Below, piece by piece: positions 1 to 64,000 of a stretch of DNA of 64,000 nucleotides (position 1 is the stretch's first letter; every line of letters begins with the position of its first letter). The position numbers were made by a program, and so were the translations under genes. Source of the stretch: Cephalotus follicularis (Eukaryota > Streptophyta > Magnoliopsida > Oxalidales > Cephalotaceae); contig BDDD01003342.1 in NCBI GenBank assembly GCA_001972305.1, positions 118,176 to 182,175 of the forward strand, written 5' to 3'. The notes beneath the pieces are model-generated. The model worked only from the letters and a program-made list of their open reading frames with translations. It was not told the DNA's origin and searched no databases.

Positions 1-271
1 CTTTCAGTGAAAAATTTATGAAACGCAATTTAATTGTGTCATCCGAGAGTTGTTGAAGTTTCATGAGGGCGCATACCTCCTCGAACTCGCGAAGAAAGAG
101 ATATGCATCCTCATTTGGTAAACCATGGAAGTGTGGGAGCATGCTAATGAACTGTTATTTTAACTCAAAATTGTTCCCGTTATGTGCAGGCAACAAGATA
201 CAGGATGGTTGCGCTGTCCTTGCGGGATAGAATCTATCGCGAAGAGTTTGAATTGGTTGCTCGTCCGCCAT
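1..271 (-). pseudogene. Athila-like Ty3/gypsy gag, N-terminal fragment
   Basis: Read on the minus strand, an ATG at 271-269 opens a frame starting MADEQPIQTLRDRFYPART. It continues with a block ending in LREFEEVCALMKLQQLSDD, the typical start of the capsid-like retrotransposon gag domain of Athila and related Ty3/gypsy elements. Gag would package element RNA in cytoplasmic particles. A TAA near position 153 interrupts the frame just after FELK, so the copy is dead, and the rest of gag lies beyond the left edge of the window. No matching LTR or primer site is visible to its right, so this is a remnant. The gag type is a confident call; the exact lineage is inference. Confidence 0.75.
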
Positions 272-689
272 TGGTCTTGATTATTTCGCTCAAGACACTA
301 CCTTGAGATGCATTCCTTTTCTTTTCCTTGAAAACAAAATTTTTATTATCTCCTATGGGGTTTTCTATTGTTTCTAAGTATAGCAACACTTATTCCTACT
401 TTCAAAATTAAAATGAACTTTGGTCTAAACCCCCCCTAAGCAACGACTGGGTAAGAAAAGGAATACAGCACCTAGATCCTTAAAGCCAACTGGTTTGAGA
501 GTAACTGGTCGAAAGCTCGCTACATGGATCTTATAGAAAGTTTAAGAGGCTAAGACATTGCACGAATTTAAAAGGTGGTAAAAAAATGGAGAAATGTATA
601 TCACACTTCCAGACTAAGACTGAATTATGCTTGGTTGGACGATGGGGACGTTGATTCCCTTAGCAACGATTGGGTAAGAAAAGGAATGC
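272..689. other. Unassigned DNA with a 29-bp direct repeat
   Basis: No gene is seen. The sequence between the gag fragment and element A contains two near-identical copies of a short block, at about 436-464 and 659-687 (core GGGTAAGAAAAGGAAT), 223 bp apart. The second copy abuts the point where homology to element A begins. Confidence 0.55.
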
Positions 690-691
690 TT

Positions 692-3133
692 GGTCCCCCC
701 CGTGTGGTTGCCACAAACTCCTTCATGGACCTCTCTCAAAGCATAATCGGCCTCTGAGGGAGTCAAGCATCTCAACCAAGAAAAAGAGAACGATCTTTTG
801 TAGAGGATCCCATCTCGGAGCTGGAATCTGTTTCATCTGTACACCAGTTTCCTCGCCTCTACTGGGTCCTCGGGCAGGATCCCATTCCTCAGCCAGTTGA
901 GAAAAGGGGTCATCCAGTTTGACTCCTATAGTAAGTCTATGTCCATCACATCTACTTCAGAGATGGTGGGCCTGTCTAGGTAGTCTACTAGCACGGTTTG
1001 ATTTTTCTCCAGCTCCTCTGCAGTGGGTAGTTTTGACAACTGGTCTGCTTGGGTGTTTTCTGCTCTGGGTACTTTCAAAACTCTTAGAACTTCGAAGGCT
1101 GACTTTAAACTCTGGAAGTGTGATAAATATTTTGCCATTGAGTCTTCTCGGGCTTCATACTCTCCACTTGTCAGGCTAACCACTAGCTAAGAATCACTAG
1201 AGGCTTCTATCTTTTGTACCTCCAGGTGCTTTGCAATTTTCATCCCGGCTATCAGAGCTTCCCACTCAACTTCGTTGTTTGTAGCTTTAAATCCAAACCT
1301 CAGAGCATACTCCAACGTCCACCCACTTAGACTCGTTAATACCAGCCCTGCTCCACTGCCAGTGATGCAGGAAGAGCCATCCACGAACAACTTCCACAAC
1401 TCCCTCTCGCTCTTAGAGGGATCCTCCTCCATACACTTCGTAGGTGTATTATCTCTAACAAAGTCGGCCAAGACTTGTGATTTGATTGCTGGGCTGGCTT
1501 CAAACTTCACATCATACTCGCCTAGTTTGACTGACCACTTGATTAATCTACCTGAGGTGTCAGGCTTCGCAAGAACTTGTTTGAGTGGTTTGTCAGTCAG
1601 AACCTTGATTATATGGGCTTGAAAATATGGCCTTAATTTTCTGGCCGCTATGATCAAAGCATAGGCGAACTTCTCTACCTCTGGGTACCTCCCCTCAGCA
1701 TCGTTCAAAGCCTTGCTCACATAGAACACTTGGTTTTGAACTTTCCCCTCCTCCCTAACTAGCACTGCACTCACTGCACCTGAGGTGGCTGCAAGGACAA
1801 ATACAAGTCTTCCTCGTCCTTAGGTTTTGAGATTAGATGAGGGGAAGCCAAGTATTCCTTCAACTTTTCGAAGGCTGCTTGGCATTTGTTCGACCAGGAA
1901 AATCCCTTGGGATCCCTCTACACCTTAAAGAATAGGAGGCACTTCTCTGCTGACTTCGAAACAAACCTGCTCAAGGTTGCTATCTTTCCATTTAGCTTCT
2001 GCACATCCCTGATGGTTTGGGAAGGTCTCATACTCTGAACTGCTGAGATCTTCTCTGGGTTGGCCTCTATTCCTCTGCTTGAGACTATAAACCTGAGGAA
2101 CTTACCCGAGGTGATCCCAAAAGTGCACTTGGATGGATTGAGTTTCATTTTATATCTTCTCAGTATCTCAAAAGTTTCCTCCAAGTCTTTGATGTGGGGA
2201 CTCCTGACTGGGGTCTTGACGAGCATGTCGTCGATGTAGACCTCCATGTTTCTCCCAATCTGAGGCTCAAAGATTTTGTTGACAAGTCCTTGGTAGGTGG
2301 CCCCTGCATTCTTCAAACCAAAATGCATGACCTTGTAGCAATACATCTCCCGGTCTGTAATGAAGGTTGTCTTGTTCTCGTCGGGTCCATACATGGGGAT
2401 TTGATTGTACCCCGAATAGACGTCCAAGAAACTCAACATTTTGTAGCCCGAGGTAGCATATACCAACTGATCTATCTTTGGTAGAGGGAAGTAATCCTTG
2501 GGGAAAGCTTTATTGAGGTCGGTAAAGTCGATGCACATCCTCCACTTGCCGTTTGCTTTTTTGACTAGTACTGGGTTCGCCAGCCAGTCTGACTAATGTA
2601 CTTCCCTTATGAACCCTGCCTGCAAGAGCTTGCTTACCTCCTCGGCTATTGTCTGCTGCCTCTCAGGAGCAAAGTTCCTCTTCTTCTGCCTGGTCGGATG
2701 CCTCATTGGATCCACACTAAGCTTGTGAACCATTACGTTTGGGCTGATCCCAGGGACATCCTCTGCCGACCAAGCAAAAACATCTTTGTTATTTCGGAGG
2801 AATGTTATTAATTCCCCCTTCTCCACCTCTCCAAGTTGTGATCCAACTTGGAAGACTCTCTCAGAGTTTCCCTCTTCCAGGGGCACTTGGATCATGTCTT
2901 CAACAGGCTGTGGACGCTTAGGTTCCACGTCCCCCCTGAGCTCCACGTTTGCAATTGGAAGTACCTTGTCCTTCCCTTTGTCCATGATGGCAGTTTTGTA
3001 GCACTGTCTTGCCACCTGTTGTTCTCCTTTGGCTTCCCCCACAACAAACCTTGTGGGGAACTTCATCAGCAAGTTTCTTGTGGACACTATTGTCTCTATC
3101 AGATTGAGCCTTGGCTGCCCAACTATGGCATTG
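692..3133 (-). pseudogene. Element A pol: reverse transcriptase, RNase H, archaeal-type RNase H, integrase start
   Basis: The open blocks are 3153-2593 (protease-RT linker with DVFAWSAEDVPGISP, then the RT start), 2538-1918 (RT palm with EVYIDDMLVKTP), 1774-1187 (first RNase H, then the additional RNase H opening LFVDGSSCITGSGAG with NNEVEWEALIAG) and 1183-926 (end of the additional RNase H). The order RT, degenerate RNase H, second archaeal-like RNase H, integrase is characteristic of the Tat lineage. Stops separate the blocks. The homology ends at about 692, in the histidine part of the integrase zinc finger. At the upstream side the frame is cut by the solo LTR at 3134-4270. Confidence 0.88.
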
Positions 3134-3676
3134 TGAAAAGGTCCTAAAGGCAACTTTTAGCTTAAGATATATTTTGCTTGCGGAATTAACAAATTAATAA
3201 CTATGAAGCCAAACAAACATACAACAACAAATAAAAACAAGTATAATTAAAGAGAGAGGGATGGAGAGTGTGCAAACGAATTTTTATAGTGGTTCGGTAA
3301 ATCCGTGCCTACGTCCACTTTCTCAAGAACACCTTGAGATTCCACTAGAGACCACTAGCAACCTTTGATTTCGGCTTGCGGGTGCAAATCAAAGAAAACC
3401 ACCTTACACGTGAATGACCCCCTTTGATAATCCTACTAAGGGTTCACTTCCCTTGATTATCTCACGAAGGTTTCACTCCTCTCTTTTACAATGAAAGATA
3501 AAAAGGATTTGTGTTTACAAGTAACATCTTAAAGGTTGGATATGAAAGTGTAAACTACATACAGGTTTTGATATGAAAGTGTAGACTTACTCTTGATGTT
3601 CTTCTCTATGTAGATGTGCAAGTTGAGTTTTTGAGTGTAGATGTTCAAAGTCATTTTGATCTTCATTCTTGGCTTG

Positions 3677-3684
3677 TATATATA
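3677..3684 (-). promoter_or_regulatory. TATA box of solo LTR 3134-4270
   Basis: The TATATATA block lies in the middle of the LTR, about 100 bp downstream (minus strand) of the GTCGAC palindrome array. Confidence 0.5.
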
Positions 3685-3784
3685 GCTTTCCTTTCATTCT
3701 AGCCGTTTGAGAAGTTATTTTACCGTTGCTTGAGTCTTGGAACTTGTGGCTTCAAAGTCGGCTCTTTTAAAACGCGGTCATTAA

Positions 3785-4160
3785 CATTTCTGCTGCGCAA
3801 AGCGTCGACGGTGTCTGTTAAAGCGTCGACGCTTATGTTACCGTTACGGGTTGTATTTGAATTTTCTCGCATAAACCGCATGTGCTTTTATCTGGGTGTC
3901 GACTCTTTGGTATAAAGCGCTGACGCTTTACCTTGAGCGTCGCCGCTTTGAGTTCTTCAACTAATTCCACAAGTCTCTGTTTCAAACCGCTGATGCAAGC
4001 TTCTTAAGCATTGATGCCTTGGTCCAAACCGCTAACGCTTTATATAAGACCTTCGACGCTTTGTGCAGTTTTGCTTTATCAACCGCAGAAGCTTGTCCAA
4101 TGCTCACGTCGGTTTACAGACAAAGCACTGACACTTTAATTCCAACCATCGGCGCTTTGT
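3785..4160 (-). repeat. GCGTCGACGC palindrome array in the LTR
   Basis: About ten degenerate copies of AAAGCGTCGACGCTTT, spaced irregularly by 20 to 45 bp. The copy at 3821-3834 (AAGCGTCGACGCTT) is a perfect 14-bp palindrome. Confidence 0.8.
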
Positions 4161-4270
4161 CCTGTTTCTGCACTTCTTTATTTTGTTTATCTTTTACTTG
4201 CACAGAAAGTAACAAAGTTAAATGCAAATTTGTAATCATTAAAACTTATGATTGAGACTTAAAGTCAACA

Positions 4271-5688
4271 CATTGTATGGGCTTGGGGTATCTACCACCA
4301 GGAACATCATCTGCACCTGGGTCTGGCGTGGAGCCGTGCTTGCAACCACGGACAGGTCGATGGATCCCAGAGGATGGACCATCTCCCTTGCAAAGCCAAC
4401 CAGTGGGGCCTTCATAGGCTTCAGCTGATCAACCGGTATCCTCAACTGATCATATGCATGTTTGTACAGGATATCAGTCGAGTTGCCGCTGTCAATAAGG
4501 ATCCTCTTCATGGTGAAAAGCTCCACTAGAAGAGTTACCACCACTGCGTCATCATGAGGAAGACGTACTCCCTCGTAGTCCACCTCCGAAAAGGATATAA
4601 CCTCATATTCTCCACCAATCCTCAGCCTGTTGCTGTGATGAACCTGTTGCACAGCAAGGGGCTGCCTCCCATAAGCTTTCCTAGCATTCTTGTGGTCGCC
4701 ACCAGACCCCACCCCCCCAGAGATAGTGTGGATGACACCTCTGGGTTGCTGTTGCTACTCCTCTTGTTGCCGAGGAGCCACTTCTCACCTTTTCTCCCTT
4801 CTTCCCTGGGGAGCATCTCTGTCCACATACTTGTGTAGGTGCCCCTTTCGAATCAGGTCCTCAATCTGATTCTTCAACTGCCTGCATTCCTCGGTATCAT
4901 GTCCGTGGTCACGATGATACCTGCAGAATTTTCCACATCCCTCTTCTCGGCTGGGAACCTCATCTTTTCAAGCCATTGGATGGGGACCTTATCTTGCTCC
5001 ACTGCAAGTATTCTAGTACGAGTGTCCAAGAGGGGGGCAAAGTTATTGTAGGATGGGACAGGCGCCCCTCTCCTGGGTGAATCACCCATCCTGGATACCT
5101 TGTGTCTGAGGTCGTCCTTTGGCAGGTCGGACCTCTCTTTCCTCTTCTCTTTCTTCTCGGGACCGTTTCGTGAACGCTCCCCCTTCTCCTCCTGATAGCC
5201 CGACCGGGGTGTTTTGTGTTTCCTGGCTGCCATCTCTTCCTCAGCATTGACATACCTCTCTGCTCTCGTCAGCAGGTCTTCCATGTCCACCGCGAGTTTC
5301 TTCAAAAGGGTGAAGGTGAAGGATGAGTTGTTCCTCAGGCCACTGTTTAATGCAGCTAGGGCGAAGGACGGCTCTAGATCTTTCACCGTGAGAGACTCCC
5401 TATTGAACCTGGCGAGGTAGTCCCTTAGGGACTCATCTCTCCCCTACACCACATTGATCAAGTGGGTAGAGTTCCTTCTCTGAGTAGTGCTGTTGAGGAA
5501 TTTGGTGACAAATAGCTCCGTAAGCTGGTCAAAATCCTTCACCGACCTCTGAGCTAGGGTAAAGAACCATGACTGGGCGGCTCCAATCAACGTGGCCAGG
5601 AATCCTCAGCATAGTGTGGCGTCTGAGGCCTGGTGCACCAACATGGTTTGAATGTAGGTGCGCACATATTGGATGGGGTCCATGGTCC
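4271..5688 (-). pseudogene. Element A gag C-terminal part and aspartic protease
   Basis: The minus-strand block 4712-4239 contains the retropepsin signature ILIDSGNSTDILYKH, with the catalytic DSG retained. Upstream, 5386-4874 gives a lysine/arginine-rich gag tail corresponding to element B residues that run into EQDKVPIQW, and the gag core continues up to 5688. The equivalent gag zinc-knuckle-like [11 protein letters not shown] motif can be read around 4860-4930. The frame is broken by several stops and shifts. The protease start is cut off from the rest of pol by the solo LTR at 3134-4270, and the gag core is cut at 5688 by the second solo LTR. Confidence 0.85.
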
Positions 5689-6666
5689 TGTTCACGTAAA
5701 AAGAAAGTTTTAATATTTATAGCCGCAAGTGCACGGATCATGCAGTAACGGGTCGAACGCAGGGAAACGTAAATTAATTATAATTTATTCAACCTAGGCG
5801 AAGTATACCGATTTTGAGATAAACTATTAAAACCTACTCCTAATTATGCAAAATAAAATAATTAAACAAAACAAGTAATGAAAACTTTGAGAATTAAAAA
5901 CGTTGAAGTTGAAATATTAAGAAATAAAGCATGCAATAAATAAAAATAAAGAGAAAATATAATAAAGAGACGGTTTTGGGGTAAAGAAACTCACCATAGA
6001 TTGTATTGAACAATTCCATTGAGTTGTATGATCATACCTTGATAAACAACGAGAGCTAGGTCTATACGGAGTGCGGCGGTGATGACAAGACGTATGAGTA
6101 GACATGCTAGGTCTATACGAAGTATGGCAACGATAACGGCAGCAATCGACTTCTTCTTGAAAGGCGTCGACTTCTTTTGATAAAAAGTTACAGGACAATT
6201 TCGATCAAAGACATCGATGTGTTGTGTGAAAAACGTCGATCTGCATGAAAGGCGTCGACTCCTTTTGGAAAGACATCGACTTCTTTTTCATAGCTCCTTG
6301 AAGATTGTTGTGTTGCCCAGAAAAGACGTCGACTTCATCTGGAAAGACGTCGACGTTATTAGTTAAACCCAGAAAAAACATCGTCTTACATGAAAGACAT
6401 CGATGCGTTTGATGACAGCAAGAGAAGACGTCGACTTCTTCTTGAAAGACGTCGACTTCTTTGCCCTGTTTTCTGCAGAATTTGGCATTTCTTCAATCTT
6501 TACACCTTTAACTCCAATTTTGCACACTTTTGGGTAGTATTTTTGCACTTTGGTGATTAAACACTTGTACCTGAAAATCATTAAAACACAACCAAAGTAG
6601 TCTATTCCAAGTATAAAAATATAACAAATATATCATTAAAAAAAACACACATTTTTATGCTAAACA
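5689..6666 (-). mobile_element. Solo LTR, Athila-like Ty3/gypsy
   Basis: This 978-bp insertion in the gag of element A has perfect flanking GGTCC duplications (5684-5688 and 6667-6671). On the minus strand it runs from TGTTTAGCATAAAAATGTG to CGTGAACA. Its last part reads TTTCCCTGCGTTCGACCCG and CCGTGCACTTGCGG, a layout typical of LTR ends that precede a GGCGCCGTTGCCGGGG primer site in Athila-like elements. No internal sequence remains. The boundary call is firm; the lineage is inferred from the 3' end only. Confidence 0.8.
6165..6460 (-). repeat. GACGTCGAC palindrome array in the Athila-like LTR
   Basis: Some ten variants of AAAGACGTCGACTTCTTT and AAAGACATCGATG occur in under 300 bp, several ending in a C/T-rich spacer. 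Confidence 0.8.
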
Positions 6667-7447
6667 GGTCCCATCGTATTTATCAAGGCTAGGGAGCCGG
6701 AATCCGCTGGGGATTCACTCCGTCATGATCTCGGGTGTAAAGGGGTGGGCGCTAAGGTTGGGCACCTCTGACATATATCCCCTTGGCTTCTCTGCTCCTT
6801 GGAACCTTCTCTCCACCTCGACAAGTCTTCTATTCATCGCTTGCTCCACATCCTCAATGTTTCTAGCCCTGCTAGAAACACGTGACCCCCAGGCCAGTGT
6901 AGCCGCGCGATCCGCCCTGCTTCCCTGGACCGTCGTTGCTCTGCGTGAGGCATTAGACTGCACTTGTGCATCCTCTGTACCTCTGACTCCCCCCTGAGGA
7001 TCCACGTCCATGGCTTGGTACTCTGTATGCTCTCTCCTGGATCATTGGGTTGATCTCGGGCAGTTGAGGACTCTGCCCTCTGAGATGCATTGATCTCTTG
7101 TCTCCTCCCCAAGGGAATATTATCCCCTCACCGCATAGGAGGAAGTCTCTCTCCCCTAGGCAGGTTTCGCCTGGCACCTTGGGGGTGCCCCATCTCCACC
7201 ACTGGCCTAACAAGGCCGCTTTTTCCTCTGCTATTTGCTTGGACAGGTCTGGCCTGGGCCTGGTTGGCGAGGTTGGTTGCCAACGGATTTGGGAGACGGT
7301 GCATTCCTTGGAGGAGCTGATTGAGCTGCTCCCCAGTAATGGGAGCTTGTTCTCGGGCCACAACTTGGCCAGCCTCTGGGAGAAGAGGTGGGACCTCCTG
7401 TTGTTAGCTGCTTGTGGCTCCAAACTGGTTGTTCTTTCTCGGAGCAT
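6667..7447 (-). pseudogene. Element A gag N-terminal part
   Basis: The ATG at 7447-7445 matches the gag start of element B (21227) and is preceded by the PBS leader. The frame begins MLRERTTSLEPQAANN and must shift to continue as EQAPITGEQLNQLLQGMHRL, which matches EQAPITREQFSQLLQGMERL in element C, so there is a frameshift in the first 40 codons. A following block holds EVERRFQGAEKPRGYMSEVP, equivalent to B EVEKRLQGAEKPRGYLAEV. Gag is the structural capsid protein. The copy is inactivated by the frameshift, by stops and by the LTR insertion at 6666. Confidence 0.82.
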
Positions 7448-7472
7448 GATTCTTGATGGCTTTTTGCTGCGT

Positions 7473-7492
7473 TTCCCACAGACGGCGCCAAC
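7473..7492 (-). other. Primer binding site of element A
   Basis: The minus strand reads TTGGCGCCGTCTGTGGGAA one base inside the 5' LTR. This is the usual PBS block of Tat-type elements; the primer tRNA is likely tRNA-Arg, but I could not check it. Confidence 0.75.
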
Positions 7493-8403
7493 TGTTGATG
7501 CAGAAAACCTTCCTTCAACAGTACCCTACGTGGAGGGCTTTGATTTGTTAATGGGAACGCTGCAATCTGTCCGAGAAAGGTGGTTTCGGTGGTTGAGAAT
7601 CCCTGCACAAAGGAGCAAAAAGGTAGAAGGTCCAATAGGTTGTTCTCCCGGGGACACTCCGACGCTCAAGTTAGTAGATGCACAGGAAAAACTAGGTTTT
7701 TAGAGTGCAAAAATGGCTGACCTTTGTACAGTTTGTGAAACTGGTATTTATAGTGTTGGTTGGTAACTGTATGGGCGTGAAAAACAGAGATGATTGTTAT
7801 CCCCTAAGGAAATGCCGAGGATCTCGGTCATTTCCCTTGATCTCCACCAGATTGGTTGATACTTTCCTTGTAGGACGTTTATCATATCTTATCTTTCTGT
7901 ATTTGAAAGACTAAATCCTAGGAATGTAGGCCGATTTTACGTCCTTACCCTATGGAGGACGAGGAGAAAGAAGTTCTCTGGTCTCTTGTCCGCTTCAAAG
8001 TCTTCAACGTCAAGAAACTCCCTCAAGGGCCTGTGCCTGAACTATCAGGTCGCCCGCAATGCTGTCGAGGAAGAAGTCCCGACGAAGCAGCCAGGGAGGA
8101 TATCCTCAGCGTTGATACCGAAGATGAGGTCCTCTGCCATACTGTCGAGGAGGAGGTCCCCTGTAATGAAGTCGAAGATGAGGTCCTCGGCACTTGAGCC
8201 GAGGAAGGCGTCCTCTGCCATGTAACCAAGTAAGAGCTCCTCGGTTCTGATGTTTGAGGAGGATCTCATCTCCTGCTTCACTGACGTGTGTTGCTGAGCT
8301 TCCTCTGACCAGTGTCTATATGAGCTTCGAAGCCCCTGGACATTTTGCTACGCCCGCTGAGGACACGTGTCTTTCTAGGTATAAATAGATTTTTCTCATA
8401 TCA
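7493..8403 (-). repeat. 5' LTR of element A
   Basis: This 911-bp LTR runs on the minus strand from TGATATGAGAAAAATC to CATCAACA, with the same terminal motifs as the LTRs of element B. It is longer because its upstream part (8045-8275) holds repeats around GAGGTCCTC, a short hyphenated palindrome (for example GATGAGGTCCTCTGCCATAC). The downstream half matches the B LTR closely (GTTCTCCCGGGGACACTCCG). The flank after 8403 is AAAAG; the partner flank is lost with the 3' end. Confidence 0.88.
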
Positions 8404-10397
8404 AAAAGAGACATCCAATTTTTATTATTTAATTTTGGGTGTCGGCTTGTTGTTATATATATTTTTTATTTAAAGTATTAATGTCGACATTTTTTTTTAA
8501 TCTTAAAGTGGAGAATCTGAATATGGAAATGGGTTTTTAGTTTTTACTATGTTAATTGACTTATTTATTTCTTTGATCTTTCTATTTGAACCAGTTACCA
8601 AACAAAGTGTGATAATTATCAAGTGCAATTACATTTTTGAATTGCTGTGACTTAAAATGCATGAAATAACTCAACTTCTTTTCAATTCATTTCAATCCTC
8701 TTCTGCTTATGATTAACTGAGGAAATGAAATCAGTTTATGATATATAACAACAGCTTTTAGAATAGTTGAATTCGTTTTCATAAAATTTGGTGTTTAGAG
8801 TCTGATGGTGGTAGTTTAATTTGCAACTTGTTGGCAGAATTTGGTTTGAGATTTTATACAAACTCATCCTAAGTTTCAGACTTGCACATAATACTAATGA
8901 GTAATAATGAGTACAACAAACAGAATATACAAATATTGATATTAAAACAATAATGAAACTAATAGGGGCAAACGATGTAACATACACCATTCAATTGATG
9001 TACTAAATTTCATCAACTAAAATTAAATTACACCATACCAAGTATATGGATTCAATAAAACCATCCATCATCATGTACAAATAATAAAAAATTGAATGTA
9101 ACAACTAATATACTTTATTAACATGAACAGTAAAATTGTGTACTACCTTCACTTAATTAATAATTATTGAACACTACAATCCTTGAACTTGTGATGAAAA
9201 AGAATGAATTAAAAAGCATTGAAAGAAGAAAAAAATAAAGGTCGTAAACATTTCATATATATTTAATATATGCGAATCAGGATGAATTATGATAGAAAAT
9301 AACGAATTAAAAATATATTTGTGTGTGTGTGTTAGAAATTTTAGACAATCCATATATATATATATATGTGTGTGTGTGTTCCATACACACAAATTTGAGT
9401 GTAGATGAATCAAAAGCCACATCTAAAGCAAATATGGGATAAACATTGTATTAAGGTAGGTAGGGAAACATGCATAAGATGTCTTTCTGAAGTATCATGG
9501 ATATGAATGTTATATACTCATGCATTATCATTTGTACTTTGAGATGATACAAAATTGGTAATGTATTAATCAAAAGCAAATCTTAATTTGTTCTTGTTCT
9601 TCTTCTTCTTATATATGCATGTTTTATGAAAAATTTTAGATCATCCTAAAAGTTGTACCAGATTTACTTTATCAAATCATATGCGCAAATCCATTTTATA
9701 AAATATATCAATGATTAGAGGAATCCATTTTATATGCTATCACGTTATTGGATAAAACAAATTTTGGTAAAATATATGCGTGATACATAAGGTGTATTCA
9801 CATTTGAAAACTCAAATTTGAGTATACTTAGTTTTATAGTAGGATTTGTGAAAACTTAATTGTTGAAATCTGTTCGAGAATCTAAGATATAAAAATAATG
9901 CGATTTGGGACTGAAAATCTTGTCCAAAATTAGAATCAATTGAAACAACCCACGATATGATGCAGGCTGGTGTGCACAAAGTTGTATCTCTCTCTCTTTA
10001 CTAGAAACAAAAGTTTGGTGTGCCCAAAGTTGATTGTTGAGTTTTATTTTGCTGTGATGGGCATCATACTGGGTAATAACTGTTTTCTTGGAGTAAAATC
10101 ATACATACTTGCAAACATAATTGCATCATGTAAAAATTCTACTGCCTAATTTATGGATCTGATTTGCGATACTCTCAGTAATGTTCCAATATCTTAATAT
10201 TCAAAAATTGATTGGTTGACTCAATACCATCCGATGCTGGCTTGATTAAGTCATTTGGTTCAAAGTACTTCTGGCCCTACCTGTTTGTTTCGGCTAGGAA
10301 GTCAGGGACATATATTCAATGTCTTTAGTTAGTTTTGTGAGTAAATAGAAGTAACAGCTAGATGGAGATTACATGGAGCCAAATTTGTAGACCCTTT
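8404..10397. other. AT-rich intergenic DNA, no gene recognised
   Basis: About 2 kb of AT-rich sequence between elements A and B. The short open frames at 8736-8990, 9174-9422 and 10329-10514 are low-complexity or simple-repeat translations. The sequence ends with the left CCTTT target duplication of element B (10393-10397). Confidence 0.6.
9309..9380. repeat. (GT)n and (AT)n microsatellites
   Basis: Two runs of GTGTGTGTGT, each next to ATATATATAT tracts. Confidence 0.85.
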
Positions 10398-10962
10398 TGT
10401 TGATGCAGAAATCTTTCCTTTAACAGTATCCCACGTGTAAGGGTTTGATTTGTTTAGAAAAACGCTGGAATCTGTCCAAGAAAGAGTATTTGGTGGTTGT
10501 TGATCCTTGCACAAGTAAATGATCAGAGTAAAAGGTCTAGGAGGTTGTTCTTCCGGGGACTCTCCGACGCTCTAGTTAGTAATTGCACAGCGAGTATCGT
10601 GTTCTTTTGAGTGATAAAATGGCTGACCTTTGTATTGACTGTGAAACTGGTATTTATAGACCTCTAAGATCATTGTTGAGCGTCTAATCAGGAGTTGGTT
10701 GCCCCTAAGGGAAATGCGTCAGAAGTCCTGGTATTTCCCCCGATCTCCTCCAGATTTGGTGGCTGTGGCAGCGTGCCAGTCTGTAGGTTAGGTGGCTGAG
10801 GCGGCATGCTAGTCTGTAGGTTAGGTGGCTGTGACGACGTGCCAGTCTCTTTTCCCTATTTGATGCGATGGCAGGCCACGTGCCCAGGCCCTGGAGGGAC
10901 ATCTGTCTTTCTTTCCTTGAGACACGTGTCTTTATGCTTAAAAAAAGAATTTTTCTATATCA
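10398..10962 (-). repeat. 3' LTR of element B
   Basis: Aligns over its whole length with 21273-21837. It contains about three diverged copies of a 35-bp unit (GTCTGTAGGTTAGGTGGCTG) near 10757-10850. Confidence 0.95.
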
Positions 10963-10975
10963 TATGCCCCCCTGG
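10963..10975 (-). other. Polypurine tract of element B
   Basis: The minus strand reads CCAGGGGGGCA directly before the 3' LTR start TGATATAG. This is where plus-strand DNA synthesis would be primed. Confidence 0.75.
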
Positions 10976-11369
10976 TCATTCTCCTCTGGCCTTGACAGAG
11001 GAGGAGGAGCAGAGTTGAGAGCCGGAGCCCGGGCGGTACTCCAAGGAAGGACCCCTCCTGGACTGACCAGGGGAAGAGGAGAGGTAAGCCTGTGTGGCCT
11101 TAAAAGGGGCCCTATTCTTTGTCGACAGGCTTGACCCAAGCCTTATGCGGGCCCACCCTTATAACCCGTGCCAGATGTTGATTATACTGGGCGTGACAGA
11201 TGTCGTTTCGCGCCGTGCCCCATCAATTAATACCCATCATTACGCCGTAAATTACGAAATTTGAAAGCCTGACGCTTCGATGCACGCGCATGACCTTTCG
11301 CTTTTCGCTCCTGATTTGACAGGAGGATCTCCACCATTGAACGCAACTGGAATCTACGGTCCAGATCTG

Positions 11370-11591
11370 TCCCTAGGGTCTTTAAAACCCCTGCTCCCTT
11401 TGGGGATCCTCTTTACGTTTTCATAAACCCTAAAAGCATTAGATCTCTTGAATCCCCTACTATTCCAACCTTCAAACTTCGTCTTCCTCTTCGCTCAAGA
11501 ACACAGGTGAACCTAGTTTCCATTTACCCCGTACTTGCCAAAGTACCCCATTTCCACTTTGTCTTCCTCATCCTCTCTCTCAGACAACCCC
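11370..11591 (+). promoter_or_regulatory. Putative promoter and 5' UTR of the antisense gene
   Basis: A TATA-like TTTAAAACC at about 11381 is followed by a pyrimidine-rich leader and CATAAACCCTAAAAGC. It lies between the 3' LTR of B and the antisense ORF, opposite to the element's own transcription. A plus-strand promoter here is inferred; no transcript evidence is available from sequence. Confidence 0.4.
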
Positions 11592-14157
11592 ATGGCCAGA
11601 ATGAAGCAGACCAAGAGACTTGTCAGGCGCCCCGAAGTGGTCGCCCGGGGGTCCACTGGGGTCACTGTCACTGTTCGTCCCCTCAACAAGGAGGTGAAAA
11701 TGGAGGCTTCCGCCGCTGGGAACCCCAAAGTTGAGGCTACAGGGGCCAGAGTTCAAGTTTTCCGGGCCCATTTTGATGAGACTACCATGCGCCCACATAA
11801 ACTGGCGCAACTGGTCAAGGAGTTCTCCATTCCTGGTGGGATGGACTTCGAGTTCCCTGCTGACCCCAGGTCAGTCACTGTGAACCAACCCGGGCACTTT
11901 GTGGTGTTGCAAGATGCTTTGGAGCATGGGTTGAGGCTTCCGCTGCCGCCGTTCACTGTTACCGTCCTCGGGCACTACCGAATTCATCCGTCAATGCTGC
12001 AAGCTCAACCCTGGGGGTTCATCTTCGGGTTCATTGTACGCTGTCTTGAAGCGGATGCAGTGCCCACCCTTGGGCTGTTCAAGGAATTCCACACTGTGGC
12101 TCCCTCCCCAAAGAAGCACGGCTTTCACTTTAAGTCACGCGTGGATCGCCCCAAGCTGCTGGCGGAGAACACCAAGACAGTCAAGCGCTGGAGGGAAAAA
12201 TACTTCCTGGTCAATAACCTTCCCGGCTTTATCCCCTGTCCTTGGACAGATACACTGGATACCGGGCTTTTGAACCAGAGGTCGTTTCTGACCAGGGAAG
12301 AGACCGCCGACCTGAGGAGGCTTTCGATCCTTGCACCTGAGGATGTGCTCAAGGTGGTGTCCGAGGACAGCCTGCGACGACATGGGCTCAGCGTGTCCAT
12401 AGGCCATAGATCCAGGCTAGAGCTGGAGGCGGAGGAGGTGCCTATAGGGATCCAGAGAGAGAGGGACCAGGGTGGCCATGGTGGAGCTGCTTCCTCTGCG
12501 ACCTCACAAGGAGAGAGTCGTACTAAGCTTTATCTGGGGCTATCTTTCTCTTTAAGTTTGTATCTAACTTTTTGATGTTTCGCTAACTGCTTCTTCGCTT
12601 GTCTGTGCAGAGATGGCACGCCAAGATTCAGCCATGGACCTGATCATGGTTGGCCATGAACAGGCCCGTGCTGCAGACCCAGGGGTGCAGAGGAGAGATG
12701 CTGATAAGAGGCAGAGGGCATTGGAGAAATCAGGGAAGGTCTCGGAGGGAAGGGCAGCCAGGTAGGTCGGTGCTAGGGCCAGGCTTGATGAGCTGCCTCG
12801 GGTACTATCAGAGGAGACCAGGGAGGCCAGGGCTGCAGAGGCCAGGGTTACGAAGGCCTGGGCTGCCGAAGAGGCCCGAGCTGTTGGAGAGGCCCAAGCT
12901 ACTGAAGAGCCCGATTGGCTGCAGCTAGGGAACCCATGACTGACGTTGAGCTCGCCCGTCCCACCAAAAGGTAGCGGACAGAGAAGGAGAAGGCTCCTAG
13001 GAACGAGACCTTTGAGGGGCGCCTCTGTGACCCCACTGCGGAGCTCGCACAAGTGAGGGATATCCTGGGGGAGCTTGGACGAGCTGGCATTTGTCTGAAG
13101 ACGCCCGGGGTCGCCACGGATCTAGGCTGAATGGCCATTTTCCCCTACGAACTGGGGTAAGGGAGGAGTGGTAGACAGGGCAACTCTGGACCAACCTCTT
13201 TCATTCCTGCCATCGGGTAAGCACACTTACACTGACTTTCTTTTTTGAACTTTTTCAAGTTCTAAACCGTTGTTGTTTTTTTTCAAACCATGGTCAATGC
13301 CCGTCTTCTAATGGATAGAACAGACCAGGAGACCAGCTTGAACGAGCAGCTCGGGGTTGAAAATGTTGAGTTGACCAGGTCTCTGGCCGTGGCCCGTGCT
13401 CAGCTGGACGAAGTGCTGGGTGCCCAGGATGTCTTGGAGGCTGAGAAAGATGACGTCGTGGAGGAGGCTAGGAGGGAGAGGGGGCTCAAGATTGTTGTCA
13501 TGGAGCGGGTAGCTGAACTCGAGGTAGGGTGGAGGCCCTACATAACCAGTTAGTCAAGTGCCAAGAGCTTGGTGATGCCAGGGTCAACGCCACTGCAGAG
13601 AGGGCAGTCCTGGATTTTAAGGCGTCAGTTGAGTTCCGCGATGCCATGGATCAGGCCGTGGACCTTTACAAGACTTCTGAGGACTTCAACTGCGAGGTTT
13701 TGAATAAGTCTTAGGCCAATTTCCGTCGGGGGTATTATATCTGCCGAAACATGGTTGAGTGCTTTCCGGATCTCCCGTTGGACTCCTTCGTCTGCGGCCC
13801 TTCGGTGGCAGAGTATGTCTTCATCCCATAGGGCGTTGAAGAGGCCGAGGATGAAGCCTTCAGAGCCTTTGATGAACAGAAAATCCATGCTCAGGATCCC
13901 AGTTGGTTGCCTAACGGCCATGACCTGGTTCCATTTGCTGCTCCCATCGAGGACGGCAACCTCGGGGCCTTAGATGCCAAGCCTCTTTCTCGCATCGTTG
14001 CTGAGGAACCTGCCCCAGCACGGACAACTGAGGACGATCCACCTCTTTCTCCTGGTCCCCGCTTCGAAGTCCCTCCTCCTTTTCCTCCCCTGACGGAAGA
14101 AGATGCTCCCCCAGTTCCTCCAGCCGTGGTAGACATCCCCTCCGGGGATGAGGCTTA
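11592..14157 (+). pseudogene. Antisense ORF (aORF) of element B, gypsy-type Transposase_28-like protein
   Basis: Exon 1 starts at ATG 11592 (CCCATGGCC context; an in-frame ATG at 11535 is less likely) and runs open to 12575. Its 300-residue domain includes VKEFSIPGGMDFEFPADP, LPLPPFTVTVLGHYRIHPS and QPWGFIFGFIVRCLEADAVP, the pattern of plant 'putative gypsy type transposon' proteins (Pfam Transposase_28). A short intron probably ends at the TGTGCAG before 12611. Later exons encode Glu/Arg/Ala-rich coiled-coil sequence (13290-13553), then a YKTSEDFNCEVLNKS block and an acidic, proline-rich tail ending at 14157. Stops at 12763 and 12972 and a frameshift near 12908 show decay. Antisense ORFs at this position are known in Tat elements; their function is unknown. 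Confidence 0.8.
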
Positions 14158-14224
14158 GGGTAGTTTTTTTGTTTTGCCTTTTGTATTTTTCTTTCTTCTC
14201 GGCCGTGTAATCTTTTTGATGATT

Positions 14225-14230
14225 AATAAA
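14225..14230 (+). terminator. Polyadenylation signal of the antisense gene
   Basis: An AATAAA follows the aORF stop by 68 bp on the plus strand, within TGATTAATAAAGAAG. Confidence 0.5.
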
Positions 14231-14747
14231 GAAGTATTTTTGTACCTAATTTGTGTATGTTTTATTCCTTTGCTTAGAAATACTATAAAGTACTCATGAA
14301 GTACCATACTTTCTGACCCTGGGCTCTGCTTGTATTGCGCACTGTGCTTGAGCTCTTCCTGGGTATTCACTATTCTCTTAGGACAAATGAATGTAAATAA
14401 TAGAACAATCTTCAGGCTTGATCACCTAAGATTTGTAGTCCCCTTAGGACGCCTTATTTCAAAAGTGCTTAGGCAAAAAGACTTAGGCTTTACGAGTTCT
14501 GTTGTGTTCGTAGACTAAGTTTTTGGTCTGCCCAGGCAAGTTCCTATAGGTTTGCCGAGTAGGATATCGTCTGGTTCAGCATGTTGTGGACCAGGTCGTC
14601 TGAGCTTGCAGTACTCATAGGGACACTTGTATTGAAGTGCTCAGTACAACAAACTTGATCGTTGCGAGTTCTCATGGATTCGCCTCTCAAGACACGACTT
14701 TAGGTCTGGTCGAACAAGTTTCCATGGTGTTGTCGACCAGAGTGTGC

Positions 14748-15062
14748 TCCCTGGGGAGTCTTATTGCTTCCTTGGAAGTCTTTATGTGCTCCCCTGGAGG
14801 AGGCTTTGTTGGATGCTCCCCTGGAGGAGTCTTTTCGTGATGCCCCCTGGGGGGTCTTTTTGTTGAGTGCTCCCCTGGGGGAGGCTTCGCTGGGTGCTCC
14901 CCTGAGGGGTCTTTTTGTGATGCCCCCTGGGGGGGGTCTTTCTGTTGAGTGCTCCCCTGGGGGAGGCTTTTTGTTGAGTGCTCCCCTAGGGAAGGCTTTC
15001 TGGTGAGTGCTCCCCTGGGGGAGGCTTTTCGTGATGCTCCCCTGAGGGGTCTTTTTGTTGCT
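14748..15062. repeat. Tandem array in the 3' UTR of element B
   Basis: About eleven diverged copies of a roughly 30-bp unit containing GTGCTCCCCTGGGGGAGGC, whose core CTCCCCTGGGGGAG is a near-perfect palindrome. Isolated further copies lie at 15375-15425. Hypervariable tandem repeats between pol and the PPT are known for Tat and Ogre elements. The remaining 15063-15575 is non-coding 3' UTR. Confidence 0.88.
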
Positions 15063-15575
15063 GGTTAGTCAAGTCAAACCTTAGGTTCGTCTTCGCAGCT
15101 CGAGTTGGATGACCCTAAGCTGAGGTCTGGTGGCTTCCCTGGATGTTTATCCCTGGGCATGCTCGCAGGCGTTAAGGGCAAGTAGGAATTTTTTCTTTGT
15201 TTTTCCCGTCCTCCCGACCTTGGACCGACTCGGTCCCTGGAGATATCTTGTTAGGTGGGCCCTGATGGAACCCTTGGGTACCTGGCCGGGGTGAGATTCC
15301 ACCTCCTTAGTGTAAGTTGAGCATTTGGGGGACCTCGGGTAGTCGTCCCTTGCTTGGCGTTTCATTTTCGGTTTGCCCCCTGGGGGGTCTTTTTGGTGCT
15401 CCCTTGGTAGGGAGGATTTTTGGTGCTTTGAGGGAGTTGATCGGCGGCTGTTTAGAGGTTTAAGGACATGAACATTGGTCCTCCAGTCCCTTGCAAACTT
15501 GGGACTATAAACTTGAACACGAATTTTGAAGAAAAATTCGGCTTTATTTCCTTTGAATTTTTGTACATCTTATAA

Positions 15576-16493
15576 TCATTGGTAGTACTTCCTCAGATGC
15601 TCGGCATTCCAAGCTCTGGCAATCTCCCTTCCCCCCAGAGTTTCAAGATTGAATGTTCCTGGGTGGAGCACTCTCTTGATCTTGTATGGTCCTTCCCAGG
15701 TGGGAGCGAGTTTTTCTCTGGTACCGGTTGGGTCTGCAATAGTTGAGTTGCGTAGGACTAGGTCTCCTTGTCTCAGTGGTCTGGGGCTTACCCTTTTGTT
15801 GTAGTAACAGCTCACCCTTTGTCGGTAAGCTGCAACTCTGATGGCGGCCTTGTCTCTGAGCTCTCCTACTAGGTCAAGGAGGCATCTAAGTCCTTCTTCG
15901 TTGTTCTTTTCAGTGAAGTGCACAACCCTTGGTGACTGGACACCAATCTCCACCGGTATCATAGCCTCAGCTCCAAAACAAAGGCTGTATGGGGACTCAC
16001 CAGTCGTGGTCCGAGGAGTGGTTCTATATGCCCATAATACACTTGGTAGCTCCTCTGTCCATCTTCCTTTGCTGTCTTCAAGGCGTTTCTTCAAGCCCGA
16101 GATGATTTCTCTATTTATCACCTCTACTTGACCATTGCTCTGGGGGTAGGCCACTGAGGCGAGCCTATGATCTATTCTCCACTCTTTGTAAAAGTCATAG
16201 AAGGCCTGGCAGTCGAACTGTTTTCCATTATCTGAGATTATTGTCTTCGGGACTCCAAATCTGCAGATGATGGACTTCCATACAAAGCTCTCCATGTTCT
16301 TCTCTGTAATTGTGGCCAGGGGTTCTTCTTCTACCCACTTGGTGAAATAGTCCACTGCTACAATGAGAAACTTCCTCTAGCCTGTCGCTATAGGTAATGG
16401 TCCTACGAAGTCCATTCCCCATTGTGCAAAGGGCGAGGGGGCTGTGATAGACGTTAGAGGCTGAGAAGGTCTTCTATTTATATTTGCGTTCCT
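15576..16493 (-). pseudogene. Element B integrase, catalytic core and C-terminus
   Basis: The long open block 16355-15576 (259 residues from its first Met) starts MDYFTKWVEEEPLATITEKN. It contains the second and third catalytic residues, Asp42 in IISDNGKQF and Glu78 in NGQVEVINREI. The first catalytic Asp lies just upstream in QWGMDFVGPLPIATG, which is followed by an in-frame stop near 16378. The C-terminal part has LAPTWEGPYKIKRVL and ends AEHLRKYYQ. Integrase would insert element cDNA into nuclear DNA, giving the 5-bp duplication seen at the ends. No chromodomain is present, as expected for Tat. Confidence 0.9.
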
Positions 16494-17709
16494 CTAGCAC
16501 TTGTCACATTTCCTTACCAAATCTATAGCATCTTGGTGCAGGGTCGGCCAGTGGTAGCCCTGCCTGAGCAACTTGTGGGACAACGTCCTGCCCCCTGTGT
16601 GGTTGCCACAAACCCCTTCATGGACCTCCCTTAGAGCATAATCGGCCTCTAGGGGAGTTAGGCATCTCAGCCAAGGGAAAGAGAAAGACCTTTTGTAGAG
16701 AACCCCGTCACGGAGCTGAAATCTGTTTGCTTTGTACACCAGTTTCCTCGCCTCCGCGGGGTCAACGGGTAGAATCCCATTCCTTAGCCAGTTGATGAAC
16801 GGGGTCATCCAGTTTGGCTCCTGTGGTAAATCTATGCCCATCACATCTACTTCAAAGACGGTGGGTCTGTCCAGGTAATCTACCAGCACGGTTTGATTCT
16901 TCTCTAGCTCTTCTGCAGTGGCTAGTTTAGACAACTGGTCTGCTCGGGCATTTTCTGCTCTGGGTATTTTCAAAACTCTTAGAACTTCGAAGGCTGGCTT
17001 CAGACTCTGGAAGTGTGATAAATATTTCTCCATTGAGTCTTCTCGGGCCTCATACTCTCCACTTGCCAGACCAACCACTAGCTGAAAATCACTGGAGGCT
17101 TCTATCTTTTGCACCTCCAAATGCTTCGCAATTGTCAGCCCGGCTATAAGAGCTTCCCATTCAACTTCGTTGTTTGTAGCTTTCAAACCGAACCTCAGAG
17201 CATACTCCAACGTCCATCTACTTGGACTTACTAGTACCAGCCCTGCACCACTGCCAGTGATGCAGGAAGTGCCATCCACGGATAACATCCAAATCCCCCT
17301 CTCGCTCTCGGAGGGGTCCTCCTCCATACACTTCGTAGGTGTATTATCTCCAACAAAGTCGGTTAGGACCTGTGATTTGATTGCTGGTCTGGCTTCGAAC
17401 TTCACATCATACTCGCCTAGTTCGACTAACCACTTGATTAGTCTATCCGAGGTGACAGGCTTTGCAAGAACTTGCTTGAGTGGCGTGTCAGTCAGAACCT
17501 TGATTGTATGGGCTTGAAAATATGGCCTTAATTTTCTGGCCACGATGATCAGAGCATAGGAGAACTTCTCCGCCTCTGGGTACCTCCCCTCAGCATCATT
17601 CAGAGCCTTGCTCACATAGTACACCGGCCTTTGAACTTTCTCCTCATCCCTTACCAGCACAGCACTCACTACACCTGAGGTGGCTGCAAGGTACAGATAC
17701 AAGTCTTAC
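16494..17709 (-). pseudogene. Element B RNase H pair and integrase zinc finger
   Basis: From Met at 17702 the block runs 402 residues open. Residues 1-120 are the first RNase H; the usual first catalytic Asp is replaced in LYLAATSGVV, so it is probably a structural remnant. Residues 137-262 are the second, archaeal-like RNase H with Asp143 (SVDGTS), Glu in NNEVEWEAL (179-183), Asp205 and Asp255. Residues 361-402 form the integrase HHCC zinc finger (His361, His368, Cys399, Cys402). A TAA at 17710-17712 separates it from RT, and a stop follows Cys402. A degenerate first RNase H plus an acquired second one is a known Tat feature. Confidence 0.9.
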
Positions 17710-17712
17710 CCG

Positions 17713-18660
17713 TCCTTAGGTTTTGAAATCATGGGAGGGGAAGCCAGGTATTCCTTCAACTTGTCGAAGGCTGCTTGGCACTCGTCTGACCAGGAAAATC
17801 CTTTGGGATCCCTCAGCACCTTAAAGAAAGGGAGGCACTCCTCTGCTGACTTTCAAACAAACCTGCTCAGAGCTGCTATCTTTTCATTTAGCTTTTGTAC
17901 ATCCCTGATGGTTTGGGGAGGCCTCATACTCTGAACCGTCGATATCTTCTCTGGGTTGGCCTCTATTCCCCTGCTTGAGACCATGAAGCCAAGGAACTTG
18001 CCCGAGGTGACCCCAAAAGTGCACTTGGATGGATTGAGTTTCATTTTATATCTTCTAAACACCTCAAACGTTTCCTCCAAGTCTTTGATGTGGGGGCTCC
18101 TGGCTGGGGTTTTGACGAGCATGTCGTCGATGTAGACCTCTATGTTTCTCCCTATCTGGGGCTCGAAGATCTTAATGACCAGTCATTGGTAGGTAGCCCC
18201 TGCGTTCTTCAAACCAAAGGGCATCACCTTGTAACAATACATCCCCCGGTCCGTGATGAAACCTGTCTTGTTCTCGTCAGGCTCATACATGGAGATTTGT
18301 TTATACCCCGAGTAGGCATCCAAGAAGCTTAACATTCTGTAGCCCGAGGTCGCATCCACCAACTGATCTATCTTTAGGAGAAGGAAGTGATCCTTAGGAC
18401 AAGCTTTGTTGAGGTCTACAAAGTCAATGCACATCCTCCACTTGCCATTTACCTTTTTGACTAGGACTGGGTTCGCCAGCCAGTCTGTGTAATGCATGTC
18501 CTTTATGAACCCTGCCCGTATGAGCTTGCTCACCTTCTCGGCTATTGCTTGCTACCACTCAGGAGCAAAGTTTCTTTTCTTCTGCCTGGTCGGGGGCCTC
18601 GTTGGATCCACGCTTAGCTTGTGAACCATTACGCTTGGGCTGATCGCAGGGACCTCCTCT
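17713..18660 (-). pseudogene. Element B reverse transcriptase
   Basis: The blocks 18533-18183 and 18122-17853, plus flanking sequence, give the RT fingers and palm: NPVLVKKVNGKWRMCIDFVD, DAYSGYKQISM and the catalytic EVYIDDMLVKTP. The frame is broken by a stop after GATYQ near 18182, another near 17852 (after ALSRFV) and others around 18550 and 18660. RT copies element RNA into cDNA in the particle. Element A retains the same region with different stops. Confidence 0.9.
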
Positions 18661-18662
18661 GC

Positions 18663-19757
18663 TTACCAAGCAAATACGTCTCTGTTATTTTGGAGGAATG
18701 TTATTAATTCCCCCTTCTCCACCTCTCCAAGCTGTGAACCGACTTGGAAGACTCTCTCGGAGCTGCCCTCTTCTAGGGGAACTTGAACCCCATCTTTAAC
18801 AGGCTGTGGACGCTTAGGCTCCACGTCCCCCCTGAGCTCCACATTTGCTATTGGGAGTACCTTGGCCTTCTCGTAGCCCATGGCGGCAGTCTTGTAGCAC
18901 TGCATGGCTGCTTGTTGGTCTCCTCTGGCCTCTCCCAAACCAAACCTTGTAGGGAACTTCATGAGTAAGTGCCTCGTGGACACTATCGCCTCCATTAGGT
19001 TCAGCCCTGGTCGCCCGATTATTGCATTGTATGGGCTTGGTGTATCAACCACTAGGAAAGTCATCTGCACCTGGGTCTCGAGTGGAGCCGTGCCTGTAAC
19101 CACTGACAGGTCGATGGATCCCAGAGGATGGACCATCTCCCCCACAAAGCCAACCAGTGGGGTCTTCATGGGCTTCAGCTGATCGACCGGTATCCTCAAC
19201 TGATCAAACGCATGCTTGTACAGGATGTCGGCCGAATTGCAACTGTCTATTAAGATCCTCTTCATGGCGAAAAGTTCCACCATGAGAGTTATCACCATTG
19301 GATCATCGTGAGGGAGACGTACTCCCTCATTGTCCCCCTCGGAGAAGGATATAACCTCCTCATCTCTACCAGTCCTCAACCTTTTGCTGCGATGGATCTG
19401 TTGCATAGCAAGGGACTGCCTCCCGTAGGCATTTCTAGAATTTGTATGGTCGCCACCAGACGTGACCCCCCCAGAGATGGTATGGATGACACCTCTGGGT
19501 TCCTGCTGCTGCTGCTCCTGCTGCCGATGAGCCTCTTCTCTCCTTTGCTCCCTTCTTCCCTGGGGAGCCTCTCTATCCACATACTTGCGTAGATGTCCCC
19601 TTCGGATCAGGTCCTCGATATGATTCTTCAGCTGGCTGCACTCCTCGGTATCGTGCCCATGGTCACGATGGTACCGGCGGTATTTTTCCACGTCCTTTTT
19701 CTCTGCTGGGGACCTCAACTTCTCAGGCCACTGGATGGGGACCTTATCCTGCTCCAC
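18663..19757 (-). pseudogene. Element B gag tail and aspartic protease
   Basis: A 364-residue open block. Residues 28-58 hold the gag zinc-knuckle-like [17 protein letters not shown], with the first Cys position occupied by Arg (YRRYH). Residues 155-260 are the retropepsin domain. The catalytic motif reads ILIDSCNSADIL: Cys173 (codon 19241-19239) replaces the Gly of the DSG/DTG signature that is intact in element A, which should kill the protease. The block continues through the RT linker to DVFAW, where a stop interrupts. It is open for over 1 kb, yet missense-inactivated. Confidence 0.88.
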
Positions 19758-21227
19758 AGCAAGTATTCTGGTGCATGTGTCCAGGAGGGGGGCAAAGTTG
19801 TTATAGGATGGGATTGGTGCCCCTCCCTGGGTCGAGTCCTCCCTCCTGGAAAGCTTGTGTCTGAAGTCGTCCTTGGTCAGGTCTGACCTCTCCCTCCGCT
19901 TTTCCTTCTTCTCGAGAGCATTTCGTGAATGCTCCTATTTCTCCTCCTGATGGCCCGACCAGGGGGTTTTCTGTTTCCTGGCTGCCATCTATTCCTCTGC
20001 ATTGACATACCTCTTGGATCTCCTCAGCAGGTCTGCCATATCCACGGCGGGTCTCTTCAAAAGAGTGAAAGTAAAAAAGGAGTTCTTCCTCAGCCCACTG
20101 TTTAACGCTGCCATGGCAAAGAACGGCCCCATGTCCTTCACGGTAAGAGACTCCTTATTGAACCTGGTGAGGTAGTCCTTCAATGACTCGTCTCTCCCCT
20201 GCACCACGTTGATCAGGTGGGTGGAGTTCCTCCTCTGCGTGGTGCTGTTGAGAAATTTTGTGACGAACAGCTCCGTAAGCTGGTCAAAATCCTCCACTGA
20301 CTTCTGAGCCAGGGTTGAGAACCACGACTGGGCAGATCCAGTCAGCGTCGCCAGGAACCCTCAGCAAAGTGTGGCGTCTGAGGCCTGGTGCACCAACATG
20401 GTTTGGATGTAGGTGCGCACATGTTGGAGGGGATCCGTGGACCCATCATATTTGTCAAGGCTGAGGAGCCAGAATCCACTGGGGATACGCTCCGTCATGA
20501 TCTCGGTTGTGAAGGGGTGGGCGCTAAGGTTGCGTACCTCCGCTAGATACCCCCTTGGCTTCTCGGCTCCTTGGAGCCTTTTCTCCACCTCTGCAAGCCT
20601 TCTGTTCATCGCTTGCTCCACGTATTAAATATTCCTAGCCCCGCTAGAAACATGTGACCCCCCAGCCAAAGCGGTTGTGCGGTCATACCTGCTCCCCTGC
20701 CCCACTCCAGCTCTGCGCGAAGCGTTGGAGCGTACTCGTGCCTCCTCTGCGCCCCTGGCCTCCCCTTGGGGATCCACTTCCATAGCCTGGTGCTCAGGAC
20801 GCACTTTTCTAGGATCGTTGGTTTGATCTCGGGCTATTGAGGACTCTACCCTCTGAGATACATTGATCTCAGGTCTCCTCCCCAGGTGAAGATTATCCCC
20901 TGACCGCCTTGGGGAAAGTTCATCTCCCCTCAGCCAGTTTCGCCTAGCACCTCAGGGGTGCCCTGTCTCCACCACTGGCCTGTTGGGACCAGAAACTCCT
21001 CAGACCATTGACGGAGCAGGTCCGACATGTTGTCGGTCGGCCAAACTGGTGGCCAGCAAATCGGTGAGGCGCTCCACCCCTTGGATCGGTTGGTTGAACT
21101 GCTCCCCCATAACGGGAGATTGCTCGACGTTTGTGGCAACTTGACTAGTTTGGGCTGGGTCGTTTTCGACAGCATGCTGGCTTCCACCCACTGTGGAGTA
21201 GTTGTTAATGTTCTTCCACAGAGGCAT
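19758..21227 (-). pseudogene. Element B gag
   Basis: The start at 21227 (MPLWKNINNYSTVGG) agrees with the intact start of element C (MPPRKNNNNSAVVGS). The N-terminal block is open to 21000. The middle block 20621-20361 carries the AEVEKRLQGAEKPRGYLAEV and FWLLSLDKYDGSTDPLQHV segments, and 20297-19989 carries the capsid core (VTKFLNSTTQRRNSTHLINV, DYLTRFNKESLTVKD). Stops occur after SMV (21000), before YVEQAMN (about 20624), after DATLC and after VNAEE. Confidence 0.87.
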
Positions 21228-21252
21228 GATTCTGTATGGCTTTTCGCTGCGT

Positions 21253-21272
21253 TTCCCACAGACGGCGCCAAC
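21253..21272 (-). other. Primer binding site of element B
   Basis: The minus strand reads TTGGCGCCGTCTGTGGGAA just inside the 5' LTR, identical to the PBS of element A. Confidence 0.78.
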
Positions 21273-21837
21273 TGTTGATGCAGAAATCTTTCCTTCAATA
21301 GTACCCCACATGTAAGGGCTTGATTTGTTTAGAGAAACGCTGGAATCTGTCCGAGAAAGAGTATTTTGTGGTTATTGATCCCTGCACAAGTAAAAGAGAA
21401 GAGTAGAAGGTCTAGGAGGTTGTTCTCCCGGGGACACTCCGACGCTTTAGTTAGTGATTGCACAGAGAGTATTGTGTTCTTATGAGTGATAAAATGACTG
21501 ACCTTTGTATTGACTGTGAAACTAGTATATATAGACCTCTAAGATCACTGTTGAGCGTCTAATCAGGAATTGGTTGCCCCTAAGGGAAATACGTTAGAAG
21601 TCCTGGCATTTCCCCTGATCTCCTCCGGATTTGGTGGCTGTGGCGGCGTGCTAGTCTGTAGGTTAGGTGGCTGAGGCGGCATGCTAGTCTGTAGGTTAGG
21701 TGGCTGTGACAGCGTGCCAGTCTCTTTTCCCTATTTGATGTGATTGCAGGCCACGTTCCCAGGCCCTGGAGGGACATCTATCTTTCTTTCCTTGAGACAC
21801 GTGTATTTATGCTTAAAAAAAGAATTTTCCCATATCA
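21273..21837 (-). repeat. 5' LTR of element B
   Basis: 565 bp, TGATATGGGAAAATTC to GCATCAACA on the minus strand, followed by the CCTTT duplication at 21838-21842. It contains the same three-unit 35-bp repeat as the 3' LTR at about 21630-21724. Confidence 0.95.
21526..21533 (-). promoter_or_regulatory. TATA box of the element B 5' LTR
   Basis: TATATATA in the context AGGTCTATATATACTAG, about 250 bp before the LTR end, is a suitable position for the element's transcription start. Confidence 0.6.
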
Positions 21838-21842
21838 CCTTT

Positions 21843-22283
21843 GAACTTGTAAGTATTAACTAATAAAGTTAATTTTAAATGCCAAAAGTTACGTACATGT
21901 AAGAGTTGAGACGGCGTCGACCTCGACAATGTTTGTGAAGCTCTTTATACTCTCAAACCTGACGGAGTCGACGTCAGTAGCGACATCTGTGGCTCGGATG
22001 GCATTCAGAAGGACCAATCACAAATATCCTCTTTCATGAGTGTCCTATTTGCTTTGCATTAGTTATTGAACACGAGGCAGTGTGACTGGAAATGTCATCA
22101 TTTGGAAAGATAGATAACAATTTATTATATATATACATATATTTTCATATGCTCAAAATGGAGCCCTCACAACTACGTATGTTTACTCTTGTATTTCTTG
22201 CTTGAAAACATTTCAATATAACTAGTCAAATCATAAGTGGAAGGTAATTTTTGAATCAAAATAACCAAAGAATTCTCAAATTG
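21843..22283. other. Unassigned AT-rich DNA right of element B
   Basis: No gene or repeat family recognised. Confidence 0.5.
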
Positions 22284-22521
22284 AAGTTTGGACTCGTTAA
22301 CACTTTACCCCATCTGTTTTCGAATATTACAAAAACCTCTTCAAGTTTGAGTCCGTTTGACCATTAACCCCCTTAGGTTTGAGTTCGTTTAACGATTAAC
22401 CCCCTCAAGTTTGAGTCTGTTTAAGGTTTAACCCCCTTTATTATAAGCATAAATTGCAAGTCAATGGGGTTTATGTAATATTCGAAAGTACATGGGGTTA
22501 AGTGTTATCGAGTTTAAATCT
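22284..22521. repeat. Fold-back/MITE-like element with an internal tandem repeat
   Basis: Inverted arms of about 47 bp lie at 22284-22331 and 22475-22521 (ACTCGTTAACACTTTACCCC against the complement of GGGGTTAAGTGTTATCGAGT; both include TTCGAATATTAC). Between them are three copies of a roughly 39-bp unit with TTTGAGTCCGTTTGACC and ATTAACCCCC. No transposase is present. The class is uncertain; I could not fix the target duplication. Confidence 0.65.
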
Positions 22522-24451
22522 CGAGAGGTTTTTTGTATTTTACCCTTCATTGTAACGTACTTAACTAATATTATATAATTATATAAACATAATAAATGAA
22601 GTTTTTTTATAAAATAAAAGAGATAATAATTAATTAATGTTTACTTGGTTTGTGCACTAAGTGAATTTGAGAATTCTTTGGTAATTCTGCTTATTTGGAC
22701 ATAGACAAATTCAATCCATTAATGTTCTATTAAATGGAAACCTTTTGCAATCAATACTGCTTGTTTTTTGCCATCTCTTTTCAGCTGGTTTCTTTTGAAA
22801 ACTTTGTTTGAGAACAAGGGACAAGTCATTTCAATCGACTTACTAGGTAATAAAATTCCATGCATATGACATTTGCCTCATTGTATAAGACAACATGAGA
22901 TTTAAGAAGTTGGGTACTTATGTTATGTATGACTCTTTATTGCTCACCTCTTATTCTTGATTCCTTTGTATGCTTGAAAGCCCAGATTCTGGTAGTGGTG
23001 GCCCTGGACCCTGGTGGGTTTTGGTTTTGGTATGGGTGCTAAAGTTGTATCACTATGCTAATGTAGTTATTGTTTCCACAGGTTACTCGGATACAGTAGC
23101 CACCTACCAAAGGAGTGGGCGATGGATACTCTTAAAAACCAAGTTGAAGCTAAAGCTTGGTCATGCTTGTCCGGTATACATCGACGATAGATTACTTATG
23201 ATACGTGAATAGTTAAGCTCTTGTTGGTCCATTAATAGACAATAAATTCTAATCGAGCTCCTATCAGTCCACCGGTAGGTGAATAAATGTATAAACCTTG
23301 AGCTTGTGCCGCGTTCGGGGATGTTTATACTCATGTATAGATATGGTATGAATCTCGTGATCGGTTGAGCTCATATCGGTTCACCGATAGGTAATTGGGT
23401 CTAGTGAGCTCCTATTGGCCCATCGAAAGGCACTAAATATTTATACCTCGAGCTTGTGTCACCTTCGGGGAGTTCTAGCTCACATTGACGGATGGTACGA
23501 TAGTATGCTATGGTTTTACGGACGAATGTATGGATCTGTAACTAGTTGAGCTCCTATAGGTTCACTTATAGGCAACTTGTTCTAATTGAGCTTTTATCGG
23601 TCTACCGGTAGGCAACTAGATGTTCTTAACCTTGAGCTCGTGCTGAGTTGGACTTACGGAGGATTTTATGTTATATATACTAGTATAAGACAATGTATAT
23701 ATATCTAGTTAACCACATTATTGTCCAATAGATTGATAAATAGGAATGTATGTATAGGTTAACGAATTATGTGTATACCGATATGGGACGGTCATATACA
23801 TGATTTAGTTAACCGTAATTGTTATCATACATCATGTCATGACATACTTATAACTGTGATTACTATTCATGCATGCCATGGATATACTGTTATGAATATG
23901 CATTCTTTCTTTATGCATGGGGTTACGTCCTATATGGCTAACCCATCCTTTGGGATGGGACACCTATTGTGTTCAGGTATAGATGGTTCATAGGCAAGTG
24001 GCAGTGGCCAAGGACAGAGAGATCGATAACAGCAAGGATTCATGGAGCATGGATTTATGGAGGGTTTACTTTATGGTTTTATTGTACGGATTGTATGAGA
24101 TGATATGGATTATATTATGAATGAACTTGTATTGTAGTAAGAGATAAGCATAGAATATTTATGCATTGTAAGGATCATTGGATTCTTATGATATATATTT
24201 ATGATGCATGGTATTGATGTTTGAATGGATGTACGCACATGTTCATAAAGTTTAAAGTTATCATGGTTTTCCGCTTGTATGGAACAGACTAACCTAATAC
24301 CCAACTCATGGATTAAGAGACTGAACAGATGTTTGGTGATGTCTCGGACTCCTTACGGATACGGGGTGCACAAACTTCACATCAACCCTGTTAGATTTTT
24401 GGAGCAAGGTGGTCCATAAAAAACCCTTGTTCTGTACCCCTACTCATCAGG
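22522..24451 (+). other. LTR-like remnant and unassigned DNA
   Basis: No confident gene. An open frame at 22970-23212 begins MLESPDSGSGGPGPWW. It overlaps a good intron-end signal (TTATTGTTTCCACAG near 23082), so it may hold a decayed exon, but I recognise no family. From about 23220 to 24300 the sequence resembles a degraded Ty3/gypsy LTR: a palindrome array, then GGTTACGTCC, CCCATCCTTTGGGATGGG and CAGGTATAGATGG. Confidence 0.4.
23220..23640. repeat. CTATCGGT/ACCGATAG palindrome array
   Basis: Six diverged copies of GAGCTCCTATCGGTTCACC with the inverted half ACCGATAGG (near 23224, 23262, 23370, 23407, 23552, 23588). The copy near 23372 pairs TATCGGT with ACCGATA across a 2-nt loop. A second block, CCTTGAGCTTGTG, alternates with it at about 23298, 23445 and 23630. 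Confidence 0.75.
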
Positions 24452-24621
24452 TCGGGCTTCAAGTGCCAAGACCTTTGAACCCACAACAGATGCTTCATTT
24501 CCATCCTTTGTTGAATCAGATAAAACCCCATGCTTATCTACAACATTTTTACCCTCCGCTGCATCTGCAGCCAATACCACTTCCTCAAGGAGTCCTGTAG
24601 ACTAGGATATTGGAGACCTCT
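24452..24621 (+). pseudogene. Possible decayed exon, left part, interrupted by element D
   Basis: After a pyrimidine tract ending in CAG (24451), one frame reads RASSAKTFEPTTDASFPSF and on through a Ser/Thr/Pro-rich stretch to a stop near 24604 (SPVD then TAG). Removing element D and one copy of its CCTCT duplication joins it in frame to 55437-55623, which is open for 60 further codons. The opposite strand is also partly open here. I recognise no family. It could be a host exon fragment or older transposon linker sequence. Confidence 0.3.
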
Positions 24622-26785
24622 TGTTAGAAAACCGTTAGGGTTTCCTGTCGATTTTGGGCGTAGGATGCTAGTGTGTATAATTTTGATTTTTCAAACATCC
24701 AAGACTCCAAGTCAAGGAACATACTAACATCCTAATACAAAAATCAATGTCCCAAGATCTCCGTTTAATATGCAATGGCACAATTCTAACTAGTCAAGCA
24801 CACATAACCTAAAACCGAATCCAATTCGACAAAACTACAAGAATTGGAATCATACCATCATCTGGAGGCTCCACAATCTTTGGCCACCTCCTTCACACGG
24901 CATGTATACCATCTTAATTGAGCTACAAACTTCTCCAATACGTAGCAAATTGCCGCTCCAAATAGCCGCTCCAAAGCCGCACCAATTGCCATAATTTTGG
25001 ACACACGAGTGCGCACCATCTTTGCTCCAATTCGAAGCTTCCAATGACACCATAAATGGCGCACCAACATCCACCATTTTTTGCCCAAAACGTGCACCAT
25101 TGGCAACCATCAAAACATCACCAAAATAGCCCCAAAAGCTCATGGCAAGGTCACCATTTTTTACACCAAAATGACGCCACCTTCAAGCTTCAAAACAAGG
25201 CATCTAAACCCTAATCTAATGGTGAGAAAAGGTCAAGAAAAATCTCAATGCAAGATTTTGCTCCACCCAAAATCACCAAGGCTATGGCAAGTGGAGAATA
25301 TGAGAGAAAAAGAAAGAAAACTCCAAGCTTCCTTAATCATCACCGTGGCCGAACCCTACACCAAGAGAATGGCCTCTCTTTTGCATTTTATCTTCAAGAC
25401 CGAAACTTCTTTGTGATCTTCTCTTCAATTTTCCTTTATGGCCGAAACGTCTTTGTGATCCTCTCTTCAAATTCTTCATGGTTCGGCCATACAAGGAAGT
25501 AATGAATGAAGAAGGCAATTTCAACATGACTACTCTTCTCATACTTGCCACCAAGTGGCATGTGTGGGATACATGTCACTTGGCTTGCCACCAAGTGACA
25601 TGTGTCCCACACATGTCACTAGGTGTGCTATATAAATGACATGTGTCTTACACATGTCACTTCCCAATGATCAGGAGGGACCCAAAAGTCTGGAATAAAA
25701 TCGGTAACATCGGTAAATTACCACAACGCTCTTACGCACAGGTAATATTACCGTAAATAGTCCCTGACTATTTTAATAACCCTAAAATCATGTTCAACAT
25801 ATTTCAGGTGTAGAAATTAATCCCAGATTAATTTCTCACATCGTACGTCCGTTTCTGACATATCCAGTACTTTTTCCTGTCGACGGTTACCGTTTCGTAT
25901 AATCTTCTTCATCCCGGATCCAACCGCGGCCTAGGGTAAGGATATGTATCAACCTTAGTTTTACCCGGTGCTTATACATCGGTAAACAAATTACGACTAT
26001 TGGCGGACTTTTCCCCGAAAACCTAGTTTTCAAACCCCGTTACCTGGGCAGGTATTTTTCAGTCCGTAATAAATACATATAGCATAAAGCCTATCACCGT
26101 TGCTACAGGTATGACGATTGCATCTTCCGTAGTCACCAACATTCATGCAGATTCGGTAAGGCCCAAAGACCACATGTTTGCCAGCCCTGCGAGAGGAATG
26201 GGTAAGGAGGAGATCAAAGCCAAACTCCTTCTACATAATGTAGAGCAGCAGCTCATGTCTAAGGATCAAACAGGTCATCTAAGGTCCTGCTAAGCACTAA
26301 GTGCCTATACATTATTACCACATATAGGAATTGTTACTGTCCAAATAGTGTTCCTATGGTGGGTCAGGTTCAGTGTACATGCTCTCAGCACATACCCCGC
26401 ATTAGCTTTAGGGTTCCTCTCAAGTGACAATGAGATACTCCACGTTCCAACCCGCGGGAGCAAGTATACACGGCAAGTATAACCGGTTCACTTATTCCCC
26501 ATATAAGTGAACCTTTGACTTAGAACGGTTTAGTCATAGGGAATAAGGGAGTCGTTCTCATAGCCCCCAGGCTCGACATCCAACCCTCGATGTGACTAGA
26601 CACCATATGTGTAAGCAGATAATAAATTTAAACTGCTTTGATGATGTGATAAAACACATACGGTTTTTCAGTATAAAATAAAGTCTACACATATGTCACA
26701 TAAATGAAATAAGATTGTTTTAACACAGAGATAATAACAGCTACATCCAACCACCTAGTGGCTTGACGAGTCATCATCTCTAACA
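24622..26785 (-). repeat. 3' LTR of element D
   Basis: This 2164-bp LTR matches the dispersed 5' LTR pieces in order (for example CAAGTGACATGTG blocks at 25585-25665 and at 51071 and 54230). The alternating ACATGTCACTTGG and CCAAGTGACATGTG motifs near 25550-25660 form another small inverted-repeat cluster. Confidence 0.92.
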
Positions 26786-26802
26786 ATCTTCCACTTGGTC
26801 CT
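26786..26802 (-). other. Polypurine tract of element D
   Basis: The minus strand reads GGACCAAGTGGAAGATTG immediately before the 3' LTR start, the classic copia AAGTGGGAGATTG context. Confidence 0.75.
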
Positions 26803-28130
26803 TAAGCCATGAGGACCTAAAATTCAAGTCCATCACCCTGCAATAATACTCGAAAGTTAAGCTGCGTAAAGATTTGGTCAGTGGATCTACTATGTTTTCC
26901 TTTAAAGTGACACTCTCAAGCTAAAAATCTCCCATATCCATGATCCCTTGGATCAAAAGATAGCGTTGCTGAATGTGTTTAGATCACAAGTGAGACCAGG
27001 GTTCCTTTGGCCTGTCCATTGGCCTCCATCGTAGTCGCTAGACTATTGACGGATGGAACATCCCTAAGTTCCATCAAGAACTTCTACATTCTTACACCAT
27101 CATTTGCAGCAACTTGGTTTTCTATGTATATGGCTTTAGCCACGGAATCCACCATGAATTCCTACTGCAAGCTTTGATAGCTCTTTTCACCTCTTTTAGT
27201 GCATAAACTTATCTCGAAACTATTTGTGATTGCCCATATCACAAACAATGTTAGACTTTAATAAATAGCTCCAATTTCAATCAACTCACTACATCGTAGT
27301 CCAAGAAGACATCCTTTGTGCCTCTAGGGTACTTCAGGATTCCCTTGACTATATCCTAGTATCCAAACTAGAATTGTACTGATACTATTTGCCACAAGCA
27401 CAACATTAGGCCTAGTACACAACATGGTATACATGACCAATCCTATAGCCTCGCTGAATGGATTAGGCTCATGCATGTTCTCCCCTGAAGGTGTCTCTAA
27501 GAACACCCTTAGTAAAGAATTGAATTCCATAGTCCAATATGGAATTTTTCGTGTTGATTAAATTCGGTACTATATTTATGTACTAGCTTTGGGGAAGATA
27601 AAACAACATATTAGATCTTCCTGGAAGATCTCCATACCCAGTACATATAGGCGGCTTCTCCCAAATCCAAGATGGAGAAATCCTCAGCATTCCACACTAA
27701 TGAATCACACCCTTACAATGTTTATAATGGTAGGATACATTTCCCTATACAGAACATAGAATTTATGTTAGGGCCAGTTTTTACTTCGGTAGACACATGA
27801 CTCATACACGTTCTTAACAAAGTCAAAAGATTTGACTACTTCGTCAGAACCCATGATCTAGCTATGAGATTCTTGCTTAATGTCATAATGACCTTTCGAG
27901 TTCCTCACTATGTGTAAAAAACTCGTTGGATGTAAATCACTTGGATTAAGACATCCATTCGCCAAATGTGATAACCATGATGGATGGTAATAGCAAGCAA
28001 AATCCTAATAGATTTGAGCGGAGCTATTAGTGAGAAGGTTTCTGGTATAATCGACCCTATGTCATGTACACTCCTTCATTACTAATCACATTTAGGATTT
28101 CATGGCTTCTAGTCAAGCCTCAAATTTAGT
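26803..28130 (-). pseudogene. Element D reverse transcriptase and RNase H remnants
   Basis: The minus strand gives broken copia RT/RNase H blocks. A segment near 27840 aligns with the FDEVVKSFGF part of copia RT (visible as SDEVVKSFDFVKNVYESC), and 27530-27324 contains EAIGLVMYTMLCTRPNVVLV, the conserved YAMLCTRPD block that precedes RNase H. Stops and frameshifts occur every few dozen codons. The protein would have synthesised cDNA. The order RT-RNase H directly before the PPT, with integrase upstream, places the element in Ty1/copia. Confidence 0.8.
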
Positions 28131-28379
28131 GCCTTTCACTGTATTCTAATAGCTGACAGGCTTTTCATCTTTGATGACGCTGGATTTATCAATGCCCTTG
28201 ACGAGAAAACCATATCTCTCAAGTATTGATAAAATCCTGCCTGAACTCCTCACGATAGGAGTGCCTGACTGAGATCTAATCCTAGGTTAATATCTAATCT
28301 CAACTGTGTCTATAGAGGATCCAACCTCTAATTCCTTCAAATCCTACGTGGTTTCTACCTGTGGTAACTCGTAGAGTTC

Positions 28380-29200
28380 CACTTTACTCTTACTGCTTCC
28401 TTGAAGAGGGTGCTTCCTCTCTAGGAACACAGCATTACATATAACAAATACCTTATCTTTGTCAGGACGGTAGAAATAGTATCCCTCGGTTTCCCAAGGA
28501 CACTCCACAAACCGATAGCGGTCTAACCGCGCCTCTAACTTATTAGGCTCCAGCCTATTTTACGCAAGCCAGACAATTATAAACATCGTTTAGGTTAGGT
28601 TTCCTCTTTATCTATACTTAGTATAGAATAGAGGGCACGGATCTTTAAGAATATGGTTTAGGGTATATTCCGCTGCTTCCAGCAAATAACCTCAAATATG
28701 AGGCAGAGAGGTCATTAAAAGACAATATGGACGGGACTATGACCATCAAGGTCCGACTCCTCCTTTGAGACACACCATTAGGTTATGGTGTTTTAGGAGA
28801 AGTCCATTCAGAGAACATTCCATTATCTCTAAGATATTCTTGGAACTCGTCAGATAGACATTTACCTCATCGATCCAATCGAAGTGTCTTAGCAAGCTTA
28901 CTTGTTTGCTCCTCTTTTTCTTTTATGAGTTCTTTGTCAAATTGTTAAAGATTTTGTTTAAAACCTATGGACCATTAACAAGAATCCCATTATATACTCA
29001 TACTTTATCAGACAATAAAGAATAATCATTGTTCTCAAAATCGAGCTAAAAGCCTATTTTGTATAAGTGAGCAAACACTTATAATGTTTCTAATTAAGTA
29101 TATAACCACTAGGTCCAAGTCTTACCACAAAAAATTTTATAAGCTAACAATTCATAAATCCTATAGCTTCTACAGTGATCCTAGATCCAACGCAAAGCCA
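28380..29200 (-). pseudogene. Element D integrase remnant
   Basis: Scattered minus-strand segments match the copia integrase C-terminal half. Around 28760-28800 the sequence corresponds to the NGVSERRNRTL region. Near 28400-28500 is the RGILFYRPDKDKVF / AVFLERKHPLQGS stretch equivalent to the copia 'GGYFYDP..KVFVSTNATFLEE' block. No long open frame remains, so the identification rests on motif order relative to RT and gag. Confidence 0.65.
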
Positions 29201-30010
29201 TAGGTCCACTTCTTTATCAGCTCTTAGTTATGTATAACCTTCAAGGTCCCGAGGCACCTCCCTGAGGTGGATCAATAGAAGTGGAAGCAATGAAATCCTC
29301 GATATTCCCTTTTCCAGTGCTCCTTCATGTCACATAGGAAGGAGATCTGGTCCTAAAAAATTTTCTCATTCAATCTTTGGCAATTTTCCCTTACGCTCTA
29401 ACGCCTTAGCCTTCTTCCTTTTCTTCTTAGCTTTGATAGCTACGGCCTTCCCTAGCGATAGGAAGCCACAACACCACCCTTTTCAGGTGATCTGAGAAGA
29501 GAAAGTAGTTAACTAATTGAGAATTTTTACTTTTAGGGTCAAAGTTAGCTTTCACAGTCCCAAGCATGATAACCAGCTCTGGTAGTGTGAACTCCACATT
29601 ATACTTGCGGGTGTTTGTACATGATTGTAAAAATAACTAAGGAAGGGACATCACTATGAGGTCCATGACGTAATCCAACTGAGCTCCAAACTCAATTAAA
29701 TCACTCATCTTCAGTCCACTCGAATGGACTAGAGCTCCCTTAGTAATTCTCATCCTAAAGAGCTATCGATATTAGTTGAACCTCATAGACCTAGTCTATC
29801 TGTCATACAACTCTTAGAGAAGTATGCAGGAGAGATTCTCCATATTCTTGTGCTGGCACTGTAGTCAGGCACCATGCCTACTATTGCAAAACACCATGCC
29901 TTCACAACGGCATCGTGCCATTTGGCCGTCTTGGTCAAGTCTTTAGGTGGGGTGTCAGTACCTAGTACTGATTGCCCGTCTAGTATACGTTTGCCAAACT
30001 AAGAAAATTA
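29201..30010 (-). pseudogene. Element D gag/protease remnant
   Basis: The minus strand contains a block reading DLTKTAKWHDAVVKAWCFAI (near 29880-29945), a copia gag segment. Further down is a lysine/arginine-rich stretch and a WKREY-like nucleocapsid/protease junction around 29300-29330. It is heavily mutated, with no frame longer than about 50 codons. Confidence 0.6.
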
Positions 30011-32185
30011 GGTCCTTTGAGTTAATTAGTCTCAAGATTAAGAGTGATGGTAGCCATATTTAGCAACCTAAGATAAGAAAACTAAAAGCAAGAGTAAGCA
30101 TATATTCCAAATATTATGTGACTACCATAACACTTGGTCTTTAGTATTTATGGTTCCTCTCACTATTTTAATCGTATTTCACACCCCCATATATAATTCG
30201 GGAGGTGTTCAACCTCCTAGTGGGGATTGGAATCCAACCAGCATATTATGGCCTCAACTTTAGCATGGCAAACCATAATACCAAATATGGGTAGGCTCGC
30301 TCGCCAATTTACACTGCGCAGGGTCTCACCCTTGCTGTGTAAGATTCAATCATAGATTCGGCCTACCAGCTCAGTATGATCTCAGCTTTAGCTCAACAAA
30401 CCATTAGAGCCAGCATAAGTTTATACCCACAATCCTCAAAAAAATCCGCACGTTTTGACACCTACATGTTTGCATGTCCATGTGCCAAAACATAGCACTA
30501 ACGTTGACATGGCATCTAACAGACCGCATACCTCAGCTTTAGCATGACAGCCCACAATTAACCCATGCCACTGAATGAGAATCGTGGAAGGCCATGTCGG
30601 ATCACTCTCTTGTGTCCATGGCGTTAAGACTTATTGTTTGAAGATCTGGAGCAATTTGGGTCTCACATTAATATTTTACCAAGCCATTAATTAATCGATT
30701 GGTTATCTTAGCCAATTCCAATTAATTATGGCTGAGCATGCTTGACGTGTTTGGACAATCCATCTCATGCAATCTATGTCCAACATAGAAATAAAATGTC
30801 CTGACAAGGGACTAAAGCTATAAGTGATCCGCACGAGCCAATGCGATCACTCGGTCTCCTAGGTGAACTATTTAAGTATACTTTAATACAAAATGTAGCA
30901 TGCATTCATGGCCTTCATAGGTCTTGTAATTTTCTTCTTCTTCCTTTGTCATTCTTCATTTGGTTACAAAATGAAATTTCTAAAAATGCATTTGAATTTT
31001 AAAGAAGAGAATACAGATTAGAGGGAGAAGAGATCATATCCTAGAGAGGAATTAAAAGATAAGAAATATGGTGCACGTAGGCAACCTTATTACAAACCAT
31101 ATAAACCATTAAAGTAATAAATAAAATTAAACATTCACAAAAGAAACCAAAAACTAGGTCAAGTCCCTTAGCCTACCATCATGCATAAGATATTGAAAAT
31201 CTACATCTAATATAGACTTTAAATAAACACAAATAATTTCAATATCCGTGGCTAGTCGAAATAATTTTAGCAAGTGCGCCAATATTATGGTAAAACTCCC
31301 ACTAGATTAATTAAATCCTAGTTTCACCTTGGTTTAATAAAAATATTTAATTCTAAACAAATTTCAAAAATAGTATACATGCACATGTGCACCATGTGCA
31401 TTGCACGTGCGCGTACACTACATTCCTTCCACATGCACGCTGTGTGTTCTGCACCTGCGTCATATGCTCAGCACTTGCACGTTGCATGCCCTGCACGCAT
31501 TCACTATCTGTGGGCACAACACGTGTGCGTGCGCGCTGCTTACGCTGGCTGCCTATGCCGACTGCCTGCAGCCTGTGCCAAAACTGCAGAAAAGTTCTAC
31601 AGTAAAGCGTGCAAGTTGTGTGCAGAAAAATTCTGCATAAAATAGCACAGAAAACTTGTAGGAAACTCTCAGGAAACAATGCGCATTATGTGCATTCCGC
31701 GCACGAACTACATGTCTAGGTGTGTCAAGTTTCTGCCCAAAATGGATGGCTTCTATGCAGGCACACCTACCGCCCTGTAGATAGTAACATTTCTGCTGCC
31801 CGCCCGCCTGACAGCAGGTAAATTCCTGCAGGAAACTATGTGTAGAAAAATTCTGCACGCGCGCATTTTGCGCGCATTCACTTGTAACACTTTGTAACCC
31901 AATCCGTTGACCTTCCAAGGCCCTGTCACTTAGGAGTATGTCTTGCTATCCACATTAAAAAACAGCCCTCAGTACAAGCTTCCTGACACAAAAAATAGTC
32001 CACTAGTTGGTCTACAACACTAGTTCGCAAATTCTGTCCAACCAACACACAAACACACTTCACAATCTAATTGCATATTTATAAAACAACCAAGGGAGGA
32101 AATTTAAACCAATATATAGCCACAATAATCATTCTAAAATAGCCACCAAAACTGAAATTAAAATAGAATTGAAATTAAAACGGAT
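30011..32185 (-). other. Leader region of element D with a TGCA/GCGC-rich tract
   Basis: This is the non-coding interval between PBS and gag on the minus strand. From 31380 to 31900 base composition changes sharply: the tract is rich in TGCACGTGC-like and GCGCGC words (CACATGTGCACCATGTGC, GCGCGCATTTTGCGCGC). Short cysteine-rich frames there are by-products of this composition. A block TTTTGAGGATTGTGGGT near 30430 (minus) is also found in the leader of element E at 37078, so D and E are related. Confidence 0.55.
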
Positions 32186-32198
32186 GGCTCTGCTACCA
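32186..32198 (-). other. Primer binding site of element D
   Basis: The minus strand reads TGGTAGCAGAGCC one base from the LTR. This resembles TGGTATCAGAGC, which pairs with initiator tRNA-Met. Confidence 0.7.
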
Positions 32199-32199
32199 T

Positions 32200-32686
32200 T
32201 GTTAGAAAACCGTTAAGGTTTCCAGTAATTTTTTTTGGGCATAGGATGCTAGTGTGTATAATTTTTATTTTTAAAACTTTCAAGACTCCAAGTCAAGGAA
32301 CAAACAAACATCATAATACCAAAATCAATGCCCCTAGATATCCGTTTAATATTCAATTGCACAATTCTAAATAGTCAATCACACATAACCTAAAACTAAA
32401 TCCAATTCGGCAAAACTACAAGGATTGAAATCGTACCATCGTTTGGAGGCTTCACCATCTTTGGCCACCTCCTTCACATGGTATGAACACCATCTGAATT
32501 AAGCTCCAAGCTTCTCCAATAGGCAGCAAATTGCAGCTCCAAACAGCCCCTCTAAAGCCGCACCAATTACCCTAATTTTGGACACACGGGTGCGCACCAT
32601 CTTTGCTCCAATTCCAAGCTTCCAATGACACTATAAATGCCTCACCAACATCCACCATTTTTTGCCCAAAACGTGCACCATTGGCA
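32200..32686 (-). repeat. 5' LTR of element D, distal segment
   Basis: It begins (plus strand) TGTTAGAAAACCGTTAAGGT and matches 24622-25110 of the 3' LTR. It is interrupted at CACCATTGGCA by element E. Confidence 0.9.
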
Positions 32687-35420
32687 TGTTAAATTAGGGG
32701 TGTCTCTGCAAGCCGTGTGGTGGCTGCAAGCATGCATATGCTACAGTCCTTGAATCTACATTCTTAGTTCTTGTTATGTTTTATGTGCATATTACAGTAT
32801 CATTGGCATCTACTATATGTATATCCCTAACCGTTCCTACGGATCAGTTGATCACCATATTGACTAAATACACATATAGCATCCTATCGATAAAGGGTTG
32901 GATCTCGTGTTGGGGAGGTTACGAGAATGATATCCTTACCCCCTTCTGACAAAACATTCCAAGTCATAAGTTCACTTTCTTAGGGAAATTGATGAACCGG
33001 ATAGACTTTCCGTGTCATGCTTGCTCCCGGGTGTTAGTGGAGGATGGATTATCTTATTGCAATTTGGGTTTACCCTAAAGCTGATACGAGGTGCGTGCTA
33101 AGGAGCATGACACTGAACTGACCCACCATAGGAAAACTATTTGGATGGTCACTACCTTTGTCAATAGGATTCCTATACTCTCGGTAGTGTATAGTCGATG
33201 GAGACTCATAGTCCATATGTGACCTGCATTGTGTCCTTAGACCTGAGCGGCTGGCATACGTTGTGTAGTAACCGCTTGGCTTTGATTTTCACCTTCCCCA
33301 GCTCTACGAGCTGGCAAAAGGGTTGTCTTTGGACCTTGTGGGAGCTGCATTGAGATGTATAGGCGAGTGCGCAATAAGGGATCGTCACACCTGTAGTGAG
33401 GTTGATTGGCTCTATAGTATTTATGACCATTGTAGACTTGAATCCTGGCCAGGTCTAGGCATGCTAGAAATTGCATTTTTCAGGGGAGGTCTGCCGACAG
33501 TCTCAGTGCATTCATAGATTTATAGTTATCGCGGTCTTACCTGTGGTTGACATATATCCAAACCCTAGGCAGCGGTCGAAGCCAAGTATGATGAGGGATA
33601 CATGACACATACACCAATGACAAGCTTAAAGCGCTGGTTAACCAGCTAACGGATGATAGGAGTGGAGGTCCATGTATCCAGGGGATGATTAGATATCATA
33701 CCGGGGCTGTTTTAATAGTTTGTGACTATTAGGATGGTCGTACTAGGACTTACGGATGTTCTGGAAAATTTATCACTGTACCAGAACTAACCGGGATTTT
33801 GGGTCCCACCTAGTTTTGCAACTGGTTGATATGGCAGGGGACATGTCATGTAGTGGGAGGTTAGCATCGAGAGAGATGCTACTTTGCTAGTGAACGTTTT
33901 ATTTGTTGAACAAGTATCACTTTGGAAGTGAGTTCAAGCATCACCATAATAGAATGTTCCATGTGAAGGGTTGTTTGTTTAATAAATGAATACAGTGGGT
34001 ATTTATTTGTTGAGAGAGCTTAAGTCCTAGTGGATTTAATGATAGCAGACTTCAGAGCTTGCCTGCAGACCTCAAAGAGGAGGTCAGAGCACAAAATCAG
34101 AGGTCAAACCTCAAAGTCAGACCTTAGAGCTCACCGGCAGAGGTCAGACCTCAAAGTCAGACCTTAGAGCTCACCGGCAGAGGTCAGACCTCAAAGTCAA
34201 GCCTTAGGCCTCGCAGGCGGAGGTCAGACCTCAAAGTCATACCTCAGACCTCGGAGGGAGATGTCGGAGCTCACACTCATACTTCAGAGGTAGAGGTCAG
34301 AGCTTTGTGGCAGAGTTATAGACACAAAGTCATACATGTAGCTCGCATGCAGACCTCAGAAGAAGAGGTTAGAGCTTGCAGTCGTATCTCACAGCTCGCA
34401 TGCAGACCTTAGTGGTAGAGATCAGAACTCAGAGGTGGTCCGTTATTGGGGAATGTCGGCCCAAACATTAGTCCACAGCCACTTTTGTTGACCTTTGTGG
34501 AAACAGGTGGCAACGGGTTTATGTGGGGAAGGTAAAGAGAGAAAGGATAAGAAAGGTTAAAAAGAGATCTTTTCTTTGGACTGACTTATGGAACAGACTT
34601 AGCACACTTCCTTCTCTCAACCTTCTGAACCGCGTAAAAAGCTCTCTCTCATTCTTCCCTTCCTTTATGTCATTACTTAGTCTTCCTTTAGAGGACATGG
34701 CCAGAGCTGGTAACTCTTGAAGAGTAGAGAACAAATCAACCTCCTCTTACCCTCCATGATCATGATAGGTGGAAATAACTCACACCCTGTGTTTTATCTT
34801 TACATATTGTGATCCTTAGTTTAGGGGTTATACACAAACCTCCTCCGTCTTCAAAGTGCCTTCACTAAGGATGTTGCCCGTGTGCAGTGGTGCAACTTTT
34901 ATGAAGATGGAAGCTTGGATTTAAAGGTAGAGGGAGCACACCAAGGAAGGAGCATAAGACTTTTGGTAGGTGCTTCTACGTCTCCTTATTTCTTCTTTTG
35001 GTTGAGGTAGCTTCGGGTTCTATCTAGGGTTGGTATACCCTGGCCAAACCATAAGGGTTCTTAGAGGGAACTCTGGCTAACCTTTGGGTTTAGGCTTGAT
35101 GCCCACGAGCTGGATGATATGGATTAGGGTTTTGCTCTGCGAATCCCAATTTGTTACTTTGTATGGCCAAAGCTTGGGTTAGCGAAACCCTTGCTCCTAC
35201 CCTTGCCCATTCGTGCTTAGATGATCAGTTAGCATGGTTCGATTGAAAGCTACATTAGTGATCATTGGCCTATTGGTGCAATTATGGACTTTGTATTCTA
35301 GTAAGTCCCATTGCTTGGGGAATTTTGGGTTAAAACTTTTTGAATGCAACCCTTATCCCGAAGTCCGTAAATGTACCTTTTTCTCATAGAGTCGCCCCCT
35401 GGTTAGGGTATTTTTCAACA
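32687..35420 (+). repeat. 5' LTR of element E
   Basis: 2734 bp. It aligns with 48607-50519 except that 732 bp (32969-33700) is absent from the 3' copy. The small open frames inside (33206-33430, 34519-34734) are LTR sequence. Confidence 0.9.
34040..34440 (+). repeat. GAGGTCAGACCTC array in the element E 5' LTR
   Basis: Tandem and near-tandem copies of AGAGGTCAGACCTCAAAGTC. Two exact 40-bp units follow each other at 34121-34200. The core AGGTC-A-GACCT is a hyphenated palindrome and AGAGCTC recurs between copies. Confidence 0.88.
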
Positions 35421-37098
35421 AGTGGTATCATAGACAACTAATTAGCTTCAATTGGATGTTAATTTGATGTCTGGTGGCTTGCTTTGATTTTTCTAACCTT
35501 TAGCCGAAAGTGTGACTCCAACCCTATAATGAAATTGGCAGTGTTAGATCAATTGGAGTGTGTAATTCTAGTTGATTTTGCCAATCAAGTGAACTTGTGT
35601 AATTGACTGATTACATGGATTGTTTATTGATCCAAATATTAATACATTGGGTGTTGATGATGCAAGGGGCATTATAACATCCTTGTGTATGATTTAGAAT
35701 CACAAACAGATCTTAAGAAGTCATTACACGGGCGTTTAAAAATGTTAAGAATTTCTGTTAGAAAACTGGTTGTGTGCAAAACTTTCTGAGCAGATTTTTT
35801 ACACTGTTAAGTAAAGATTTTCTGACAGTTACCTATGCAGGAAGTTGGACTGGTTAGTGACAGTCTGAGTGCAGGAAGTGCTACACATTTTCTGGCAAGT
35901 TGTGCTAAGATTCTGGCCGATTCTGCACACTTACTGACATTTTCTGGCATAATTACTACAAGTTTCCAGCATGAGTGCTGCATGGACTGGACAGGTACAT
36001 ACCAGGGTGTTCAGACAGAGATTTAATTCACTTATGCACATGGTTCATTTATATTATGCAATTTATTCGAGAGAAATAATGATATTAGTTTCGGCTAATA
36101 TTTAATTGCATATTTTTCTTTCAAATAAATTTTTCCATGGCGGGACCATTTATAAATATAGTTGGATGCTATATTTAGGGTTGCTAGATTTTATTTTATC
36201 TAGTAGGAGTAGTATATCAAGTAGGTTGGTAATTAAATCGACGAGCCATTAAATATTAAATTGTTACATGTTTATTCATTAAATACATAGTGGATATATT
36301 TTTTGAATTTCTTGTGCATGGTGGTAGAATCGGGACTAGACCTAGTTTTGGTTTCTTTTATGGATGTTATTTAATTTTCTTTATTACTATGGTATTCATT
36401 CGGTTTGTAATAAGGCTGCCTATGTGCGCCATTATTTTTCTTGTCCATTATTTCTTAGAGTATAATTTCTCTTCTCCCTATAAATTGTATTCTTATTCTT
36501 TTAAAATACTAAGGTTCTAATTTTAAAAAGGGATACAATGAAGTTTGGAGAGGGGATAAAGAAGATTATGAGACCAAGTGAAGACCATGTATGCATGGTG
36601 TGAATGCTGTAATAAAGTAGTTATTAAATGATATCACCTAGGAGACCGAGTAGTCATGTTTGGTTCACGTTATCCCTATATAGTTAAAGTCCCAAGTCAG
36701 GCCATTTTTAGGTTGCATAAGATGGATGAATTTTTTTTTAATTTTTCCAAACACGTCCAAGCATGCTAAGCCGTCAAATGGGATTGGCAGATAAAAGGTA
36801 TCTTAAAAATTGATATGGTAATATAAAATTTGATTAGACCTAAATTCTGCCAAGTACTATAATAAGTCTATAAGCGGTGGGGTATAGGGGTATCCTGTCG
36901 TTGGCCTTCCATGACCTTCTTTGAAGGGTGTGGACATATTAGGGATGGCATTGTGACAACAGAGGTCCCCCGTATGACCATTACTGTTCGATTTCAGTGC
37001 GGGGAGCAATGGAAGGAAATGGCATCGTTTTGGCATCAGGACATGGACACGTGTGGGTACTAAAAACATGTAAATTTCTTTTGAGGATTGTGGGTTTG
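35421..37098 (+). other. Primer binding site and leader of element E, first part
   Basis: TGGTATCATAGAC starts two bases after the LTR (35423) and resembles the initiator tRNA-Met site with one extra change. The following 1.6 kb is AT-rich and non-coding, and ends at the GTTTG duplication (37094-37098) of element F. Confidence 0.7.
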
Positions 37099-37254
37099 TG
37101 TAACGCCTGGAAATTTCATGTATTGTAATTTCACAATGTAAATGTACTTTATTTGTGGAATTAATAAAAAGATGGATTTTCTGAATTTGATGATGTTGAT
37201 TTTAAATCAATTAAGTACTTAGAAGTGTGATTGCTTAGTATGTACACTAAGAGT

Positions 37255-37420
37255 TGTCGACTGGTACAGTAAACCAGCCGACTGGTTGACTGCGTATGGG
37301 AGCAGTCGACTGGTGGGATGAACCAGTCGACTGGCCAACTGTCGAGCCACGTGGTAACGATCTGCCAGGCCAGCAACCGGCTGTTGGGTGTGGACAGCCG
37401 ACTGGATCGTGCTCTGTTTT
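37255..37420 (+). repeat. CCAGTCGACTGG palindrome array, distal block
   Basis: About eight copies of CAGTCGACTGG or CAGCCGACTGG. The one at 37323-37334 (CCAGTCGACTGG) is a perfect 12-bp palindrome. The array lies about 225 bp upstream of the TATA box. Confidence 0.88.
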
Positions 37421-37644
37421 GTTGCATGTGACAAAAATCACATGCCACAGCTGACAGATGGAAGTGGGTGCCATCTGTGTTTCATGCAGCTAAAGGAAAG
37501 GATGAAGAGGACACCTGTGTTTCATGCAAACCTCATAGGGGGGAGGAGTTTAGACCTGTGAGTGTGTGCTTGCATGTGGAGAAGGAAAGTGGCATTTAAT
37601 GCCATGTGAGACGAGCTAAGGAAGAGAGGGAGAGAAACTCCCTG

Positions 37645-37651
37645 TATAAAA
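37645..37651 (+). promoter_or_regulatory. TATA box of the element F LTR
   Basis: TATAAAA in CTCCCTGTATAAAACGTC. Confidence 0.65.
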
Positions 37652-38224
37652 CGTCTTCCCTCATCTCCTTCGTCCTGGCACTGAAAAGTCTAAGAACCAA
37701 AGAGGACAGTAGAGAAAAACACAGAGAAAAGAGGGAAGGGAGTGTTTCTCCATTGTTGAAGCTTGGAGCTCGGGTTGGAGTTATTGGACTGTTCTTGGAG
37801 CTACTGGGCTTGGAGTTAGAACTTCTGAGGAGCCCAAAACGTCACTGTTGGGACACAAAGAGGTGGACTTATAGATTCCTAAATTGGAATCAAAAGGTAG
37901 GGGAAGTTATGATTGTATTTTGAGTTCAATATTACTGCATGTTATGCAATTGGTTGTCTGCTAGTATAAGCCACGATGCTCAGTTGATATGACCACGATT
38001 GTTGCTGGTTTTACGTATGCCATGTTTATTGTTGAGAATCTTTGAACTTATGTACATGCATGTTGAGTTTTATCTTAGTATTGGATTACTGGATAAGATG
38101 CATGCTACTGTTGTGTTCTATGAGACTGTGAAGGGCTGAATGATGATTTTCTGCCTTAAGAACATATATTGGATGCTAGTAATGATCTGTTTAAGTGGTA
38201 TATATCGGATTGCATGCAACTGTT

Positions 38225-38400
38225 TCCCAGAATAGTCGACTGTCGAAGGAAAATACCCGACTACTCAATCGAAACGGTCGACTATTGAAGGGTGACAGTC
38301 GACTGCCTGATGAACCAGTAGGCTGGTAGAAGGAACCAGTCGGCTACTCATGTACTGAATTCCCAGAATAGCCGACTGGTGGAGAATCCAGCCGACTGCC
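38225..38400 (+). repeat. AGTCGACTG array, proximal block of the element F LTR
   Basis: A second cluster of about nine AGTCGACTG, GGTCGACTA and AGCCGACTG variants downstream of the TATA box. Confidence 0.82.
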
Positions 38401-39712
38401 AAGCTGCTATTTGGTCCCCTCTTGCTTAAATGAAGCGCGACGATCCCGATTTCGCTTAGGATGCATTAGAGCATTTGTATGCATTGCATATACACTATTC
38501 ACTGTCTGTTTGGTTACTGTTTGTAAGTCGTTTATGATTTCTAAAGTTGTGATGTTTAGAAATGCATATGTCAACTCGGAATATGCTATTTTGAGTATGA
38601 AAATGTGTATTGGTTAATAACGTATTTTCGAACGGACTGGTAAACGATTTTCACTACTGAATTGTTCAATGTATTTCTACTACTGAAATTGCATATTTCA
38701 AATATTTATTACTTCAGAAATATTTTAAAATGGACTGTCTGTTGTTGATCTAATCGATCACCACTGTATCGTTGACTGCACTGTTTACTGTTTAATTCAC
38801 TGTTTGCTCTGTGAATTGCTATGTGATTGTGCTTGAGCCACTGGTTGCATGGCGGAGGCTGCCAGCGCTGGCTAGTGGTAGGGTTGACCTGGGGGCCAAG
38901 AGTATGGCTGGGTGACTCACTGTACTGTACTGTTGCCTCGCTCAGTCGCCTGGAGTAGGGACCGGAGTGGGAGTGTAGCGTGGGGCCAGGAGTTGGCGGC
39001 GTTACATATACTGCCTGACTGTTGTGGTCCTCTTACGGACATACTGTACTGCCTGTTGGTCCTTTTTGGACATTACTGTGTCTGTGGATGTGGTCCTGGC
39101 CAGATCACTACTGTACTGTTCTCACATACATATATTTTCTTATATATGTACCCACTGATATTTTACTGTACTGCAAAATATATATATATTTCTCATATAT
39201 ATATAAACTGGTATTCCTGCACTGCATCATTTATGCATACATTACATGACATGCATTAACGTTGATCCCGAGCTACTTTTATGACTTAGCCGAGTGAGGA
39301 CAAAGGCTAACCCCCTACTTTACAGATTGATGCGGTGGACCGGTTGGACTGGCAGGGACGAAGAACAAGTTGTTATGATGTTTTGTTCTGGTTTTACTTT
39401 CTCATGTTTTGTAATAAACCGAGCTTGTTTAAGGACCAATGTATTGTACTTACGGTTTTGTTAATGATGGGATTTAACCTTGTATTGTGATCACGCTCCG
39501 TTTTGTGGGCTATTAACAATGATTAACTTGTATTGGGTAACGTGCAGTATGGGATGCACGTTACGAGCTTACAGCTTATGAATTTTTATGCTTCCGCAAC
39601 TGATGTTCCTTGGAAAAGTTTAAATTTTATGGTATTTGCATAAGCTGTATTTACATGTTAATTGCCTTTACCGCTTTAATGTTGCCTTCTCGTTAAACGG
39701 GGTGTCACAGAG

Positions 39713-39724
39713 TGGTATCAGAGC
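39713..39724 (+). other. Primer binding site of element F
   Basis: TGGTATCAGAGC, three bases after the LTR, is the perfect complement of the 3' end of initiator tRNA-Met. Confidence 0.88.
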
Positions 39725-39820
39725 ATATTCCATATATGCTTAGCTAGGATTCTTTCCTTGGCAATTAATGAATTATTTTCCTAAAGTCGTGACTAACCGT
39801 CAATCCTCTTATAGGAACCA

Positions 39821-41143
39821 ATGGACCAAAGGAGAACACGTGCTAGGGCTAGAGCTGTTGGAACTAATGCCCCTGAGGAAGCGAATGTTCCGCAAGGGAT
39901 GAATATTCCCCAAGATGACAGAGATCCGATGGCTCGGATTGCTGACTATTTTCAGCAACTGATGGCCTTTAATAGGGCTAATGCGGAGGAGATGCGCCAG
40001 TACTACGCGCAAGCTCGACCACAACATAGGGCTCCCGACTACTACCCGGGGGAGGATGGGAACCAGTTTGGGAGAGATATCAAGAAGTTCATGAGGCTGA
40101 ATCCACCCAGTTTCTGGGGGGAACTTGATGCTACTGTTGCTGAGAGATGGTTGAAGGACCTGGAGAAAATCATTGAAGTGATGGACTGTACTGATACTCA
40201 AAAGCTGAAGTTTGCTGTGTACCGCCTATGGGGTGAGGCCACTCATTGGTGGGAGATGGTCAAGGCAAAATGGGAATCACAGAGGCTGGACAACACTTGG
40301 GACAGATTCCAGACAGAGTTCTTGGAGGCTTATGTTCCTCGTATTGAGCAAGAGCGACGAGAGACGGAGCTCTTGGAGTTACGACAGGGGGAGATGACTG
40401 TGGCTGAGTATCAAGCAAGGTTCATGGAGCTGGCCAGACATTCACCTTATCTGGTAGCTGATGAGGAGAAGAAGATTCGGAGATTCCTGAGAGGTCTGCG
40501 ACCGGATCTTCGATCAAGAATTAGAGCTATGGAACTAGGGACTTTTGTGGAGGTTGCTCAGAAAGCAAGACTGTTGGAGACAATATCCAGTGAAGACCGG
40601 GCTGAGAGAGCTCGTGCACCGCAGAGTAAACAGAGTCCTACACAGTCCCGACCGGCATCGTCAAAATGGCAAGATGGTGGATCTCCGACAAAGTCGTCAA
40701 AGAACAAGTCTCAACAGACAGCTTCACAGGGCACTCCTAGCCAAGGGAGTAATGCTAGATCAGGAGGTTGCTATTATTGTGGTCGCACAGGCCACCAACA
40801 GAAAGATTGCTGGAGGTTCAATGGTTGGTGCTTGAGGTGCGGGGCACCTGGTCATTCAGTGAAGGACTGTCCGAAGAGTTCTGCTACAGCGCTTACTGGG
40901 CCGGGGAGTAGTAGTGGTGCGGCGGCAGGACCGTCGAAGAGGAAGGACGCCGGCAAGGGCATCGCAAAAGGTAGAGTTTTTGTGCTTACTCAGACAGAGG
41001 TTCCAGAGTCGACTTCTATTGTTGGAGGTACTCTGTACATATATGGTTTTTCTGCTAGGGTATTGATGGATTCTGGAGCATCGCATTCTTTTATATCTGC
41101 ACGTTTTGCATCTTGGTTAGATGTCACCCCTGACTGCATGTAA
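39821..41143 (+). pseudogene. Element F gag and protease start
   Basis: The best preserved frame in the window: 440 residues from MDQRRTRARARAVG. Residues 105-205 are the retrotransposon gag (capsid) domain with WLKDLEKIIEVMDC and MTVAEYQARFMELARH. Two CCHC zinc knuckles follow, at 317-330 (CYYCGRTGHQQKDC) and 337-350 (CLRCGAPGHSVKDC). The aspartic protease begins with VLMDSGASHSFI (catalytic DSGA at 417-420). A TAA at 41141 cuts the protease, and pol continues in the same frame after it. The two-knuckle gag fused to protease in one frame fits Tekay/Del chromoviruses. Confidence 0.93.
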
Positions 41144-43354
41144 TACATACTTGATGTGAGTACACCGACCGGAGCTTCTATGTATACTGATTCGATATAT
41201 AGGATTTGTGAGATGTCTATGGCAGGCATTCCCTTGTATGCAGATTTGGTAGTGCTGCCTATCCGTGACTTCGATGTTATATTGGGGATGGATTGGCTAT
41301 CACCACACCGTGCTCGTATGGATTGCTATAATAAAGCTGTGGATTTTTGTCTACCCGACGGAATGACTTTTCAGTTCAAGGGAGACAAAGGGTTCTTAAC
41401 ATCGATCATATCCTTTATTCGAGCATCGAGATACCTAGAGAAGGGATGCAAGGGATATCTGGCCTATGTGATTGATCGAAGGAAAGAGAAAGGCTTGAGC
41501 TTGGAGGAAATTCCAGTTGTGTGCGAATTTCCATATGTATTTCCTGATGACTTGGGATCTTTGCCACCGAAGAGAAATATGGAGTTTGTTATCGATCTTA
41601 TACCAGGTACAGCTCCTATTTTTAAAGCACCATATAGAATGGCCCCTGCAGAATTGAGTGAACTGAAATTGCAATTGCAAGATCTGATCGATAAGGGTTT
41701 TATTCGACCTAGTGTTTCCCCATGGGGAGCGCCTGTACTGTTTGTCAAGAAGAAGGATGGGTCGATGAGGCTCTGCATCGATTACAGTATGTTGAACAAG
41801 GCAACTATCAAGAACAAATACCCTTGACCCCATATCGAGGAATTGTTTGACCAGTTGCAAGGATCAAAGGTGTTTTCCAAGCTCGACTTGAGGTCAGGTT
41901 ATCACCAACTGAGAGTAAGGGAAGGAGACATTGAGAAGACTGCCTTCCAGACATGGTATGGTCATTACGAGTTCTTGGTGATGCCGTTCGGTGGTACCAA
42001 TGCACCAGAAGCTTTTGTGTCATTGATGAATGATGTATTCTGACCATACCTGGACCAGTTTGTTGTGTTATTTATCGATGACATACTGGTATATTCGAGG
42101 AGTGAGGAGGAGCACGCTCATCATCTAAGGCTAGTATTGCAAGTTCTCAGAGAACATCGGTTGTATGCCAAGTTCAACAAGTGCGAGTTATGGCTTGATC
42201 ATGTGAACTTTCTCGGTCACATCGTATCTGGGGAAGGCTTGACGGCGGATCCATCAAAGACTGAAGTGGTACGAGACTGGCCGCAACCAAAGAATGTGAC
42301 GGAGGTGCACAGCTTCCTTGGATTGGCAAGATATTACAGAAGGTTCATCCATAACTTTTCAAGGATAGCCGAACCCTTGACTAGACTGACCCAGAAGAAA
42401 ACCCCTTTTGTATGGGACAAAGACTGTGAAGCTAGTTTCCGTGAACTGAAGGATCGGTTAGTTTCTGCTCCTGTCTTGGCATTACCTTATGGTAATGAGG
42501 GCTTTGCAGTCTACAGTGATGCATCAGGTAAGGGTTTGGGCTGTGTATTGATGCAGCGAGGCAAAGTGATTGCATATGCCTCGAGGAAGCTGAAACCGTA
42601 TGAAGAAAACTACCCGACTCATGACCTTGAGCTTGCAGCTATTATCTTCGCCTTTCAGAAGTGGAGACACTATCTTTATGGGGCGCATTTTGAGATCTTT
42701 ACCGATCATAAGAGTTTGAGGTACCTGTTTTGTCAGGACACACTGAACATGAGACAACGCAGGTGGGTAGAATTCTTTAATGATTATGATTGCAGTGTTC
42801 AGTACCACCCGGGGAAAGCGAATGTAGTCACTGATGCCTTGAACCGTAAGGCTATGGTTGCCAATACAATGGTGTCGCAATGGAAGATGCTAGAAGACTT
42901 CCAAGAGTGGTCTCCGTTCAATCAGTCCCCGGGGATCTTTGTGGCTGACATGCAAGTACAGCCTGTGTTACTGGATCACATCAGGGATGCACAACCACAC
43001 GATCCGGAGCTGCAACGGATTCGGGAGAACCTGGACTCAGAATCTGATTTTTTGGGTACATGCTGATGGTATTCTGAGATATCAGGGACGTGTGTGTCTT
43101 CCGAATGAACCAGGGTTGAAGAATGAGTTACTTCGCGGGGCTCATAAATCTCTGTACAACATTCACCCTGGTAGTACAAAAATGTATCAAGATATGAAGA
43201 AGACTTACTAGTGGCCTGGCATGAAACGAGAGATCGCCGAGTATGTGGAAAGGTGTTTAACTTGCCAGACAGTCAAGGCTGAGCACCAGAGACCGGCAGG
43301 TTTGCTACAACCTTTACCAATTCCAGAGTGGAAATGGGAACATGTTACGATGGA
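41144..43354 (+). pseudogene. Element F pol: protease end, RT, RNase H, integrase zinc finger
   Basis: Continues the gag frame. The open blocks are 41156-41827 (protease end, then RT with [12 protein letters not shown]), 41843-42043 ([20 protein letters not shown]) and 42065-43066. The last carries the catalytic [11 protein letters not shown], then RNase H with Asp152, Glu189, Asp214 ([11 protein letters not shown]) and Asp257. TGA stops at 41825 and 42041 split it. Near 43047 an extra T in a six-T run shifts the frame; the next block (DGILRYQGRVCLPNE) is the start of integrase with its zinc finger (HKSLYNIHPGSTKMY... CLTCQ), broken by a TAG at 43209. It ends at EHVTMD, fused to LTR sequence. 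Confidence 0.92.
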
Positions 43355-44075
43355 TGTTGGCGGCGTTACATATACAGCCTGACTGTTGTGGTCCTCTTAC
43401 GGACATATCGTACTGCCTGTTGGTCCTTTTCGGACATTACTGTGTCTGTGGATGTGGTCCTGGCCGGATCACTACTGTACTGTTCTCGCATACATATATT
43501 TTCTTATATATGTACCCACTGATATTTTACTGTACTGCAAAATATATATATATATTTCTCATATATATATAAACTGGTATTCCTGCACTGCATCATTTAT
43601 GCATACATTACATGACATGCATTAACGTTGATCCCGAGCTACTTTTATGAATTAGCCGAGTGAGGACAAAGGCTAACCCCCTACTTTACAGATTGATGCG
43701 GTGGACCGGTTGGACTGGCAGGGACGAAGAACAAGTTGTTATGATGTTTTGTTCTGGTTTTACTTTCTCATGTTTTGTAATAAACCGAGCTTGTTTAAGG
43801 ACTAATGTATTGTACTTACGGTTTTGTTAATGATGGGATTTAACCTTGTATTGTGATCACGCTCCGTTTTGTGGGCTATTAACAATGATGAACTTGTATT
43901 GGGTAACGTGCAGTATGGGATGCACGTTACGAGCTTACAGCTTATGAATTTTTATGCTTCCGCAACTGATGTTCCTTGGAAAAGTTTAAATTTTATGGTA
44001 TTTGCATAAGATGTATTTACATGTTAATTGTCTTTACCGCTTTAATGTTGCCTTTTCGTTAAACGGGGCGTGTCA
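43355..44075 (+). repeat. 3' LTR fragment of element F
   Basis: Corresponds to 38994-39709 of the 5' LTR with few differences. It ends GGGGCGTGTCA and is followed by the GTTTG duplication. The join to integrase lies within a shared TTGGCGGCGTTACATATA block. Confidence 0.92.
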
Positions 44076-44469
44076 GTTTGACTTATATCGGGACCATATT
44101 GTCTGCTCAGCAATAGTTGGGGACTATATGGGCCGGCAGGCCGAATTTGTATCGGATCTTGCATTTCAAGGGCGGGCCCTAATGCAAATTGACGTTTACG
44201 TCTACCTATTCAGGTGCTATGGCTTGTCACTGATAAGTGAGGTTATACCGGGCTAGATAGATTTTGATCCCCACGAGGATGCGGGTGCTTCCCGAATTCC
44301 ACATAGAGGTGTGAGATACGATTAGAATAGTGGGAAGAGACATAATTACAAAAGTCCAAGAATTATGATAATAACATAAATTGGAATGATCTGCTAAAAT
44401 TCTCTTTCTATTTCCTCTATTAGGTTGCTAGATCAGTTGGATCACATATTCTAAATTTGCTCAACGGCA
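44076..44469 (+). other. Leader of element E, second part
   Basis: Non-coding continuation of the E leader after F. The block CATATTGTCTGCTCAGC resumes the sequence interrupted at 37098. Confidence 0.6.
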
Positions 44470-45275
44470 GTCAGCACCACATTAACAAATGTATTATTTG
44501 ATATGAGCTTAATGGTCCAAATTTCATTGGATGGCAATGTAGTTGGCCTTTGTAGTTCATGAGCGTGAGAGTGACTCATGTTATGACTGAATACACCCCA
44601 ACCCTAAAGGCCGTGTTAATACAGCTCGGTGAATTGTATGGCTCTAAGGAGGCAAATTTTGTCCTTGATAGGCAAAAGTCAGCCACTCTCACCCTTCCAT
44701 CTTCTTATGGGACAACTCCTTAGAGGGGTAGATCAGAGGGATCATGTTCCAAAGGCGAGGCCTTAAAATAAGTAAAGGGATAAAGAGCAAAGCGCTGGAA
44801 GCACATGGGGAGCCATTGAGAAAGGATCATTAAACTTAAAAGGAGAAGGAGTTCCTTAAGTCCAAAGCTGGAGGTGCCTCTGCGTCATGTACTTCCATGT
44901 TTTCTAGTGTACAATGTAAGTTCAACTTGGGTAGTGAACTTAGGTTGTCAGACTAACATTTGTAACTCTTGGCAGTGGCTAGGAGAAGCTAGACAGTTGG
45001 GAGCTGATTGAGCTATGGACTTACGCCATGGTGATGAATAGAGGATCCACACCAATGTTGTAGGCATTTATGAATTTTGCTAGTGGATATATACTTAGAC
45101 TTGATCCTTATATAAAGAGTCTTGTAAGAAACGTTGTTTCAAAATTGTATAAGATCGGCTAAGAGCTCGGAATTGTGTAAATTCCTTTAATCTTATACAT
45201 AACAGGATTCTAGTTAGTGCAAGAGGCACATGGATAAAAGGACTATGTCTTAGACAATAACCGTTAAATAGTATT
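44470..45275 (+). pseudogene. Element E gag remnant
   Basis: A short segment reads NKCII, stop, YELNGPNFIGW (near 44488-44535), the usual opening of copia gag ('...LNGPNFIGW'). The rest is decayed, with stops in all frames, and ends at the solo LTR insertion. Its position after the leader supports the call. Confidence 0.6.
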
Positions 45276-45394
45276 TGTTGACGATTAAGTCTCAATCCTT
45301 ATTTTGATGATAACATATTTGCATTTGACAAGTTTACTTGATGTGCAAGAAACTACAAGTTCAATACCAAAGCAAAATACCATCTGCAGAAGAA

Positions 45395-45930
45395 GACATC
45401 GACTCTCAAAGAATGACATCGACGTCCGTACAAGAAGACATCGATCCCTTCCACAAAGACATCGACGTCTTTAGTGCAAGATCAAAATACAATGAAGACA
45501 TCGTCCTTCCAGTTATGACATCGACGACCGTACCGAAAGACAACGACTACTTTCAAAATGACATCGACGTCTTTAGTGCCAGAAGCTACTGTTCGAAATT
45601 GCAATTGAAGACATCGATCCTATATGCAAAGACATCGACGTCAATACAAAAGACATCGATGCCTTTCAATAGACATCGACGTCTTTCTAGAAGCTACCTG
45701 CATTTCCCAGAAAATACATCGACTCCCACAGAAGAAGTCGATGTGATGTTCAAAGAGTCAAATGCTGGAGATTTCCCAGAAATGACATCGACGCCTTTAA
45801 AAAGACATCGGCGTCTTTTTAAATGAACAAGACCCGGGAAACCTGGAACGGCTAGTACACGCACTTCCAACGGCTATCAACTACAAAGACATCGACGCCT
45901 TTAAAAAAAGAAGTCGATGTCTTTATGTCA
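45395..45930 (+). repeat. GACATCGACGTC array in the family S LTR, copy 2
   Basis: About twenty copies of AAGACATCGACGTC and variants. At 45455-45472 the copy AAAGACATCGACGTCTTT is palindromic apart from one base pair. The array ends about 90 bp before the TATA box. Confidence 0.88.
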
Positions 45931-46017
45931 GCAGAAGACAAATTCAAAGATTGCAACTACACATTATTAAATCAAAAGCTTCCATGATGTATGCAACGGC
46001 TACAAAACCTTTGTGGC

Positions 46018-46024
46018 TATAAAA
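46018..46024 (+). promoter_or_regulatory. TATA box of solo LTR 45276-46565
   Basis: TATAAAA in GTGGCTATAAAAGGAAG, just downstream of the array. Confidence 0.65.
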
Positions 46025-46570
46025 GGAAGACTGAAACCTCAGAGAACTACACTGAACTATAACAATTCAGAATCATTCACATCAATTACACAACATCAAG
46101 AGAGAATTCATATCCAAGCATACTAGTGTGTAAAATGCTCAAAGTGCTCTATAGTGCTCTAACAAGATTCTAAAGCTCTATTCTTTGAGATTGTCTGAGT
46201 GTTTCTTATTGAGAGCTGTATTATTCATATCAACCTATTTGAGAGGTTATCTTGTAAACACTTTCATATCTTACTTGTAAAAGAGGAGAATCCTCTAAGG
46301 CTTTGAGGTCAAGGTCTTGTGATTGAGGTCAATCACGAAGTTGTAAGGTGTAACGAATTGCTGCCTTAATCAATTCGACATAGTGGAAACTCAAGGAGCT
46401 CCCTTGGGAAAAGTGGACGTAGGCAAGAGTTAGCCGAACCACTCTAAATTTCGGAGAAGTTTTTCTATCCCTTCACTCCTTTCCTATTAAAGTTTTAAAT
46501 TCCTAATATTTACTTCAATATTCAATTCACCCCCCTCCTGTAAATTGCAAGAGTGTTTTATTTCAGTATT

Positions 46571-48590
46571 AACAATTTAAGGAACCATAATAAAAGACAA
46601 TGAGAGACAAATGATATAAACCCTTCATATATGGCATTGTAGATTAGGTCATCCTAGCGGGGCTAGATAAACATGATTGGTTAAGGATGGACTTTTGGAC
46701 ATCCAGGATGGGGAGTCCTTTCCAACGTGTGCACCATGTGTGATTGGTGAGATAACCAAATCTCCCTTCTCTGTGGATGTAGAAAGGGTAGTGGACATAA
46801 TAGTGATCTTGTCTACACCGACATTTGTGATTTAATGTTGGTCAATGCACATTAAGGTATTCTCTACTTCAATACCTTCACCGATGAATTGTCATGGTTT
46901 TGGTACATGTTTCGAGCGAAACACAAGTCTGAATTCTTTAAGAGTGACTCAAGGAATTTAGACACGAAGTAGATAAGCAAACAGGTTAAGTCCATTAAAC
47001 ACTTCGGTGGGACCGAGTGGGCTAATACATGTTAGCTGAATTCCAATATTATCTGAGAGGTAATGGAATTCTCTCTCAATAGATACCTCATGGAACACAC
47101 AGATGGGTGGATATCCGAACAGAGGAAACGGACCTTGTTATATATAGTCCAGTCCATAATTTCTTTTACATATCTCCTTCTAGGTTATGCGCAGCAGTTG
47201 GCAGCGTACATCCTGAACCGAATTCCTTTGAAATTCGTCCCCTCCATACCTTATAAGGTATCATGTGATCAGTGAGATAATTAATGGAGGAAACCCAGCC
47301 TAAACCATTTGTGGGTTAAGGGCTATCCGGCTTATGTAAGAAGGCGGGAACCTTCTAAGCTGGAGGCACGATAGGACCTTTTTCGGTTTGTGGGAATTCC
47401 TAAGAAAAGATTAGGATATGATTTCTACCATCCCAGCGGACAAAAGGTGTTTGTTTCGCGTACTGTAAAATTCCTAGTGAGGGAATACCTTATTGCAGGA
47501 AGCAGTGGGATTAAGGTGTAACTAAGAGAGTTACCACTGGGTGGAAACCCACAAAACGATAAGGAATTAGAGGTGGAACCCTCTACAGACACAGTCGGGA
47601 AATGATCCTAACATGAGATGGAATCTCAACAATAAATGCTTTGTGTCTACCGGATATAGGATAACCCAGAAATCACTATCTTGGTAATGTAAAATTAACC
47701 AAGAAATTCACTATGAAAGGATTTGGGAGAGACTTCCTACGTTTTGAGAATGAAGATCTAAAGAGATAGATCAAGTACATTGTTCGGACTTTCCCAAAGC
47801 CAGTACATCAACAGAGTGCTAAAATGGTATGGCGTGAGAATTCCATATATGACCTACTGCCACTTGGTCAAGAAATTCACATTTCAAAGAGGTTGTCTTC
47901 ACAGACTTTTGAGGAGAGAATATATGTGAGTTATGAGCCTAATGCTTCAGTTGTGAGCTCCATAATGTATGCCATACTTGGTACTTGGCCTGATGTCGGA
48001 TATGCCTTGTGTATGACTAGTCGATTTTAGTCCGATCCCGGTGAAGGGCACTGGAAAATAATCAAAAATACCTGAGAGAGACTCAAGATTTCTTTTTGAC
48101 ATATGGAGATGATAGTGAGCTGAGACTTAAGGGTTTTATCAACTCTAGTTTCAACAGTGATCTGGATGATCACAAATCCGTTTCAGGAACGGAGGTGCTG
48201 TGAGTTGGAGGGGTTCAAAGCAGTAGAGGACTGCAGACTCCATCATGGAATAAGAGTATGTTTCAATATTTGATACCAATATATGAGTTGTTTAGAAGTG
48301 GAGGTTCATAGCGGAACTTTATGTGGTTCCAGCCGTCATTCGTCCAGTTTTGGTGTACTGTCAAGACGATGGAGGCCTTTGCACAAGCCAAGTCTCATTA
48401 CTGCTCCATACATATGCAGTGACGGTATCATTAGATTATATGTTTAGTGAGATCATATATAGAGGAAATGTTGTATTAGAGAGAGTAGCAAGGGTAACGA
48501 ACTTAGCAGACCCACTGACCAATGCCATGACCAGTACTCATGAGACGGTTAAAGTACAATATGCTTAGGCTGTAGGTCTTCGTGGCTTTA
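46571..48590 (+). pseudogene. Element E integrase, RT and RNase H remnants
   Basis: Near 46630 the sequence reads WHCRLGHPSGA (GAG-pre-integrase) and then TCAPCVIGEITKSPFSVD. The frame 47063-47275 contains SEQRKRTLLYIVQSIISFTY and GYAQQLAAYILNRIPLKFVP, matching the copia integrase core. After GIPKKRLGYDFYHPSGQKVF (about 47390) most of RT is missing. The sequence resumes at its end with DRSSTLFGLSQSQYINRVLK (about 47770) and YAILGTWPDVGYALCMTSRF (47970-48030), which leads into RNase H. Stops and frameshifts occur throughout. Confidence 0.8.
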
Positions 48591-48606
48591 GGGCCAAGTG
48601 GGAGTT
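48591..48606 (+). other. Polypurine tract of element E
   Basis: GGGCCAAGTGGGAGTT lies directly before the 3' LTR start. Confidence 0.8.
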
Positions 48607-50519
48607 TGTTAGATTAGGGGTGTCCCTACAAGTCGCGTGGTGGTTGTAAGCATGCATATAATACACTCCTTGAATCTACATTCTTAGTTCCAGTTATGTT
48701 TTATGTGCATATTACAGTATCATTGGCATCTGCTATATGTATTATCCCTAACCGTTCCTACGGATTAGTTGATCACCATATTGACTGAATACACATATTG
48801 CACCCTGTCGATAAAGGGTTGGATCTCATGCCAGGGAGGTTATGAGAACGAGATCCTTACTCTCTTCTGACAAAACGTTCCAAGTCATATCGTGGCTCTT
48901 TTGATAGTCTGAGACTATTAGGATGGTCGTACCAGGACTTAGGGATGTTCTGAGAAATTTATCACTGTACCGGAACTAACCGGGCTTTCGGGTCCCACCT
49001 AGTTTTGGATGTCAGGGGACATGTCATTTAGTGAGAAATTAGCATCGAGAGAGATGTTACTTTACTAGTGAACGTTTTATTTGATGAACATGTATCACTT
49101 TGGAAATGAGTTCAAGCATCACCATAATAGAATGTTCCATGTGAAGGGTTGTTTGTTTAACGAATGAGTATAGTGGGTACTTATTTGTTGAGAGAGCTTA
49201 AGGCCTAGTGGATTTAATGATGGTAGACTTTGGAGCTCGCCTGCAAACCTCAAAGCGGAGGTCGGAGCTCAAAATCAGAGGTCAGACCTCAAATTCTTAG
49301 ACCTCAAAGTCAAACCTCAGACCTCGCAAGCGAAGGTCAGACCTAAAAGTCAGACCTTAGACCTCGGAGGTAGAGGTCGGAGCTCACAGTCAGACCTCGG
49401 AGGTACAGGTCAAAGCTCTGTCGAAGAGTTCAGGAATCGAAGTCAGACCTCAGAGGAAGAGGTCAGAGCTCGAAGTCATATCTCACAGCTCGCATGCAGA
49501 CCTCAGTGGTAGAGGTCAGAGCTCATAGGTGGTCCGTTATTGGGCTTAAGGATTACCAGCCCAAACATTAGTCCACAACAACTTTTGTTGACCTTTGTGG
49601 AAACAAGTGGCAACGGGGTTATGTGGAGAAGGTAAAGAGAGAAAGGATAAGAAAAGTTTAAAACAGATATTTTCCTTGTACTGACTTATGGAACAGAATT
49701 AGCACACTTCCTTCTCTCAACCTTCTAAACCCGTAAAAAGCTCTCTCTCATTCTTCTCTTCCTTTATGCCGTCTATTAGTCTTCCTTTGGAGGACATAGG
49801 CAGAGTTGGTAGCTCTTGAAGAGTAGAGAACAAATCAACCTCCTCTTACCCTCCATGATCATGATAGGTGGAGATAATTCACACTCTGTATTTTATCTTT
49901 ACATATTGTGATCCTTAGTTTAGGGGTTATACACAAACCTCCTCCATCTTCAAAGTGCCTTCACAAAGGATGATGGCTGTGAGCAATGGAGCAACTTTTA
50001 TAAAGATGGAAGCTTGGATTTAAAGGTAGAGGGAGCACACCAAGGAAGGAGTATAAGACTTTTGGTAAGTGCTTCTACGTCTCCTTCTTTCTTCTTTTGG
50101 TTGAGGTAGCTTCGGGTTCTAGCTAGGGTTGGTATACCCTAGCCGAACCATAAGGGTTCTTAGAGGGAACTCTGGCTAACCTTTGGGTTTAGGCTTGATG
50201 CCCACGGGTTGGATGATATGGATTAGGGTTTTGGTGTGCGAATCACAATCTGTTACTTTGTATGGCCAAAGCTCGAGTTAGCAAAACCCTTGCTTCTACC
50301 CGTGCCCATTCATGCTTGGATGATCAGTTAGCATGGTTCGATTAAAAGCTACATTAGTGATCCTTGGCCTATTTGTGCAATTATGGACTTTGTATTCTAG
50401 TACGTCCCATTGCTTGGGGACTTTTGGGTTAAAAATTTTTCAATGCAACCCTTAACCTGAAGTTCGTAAATGTACCTTTTTCGCATAGAGCCAGCCCCTG
50501 GTTAAGGTCTTTTTCAACA
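48607..50519 (+). repeat. 3' LTR of element E, with internal deletion
   Basis: 1913 bp, matching the 5' LTR at both sides of a 0.73-kb deletion at about 48889. The junction lies in a TCATA that occurs at both breakpoints of the 5' copy. Confidence 0.9.
49225..49535 (+). repeat. GAGGTCAGACCTC array in the element E 3' LTR
   Basis: Same motif as 34040-34440 but with fewer and rearranged copies; the exact 40-bp duplication of the 5' copy is missing. Confidence 0.85.
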
Positions 50520-51082
50520 TGATGGGCATCAAAACAACACCAAAATAACCCCAAAAGCTCACAACAAGGTCACAATTTTTTACACCGAAATGAAGCCACC
50601 TTCGATCTTCAAAACTAGGCATCAAAAGAATAATCTATTGGTGAGAAAAGGTCAAGCAAAATCTCAATGCAAGATTTTGCTCCACCCAAAATCACCAAGG
50701 CTATGGCAAGTGGAGAAGATGAGAGAATATGAGAGAAGAAGAAAAAAAAACTCCAAGCTTCCTTAATCTTCACCATGGCATAACCCTACACCAAGAGAAT
50801 GGCCTCTCAGTTGCATTTTCTCTTCAAGACCGAAACTTCTTTGTGATCTTCTCTTCAGTTTTCTTTATGGTCGAAAATTCTTTGTGATCTTCTCTTCAAT
50901 TTCTTTTTACTCCATAATAGAATGTTCTTGCAAAGAATGTCTTCTACTTTCTTCATAGTTTGGCCACACAAGGAAGTAATGAATGAAGAAGGCAATTTCA
51001 ACTTGACTACTCTTCTCATACTTGTCACCAAGTGACATGTATGGGACACATGTCACTTGGCTTGCCACCAAGTGACATGTGT
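50520..51082 (-). repeat. 5' LTR of element D, middle segment
   Basis: Continues the D LTR right of E; matches about 25110-25600 of the 3' LTR. It ends with the TGTGT duplication (51078-51082) of solo LTR G. Confidence 0.9.
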
Positions 51083-52269
51083 TGTCACACCCCGTTCCCA
51101 TAACTACAATAAAAGTGGTGGCAATCAACATATAAATCCGGCTTATGCAATGTACCATAAATTTAAAACTTTCCATAGCCATTAACAACTTGCGGAAGCA
51201 TTTAAATATAAGCCGAAATAAAATGTGACATGCATCCCATACTACATGCTACAACGATAAACATCATCAAAGTTAACTGCCCTTAAACGGAGCATGAACA
51301 ATATTCATCAATAACATCGATTCATTTATTACAATTATCCAAAAACGTTTCTCAAAAGTAAAACAACATAAACTCCACTTTGCTCCACGGAGCTCAACGG
51401 TAATAATCCGCTGCATCAACCTGAAATCAATCTGAAACTGTAGGGGGGTTAGCCTTTGTCCTCACTCGGCTAAGATATAAACATGATTTGGGGTCAACGA
51501 TAAAGAATGCTATGTAATGAATGCAACATGATGTAATAAATACTATATCCCGATGCATATATATATATTATATATATATATACATATGTACCCAACCACA
51601 ATGTCACAGTTCACGATGTCACAATTCACGGTCTCAAACAAGTCCAAAGGACTACACAATACTCGGTTCACGGTTCACGGTGGGTACAAAGAGCATCGCC
51701 AACTCCTGGCCCCAACGTCGTACTCCTGTCATCGGCCCCGACTCCGGACGGCACGAAGCAGGTCATGGCACAGTGAGTCACCCAGCCAACTCCTGGCCCC
51801 TGAGTCAACCCGACCACTAGTCATCGCTGGCATCTCCGCCACGCAACTAGTACGGCCACAAACACAATCACAATCAATATCACAGTCAGTCATCACAATC
51901 ACAATCATCTCGATGCTCAATCAGTTTTCCAAGTAAATTTATAAAACAAAGATACTTGAAAACAAACTCATTTTCACGATGTCACGGTCCTCGATTCAAG
52001 ATGTTACAAAACCCATTTCACGATGTTTACAAAACTCAGTTCACGATGTTTGGAAGCCATTTTCACAGTCCTTCGAAAATATATATTTGCTTGAACATAC
52101 ATTTTCGTGTAAAATAATGATTTATAATGATCATGAATGCACTTCCAAAAGGATGATACAACAGTTCACAATCAATTATCACGATGCACAATCAGTTCAC
52201 CATAGTTCATAATCAACAATACACAGGCACAATCACAATTCAAGATGCATACACATGCCCACAATGCAA

Positions 52270-52780
52270 GACAGACACAAACAATCGGCTGTCCCTCACT
52301 GACGGTCGGTTGTTTTCCTTCAACAGTCGGCTGTCCTAAACTGGCAGTCGGCTGCCCACACTCAACAGTCGGCTGTCATCCTTGACAGTCGACTGTTCAT
52401 ACCCAACAGTCGGCCGCTGGCCTACAGCAGTCGGCTACTCAAGCCTCTGCAGGCATTTCTCAGTCACACACATGGACAGTCGACTGGCTCCCAAGCACAG
52501 TCGGATGGATCCATTGAGTAGTCGGATGTTCATACTGAACAGTCGACTGGCGCACTCGAGCAGTCGACTGTCCTCTTGGACAGTCGGCTGGATTCTGCAG
52601 ACAGTGCAGAAAAACAGCAGCACAACAAAGCCACAACTCACAACGATCCATTCTAACACACAACGAATCATAGCGTCGACCTTATCTCTAAGTGTCGACG
52701 TTTATCACGAAGCAGGACTCATTCTCCGTATAACAATCTATAGCGTCGACCCTTCTTTCCTAACCGTTGACGGTTGAGCG
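52270..52780 (-). repeat. CAGTCGGCTG and GCGTCGACC arrays in solo LTR G
   Basis: About twenty CAGTCGGCTG or CAGTCGACTG copies lie between 52280 and 52600. Three copies of the other motif, AGCGTCGACC or TGTCGACG, follow at 52670-52760, so one LTR holds both motif types. Confidence 0.85.
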
Positions 52781-53489
52781 AACCAAAACATGGTTCCTTC
52801 AACATGTCTCAAAACCGATCGAGTTCAAGGCATACAACACATGCAATCTGATCTACAATCATCGTAAATCACAATATGCATAATGGGTTAACAATTCATA
52901 GAAACCCTAACACAGTCACACAATTCACAATCCACAGCCCACAATCATTCCAAGACACGATATGCACGCATTTCATCAAGGAACATTTATTATAATTGAA
53001 CTCAAACCACATTTATAAAATCCCCTACCTGTTACAGCAGTAACAACCGTACAGTCGAGCTGCACGTTCAATTTCCGAACCTTTTCGATAATCGTTGAAC
53101 CGAAGCAGGTTCTTGTCGATTGATCAAGTCCCTCACTGCCAAATCCAATTGCCACTCACACACTGCACATACAACACATTTCCGTTATGTTCGACACACA
53201 AAACATTTCCGTCGCCGAAACGTCGGTCGGATTCCAACCGACACAACCAGGCGGTGAAACACCCATCAACGGGTTCTACATTGAACGGTCTACTCAAAAC
53301 TAGTCGAGACTCGCCAGGAATCGGCGCCGAAAGCCGCGCCACGGCCGACAGCGAGTCGTGACTCACTGAGTCAACTCGCCGGACCTCCACAGGTCCGATC
53401 ACCACCCAAAACGCTACACATTCACCAGTCCTACACGTCACTGCCCGTGACTCGCCAAGACTCGATGCCAAACGCGCCGTCTCAGATGA

Positions 53490-53520
53490 CAGTGAGTCGA
53501 CTCGCTGAGTCGACTCAGTC
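53490..53520. repeat. Paired GAGTCGACTC palindromes
   Basis: GAGTCGACTC at 53494-53503 and TGAGTCGACTCA at 53506-53517 are perfect palindromes with the GTCGAC core, in the GC-rich part of solo LTR G. Degenerate ACTCGCC and GAGTCGTGACTCA copies surround them (53310-53470). Confidence 0.75.
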
Positions 53521-54189
53521 AAGCCATTCCGGCCAAATCACGCCTCACCGGTGGTGGAAATGGGTAGAGCGGACCTTCTACACCATAACCCACGCCATCC
53601 GCGACGCTAACGGCGGCGGGAATCGCCGGGAGGAGGCGCGACAATGGCGGGGAAGAAGAAGAAAAAGAGAAGAAAAAGAGAAGAAGGGGGAGGAGGTTAC
53701 TGGTCGGTGGCGTGCCTGGGTCGACCGGCGTGCTCTCCCAGTCCAGTAGCTGGCTCCAGCGTCCTCTCTCTTCCTCTGCTCTGATCTCTCTCCCAATCTC
53801 TCTCTCTCTCTCTCTGGCGCGGGCGCCTGGTGCGCCCGCTGTCTCTTTCTTTGCACGGGCGCGTGATGCGCCCGTGTCTCTCCCTATCCCTTCCTTTATT
53901 TTACTTCCCCCTTAGTATTTTCTGGTAAAATACTAAGGTCTGGGTCCCGATTTTTCCGTGAATCGCGACATAAATTATCCGAACAACCACCAAAATAATT
54001 GCAATAATATTGCGAGCATTTGGGCTTTATCGTCGCGCATTAAAAATAGGCTTTATTAGCCGTCTTAGCTAACACGATTACGACTTAAATGCGTAATGCC
54101 TTTTTATTACACCGGGCCTCTATCGATTTTATTACGATCGTACACGTACCAATTTCATAATATTTATTTATGAAATTCGGGGCGTTACA

Positions 54190-55431
54190 TGTGTCCTACA
54201 CATGTCATTAGGTATGCTATATAAATGACATGTGTCCTAGACACATGTCACTTTGTCATCAAGTGACATCTGTCCTACACATGTCACTTCCTGATGATCG
54301 GAAGGGACCCGAAAGTCCAGAATAAAATCGATAATGTTAGAAAATTACTGCAGCGCTCCTACGCACAGGTAAAATTATCGTAAATTGTCCCCGACTATTT
54401 TAACAACCCTAAAATTATGTTCAACATATTTCAGGTATGGAAATTAATCCCAGATTAATTTCCCACATCGTACGCCTGTTTCTGACACATCAGGTACTTT
54501 TTTTTGTCGACGATTACCATGTACTATAATCCCTCGTCATCCCGGCTCCAACCGCGGCATAGGATAAGGATACGTGTGAACCCTAGTTTTGTCTGATGCT
54601 TATACGTCTTTAAACTCATTACGACTATCGGCGGACTTTTCCCCGGAAACCTAGTTTCCAATCCCCATAACCTGCGCAAGTATTTTTCAGTCCGTAATGA
54701 ATACATATAGCATAAAGCATATCACCCTCGCTACAGGTGTGACGATTCCATCTTGGGTACTCACCTACATTCATGCAGAGTCGGTAAGGCCATAAGACAG
54801 CCTGTTTTCCAGCCCAGTGAGAGGACTGGGTAGGGCAGAGATCAAAGCCAAGCTTTCTCTACATAATATAGAGCAACAGCTTAGGTCTAAGGATCAGACA
54901 AATCCTTTAAGATCCTACTAGGTGCTAAGTGCCTATACACTACCGTCACAGATAGGAATCGCTACTGACACGGGATTAACGACCATCCAAATAGCGTTCC
55001 TATGGTGGGTCAGGTTCAGTGTACATGCTCCTAACATGTACCCCGCATTAGCTATAGGGTTCCTCCCAAGTGGCAATGAGATACTCCACTCTCCAACCCA
55101 CGAGAGCAAGCATAACGCAGAAAGTCTAATCAGTTCACTTATGCCCCATATAAGTGAACCTCCGACTTGAAACGGTTTAGTCACAGGGAATAAGGGAGTC
55201 GTTCTCATAGCCCCTAGACCCGACATCTAACCTTTGATGTAACTGGGTACCATATGTGTAAGCAGATAATAAATTTAAATTGCTTTGATGATGTGATAAA
55301 ACACATACAGCTTGCCAGTATAAAATAAAGTATGCACATATGTCACATAAATGGAATAAAAAAAATTAACACAGAGATAATAACAGCTACATCCAACCAC
55401 CCAGTGGCTTGACGGATCACCATCTCTAACA
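54190..55431 (-). repeat. 5' LTR of element D, proximal segment
   Basis: Completes the D 5' LTR; matches 25600-26785. It ends CATCTCTAACA and is followed by the CCTCT duplication. Confidence 0.9.
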
Positions 55432-55436
55432 CCTCT

Positions 55437-55623
55437 GTGCGCCACTGCTTATGGTTCCTCAGACATCAGTACCTGAAGACCTCAATGTTTCTTTCACTAT
55501 AGAATCAGAAGAGCAGGATCCCTGTGGAAGAATCGCCACTGAAGCCGACACATGTGGTGACACCACTACTCCACCCCTTCCAAAGCCAGGAGATGAAGAT
55601 GAACTAGAAACATACACTAAATA
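55437..55623 (+). pseudogene. Possible decayed exon, right part
   Basis: Continues the frame of 24452-24621 when element D is taken out: CAPLLMVPQTSVPEDLNVSF, then an acidic stretch with SEEQDPCGRIATEADTCGD, ending at a TAG (55621). The continuity over 60 codons supports former coding sequence; the family is unknown. Confidence 0.3.
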
Positions 55624-55929
55624 GCTATACGAGAAAGGAAGAAGGAGGGTGAGGGTGGGAGAGAGCAAGATGAAGGAATGGGAGAAGAAAAGAAGGAAAA
55701 GGTAAGGGTGAAGGAGAGCAGATCTGGTTAACAGGGAAGGTAAGAAAGAAGATGGAGCGAGAAAGCAAGCTGGATCAAAGGTTCGTTTGAAAAAACTGAG
55801 AATGGGATAGACTGTGTTGAGAGAAGGGGGACACTAATTCTCTCCACCGTTTTAAAGGGCCAAAAAAAAAGTAAGTACTCACTTTGAAATTCCTTCACAT
55901 TTCACAAATTCTTATTAGTTTGCCCATAT
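55624..55929. other. Purine-rich unassigned DNA
   Basis: GGAAGAAGGAGGGTGAGGG-type sequence with no frame of interest, up to the start of element C. Confidence 0.5.
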
Positions 55930-56442
55930 TGAATATTCATACGGGAAAAATCTTACCCAAAGTCAGTGCACATGTCTTCGTGAGAACAGGGCAGATGTCC
56001 TTCAGAGCCAAAGACACGTGATTGGGCATTACTACTTAAAATCTGGCAAAACGGCGCACAGTAACGACCAGGCACCAAATTCGATGGAGAATCAGGGAAA
56101 TGCCCGAGATACTCAGCATTTCCTTAGGGGCTCGTTTATCATCTCCGAAAGTCATGGCAGGAAGTTACAATCCAACTTCTATAAATACAAAAATCAACAA
56201 CATATCTCAGGTCCGCTATTTTTACATACACTAAAGCACCCTGTGTTCATTTTCTCTGCCTTTCACTAATTTTAACATCGAAGTGTCCCTGGGAGAAAAC
56301 CCTCTTGGACCTTCGACGAGTTTGTTCTATTTGTGCAAGGAAAATGACCCAACATCCATTCTCGGAGCATTTATAGTGTTTATCTCAACAAATCAAGCCC
56401 TTCCATGTAAGGGACGTTGAGAAGAGGTTTTTTGCATCAACA
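55930..56442 (+). repeat. 5' LTR of element C
   Basis: About 513 bp, TGAATATTCATACGGGAAAA to TTTGCATCAACA. The end motif and the CCTGGGAGAAAACC block parallel the LTRs of A and B. The left boundary is set by homology and could be off by a few bases. Confidence 0.75.
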
Positions 56443-56443
56443 A

Positions 56444-56464
56444 TTGGTGTCGTCTGTGAGAAAC
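56444..56464 (+). other. Primer binding site of element C
   Basis: TTGGTGTCGTCTGTGAGAA is a mutated version of the A/B site TTGGCGCCGTCTGTGGGAA. Confidence 0.7.
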
Positions 56465-56496
56465 GCTTCAAAAAACCTTCAGACTAAGACTCAATC

Positions 56497-58042
56497 ATGC
56501 CTCCGAGAAAAAACAACAACAACTCTGCAGTTGTTGGTAGCCAGGCTGCTACTGAGAATCAACCACCTGCCACCGGCCAGGTTGCTGTCATAACCGAGCA
56601 AGCTCCCATTACTAGGGAGCAATTCAGTCAGCTCCTCCAGGGAATGGAGCGCCTCACCAACTTGTTGGCAACCAATTTATCCAACCAGGATTACGTCAGA
56701 CCTGCCTGACCAATCATCCGAGAACAATCTGGTCCAAGCAGACAACTAGGGAGATCCAAAAGCCCCAAGGGGCCCGGTGAAACCCACCGAGGGGGCAAGG
56801 CACCCTCCGAGGTTGTCAGAGGTTAATACATCTCTGGGAGCAGAACCAAGGCGAAACCCACCGAAGAGGATCATGAGTCCCCCGAGGCGGTCAGGGATTG
56901 ATACATCCTTGAGGAGGAGACCATAAATTCATTCATCTCTGAGGGCTGAGTTCTCGACTTCCAGGGATCATAACAACCAACCTCGGTCTGAGTATCTCGA
57001 GCAGCAACCAATGGAAGTGGATCACCCAGTAGATGCCGAGGAGACCCGACCACGCTCCCACGCTTTGCGCAAGACTGAAACAGTGTGAGGGAGCAAGTCG
57101 GCCCATTCAGCCACATTGGCAGGGCAATCTCAAGTTCCTAGCAAGACTAAGAACATTGAGGACGTGAAGTAGGCCATCAATAGAAGGCTTGAAAAGATGG
57201 AGAAAAGGCTCCGAGAAGCCAAGCAGTCATAGGGGTACCTGTCCGAGGTACGCAATATCAGTGCCACTTTCTTCACATCTGACATCATGAAGGAACGTAT
57301 CCCTAGAGGATTCTGGTTCCCGAATCTCAAGGAGTATGATGGGTCCACGAACCCAATCCAGCACTTGCGCTACTACACCCAGGTCATGTTAGTGCACCAG
57401 ACCTCGGATGCGATCCTTTACTGAGGATTCCCGGCAACACTGACTGCAACAGCCTAGTCATGGTATTCAACTCTGCATGTGGGTTCGGTGGTAAGTTTCG
57501 AGCAGTTTATAGAACTGTTCATTACCAAGTTTCTTAAAAGTACCACTCAGAAGAGGAACTCTAGTCACCTGATTAATGTGGTGCAGGGGAAGGATGAGAC
57601 CCTTAGAGACCAGCTCACTAGATTTAACAAGGAGTCTCTGACGGTAAATGACTTAGAGCCATCTTTTACCCTGGTAGCTCTGACCAGCGGATTGAAGGAT
57701 AATTCACCCTTCACCTTCTCCCTTATGAAGAAACCTATTCAGGATATGGCAGATCTACTGAGACGGGCAGAGAAGTATGTGAACGCTGAAGAGGCGATGG
57801 CATCTAGGAAGCAAAAGACTTATTGGTCGGGCCATCAGGCGAAGAAATAGGAGCACTCACGAGGTGCTCAAGAGTCGAAAGAGAAGAGAAAGGATAGGTC
57901 AGAGCTTGCAAGAGATGACCTGAGACACAAGCTCTCCAAAAGGGAGGAATCTCCAAAAATGGGGGCACATATCCCCACTTAGCACAATTTTTCCCCTCTC
58001 CTAGATACACGCACCAGGATACTTACCGTGGAGAATGATAAG
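56497..58042 (+). pseudogene. Element C gag, main part
   Basis: Starts MPPRKNNNNSAVVGSQAATE and is open for 70 codons (EQAPITREQFSQLLQGMERL). After stops and frameshifts it continues with KRLREAKQS (about 57200) and a 123-codon block at 57479-57850 that contains FITKFLKSTTQKRNSSHLIN and DQLTRFNKESLTVNDLEPSF. It reaches LLDTRTRILTVENDK at the point where the solo LTR is inserted. This copy gives the clearest gag start of the three Tat elements. Confidence 0.87.
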
Positions 58043-58429
58043 TGTAATGACCAGAATTTTCATTAGAGATACTATTTATGGAATATGATTACTATGGTTA
58101 AGGTTGGAAAATATTTCAAGGGACCCGTGATATGACCCTAACGCTCGAGAGATTCGGGGTTTCCGCTCCCTGGTGAACAGACGGGGGGTCCCGCTACCCG
58201 GACAGCGGGCAGGGGCTCGGGGGTAGCACCCCCGGAAGAAAATCAAATTTGTCTATTTGTTTTGGACTAGAAATTTGTTTGTTATATGCTGAGGAATATG
58301 TTGTTTGCCTTGTAATTTGGACTTTGAAAGAACATAACTTGTTCTTTGATGTGAAGGAATGCTTAAGCAAAACATACAAGCAAAATAGTAGGATCAAAAC
58401 AGACAAAATATGTAAAACGGTCTTTTTGG

Positions 58430-58795
58430 CGTCAACGCCTATATTATATACGTCAACGTTCTGGGTTTGAGCACAGGTTCTGGGCATTTCAAGATGATTC
58501 TCGTCGACGTGATGTTTTTTATCGTCGACGTGCTAGGGATTGCATATACGCGTCAACGCCTTTGTGAAAGACGTCAACGCCAAGAGGTGCAATTTCGGAC
58601 AGTGGATATAGAGGTTAACGTGAAACCTTCATAGCGTCAACATCAAACCGGAAGGCGTCAATGTCATGTTTAGATGTCAACGCGAATAAGTGCACTTTTC
58701 GGCCTACATCATTGGATGTTGATGCGGAGAACCATTGAAGTTAACGCACAATGACATAGACATCAACGCCATGCGTAAGCGTCGACGCCCAAACC
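58430..58795 (+). repeat. CGTCAACGCC / CGTCGACG array
   Basis: About sixteen variants of GGCGTCAACGCC, ATCGTCGACGTG and AGCGTCGACGCC, the same motif class as 3785-4160, about 250 bp upstream of the TATA box. Confidence 0.85.
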
Positions 58796-59047
58796 AGCAG
58801 ATCAGCTACAAAATCTAACTTTTTGTCTTTTTGTGAGTTAATTATCTTTATTTAGGGACACTTGTCAAGCAAGGGAGTGAAGACTTATGATATTTTGATA
58901 GAAAGGGGACATGTGTCATCTTTTGAATGGAAGGAAATCTATCACATGGGCAACTCAATGGACAAAGTCACATGGGTGACATCATCTTGGAGCAAGGTGG
59001 CATGGTGACTCACCCCATGCATGCTTGCTCTCCAAGTTTAGCATCCC

Positions 59048-59055
59048 TATAAATA
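59048..59055 (+). promoter_or_regulatory. TATA box of solo LTR 58043-61032
   Basis: TATAAATA in ATCCCTATAAATATATG. Confidence 0.55.
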
Positions 59056-59554
59056 TATGTTTAGTTTGGCATGAAAATGGTTGGTTTTTCTGAGGAGAAT
59101 TCGGTTAGGAGAAGAGAGAAAGGGATTAAATCAAGGTAAGCAAATTTCATACCCATTTTTATCAAAGTTCCTCTGTTTTACTTCCAAATTATGTAGCAAA
59201 TTGTTTTATTCATATCTTTCTTAATTCTTGATGAAATTTTGAATGGTTTAATGTTTTAGAAACTTCAAGATGTCTTCTTTAACTGATATGTTTTATTCTT
59301 TTCAAAATTCTATCGAATTCTTGATGAGAATCCATGTTTCATTTTACTGCTCATGTCTTATTTTCATATGGAACCAGCCACTTTAAAAATTCATAACGGA
59401 TTCGATTCTCAACCAATTTTTATGAACTTGAGCTTTCTGAATTCGTGAAGATGCCTAATTTAATGTTTATGTTTTAAGTTTTCTCCGAAAGTGTTTATTT
59501 CTATATGAAATTCAAGATTTAGAAATGTTATACAAAGCTATTTTATGAATGTTT

Positions 59555-59870
59555 TGAGTTAAATTACTCAAAGTGATGAAAATGCTTCATGAATTGTGAA
59601 AGGGAATGAAATGAATGTTTCTACATGAGAAACCAGTTTTAGAAATGTTGTAGGAAGGTGTTTTATAAATGTTTTATGAAATGATTCTATGAATGCATTC
59701 GAGTTAATTACTCAAATGAAGAGAAATGTTTTATGAATGCTTTGAGTTAATTACTCAAATAAAGAAAAATGTTTTATGAATGCTTTGAGTTAATTACTCA
59801 AATGAAGAGAAATTTTTTACGATGCTTTAAGCTGATCACTCAAAGTATTAAGAAATGTTTTATGAAATGA
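59555..59870 (+). repeat. TTTGAGTTAATTACTCAAA array
   Basis: About five units of roughly 55 bp, each with AAATGTTTTATGAATGC and a palindrome with TTTGAGT/ACTCAAA arms. It lies downstream of the TATA box. Confidence 0.85.
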
Positions 59871-61032
59871 TTTTATGAGAATGAACCACCCTTGGATTAT
59901 GATCCAAGGGGAATGAATCCAAGATGGATTAATGTTAATGGAGCGAAGAGTGCTCACGGATATGCATGTGTTGTAAGGATAGTAATCGGGGAATGCACAA
60001 TGCCCTGGTAAAGCGGTGTTGAAAGGGTTCATTAAGTTTTTATGAAATGTTCTGATTCATGTGATATGATCAGAAAAAGGAAATGAATGTGAAATGTTTT
60101 GGTTTTACAAAATATACCAGAAAATGATTTTAATGACGTTTTCAAGTATGGTTGGGTTATATACCAGAAAATGTATTATTTTATGAAATGTTCTGATTTT
60201 ATGAAAACTATCAGAAACAATGGATTTTAACAGTGAATTATTCTAGTCTTATAAAACTAGAAGATGATTTTCAATAATGTTTGAAAATGTATGATTGCAA
60301 ACGTTTTGATAAAGATTATCAAAAACAACGGATTTCAATGACGTTTTATGACTATGATCCTTACTGGCTATTTGAGCTCACTCCTTTCAATATCTTGTTT
60401 TCAAATGATTTTCCAGGAGATGTCGAACGTAAAAGTGCAAGCTTTAGAGGAAGTTCGTAAATGAAGTGTCGGAAAGGAAGTATGTTATGCTATGAAGTTT
60501 TGTGTTTAATGTCATGCGTTAATGTTTTCCGCCATGTAACGTTTTATGATAGACGGTGTATAGATGTCAAAGTAAGGAAATGAATGTTATAGGCTATGAT
60601 GTTTTCATGTAAGATGATGATATCAAAAGTTATTGAACATACTTGAGAGTATGAGAAGTTAATGGTAAAGGTGAGCAATGAATATGACTGTATTATGATG
60701 TAATAAGTTTATGTTTTCCGCTGTGTAATGTTATATGCTAAGTGATGTACGGATGTAAAATGTATTAGAAACGATCATGATAATGAGAATATGATGTTTT
60801 GAAATTTGGTGTTCAAGGATGTAAGCATATTGTGATCCTGTGAAGTTATTGAATATGATGTGATGTTTCTATTAAGTAATGATGTTAGGTTTTAAATCTA
60901 AGTTAAGATTAAATGGTTAATGGATCGTTAAATGATTAAACGATTTGATGGTTAATGGTTCACCCCACGTAACGCACCGATTCCTAGAGGCTCGTTTTGA
61001 GGTTAAAGCATACTCGGGTCGGGGACGTTACA

Positions 61033-61330
61033 ACAAGGTCCCCATCCAATGGCCAGCACCAATGAGGTTCTCGGCTGAGAAAAGGGATACATATAAATAT
61101 TGCCGATACCATCGTGACCACAGACACGACATGGAAGAGTGCAGGCAATTGAAGAATCATATTGAGGACTTGATTCGCAAAGGGGACCTTAGAAATTATT
61201 TGGATAGAGAGGCCCCTCAACAGAGAAGGGAGCGCAGAGAAAAAGCTCCACGGTAAGCCGAGGAGCAACAACAGCCGAGAGGCATAATACACACCATCTC
61301 TGGAGGAAGGTAACGAAGAGCGCCCGAGGA
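61033..61330 (+). pseudogene. Element C gag, zinc-knuckle-like tail
   Basis: Resumes the frame after the solo LTR: NKVPIQWPAPMRFSAEKRD, then [20 protein letters not shown] with the first Cys kept (it is lost in element B), and EDLIRKGDLRNYLDREAP. A stop follows KAPR at 61254; IIHTISGG is readable just after. It ends where the internal deletion begins. Confidence 0.85.
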
Positions 61331-61394
61331 AGTACTCCAAGGTAGCTCACTGTTAGGGACCGTGGGAGAAAGTCTTGAAAACTCGATACCATGA

Positions 61395-61545
61395 TGCCAT
61401 GACCAGACTACAGGGCAAAGGAAAGCTAGCCCCTACCTGGGAAAGACCTTGTAAGGTAAAAAGAATACTCTGACCTGGAACATTCAAACTCGAAACTCTA
61501 GGGGGCAAGGAGATTCTTAGAGCTTGGAATGAATACTTTCAGTGA
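61395..61545 (+). pseudogene. Element C integrase C-terminal end
   Basis: Reads LAPTWERPCKVKRIL, stop, PGTFKLETLGGKEILRAWN, matching the last 45 residues of element B integrase (LAPTWEGPYKIKRVL ... GGREIARAWN). Everything between gag and this point is deleted. Confidence 0.85.
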
Positions 61546-61884
61546 CCGATGCAAGTATGTATTCAAGTACCAAATGTATAAAATTCAAGGATATATCAAT
61601 AAAGTCAAATTTTTTCGGCAAAAACTGCTTGTTCAAGGTCATAGTTCCAAGTTTGCAAGGGACCGGAGGCCCAATATTCATTTCCTTAAACCTCTAAACA
61701 GCCACCAATCAACTCCCTTAATCAAGAAGCTTAAATACAGGCTTGTCCGACCTCGCTCCCAAGAGAGCAATCAGAGCAGGCCTAGATACAGAATCCAAGC
61801 TCTCCAAGTCTTATGAAGACACAAAACTCCTATGAGAGTAAAACAAATTCAAACTAAAGTCTCGAACAGACCAAGGTCTCGAAT

Positions 61885-62110
61885 CAACAAAGACTCCTTC
61901 CGAGGAGCACCAAAGACTCTTTCCGAGGAGCACTAAAAACTCCTTCCGAGGATCACCAAAGGCTCCTTCCTAGGAGCGCTAAAAACTCCTTCCGAGGAAC
62001 GCTAAAGAATTCTTCTGAGGAACTCCAAAGACTCCTTCCGAGGAGCGCTAAAGACTCCTTCCGAGGAACGCTAAAGACTCCCACCCGAGGAGCACCTACA
62101 AGTATACCTA
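61885..62110. repeat. Tandem array in the 3' UTR of element C
   Basis: About ten units of some 28 bp with CTCCTTCCGAGGAGCAC. Same place as the 14748-15062 array of element B but a different sequence; CTCC...GGAG arms are inverted. The flank 62160-62400 is homologous to B 14560-14740 on the opposite strand. Confidence 0.85.
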
Positions 62111-63133
62111 TAAAAGACTTCTAAGGAAGCAATAAGACTCCCAAAGGAGCAAACACAAGTCGTCAATTCCATGAGAATTAATCAAATCAAACCAACATCG
62201 TGTCTTGAGAGGCAAATCCATAAGAACTCGCAATGATCAAGTTCATCGGACCGAGCACTTTGAAACAAGTGTCCCTACGAGGACTGCAAGCTCAAACGAC
62301 CTAGTCTAAAATAGAACGAACTAGACGAGAACTTGCTCGACAAACCCGTAAGAACTTTTCCGAGCAGACCTTAAACTTAGTCTGCGAACACACAAGAACT
62401 CGCAAAGACTAAGTATGGTTGCCCAAGTACTTTTTAAACAAAGTGTTCTAAGGAGACTAGAAAGCATGGGTAATTAGGTTTGAAAATTGTAAGACCAAAA
62501 CATAAAGTCTGAAATAGACTAAGTCGAAATTCCTAAGGGAAATTGCAACGTTCACATGAAGTACAGGTCAAACTTTGTCACTTACTGTAGGAAGTCTAGA
62601 GGGGGGGTGAATAGACTTATAAAAATATACTAGCAATATTTCTAGAAACAATTTAAACACTATCACACAATTGCGGAAATATAAAGAGTGTAGGGTTGAG
62701 AGAGAATGCAAACAGATGTATAGTGGTTCGGCAAACCGCCTACGTCCACTCCCCAAGGCTTCCCCTTGAGTATTTCACTATGTATGCCCCAATCTGGGCT
62801 TGAAACTCCAACCGAGCTTCAACGACCTTCGCTCCAACCAAGCGAATACAAATTTGCTCCAACCGAGCAATACAAGAGACAACCTCTCTTGTTTATATGT
62901 GAAATAAAGTGTTTGAACGATTACAAATTCTCAAGGAATTTTTTTACAATTAGGCTCAATTCTCACAAAGCTCTTAGTGATAGAAAATGTAAAATGTAAA
63001 GGCTTTGTAATGAGTGTGATTGCTTTGATGTGATCTCTTTTGATGTTTAGAGTGCTTGGAATTGTACTTAAGATAGCTTGAATGAATATTCACTTTGAAT
63101 GCTTGATTACTTGTGCAAGAGCTCAACTTTGGC

Positions 63134-63140
63134 TTATATA
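63134..63140 (-). promoter_or_regulatory. TATA box of LTR 62557-63801
   Basis: TATATAA on the minus strand, about 40 bp downstream of the palindrome array. Confidence 0.5.
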
Positions 63141-63179
63141 CTTGTGCTTCCAACGGATCTATTTTTAAAGTTCTGGTAC

Positions 63180-63700
63180 AATCCAGTCGGCTGGATTCCT
63201 TGGGCAGCCAGCTGGATTTGATGGTGCGTATTTCAAATATAGTCGTTGGTGATGACAGTCGGCTGCTTCCTCTGGGCAGTCGGCTGGTGGAGCCTGGCAG
63301 TCGGCTGGTGCTCTGTTCCAGTCGGCTGGTTGAGTTAAAATTGGACTTACAGAAGCTACTGCCAAATGTTGCACAAATAGTGACAGTCGGCTAGATTTCT
63401 TGGCAGTCGACTGGTTGCCCCTGGCAGTCGACTGGTGCCCTGCTTCAGTCGGCTGGATGAGGTGTTGTGAAGATACAGAAGCTACTGCCTGAAATTGGCA
63501 CCCTTGGCTGTCGATTGGGCCTCCTTGGCAGTCGGCTGTCTTGGCCTGGCAGTCGACTGCTCCCCTGTGGCAGTTGGCTGGATCAAGTGTTCCTGCAGTT
63601 CCTGGAGTTTCTTGATGAACCAGTCGACTACTCATCCCATGGCAGTCGACTACTCATCCTTGGCAGTCGGCTGCCCAACCTTGGCAGTCGGCTGGATTGC
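63180..63700 (-). repeat. CAGTCGGCTGG array in the family S LTR, copy 3
   Basis: About twenty copies of GGCAGTCGGCTGG and GGCAGTCGACTGG with short spacers (CCTTGG, CCCTGT). The motif is that of elements F and G, not that of the other family S copies. The repetitive frames 63113-63394, 63165-63635 and 63467-63760 are translations of the array. Confidence 0.88.
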
Positions 63701-63801
63701 CCTGTACCTGTAGAAATAGCCTTTTGCACACTTTGGACACAAGATCAAGTGAGTATATGAAGTGATAGCTCGGAGAATTATGCATACAAGTAATATATGT
63801 T

Positions 63802-64000
63802 TGTTGTAGACAATTATGTCTCAATTCCTAGTTTTGATGATAACATTTTTGCCACTAATAAGTTTGTTTTGTGCAAGAGAAACAAAAACACAAAGCATAT
63901 AAAATCAACTGTAAACAGGCTGTCGACGCCTATGGAATTGTTAAACTTGAAGGAGGCGACGCCTATGAGATTGTTAAATTTGAAGCTGTTGACGCCTATG
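63802..64000 (+). mobile_element. LTR, copia type (family S, copy 4), cut by the window edge
   Basis: Starts TGTTGTAGACAATTATGTC and has TTTTGATGATAACATTTTTG. From 63920 it has three spaced copies of GTCGACGCCTATG (one as GGCGACGCCTATG, one as GTTGACGCCTATG), about 35 bp apart. Confidence 0.75.

Follow-up and report, generated by a model that had tools for sequence, protein, structure and literature searches.

Rows of palindromes at about 21-bp pitch in copia-type and gypsy LTRs of Cephalotus follicularis, candidate enhancer arrays for host factors

Maize Sireviruses reportedly carry the motif CACCGGACNNNGTCCGGTG, which Bousios 2016 is said to have read through hairpins and small RNAs. The repeated motif (RM) boxes of Sireviruses are palindromes present in 8-32 copies per element, chiefly in the LTR upstream of the TATA box; they form CpG islands, and the copies are conserved while their flanks diverge (PMC2829016, in the part drawn on here). 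The same part of that article gives the RM of Vitis as CGGTCGACCG and that of Tnd-1 as ACAATCGATTGT, with a CGG-CCG core in all but Tnd-1. RM boxes were termed Sirevirus-specific by Bousios et al. 2010 on a Ty1/copia-only comparison, and a common binding factor could not be named in 2010 (PMC2829016, same part); a text search of this source with spacing terms turned up nothing on how the RM copies are spaced. The maize Sirevirus palindrome is also reported as the most abundant motif in structured regions of Helitrons (PMC10760457), and section 21 of that article states in general terms that other TE families have repeat-array cis-regulatory regions; that section mentions no GTCGAC core, 21-bp pitch or cross-lineage sharing. 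In plant gypsy elements of the Retand lineage, family-specific tandem arrays sit downstream of pol, ahead of the 3' LTR (PMC11963269, in the part drawn on here).

Palindrome arrays were delimited in seven LTRs of one 64-kb stretch of a single genome, called the window below. The features are as follows.

3134..4270, minus strand: solo LTR I1, 1137 bp, TG...CA, TSD CATTG, insertion breakpoint against 19025-19030; Sirevirus-like copia group
3748..4161, minus strand: I1 array, 8 copies, consensus AAGCGTCGACGCTTT, loose spacing
5689..6666, minus strand: solo LTR I2, 978 bp, TG...CA, TSD GGTCC, breakpoint against 20439-20443
6136..6464, minus strand: I2 array, 11 copies, consensus TGAAAGACGTCGACTTCTTTTG
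37099..44075, plus strand: Ty3/gypsy element F5, TSD GTTTG, from its ends and Pfam domains
37099..39709, plus strand: F5 5' LTR, 2611 bp
37247..37410, plus strand: F5 array a, 5 copies, CCAGTCGACTGG type
38226..38404, plus strand: F5 array b, 8 copies, CAGTCGACTG type, mostly 20-21 bp pitch
39815-41140, 41144-41824 and 42044-43063, plus strand: F5 ORFs for gag, protease and RT-RNase H (Pfam)
45276..46565, plus strand: solo LTR K45, 1290 bp, TG...CA, TSD GTATT; Sirevirus-like (TATA-like box, C-run near the 3' end)
45389..45926, plus strand: K45 array, 17 copies, AAAAGACATCGACGTCTTTA
51083..54189, minus strand: solo LTR I4, 3107 bp, TSD TGTGT; F5 family
52275..52596, minus strand: I4 main array, 14 copies, ACAGTCGRCTG, 20-21 bp pitch with a single 49-bp gap
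52666..52758, minus strand: I4 minor cluster, 3 copies, AGCGTCGAC type
53487..53522, minus strand: I4 pair, GAGTCGACTC / TGAGTCGACTCA, 13 bp apart
58043..61032, plus strand: solo LTR I3, 2990 bp, TSD ATAAG/ACAAG (one mismatch)
58422..58794, plus strand: I3 array, 13 copies, GaCGTCAACGCC, 19-22 bp in 8/12 spacings
62557..63796, minus strand: Sirevirus-like LTR K63, end at 62557 approximate; 5' end apparently interrupted by another LTR of the same group starting at about 63797
63177..63700, minus strand: K63 array, 18 copies, TTGGCAGTCGGCTGG, the final copy about 50 bp before TATATAAG

F5 matched PF03732, PF19259, PF08284, RVT_1 and RT_RNaseH, the gypsy-type gag, protease, RT and RNase H, in a Pfam search that covered 30 of the 61 stop-to-stop ORFs of at least 110 aa in the window; no integrase was found among the F5 ORFs scanned. 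A PBS-like TGGTATCAGAGC lies past its 5' LTR, and its 3' LTR is without the 5' part.

These arrays share with RM boxes the palindromic dyad and a number of at least 8 copies per element in I1, I2, I3, I4, K45 and K63 (5 + 8 in F5), and the Vitis and Tnd-1 motifs, as the part of PMC2829016 drawn on gives them, are near the core of the window arrays. As in the maize Sireviruses of Bousios 2016, with their CACCGGACNNNGTCCGGTG, the palindromes cluster in LTR cis regions. The arrays of I1, K45 and K63 occupy the upper half of the LTR, with TATA-like boxes about 50-100 bp past the last copy; no clear TATA-like box was assigned in F5, I4, I3 or I2. A C-run, listed as a Sirevirus feature in that part of PMC2829016, is present in K45 and K63 and missing from I1. 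The copia-group arrays resemble the published RM feature. Unlike RM boxes, the window arrays have RYCGAC-type rather than CGG-CCG cores, a pitch of about 21 bp, arm codes common to LTRs without other similarity, and hosts that include the Ty3/gypsy element F5 and two lineage-unassigned solo LTRs. Unlike the Retand tandem arrays, as placed in the cited part of PMC11963269, they lie in LTRs, and the two Retand LTRs of the window have 0 RYCGAC sites. Against the open literature, what is apparently new is their presence in gypsy LTRs, an RYCGAC-type core, a pitch of 21 bp and arm codes that cross lineages.

An initial annotation of this DNA had quoted seven palindromes as members of such arrays, and all are present (3821; 6425 and 6446; 37323; 45455; 53506; 58502 and 58523, CGTCGACG; 63404 and 63425, CAGTCGACTGG). 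Within the window GTCGAC-type palindromes are in excess and stand in ordered arrays: GTCGAC occurs 42 times, as against a mean of 6.4 (maximum 14) in 200 shuffle runs of an order-1 local model and 9.5 (maximum 17) in 200 order-2 runs, in a count run to 64000, which takes in the opening part of the LTR that begins at 63797. The maximal-order (order-4) expectation is 28.7, a figure inflated because its GTCGA and TCGAC input counts are themselves raised by the arrays. The LTRs make up 21% of the window yet hold 34 of the 42 sites, with bounds that in this count, the copy search and the TATA and CpG work lay a few to tens of bases off the final ones. GTCGAC pairs at 19-22 bp numbered 10 in the window and 0 across all 400 shuffle runs. 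Site count and pairs together rule out a chance origin of the arrays.

Refinement with a PWM seeded on the GTCGAC-type core yielded 106 copies (I1 8, I2 11, I3 13, I4 24, F5 15, K45 17, K63 18), with 14 of the 24 in I4 in its tight main array (52286-52585) and 13 of the 15 in F5 in its two clusters. Tests of pitch, dyad, arms and covariation used 94 copies, leaving aside 12, of which 10 were the I4 copies beyond its tight array and 2 were in F5. Successive spacings were 19-22 bp in 59 of 86 cases; in I1 one step was of 21 bp and the remainder 41-96 bp. Helical phase was partly held over 27 larger gaps, with a resultant of 0.50 for periods of 9.8-10.8 bp and a best period of 10.9 (jitter p 0.0024). 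The palindromes in arrays are 12-18 bp long, and each arm measures up to 9 bp. A core-free search for long near-perfect palindromes (at least 7/8 arm bases) found 55, as against 27 in 8 shuffles; the 34 non-AT ones among them showed no clear pitch, which emerged only with the core-based search.

When the arrays were masked, the only matches among LTRs were I1-K45, I1-K63 and F5-I4, plus the two Retand LTRs with each other. K45 and K63 had no direct match, so that their kinship rests on I1; I2 matched no other window LTR, and no relatives of I3 were found within the window. As judged from these alignments, the array-bearing LTRs fall into four groups without detectable similarity (I1/K45/K63, F5/I4, I2 and I3), which rules out seven independent lineages. 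The copia-type LTRs, initially listed one by one, are thus one group, I1 matching both others, and the solo LTR G and chromovirus F of that account (I4 and F5) are one family. Its recurrence in LTR groups without other detectable similarity stands, for four groups instead of seven. By its end motif we take I2 to be Athila/OTA-like and oriented as listed; the gypsy-like termini and orientation of I3 are likewise presumed, and both lineages are putative.

Arm type does not track this kinship. Arm sharing was 0.68 between K45 and I2 (0.69 within their own arrays) and 0.56-0.61 between K63 and F5/I4, against a background of 0.30-0.34, whereas inside the copia group it was 0.28 for K45-K63, 0.29 for I1-K63 and 0.45 for I1-K45. 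K45 arms are like those of I2, K63 arms are like those of the gypsy F5/I4, and K45 differs from K63. There are at least two arm codes among the arrays rather than one motif. The independence of arm type from LTR kinship is what the proposed transferable or convergent module would predict, though not in the form of a single motif.

Consensus cores were GTCGAC, GTCGGC, ATCGAC or GTCAAC. Among the nine one-step variants of GTCGAC, three were enriched in arrays (GCCGAC 32-fold, ATCGAC 18-fold and GTCAAC 6.6-fold, the last mainly in I3), and the other six stood at 0-1.8-fold. The enriched variants are all transitions, and mutation bias therefore contributes. When sites were sought by arms only, with the core left free, RYCGAC on either strand filled 15 of 26 array sites in I2/K45 (background 0/245) and 29 of 72 in F5/I4/K63 (background 1/1291); the scan was weak for I1 (2/17; background 3/1377) and I3 (1/13; background 1/1053). 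In the 3.0-kb LTR, I3, central CG occurs in just 3 of 13 copies and GTCAAC in 6. The palindrome at 53506, ascribed to an array of solo LTR G, is one of only two copies, and the main array of that LTR had gone unlisted; it lies about 1.6-1.9 kb into the 3.1-kb LTR.

The core composition also bears on the idea that these are AP2/ERF sites, in which monomeric DREB/CBF-type proteins read RYCGAC and the palindrome just gives a site on both strands. The barley HvCBF1 motif (G/a)(C/t)CGAC, known here from the title of Xue 2002 (PMC3602543), takes in the three leading window variants, GTCGAC, GCCGAC and ATCGAC, as does the CRT/DRE core of DREB/CBF. About 3.1 kb of array holds 65 such sites, and the core is found in five of the seven LTRs, being weak in I1 and I3. 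However, this explanation, which we consider unlikely, leaves the arms, the two arm codes and the GTCAAC cores of I3 unexplained. We know of no DRE sites that form long palindromes in 21-bp arrays.

Arm complementarity at 4, 5 and 6 bases off the axis was 0.74, 0.64 and 0.51 in the 94 copies, as against 0.14-0.40 for equal distances from 12 shifted axes. Left and right arms did not covary copy by copy overall (283/564 versus 282.1 expected, p 0.47; I2 alone p 0.02), so it is the consensus that is palindromic. Column identity was high inside the palindromes and near background in the linkers of most arrays; linkers of I2 and K45 were above background (0.43-0.47), and their palindromes extend into those columns. 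Linkers of neighbouring copies were hardly more alike than those of distant ones (89 copies, F5 array a being excluded as well), with only F5 array b slightly so (0.40 vs 0.33).

These linkers speak against descent from a single ancestral satellite, or a tandem duplication, that passed from element to element and is decaying without function, the outcome that had been named as counting against the initial annotation. Unit length is near-constant, and segmental duplications occur inside K45 (45392-45589 vs 45494-45697, 73%) and K63 (63253-63559 vs 63381-63694, 71%), as a satellite would have it; linker divergence with hardly any neighbour effect, two arm codes and array positions that differ between LTRs make a single satellite improbable.

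We favor, with a probability of about 0.58, the reading that the arrays serve as upstream enhancers to which DNA-binding factors of the host attach, with lineages probably converging on the same site types. It starts from observed features, namely the arrays, their pitch, the consensus dyad, the near-background linkers of most arrays and the sharing of arms across LTRs. The dyad and linkers fit a dimeric DNA-binding factor, as had been suggested from the palindromes, with binding itself putative. In the proposed mechanism, the U3 of plant LTR retrotransposons would carry 8-18 palindromes in a row (F5 having 5+8) whose core is of the (G/A)(T/C)CGAC type; with a site mostly every 21 bp or so, two helical turns, a host protein, in the simplest case a symmetric dimer, would line up in many copies along the same side of the helix, and this row may drive transcription of the element. 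Related elements would switch site type, and otherwise dissimilar lineages would arrive at the same few types, probably through convergence on the same host factors. Binding, dimerisation, transcriptional function and selection are thus what the enhancer reading would add. The palindromes are probably landing pads of host gene-switch proteins, which would extend a feature reported for one group to others.

Dense CG sites could instead act as CpG islands that attract methyl-readers or hinder silencing, the arms being incidental. CpG observed/expected was raised in the arrays of I1 (1.4 vs 0.51 in the remaining LTR), I2 (1.59 vs 1.13), I3 (1.53 vs 0.72) and K45 (1.48 vs 0.34). However, I4, F5 and K63 had array values of only 0.46-0.85, which in I4 and K63 did not exceed those of the LTR remainder (1.17 and 0.48), and the arms are conserved; such a chromatin role is the least probable of the explanations considered.

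A role at the RNA level, with hairpins from transcribed palindromes feeding small-RNA silencing or serving the RNA, also seems doubtful, a shade more so than the AP2/ERF sites. In each of 16 strand tests, array RNA was stabler than its dinucleotide-model shuffles (25 per test; z -1.0 to -7.1), and a small-RNA excess over maize Sirevirus palindrome clusters is mentioned in the cited part of PMC10760457, citing Bousios 2016. Against linker-only shuffles that kept the palindromes, however, no consistent extra stability was found in 16 tests (z +1.3 to -2.5, strongest for the I1 minus strand), which leaves the hairpin unsupported as the selected feature. Compensatory covariation was absent, and the I1, K45 and K63 arrays lie upstream of the TATA-like box, hence outside a transcript starting there.

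More tentatively, and with less confidence than in the enhancer reading itself, plant LTR retrotransposons of both superfamilies may draw on one limited, interchangeable repertoire of dimeric enhancer sites, RYCGAC palindromes in helically phased 21-bp arrays. If relatives switch sites and strangers converge on them, the array type of an LTR would report the host factor exploited, independent of ancestry. The occurrence of a similar architecture in a gypsy family alongside the Sirevirus-like LTRs of this genome, and the cross-lineage arm codes, reduce the binding-factor question to two short probes. They suggest convergence of retrotransposons upon shared host switches, a process that could spread matched enhancers through a plant genome.

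In public viral contigs the paired CAGTCGACTG pattern, sought in exact form, had 0 matches, and AAAGACRTCGACKTCTTT matched 11 contigs once apiece, taken as chance. A shuffling test for dyads in 12 tandem units of 42 TRF rows gave p<=0.01 for the units at 34066, 25544 and 53805, 0.04 for 59678 and at least 0.10 for 63924, 14786, 61888 and others; units of K63 and I4 gave 0.08 and 0.30, so the test has little power on single units. In one local alignment of F5 array b with I4, identities were 77/92 in palindromes, 42/63 in linkers and 858/1156 in the rest (Fisher p 0.020 and 0.046).

The initial annotation had described palindrome arrays, many of them with a GTCGAC core, in seven LTRs, and the palindromes it quoted were all located in the window. 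GTCGAC occurred 42 times, compared with means of 6.4 under a local order-1 model and 9.5 under an order-2 model (max 17), and with an order-4 expectation of 28.7 built on pentamer counts that are themselves inflated by the arrays. Of these occurrences, 34 fell inside the LTRs of interest, which span 13.5 of the 64 kb, and 10 pairs lay 19-22 bp apart, as against none in 400 model sequences. Refinement with a PWM yielded 106 palindrome copies, with 94 in arrays of 8, 11, 13, 14, 5+8, 17 and 18. Among the successive spacings of these 94 copies, 59/86 were 19-22 bp and 40 were exactly 21 bp. Helical phase was partly kept across the 27 larger gaps (resultant 0.50, jitter p 0.0024), a signal to which decayed, hidden copies could add. 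Thus, the palindrome arrays are a real, well-ordered feature.

The window is plant DNA in which retrotransposons are nested in one another. Insertions of four array-bearing LTRs (I1 to I4) into other elements were located by self-comparison, and the arrays are carried by these LTRs, two further units with the flanks given below, and a Sirevirus-like LTR, K63.

3134-4270, I1, LTR inserted in another element, target-site duplication CATTG
5689-6666, I2, LTR inserted in another element, target-site duplication GGTCC
37099-44075, F5, Ty3/gypsy element, 5' LTR of 2.6 kb, 3' LTR without its first part, flanks GTTTG
45276-46565, K45, LTR, flanks GTATT
51083-54189, I4, LTR inserted in another element, target-site duplication TGTGT
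58043-61032, I3, LTR inserted in another element, target-site duplication ATAAG/ACAAG with one mismatch

K63 is apparently interrupted near 63797 by another LTR running past the window end; 63797-64000 resembles the start of a further Sirevirus-like LTR, with 33-bp repeats of GGCGTCGAC-like units. In F5, the integrase and the first part of the 3' LTR are seemingly gone (43063-44075), a loss that was probably recent, since the LTR remnants are 98% identical. The gag-protease ORF at 39815-41140 had 29 protein matches, 3 from Cuscuta and 26 from Cephalotus follicularis, the latter reaching up to 93% identity across a portion of the query.

With arrays masked, matches were found for I1-K45, I1-K63, F5-I4 and the LTR pair of a Retand-type element, while I2 and I3 matched no LTR of the window. 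Instead of seven unrelated lineages, this leaves four LTR groups without other detectable similarity. By their terminal motifs, I2 may be Athila-like and I3 may be like a Tekay-type chromovirus. K45 and K63 showed no direct pairwise match even at E 10, and are linked through one stretch of I1 that each of them matches. Both have a TATA-like box and, close to the end of the LTR, a C-run, features that Bousios et al. 2010 (PMC2829016) give for Sireviruses; the C-run is not present in I1.

Outside the core, the arm code of the palindromes did not follow LTR kinship among the seven LTRs compared, a small sample, since arms were common to I2 and K45 (AAAGAC...(G/T)TCTTT, 0.68; within-array 0.69) and to F5, I4 and K63 (CCAG...CTGG-like, 0.56-0.61), whereas likeness for K45-K63 was at background level (0.28). 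Values for I1-K63 and I1-K45 were 0.29 and 0.45. A CGTC|RACG type in I1 and I3 was closer to the AAAGAC...(G/T)TCTTT code (I3-K45, 0.53). The palindromes AAAGACGTCGACGTCTTT and CCAGTCGACTGG stand for two arm codes.

Complementarity about the palindrome axis reached past the hexamer. Column identity was high in the palindromes but, for most arrays, close to background in the linkers, and linkers of neighbouring copies were barely more alike than those of distant ones, with a slight exception in F5b, the 8-copy cluster of the F5 5' LTR (0.40 vs 0.33). These patterns argue that the palindromes are maintained while linkers drift, and against the arrays being a recently duplicated satellite, although K45 and K63 do contain internal segmental duplications of 71-73% identity. 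One local alignment of F5b with I4, in which repeat registers may slip, gave identities of 77/92 (84%) for palindromes, 42/63 (67%) for linkers and 858/1156 (74%) for the remaining LTR (Fisher p 0.020 and 0.046).

Within arrays, GTCGAC was enriched 33-fold, GCCGAC 32-fold, ATCGAC 18-fold and GTCAAC 6.6-fold; the six other one-step GTCGAC variants, of nine, reached 0-1.8-fold. When sites were scanned by arms only, with the core left free and RYCGAC counted on either strand, the I2/K45 arms found RYCGAC in 15/26 array sites vs 0/245 outside arrays, and the F5/I4/K63 arms in 29/72 vs 1/1291; it was present in only 2/17 sites for I1 and 1/13 for I3. CpG decay alone predicts GTTGAC/GTCAAC as the commonest variant, which is true only of I3, where 6/13 copies have a GTCAAC core. 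All three leading core words fit (G/a)(C/t)CGAC, a motif that Xue 2002, a paper on barley HvCBF1 listed among the references of PMC3602543, carries in its title. The arrays could thus offer AP2 monomer sites, a reading that stays a rival only, because such a monomer has no need of long symmetric arms.

Array RNA folded more stably than dinucleotide-model shuffles in 16/16 strand tests, with no consistent gain over controls in which palindromes were kept and linkers shuffled, and no arm covariation was found overall within arrays. A fixed palindromic DNA site would seem to bring hairpin potential with it as a by-product. The arrays may in consequence have small-RNA effects of the kind proposed for maize.

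Bousios et al. 2010 (PMC2829016) describe palindromic "repeated motif" (RM) boxes of Sirevirus LTRs, which number 8-32 and precede the TATA box, with a CGG-CCG core in 12/13 RMs; the Vitis RM CGGTCGACCG includes the core found here. The same study compared Ty1/copia elements and stated that RM boxes are absent from classic copia elements. Its authors were unable to identify a binding factor that the boxes have in common. By analogy, the present arrays would be promoter palindromes like those of Sireviruses, but with an RYCGAC-type core. Judged from sequence, they appear to depart from Sirevirus RMs in occupying LTR groups without other detectable similarity, Ty3/gypsy included, and in arm codes that cross lineages. 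We infer that they function through host-factor binding, in keeping with the regulatory module first proposed. Arrays outside Sireviruses are not in themselves a novelty, since PMC10760457 reports that diverse TE families often have cis-regulatory regions built as arrays of repeats, sometimes palindromic. Among the open-licence papers searched, none was found on a GTCGAC palindrome in a retrotransposon LTR, and none that reported arrays of this kind for gypsy LTRs or a 21-bp pitch, which is weak evidence of absence.

The arrays are not general to LTRs, since no RYCGAC site was found in the two LTRs of the Retand-type element.

10398-21837, minus strand, gypsy element of Retand type with 93% identity between its LTR-like direct repeats
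10398-10962 and 21273-21837, its LTRs
11517-12572, antisense ORF with Transposase_28 (TRP28) domain
14745-15060, tandem array beyond the integrase
15579-17705, RNase H/integrase pieces

The antisense ORF and the array beyond the integrase are as described for Retand elements in PMC11963269. The counterpart of this array in a related copy is a 23-bp tandem array of nine copies at 61883-62096 (AAAGACTCCTTCCGAGGAGCRC), whose consensus has no dyad beyond chance. Arrays of 20/40 bp with GAGGTC...GACCTC inverted units (consensus dyad p 0.01) occupy matching places of two related stretches, 34066-34273 and 49247-49485. Three 40-bp units with a long dyad, CCAAGTGACATGTG...CACATGTCACTTGG, lie at 25544-25662, and a stretch related to them, around 51082/54190, is the I4 insertion site.
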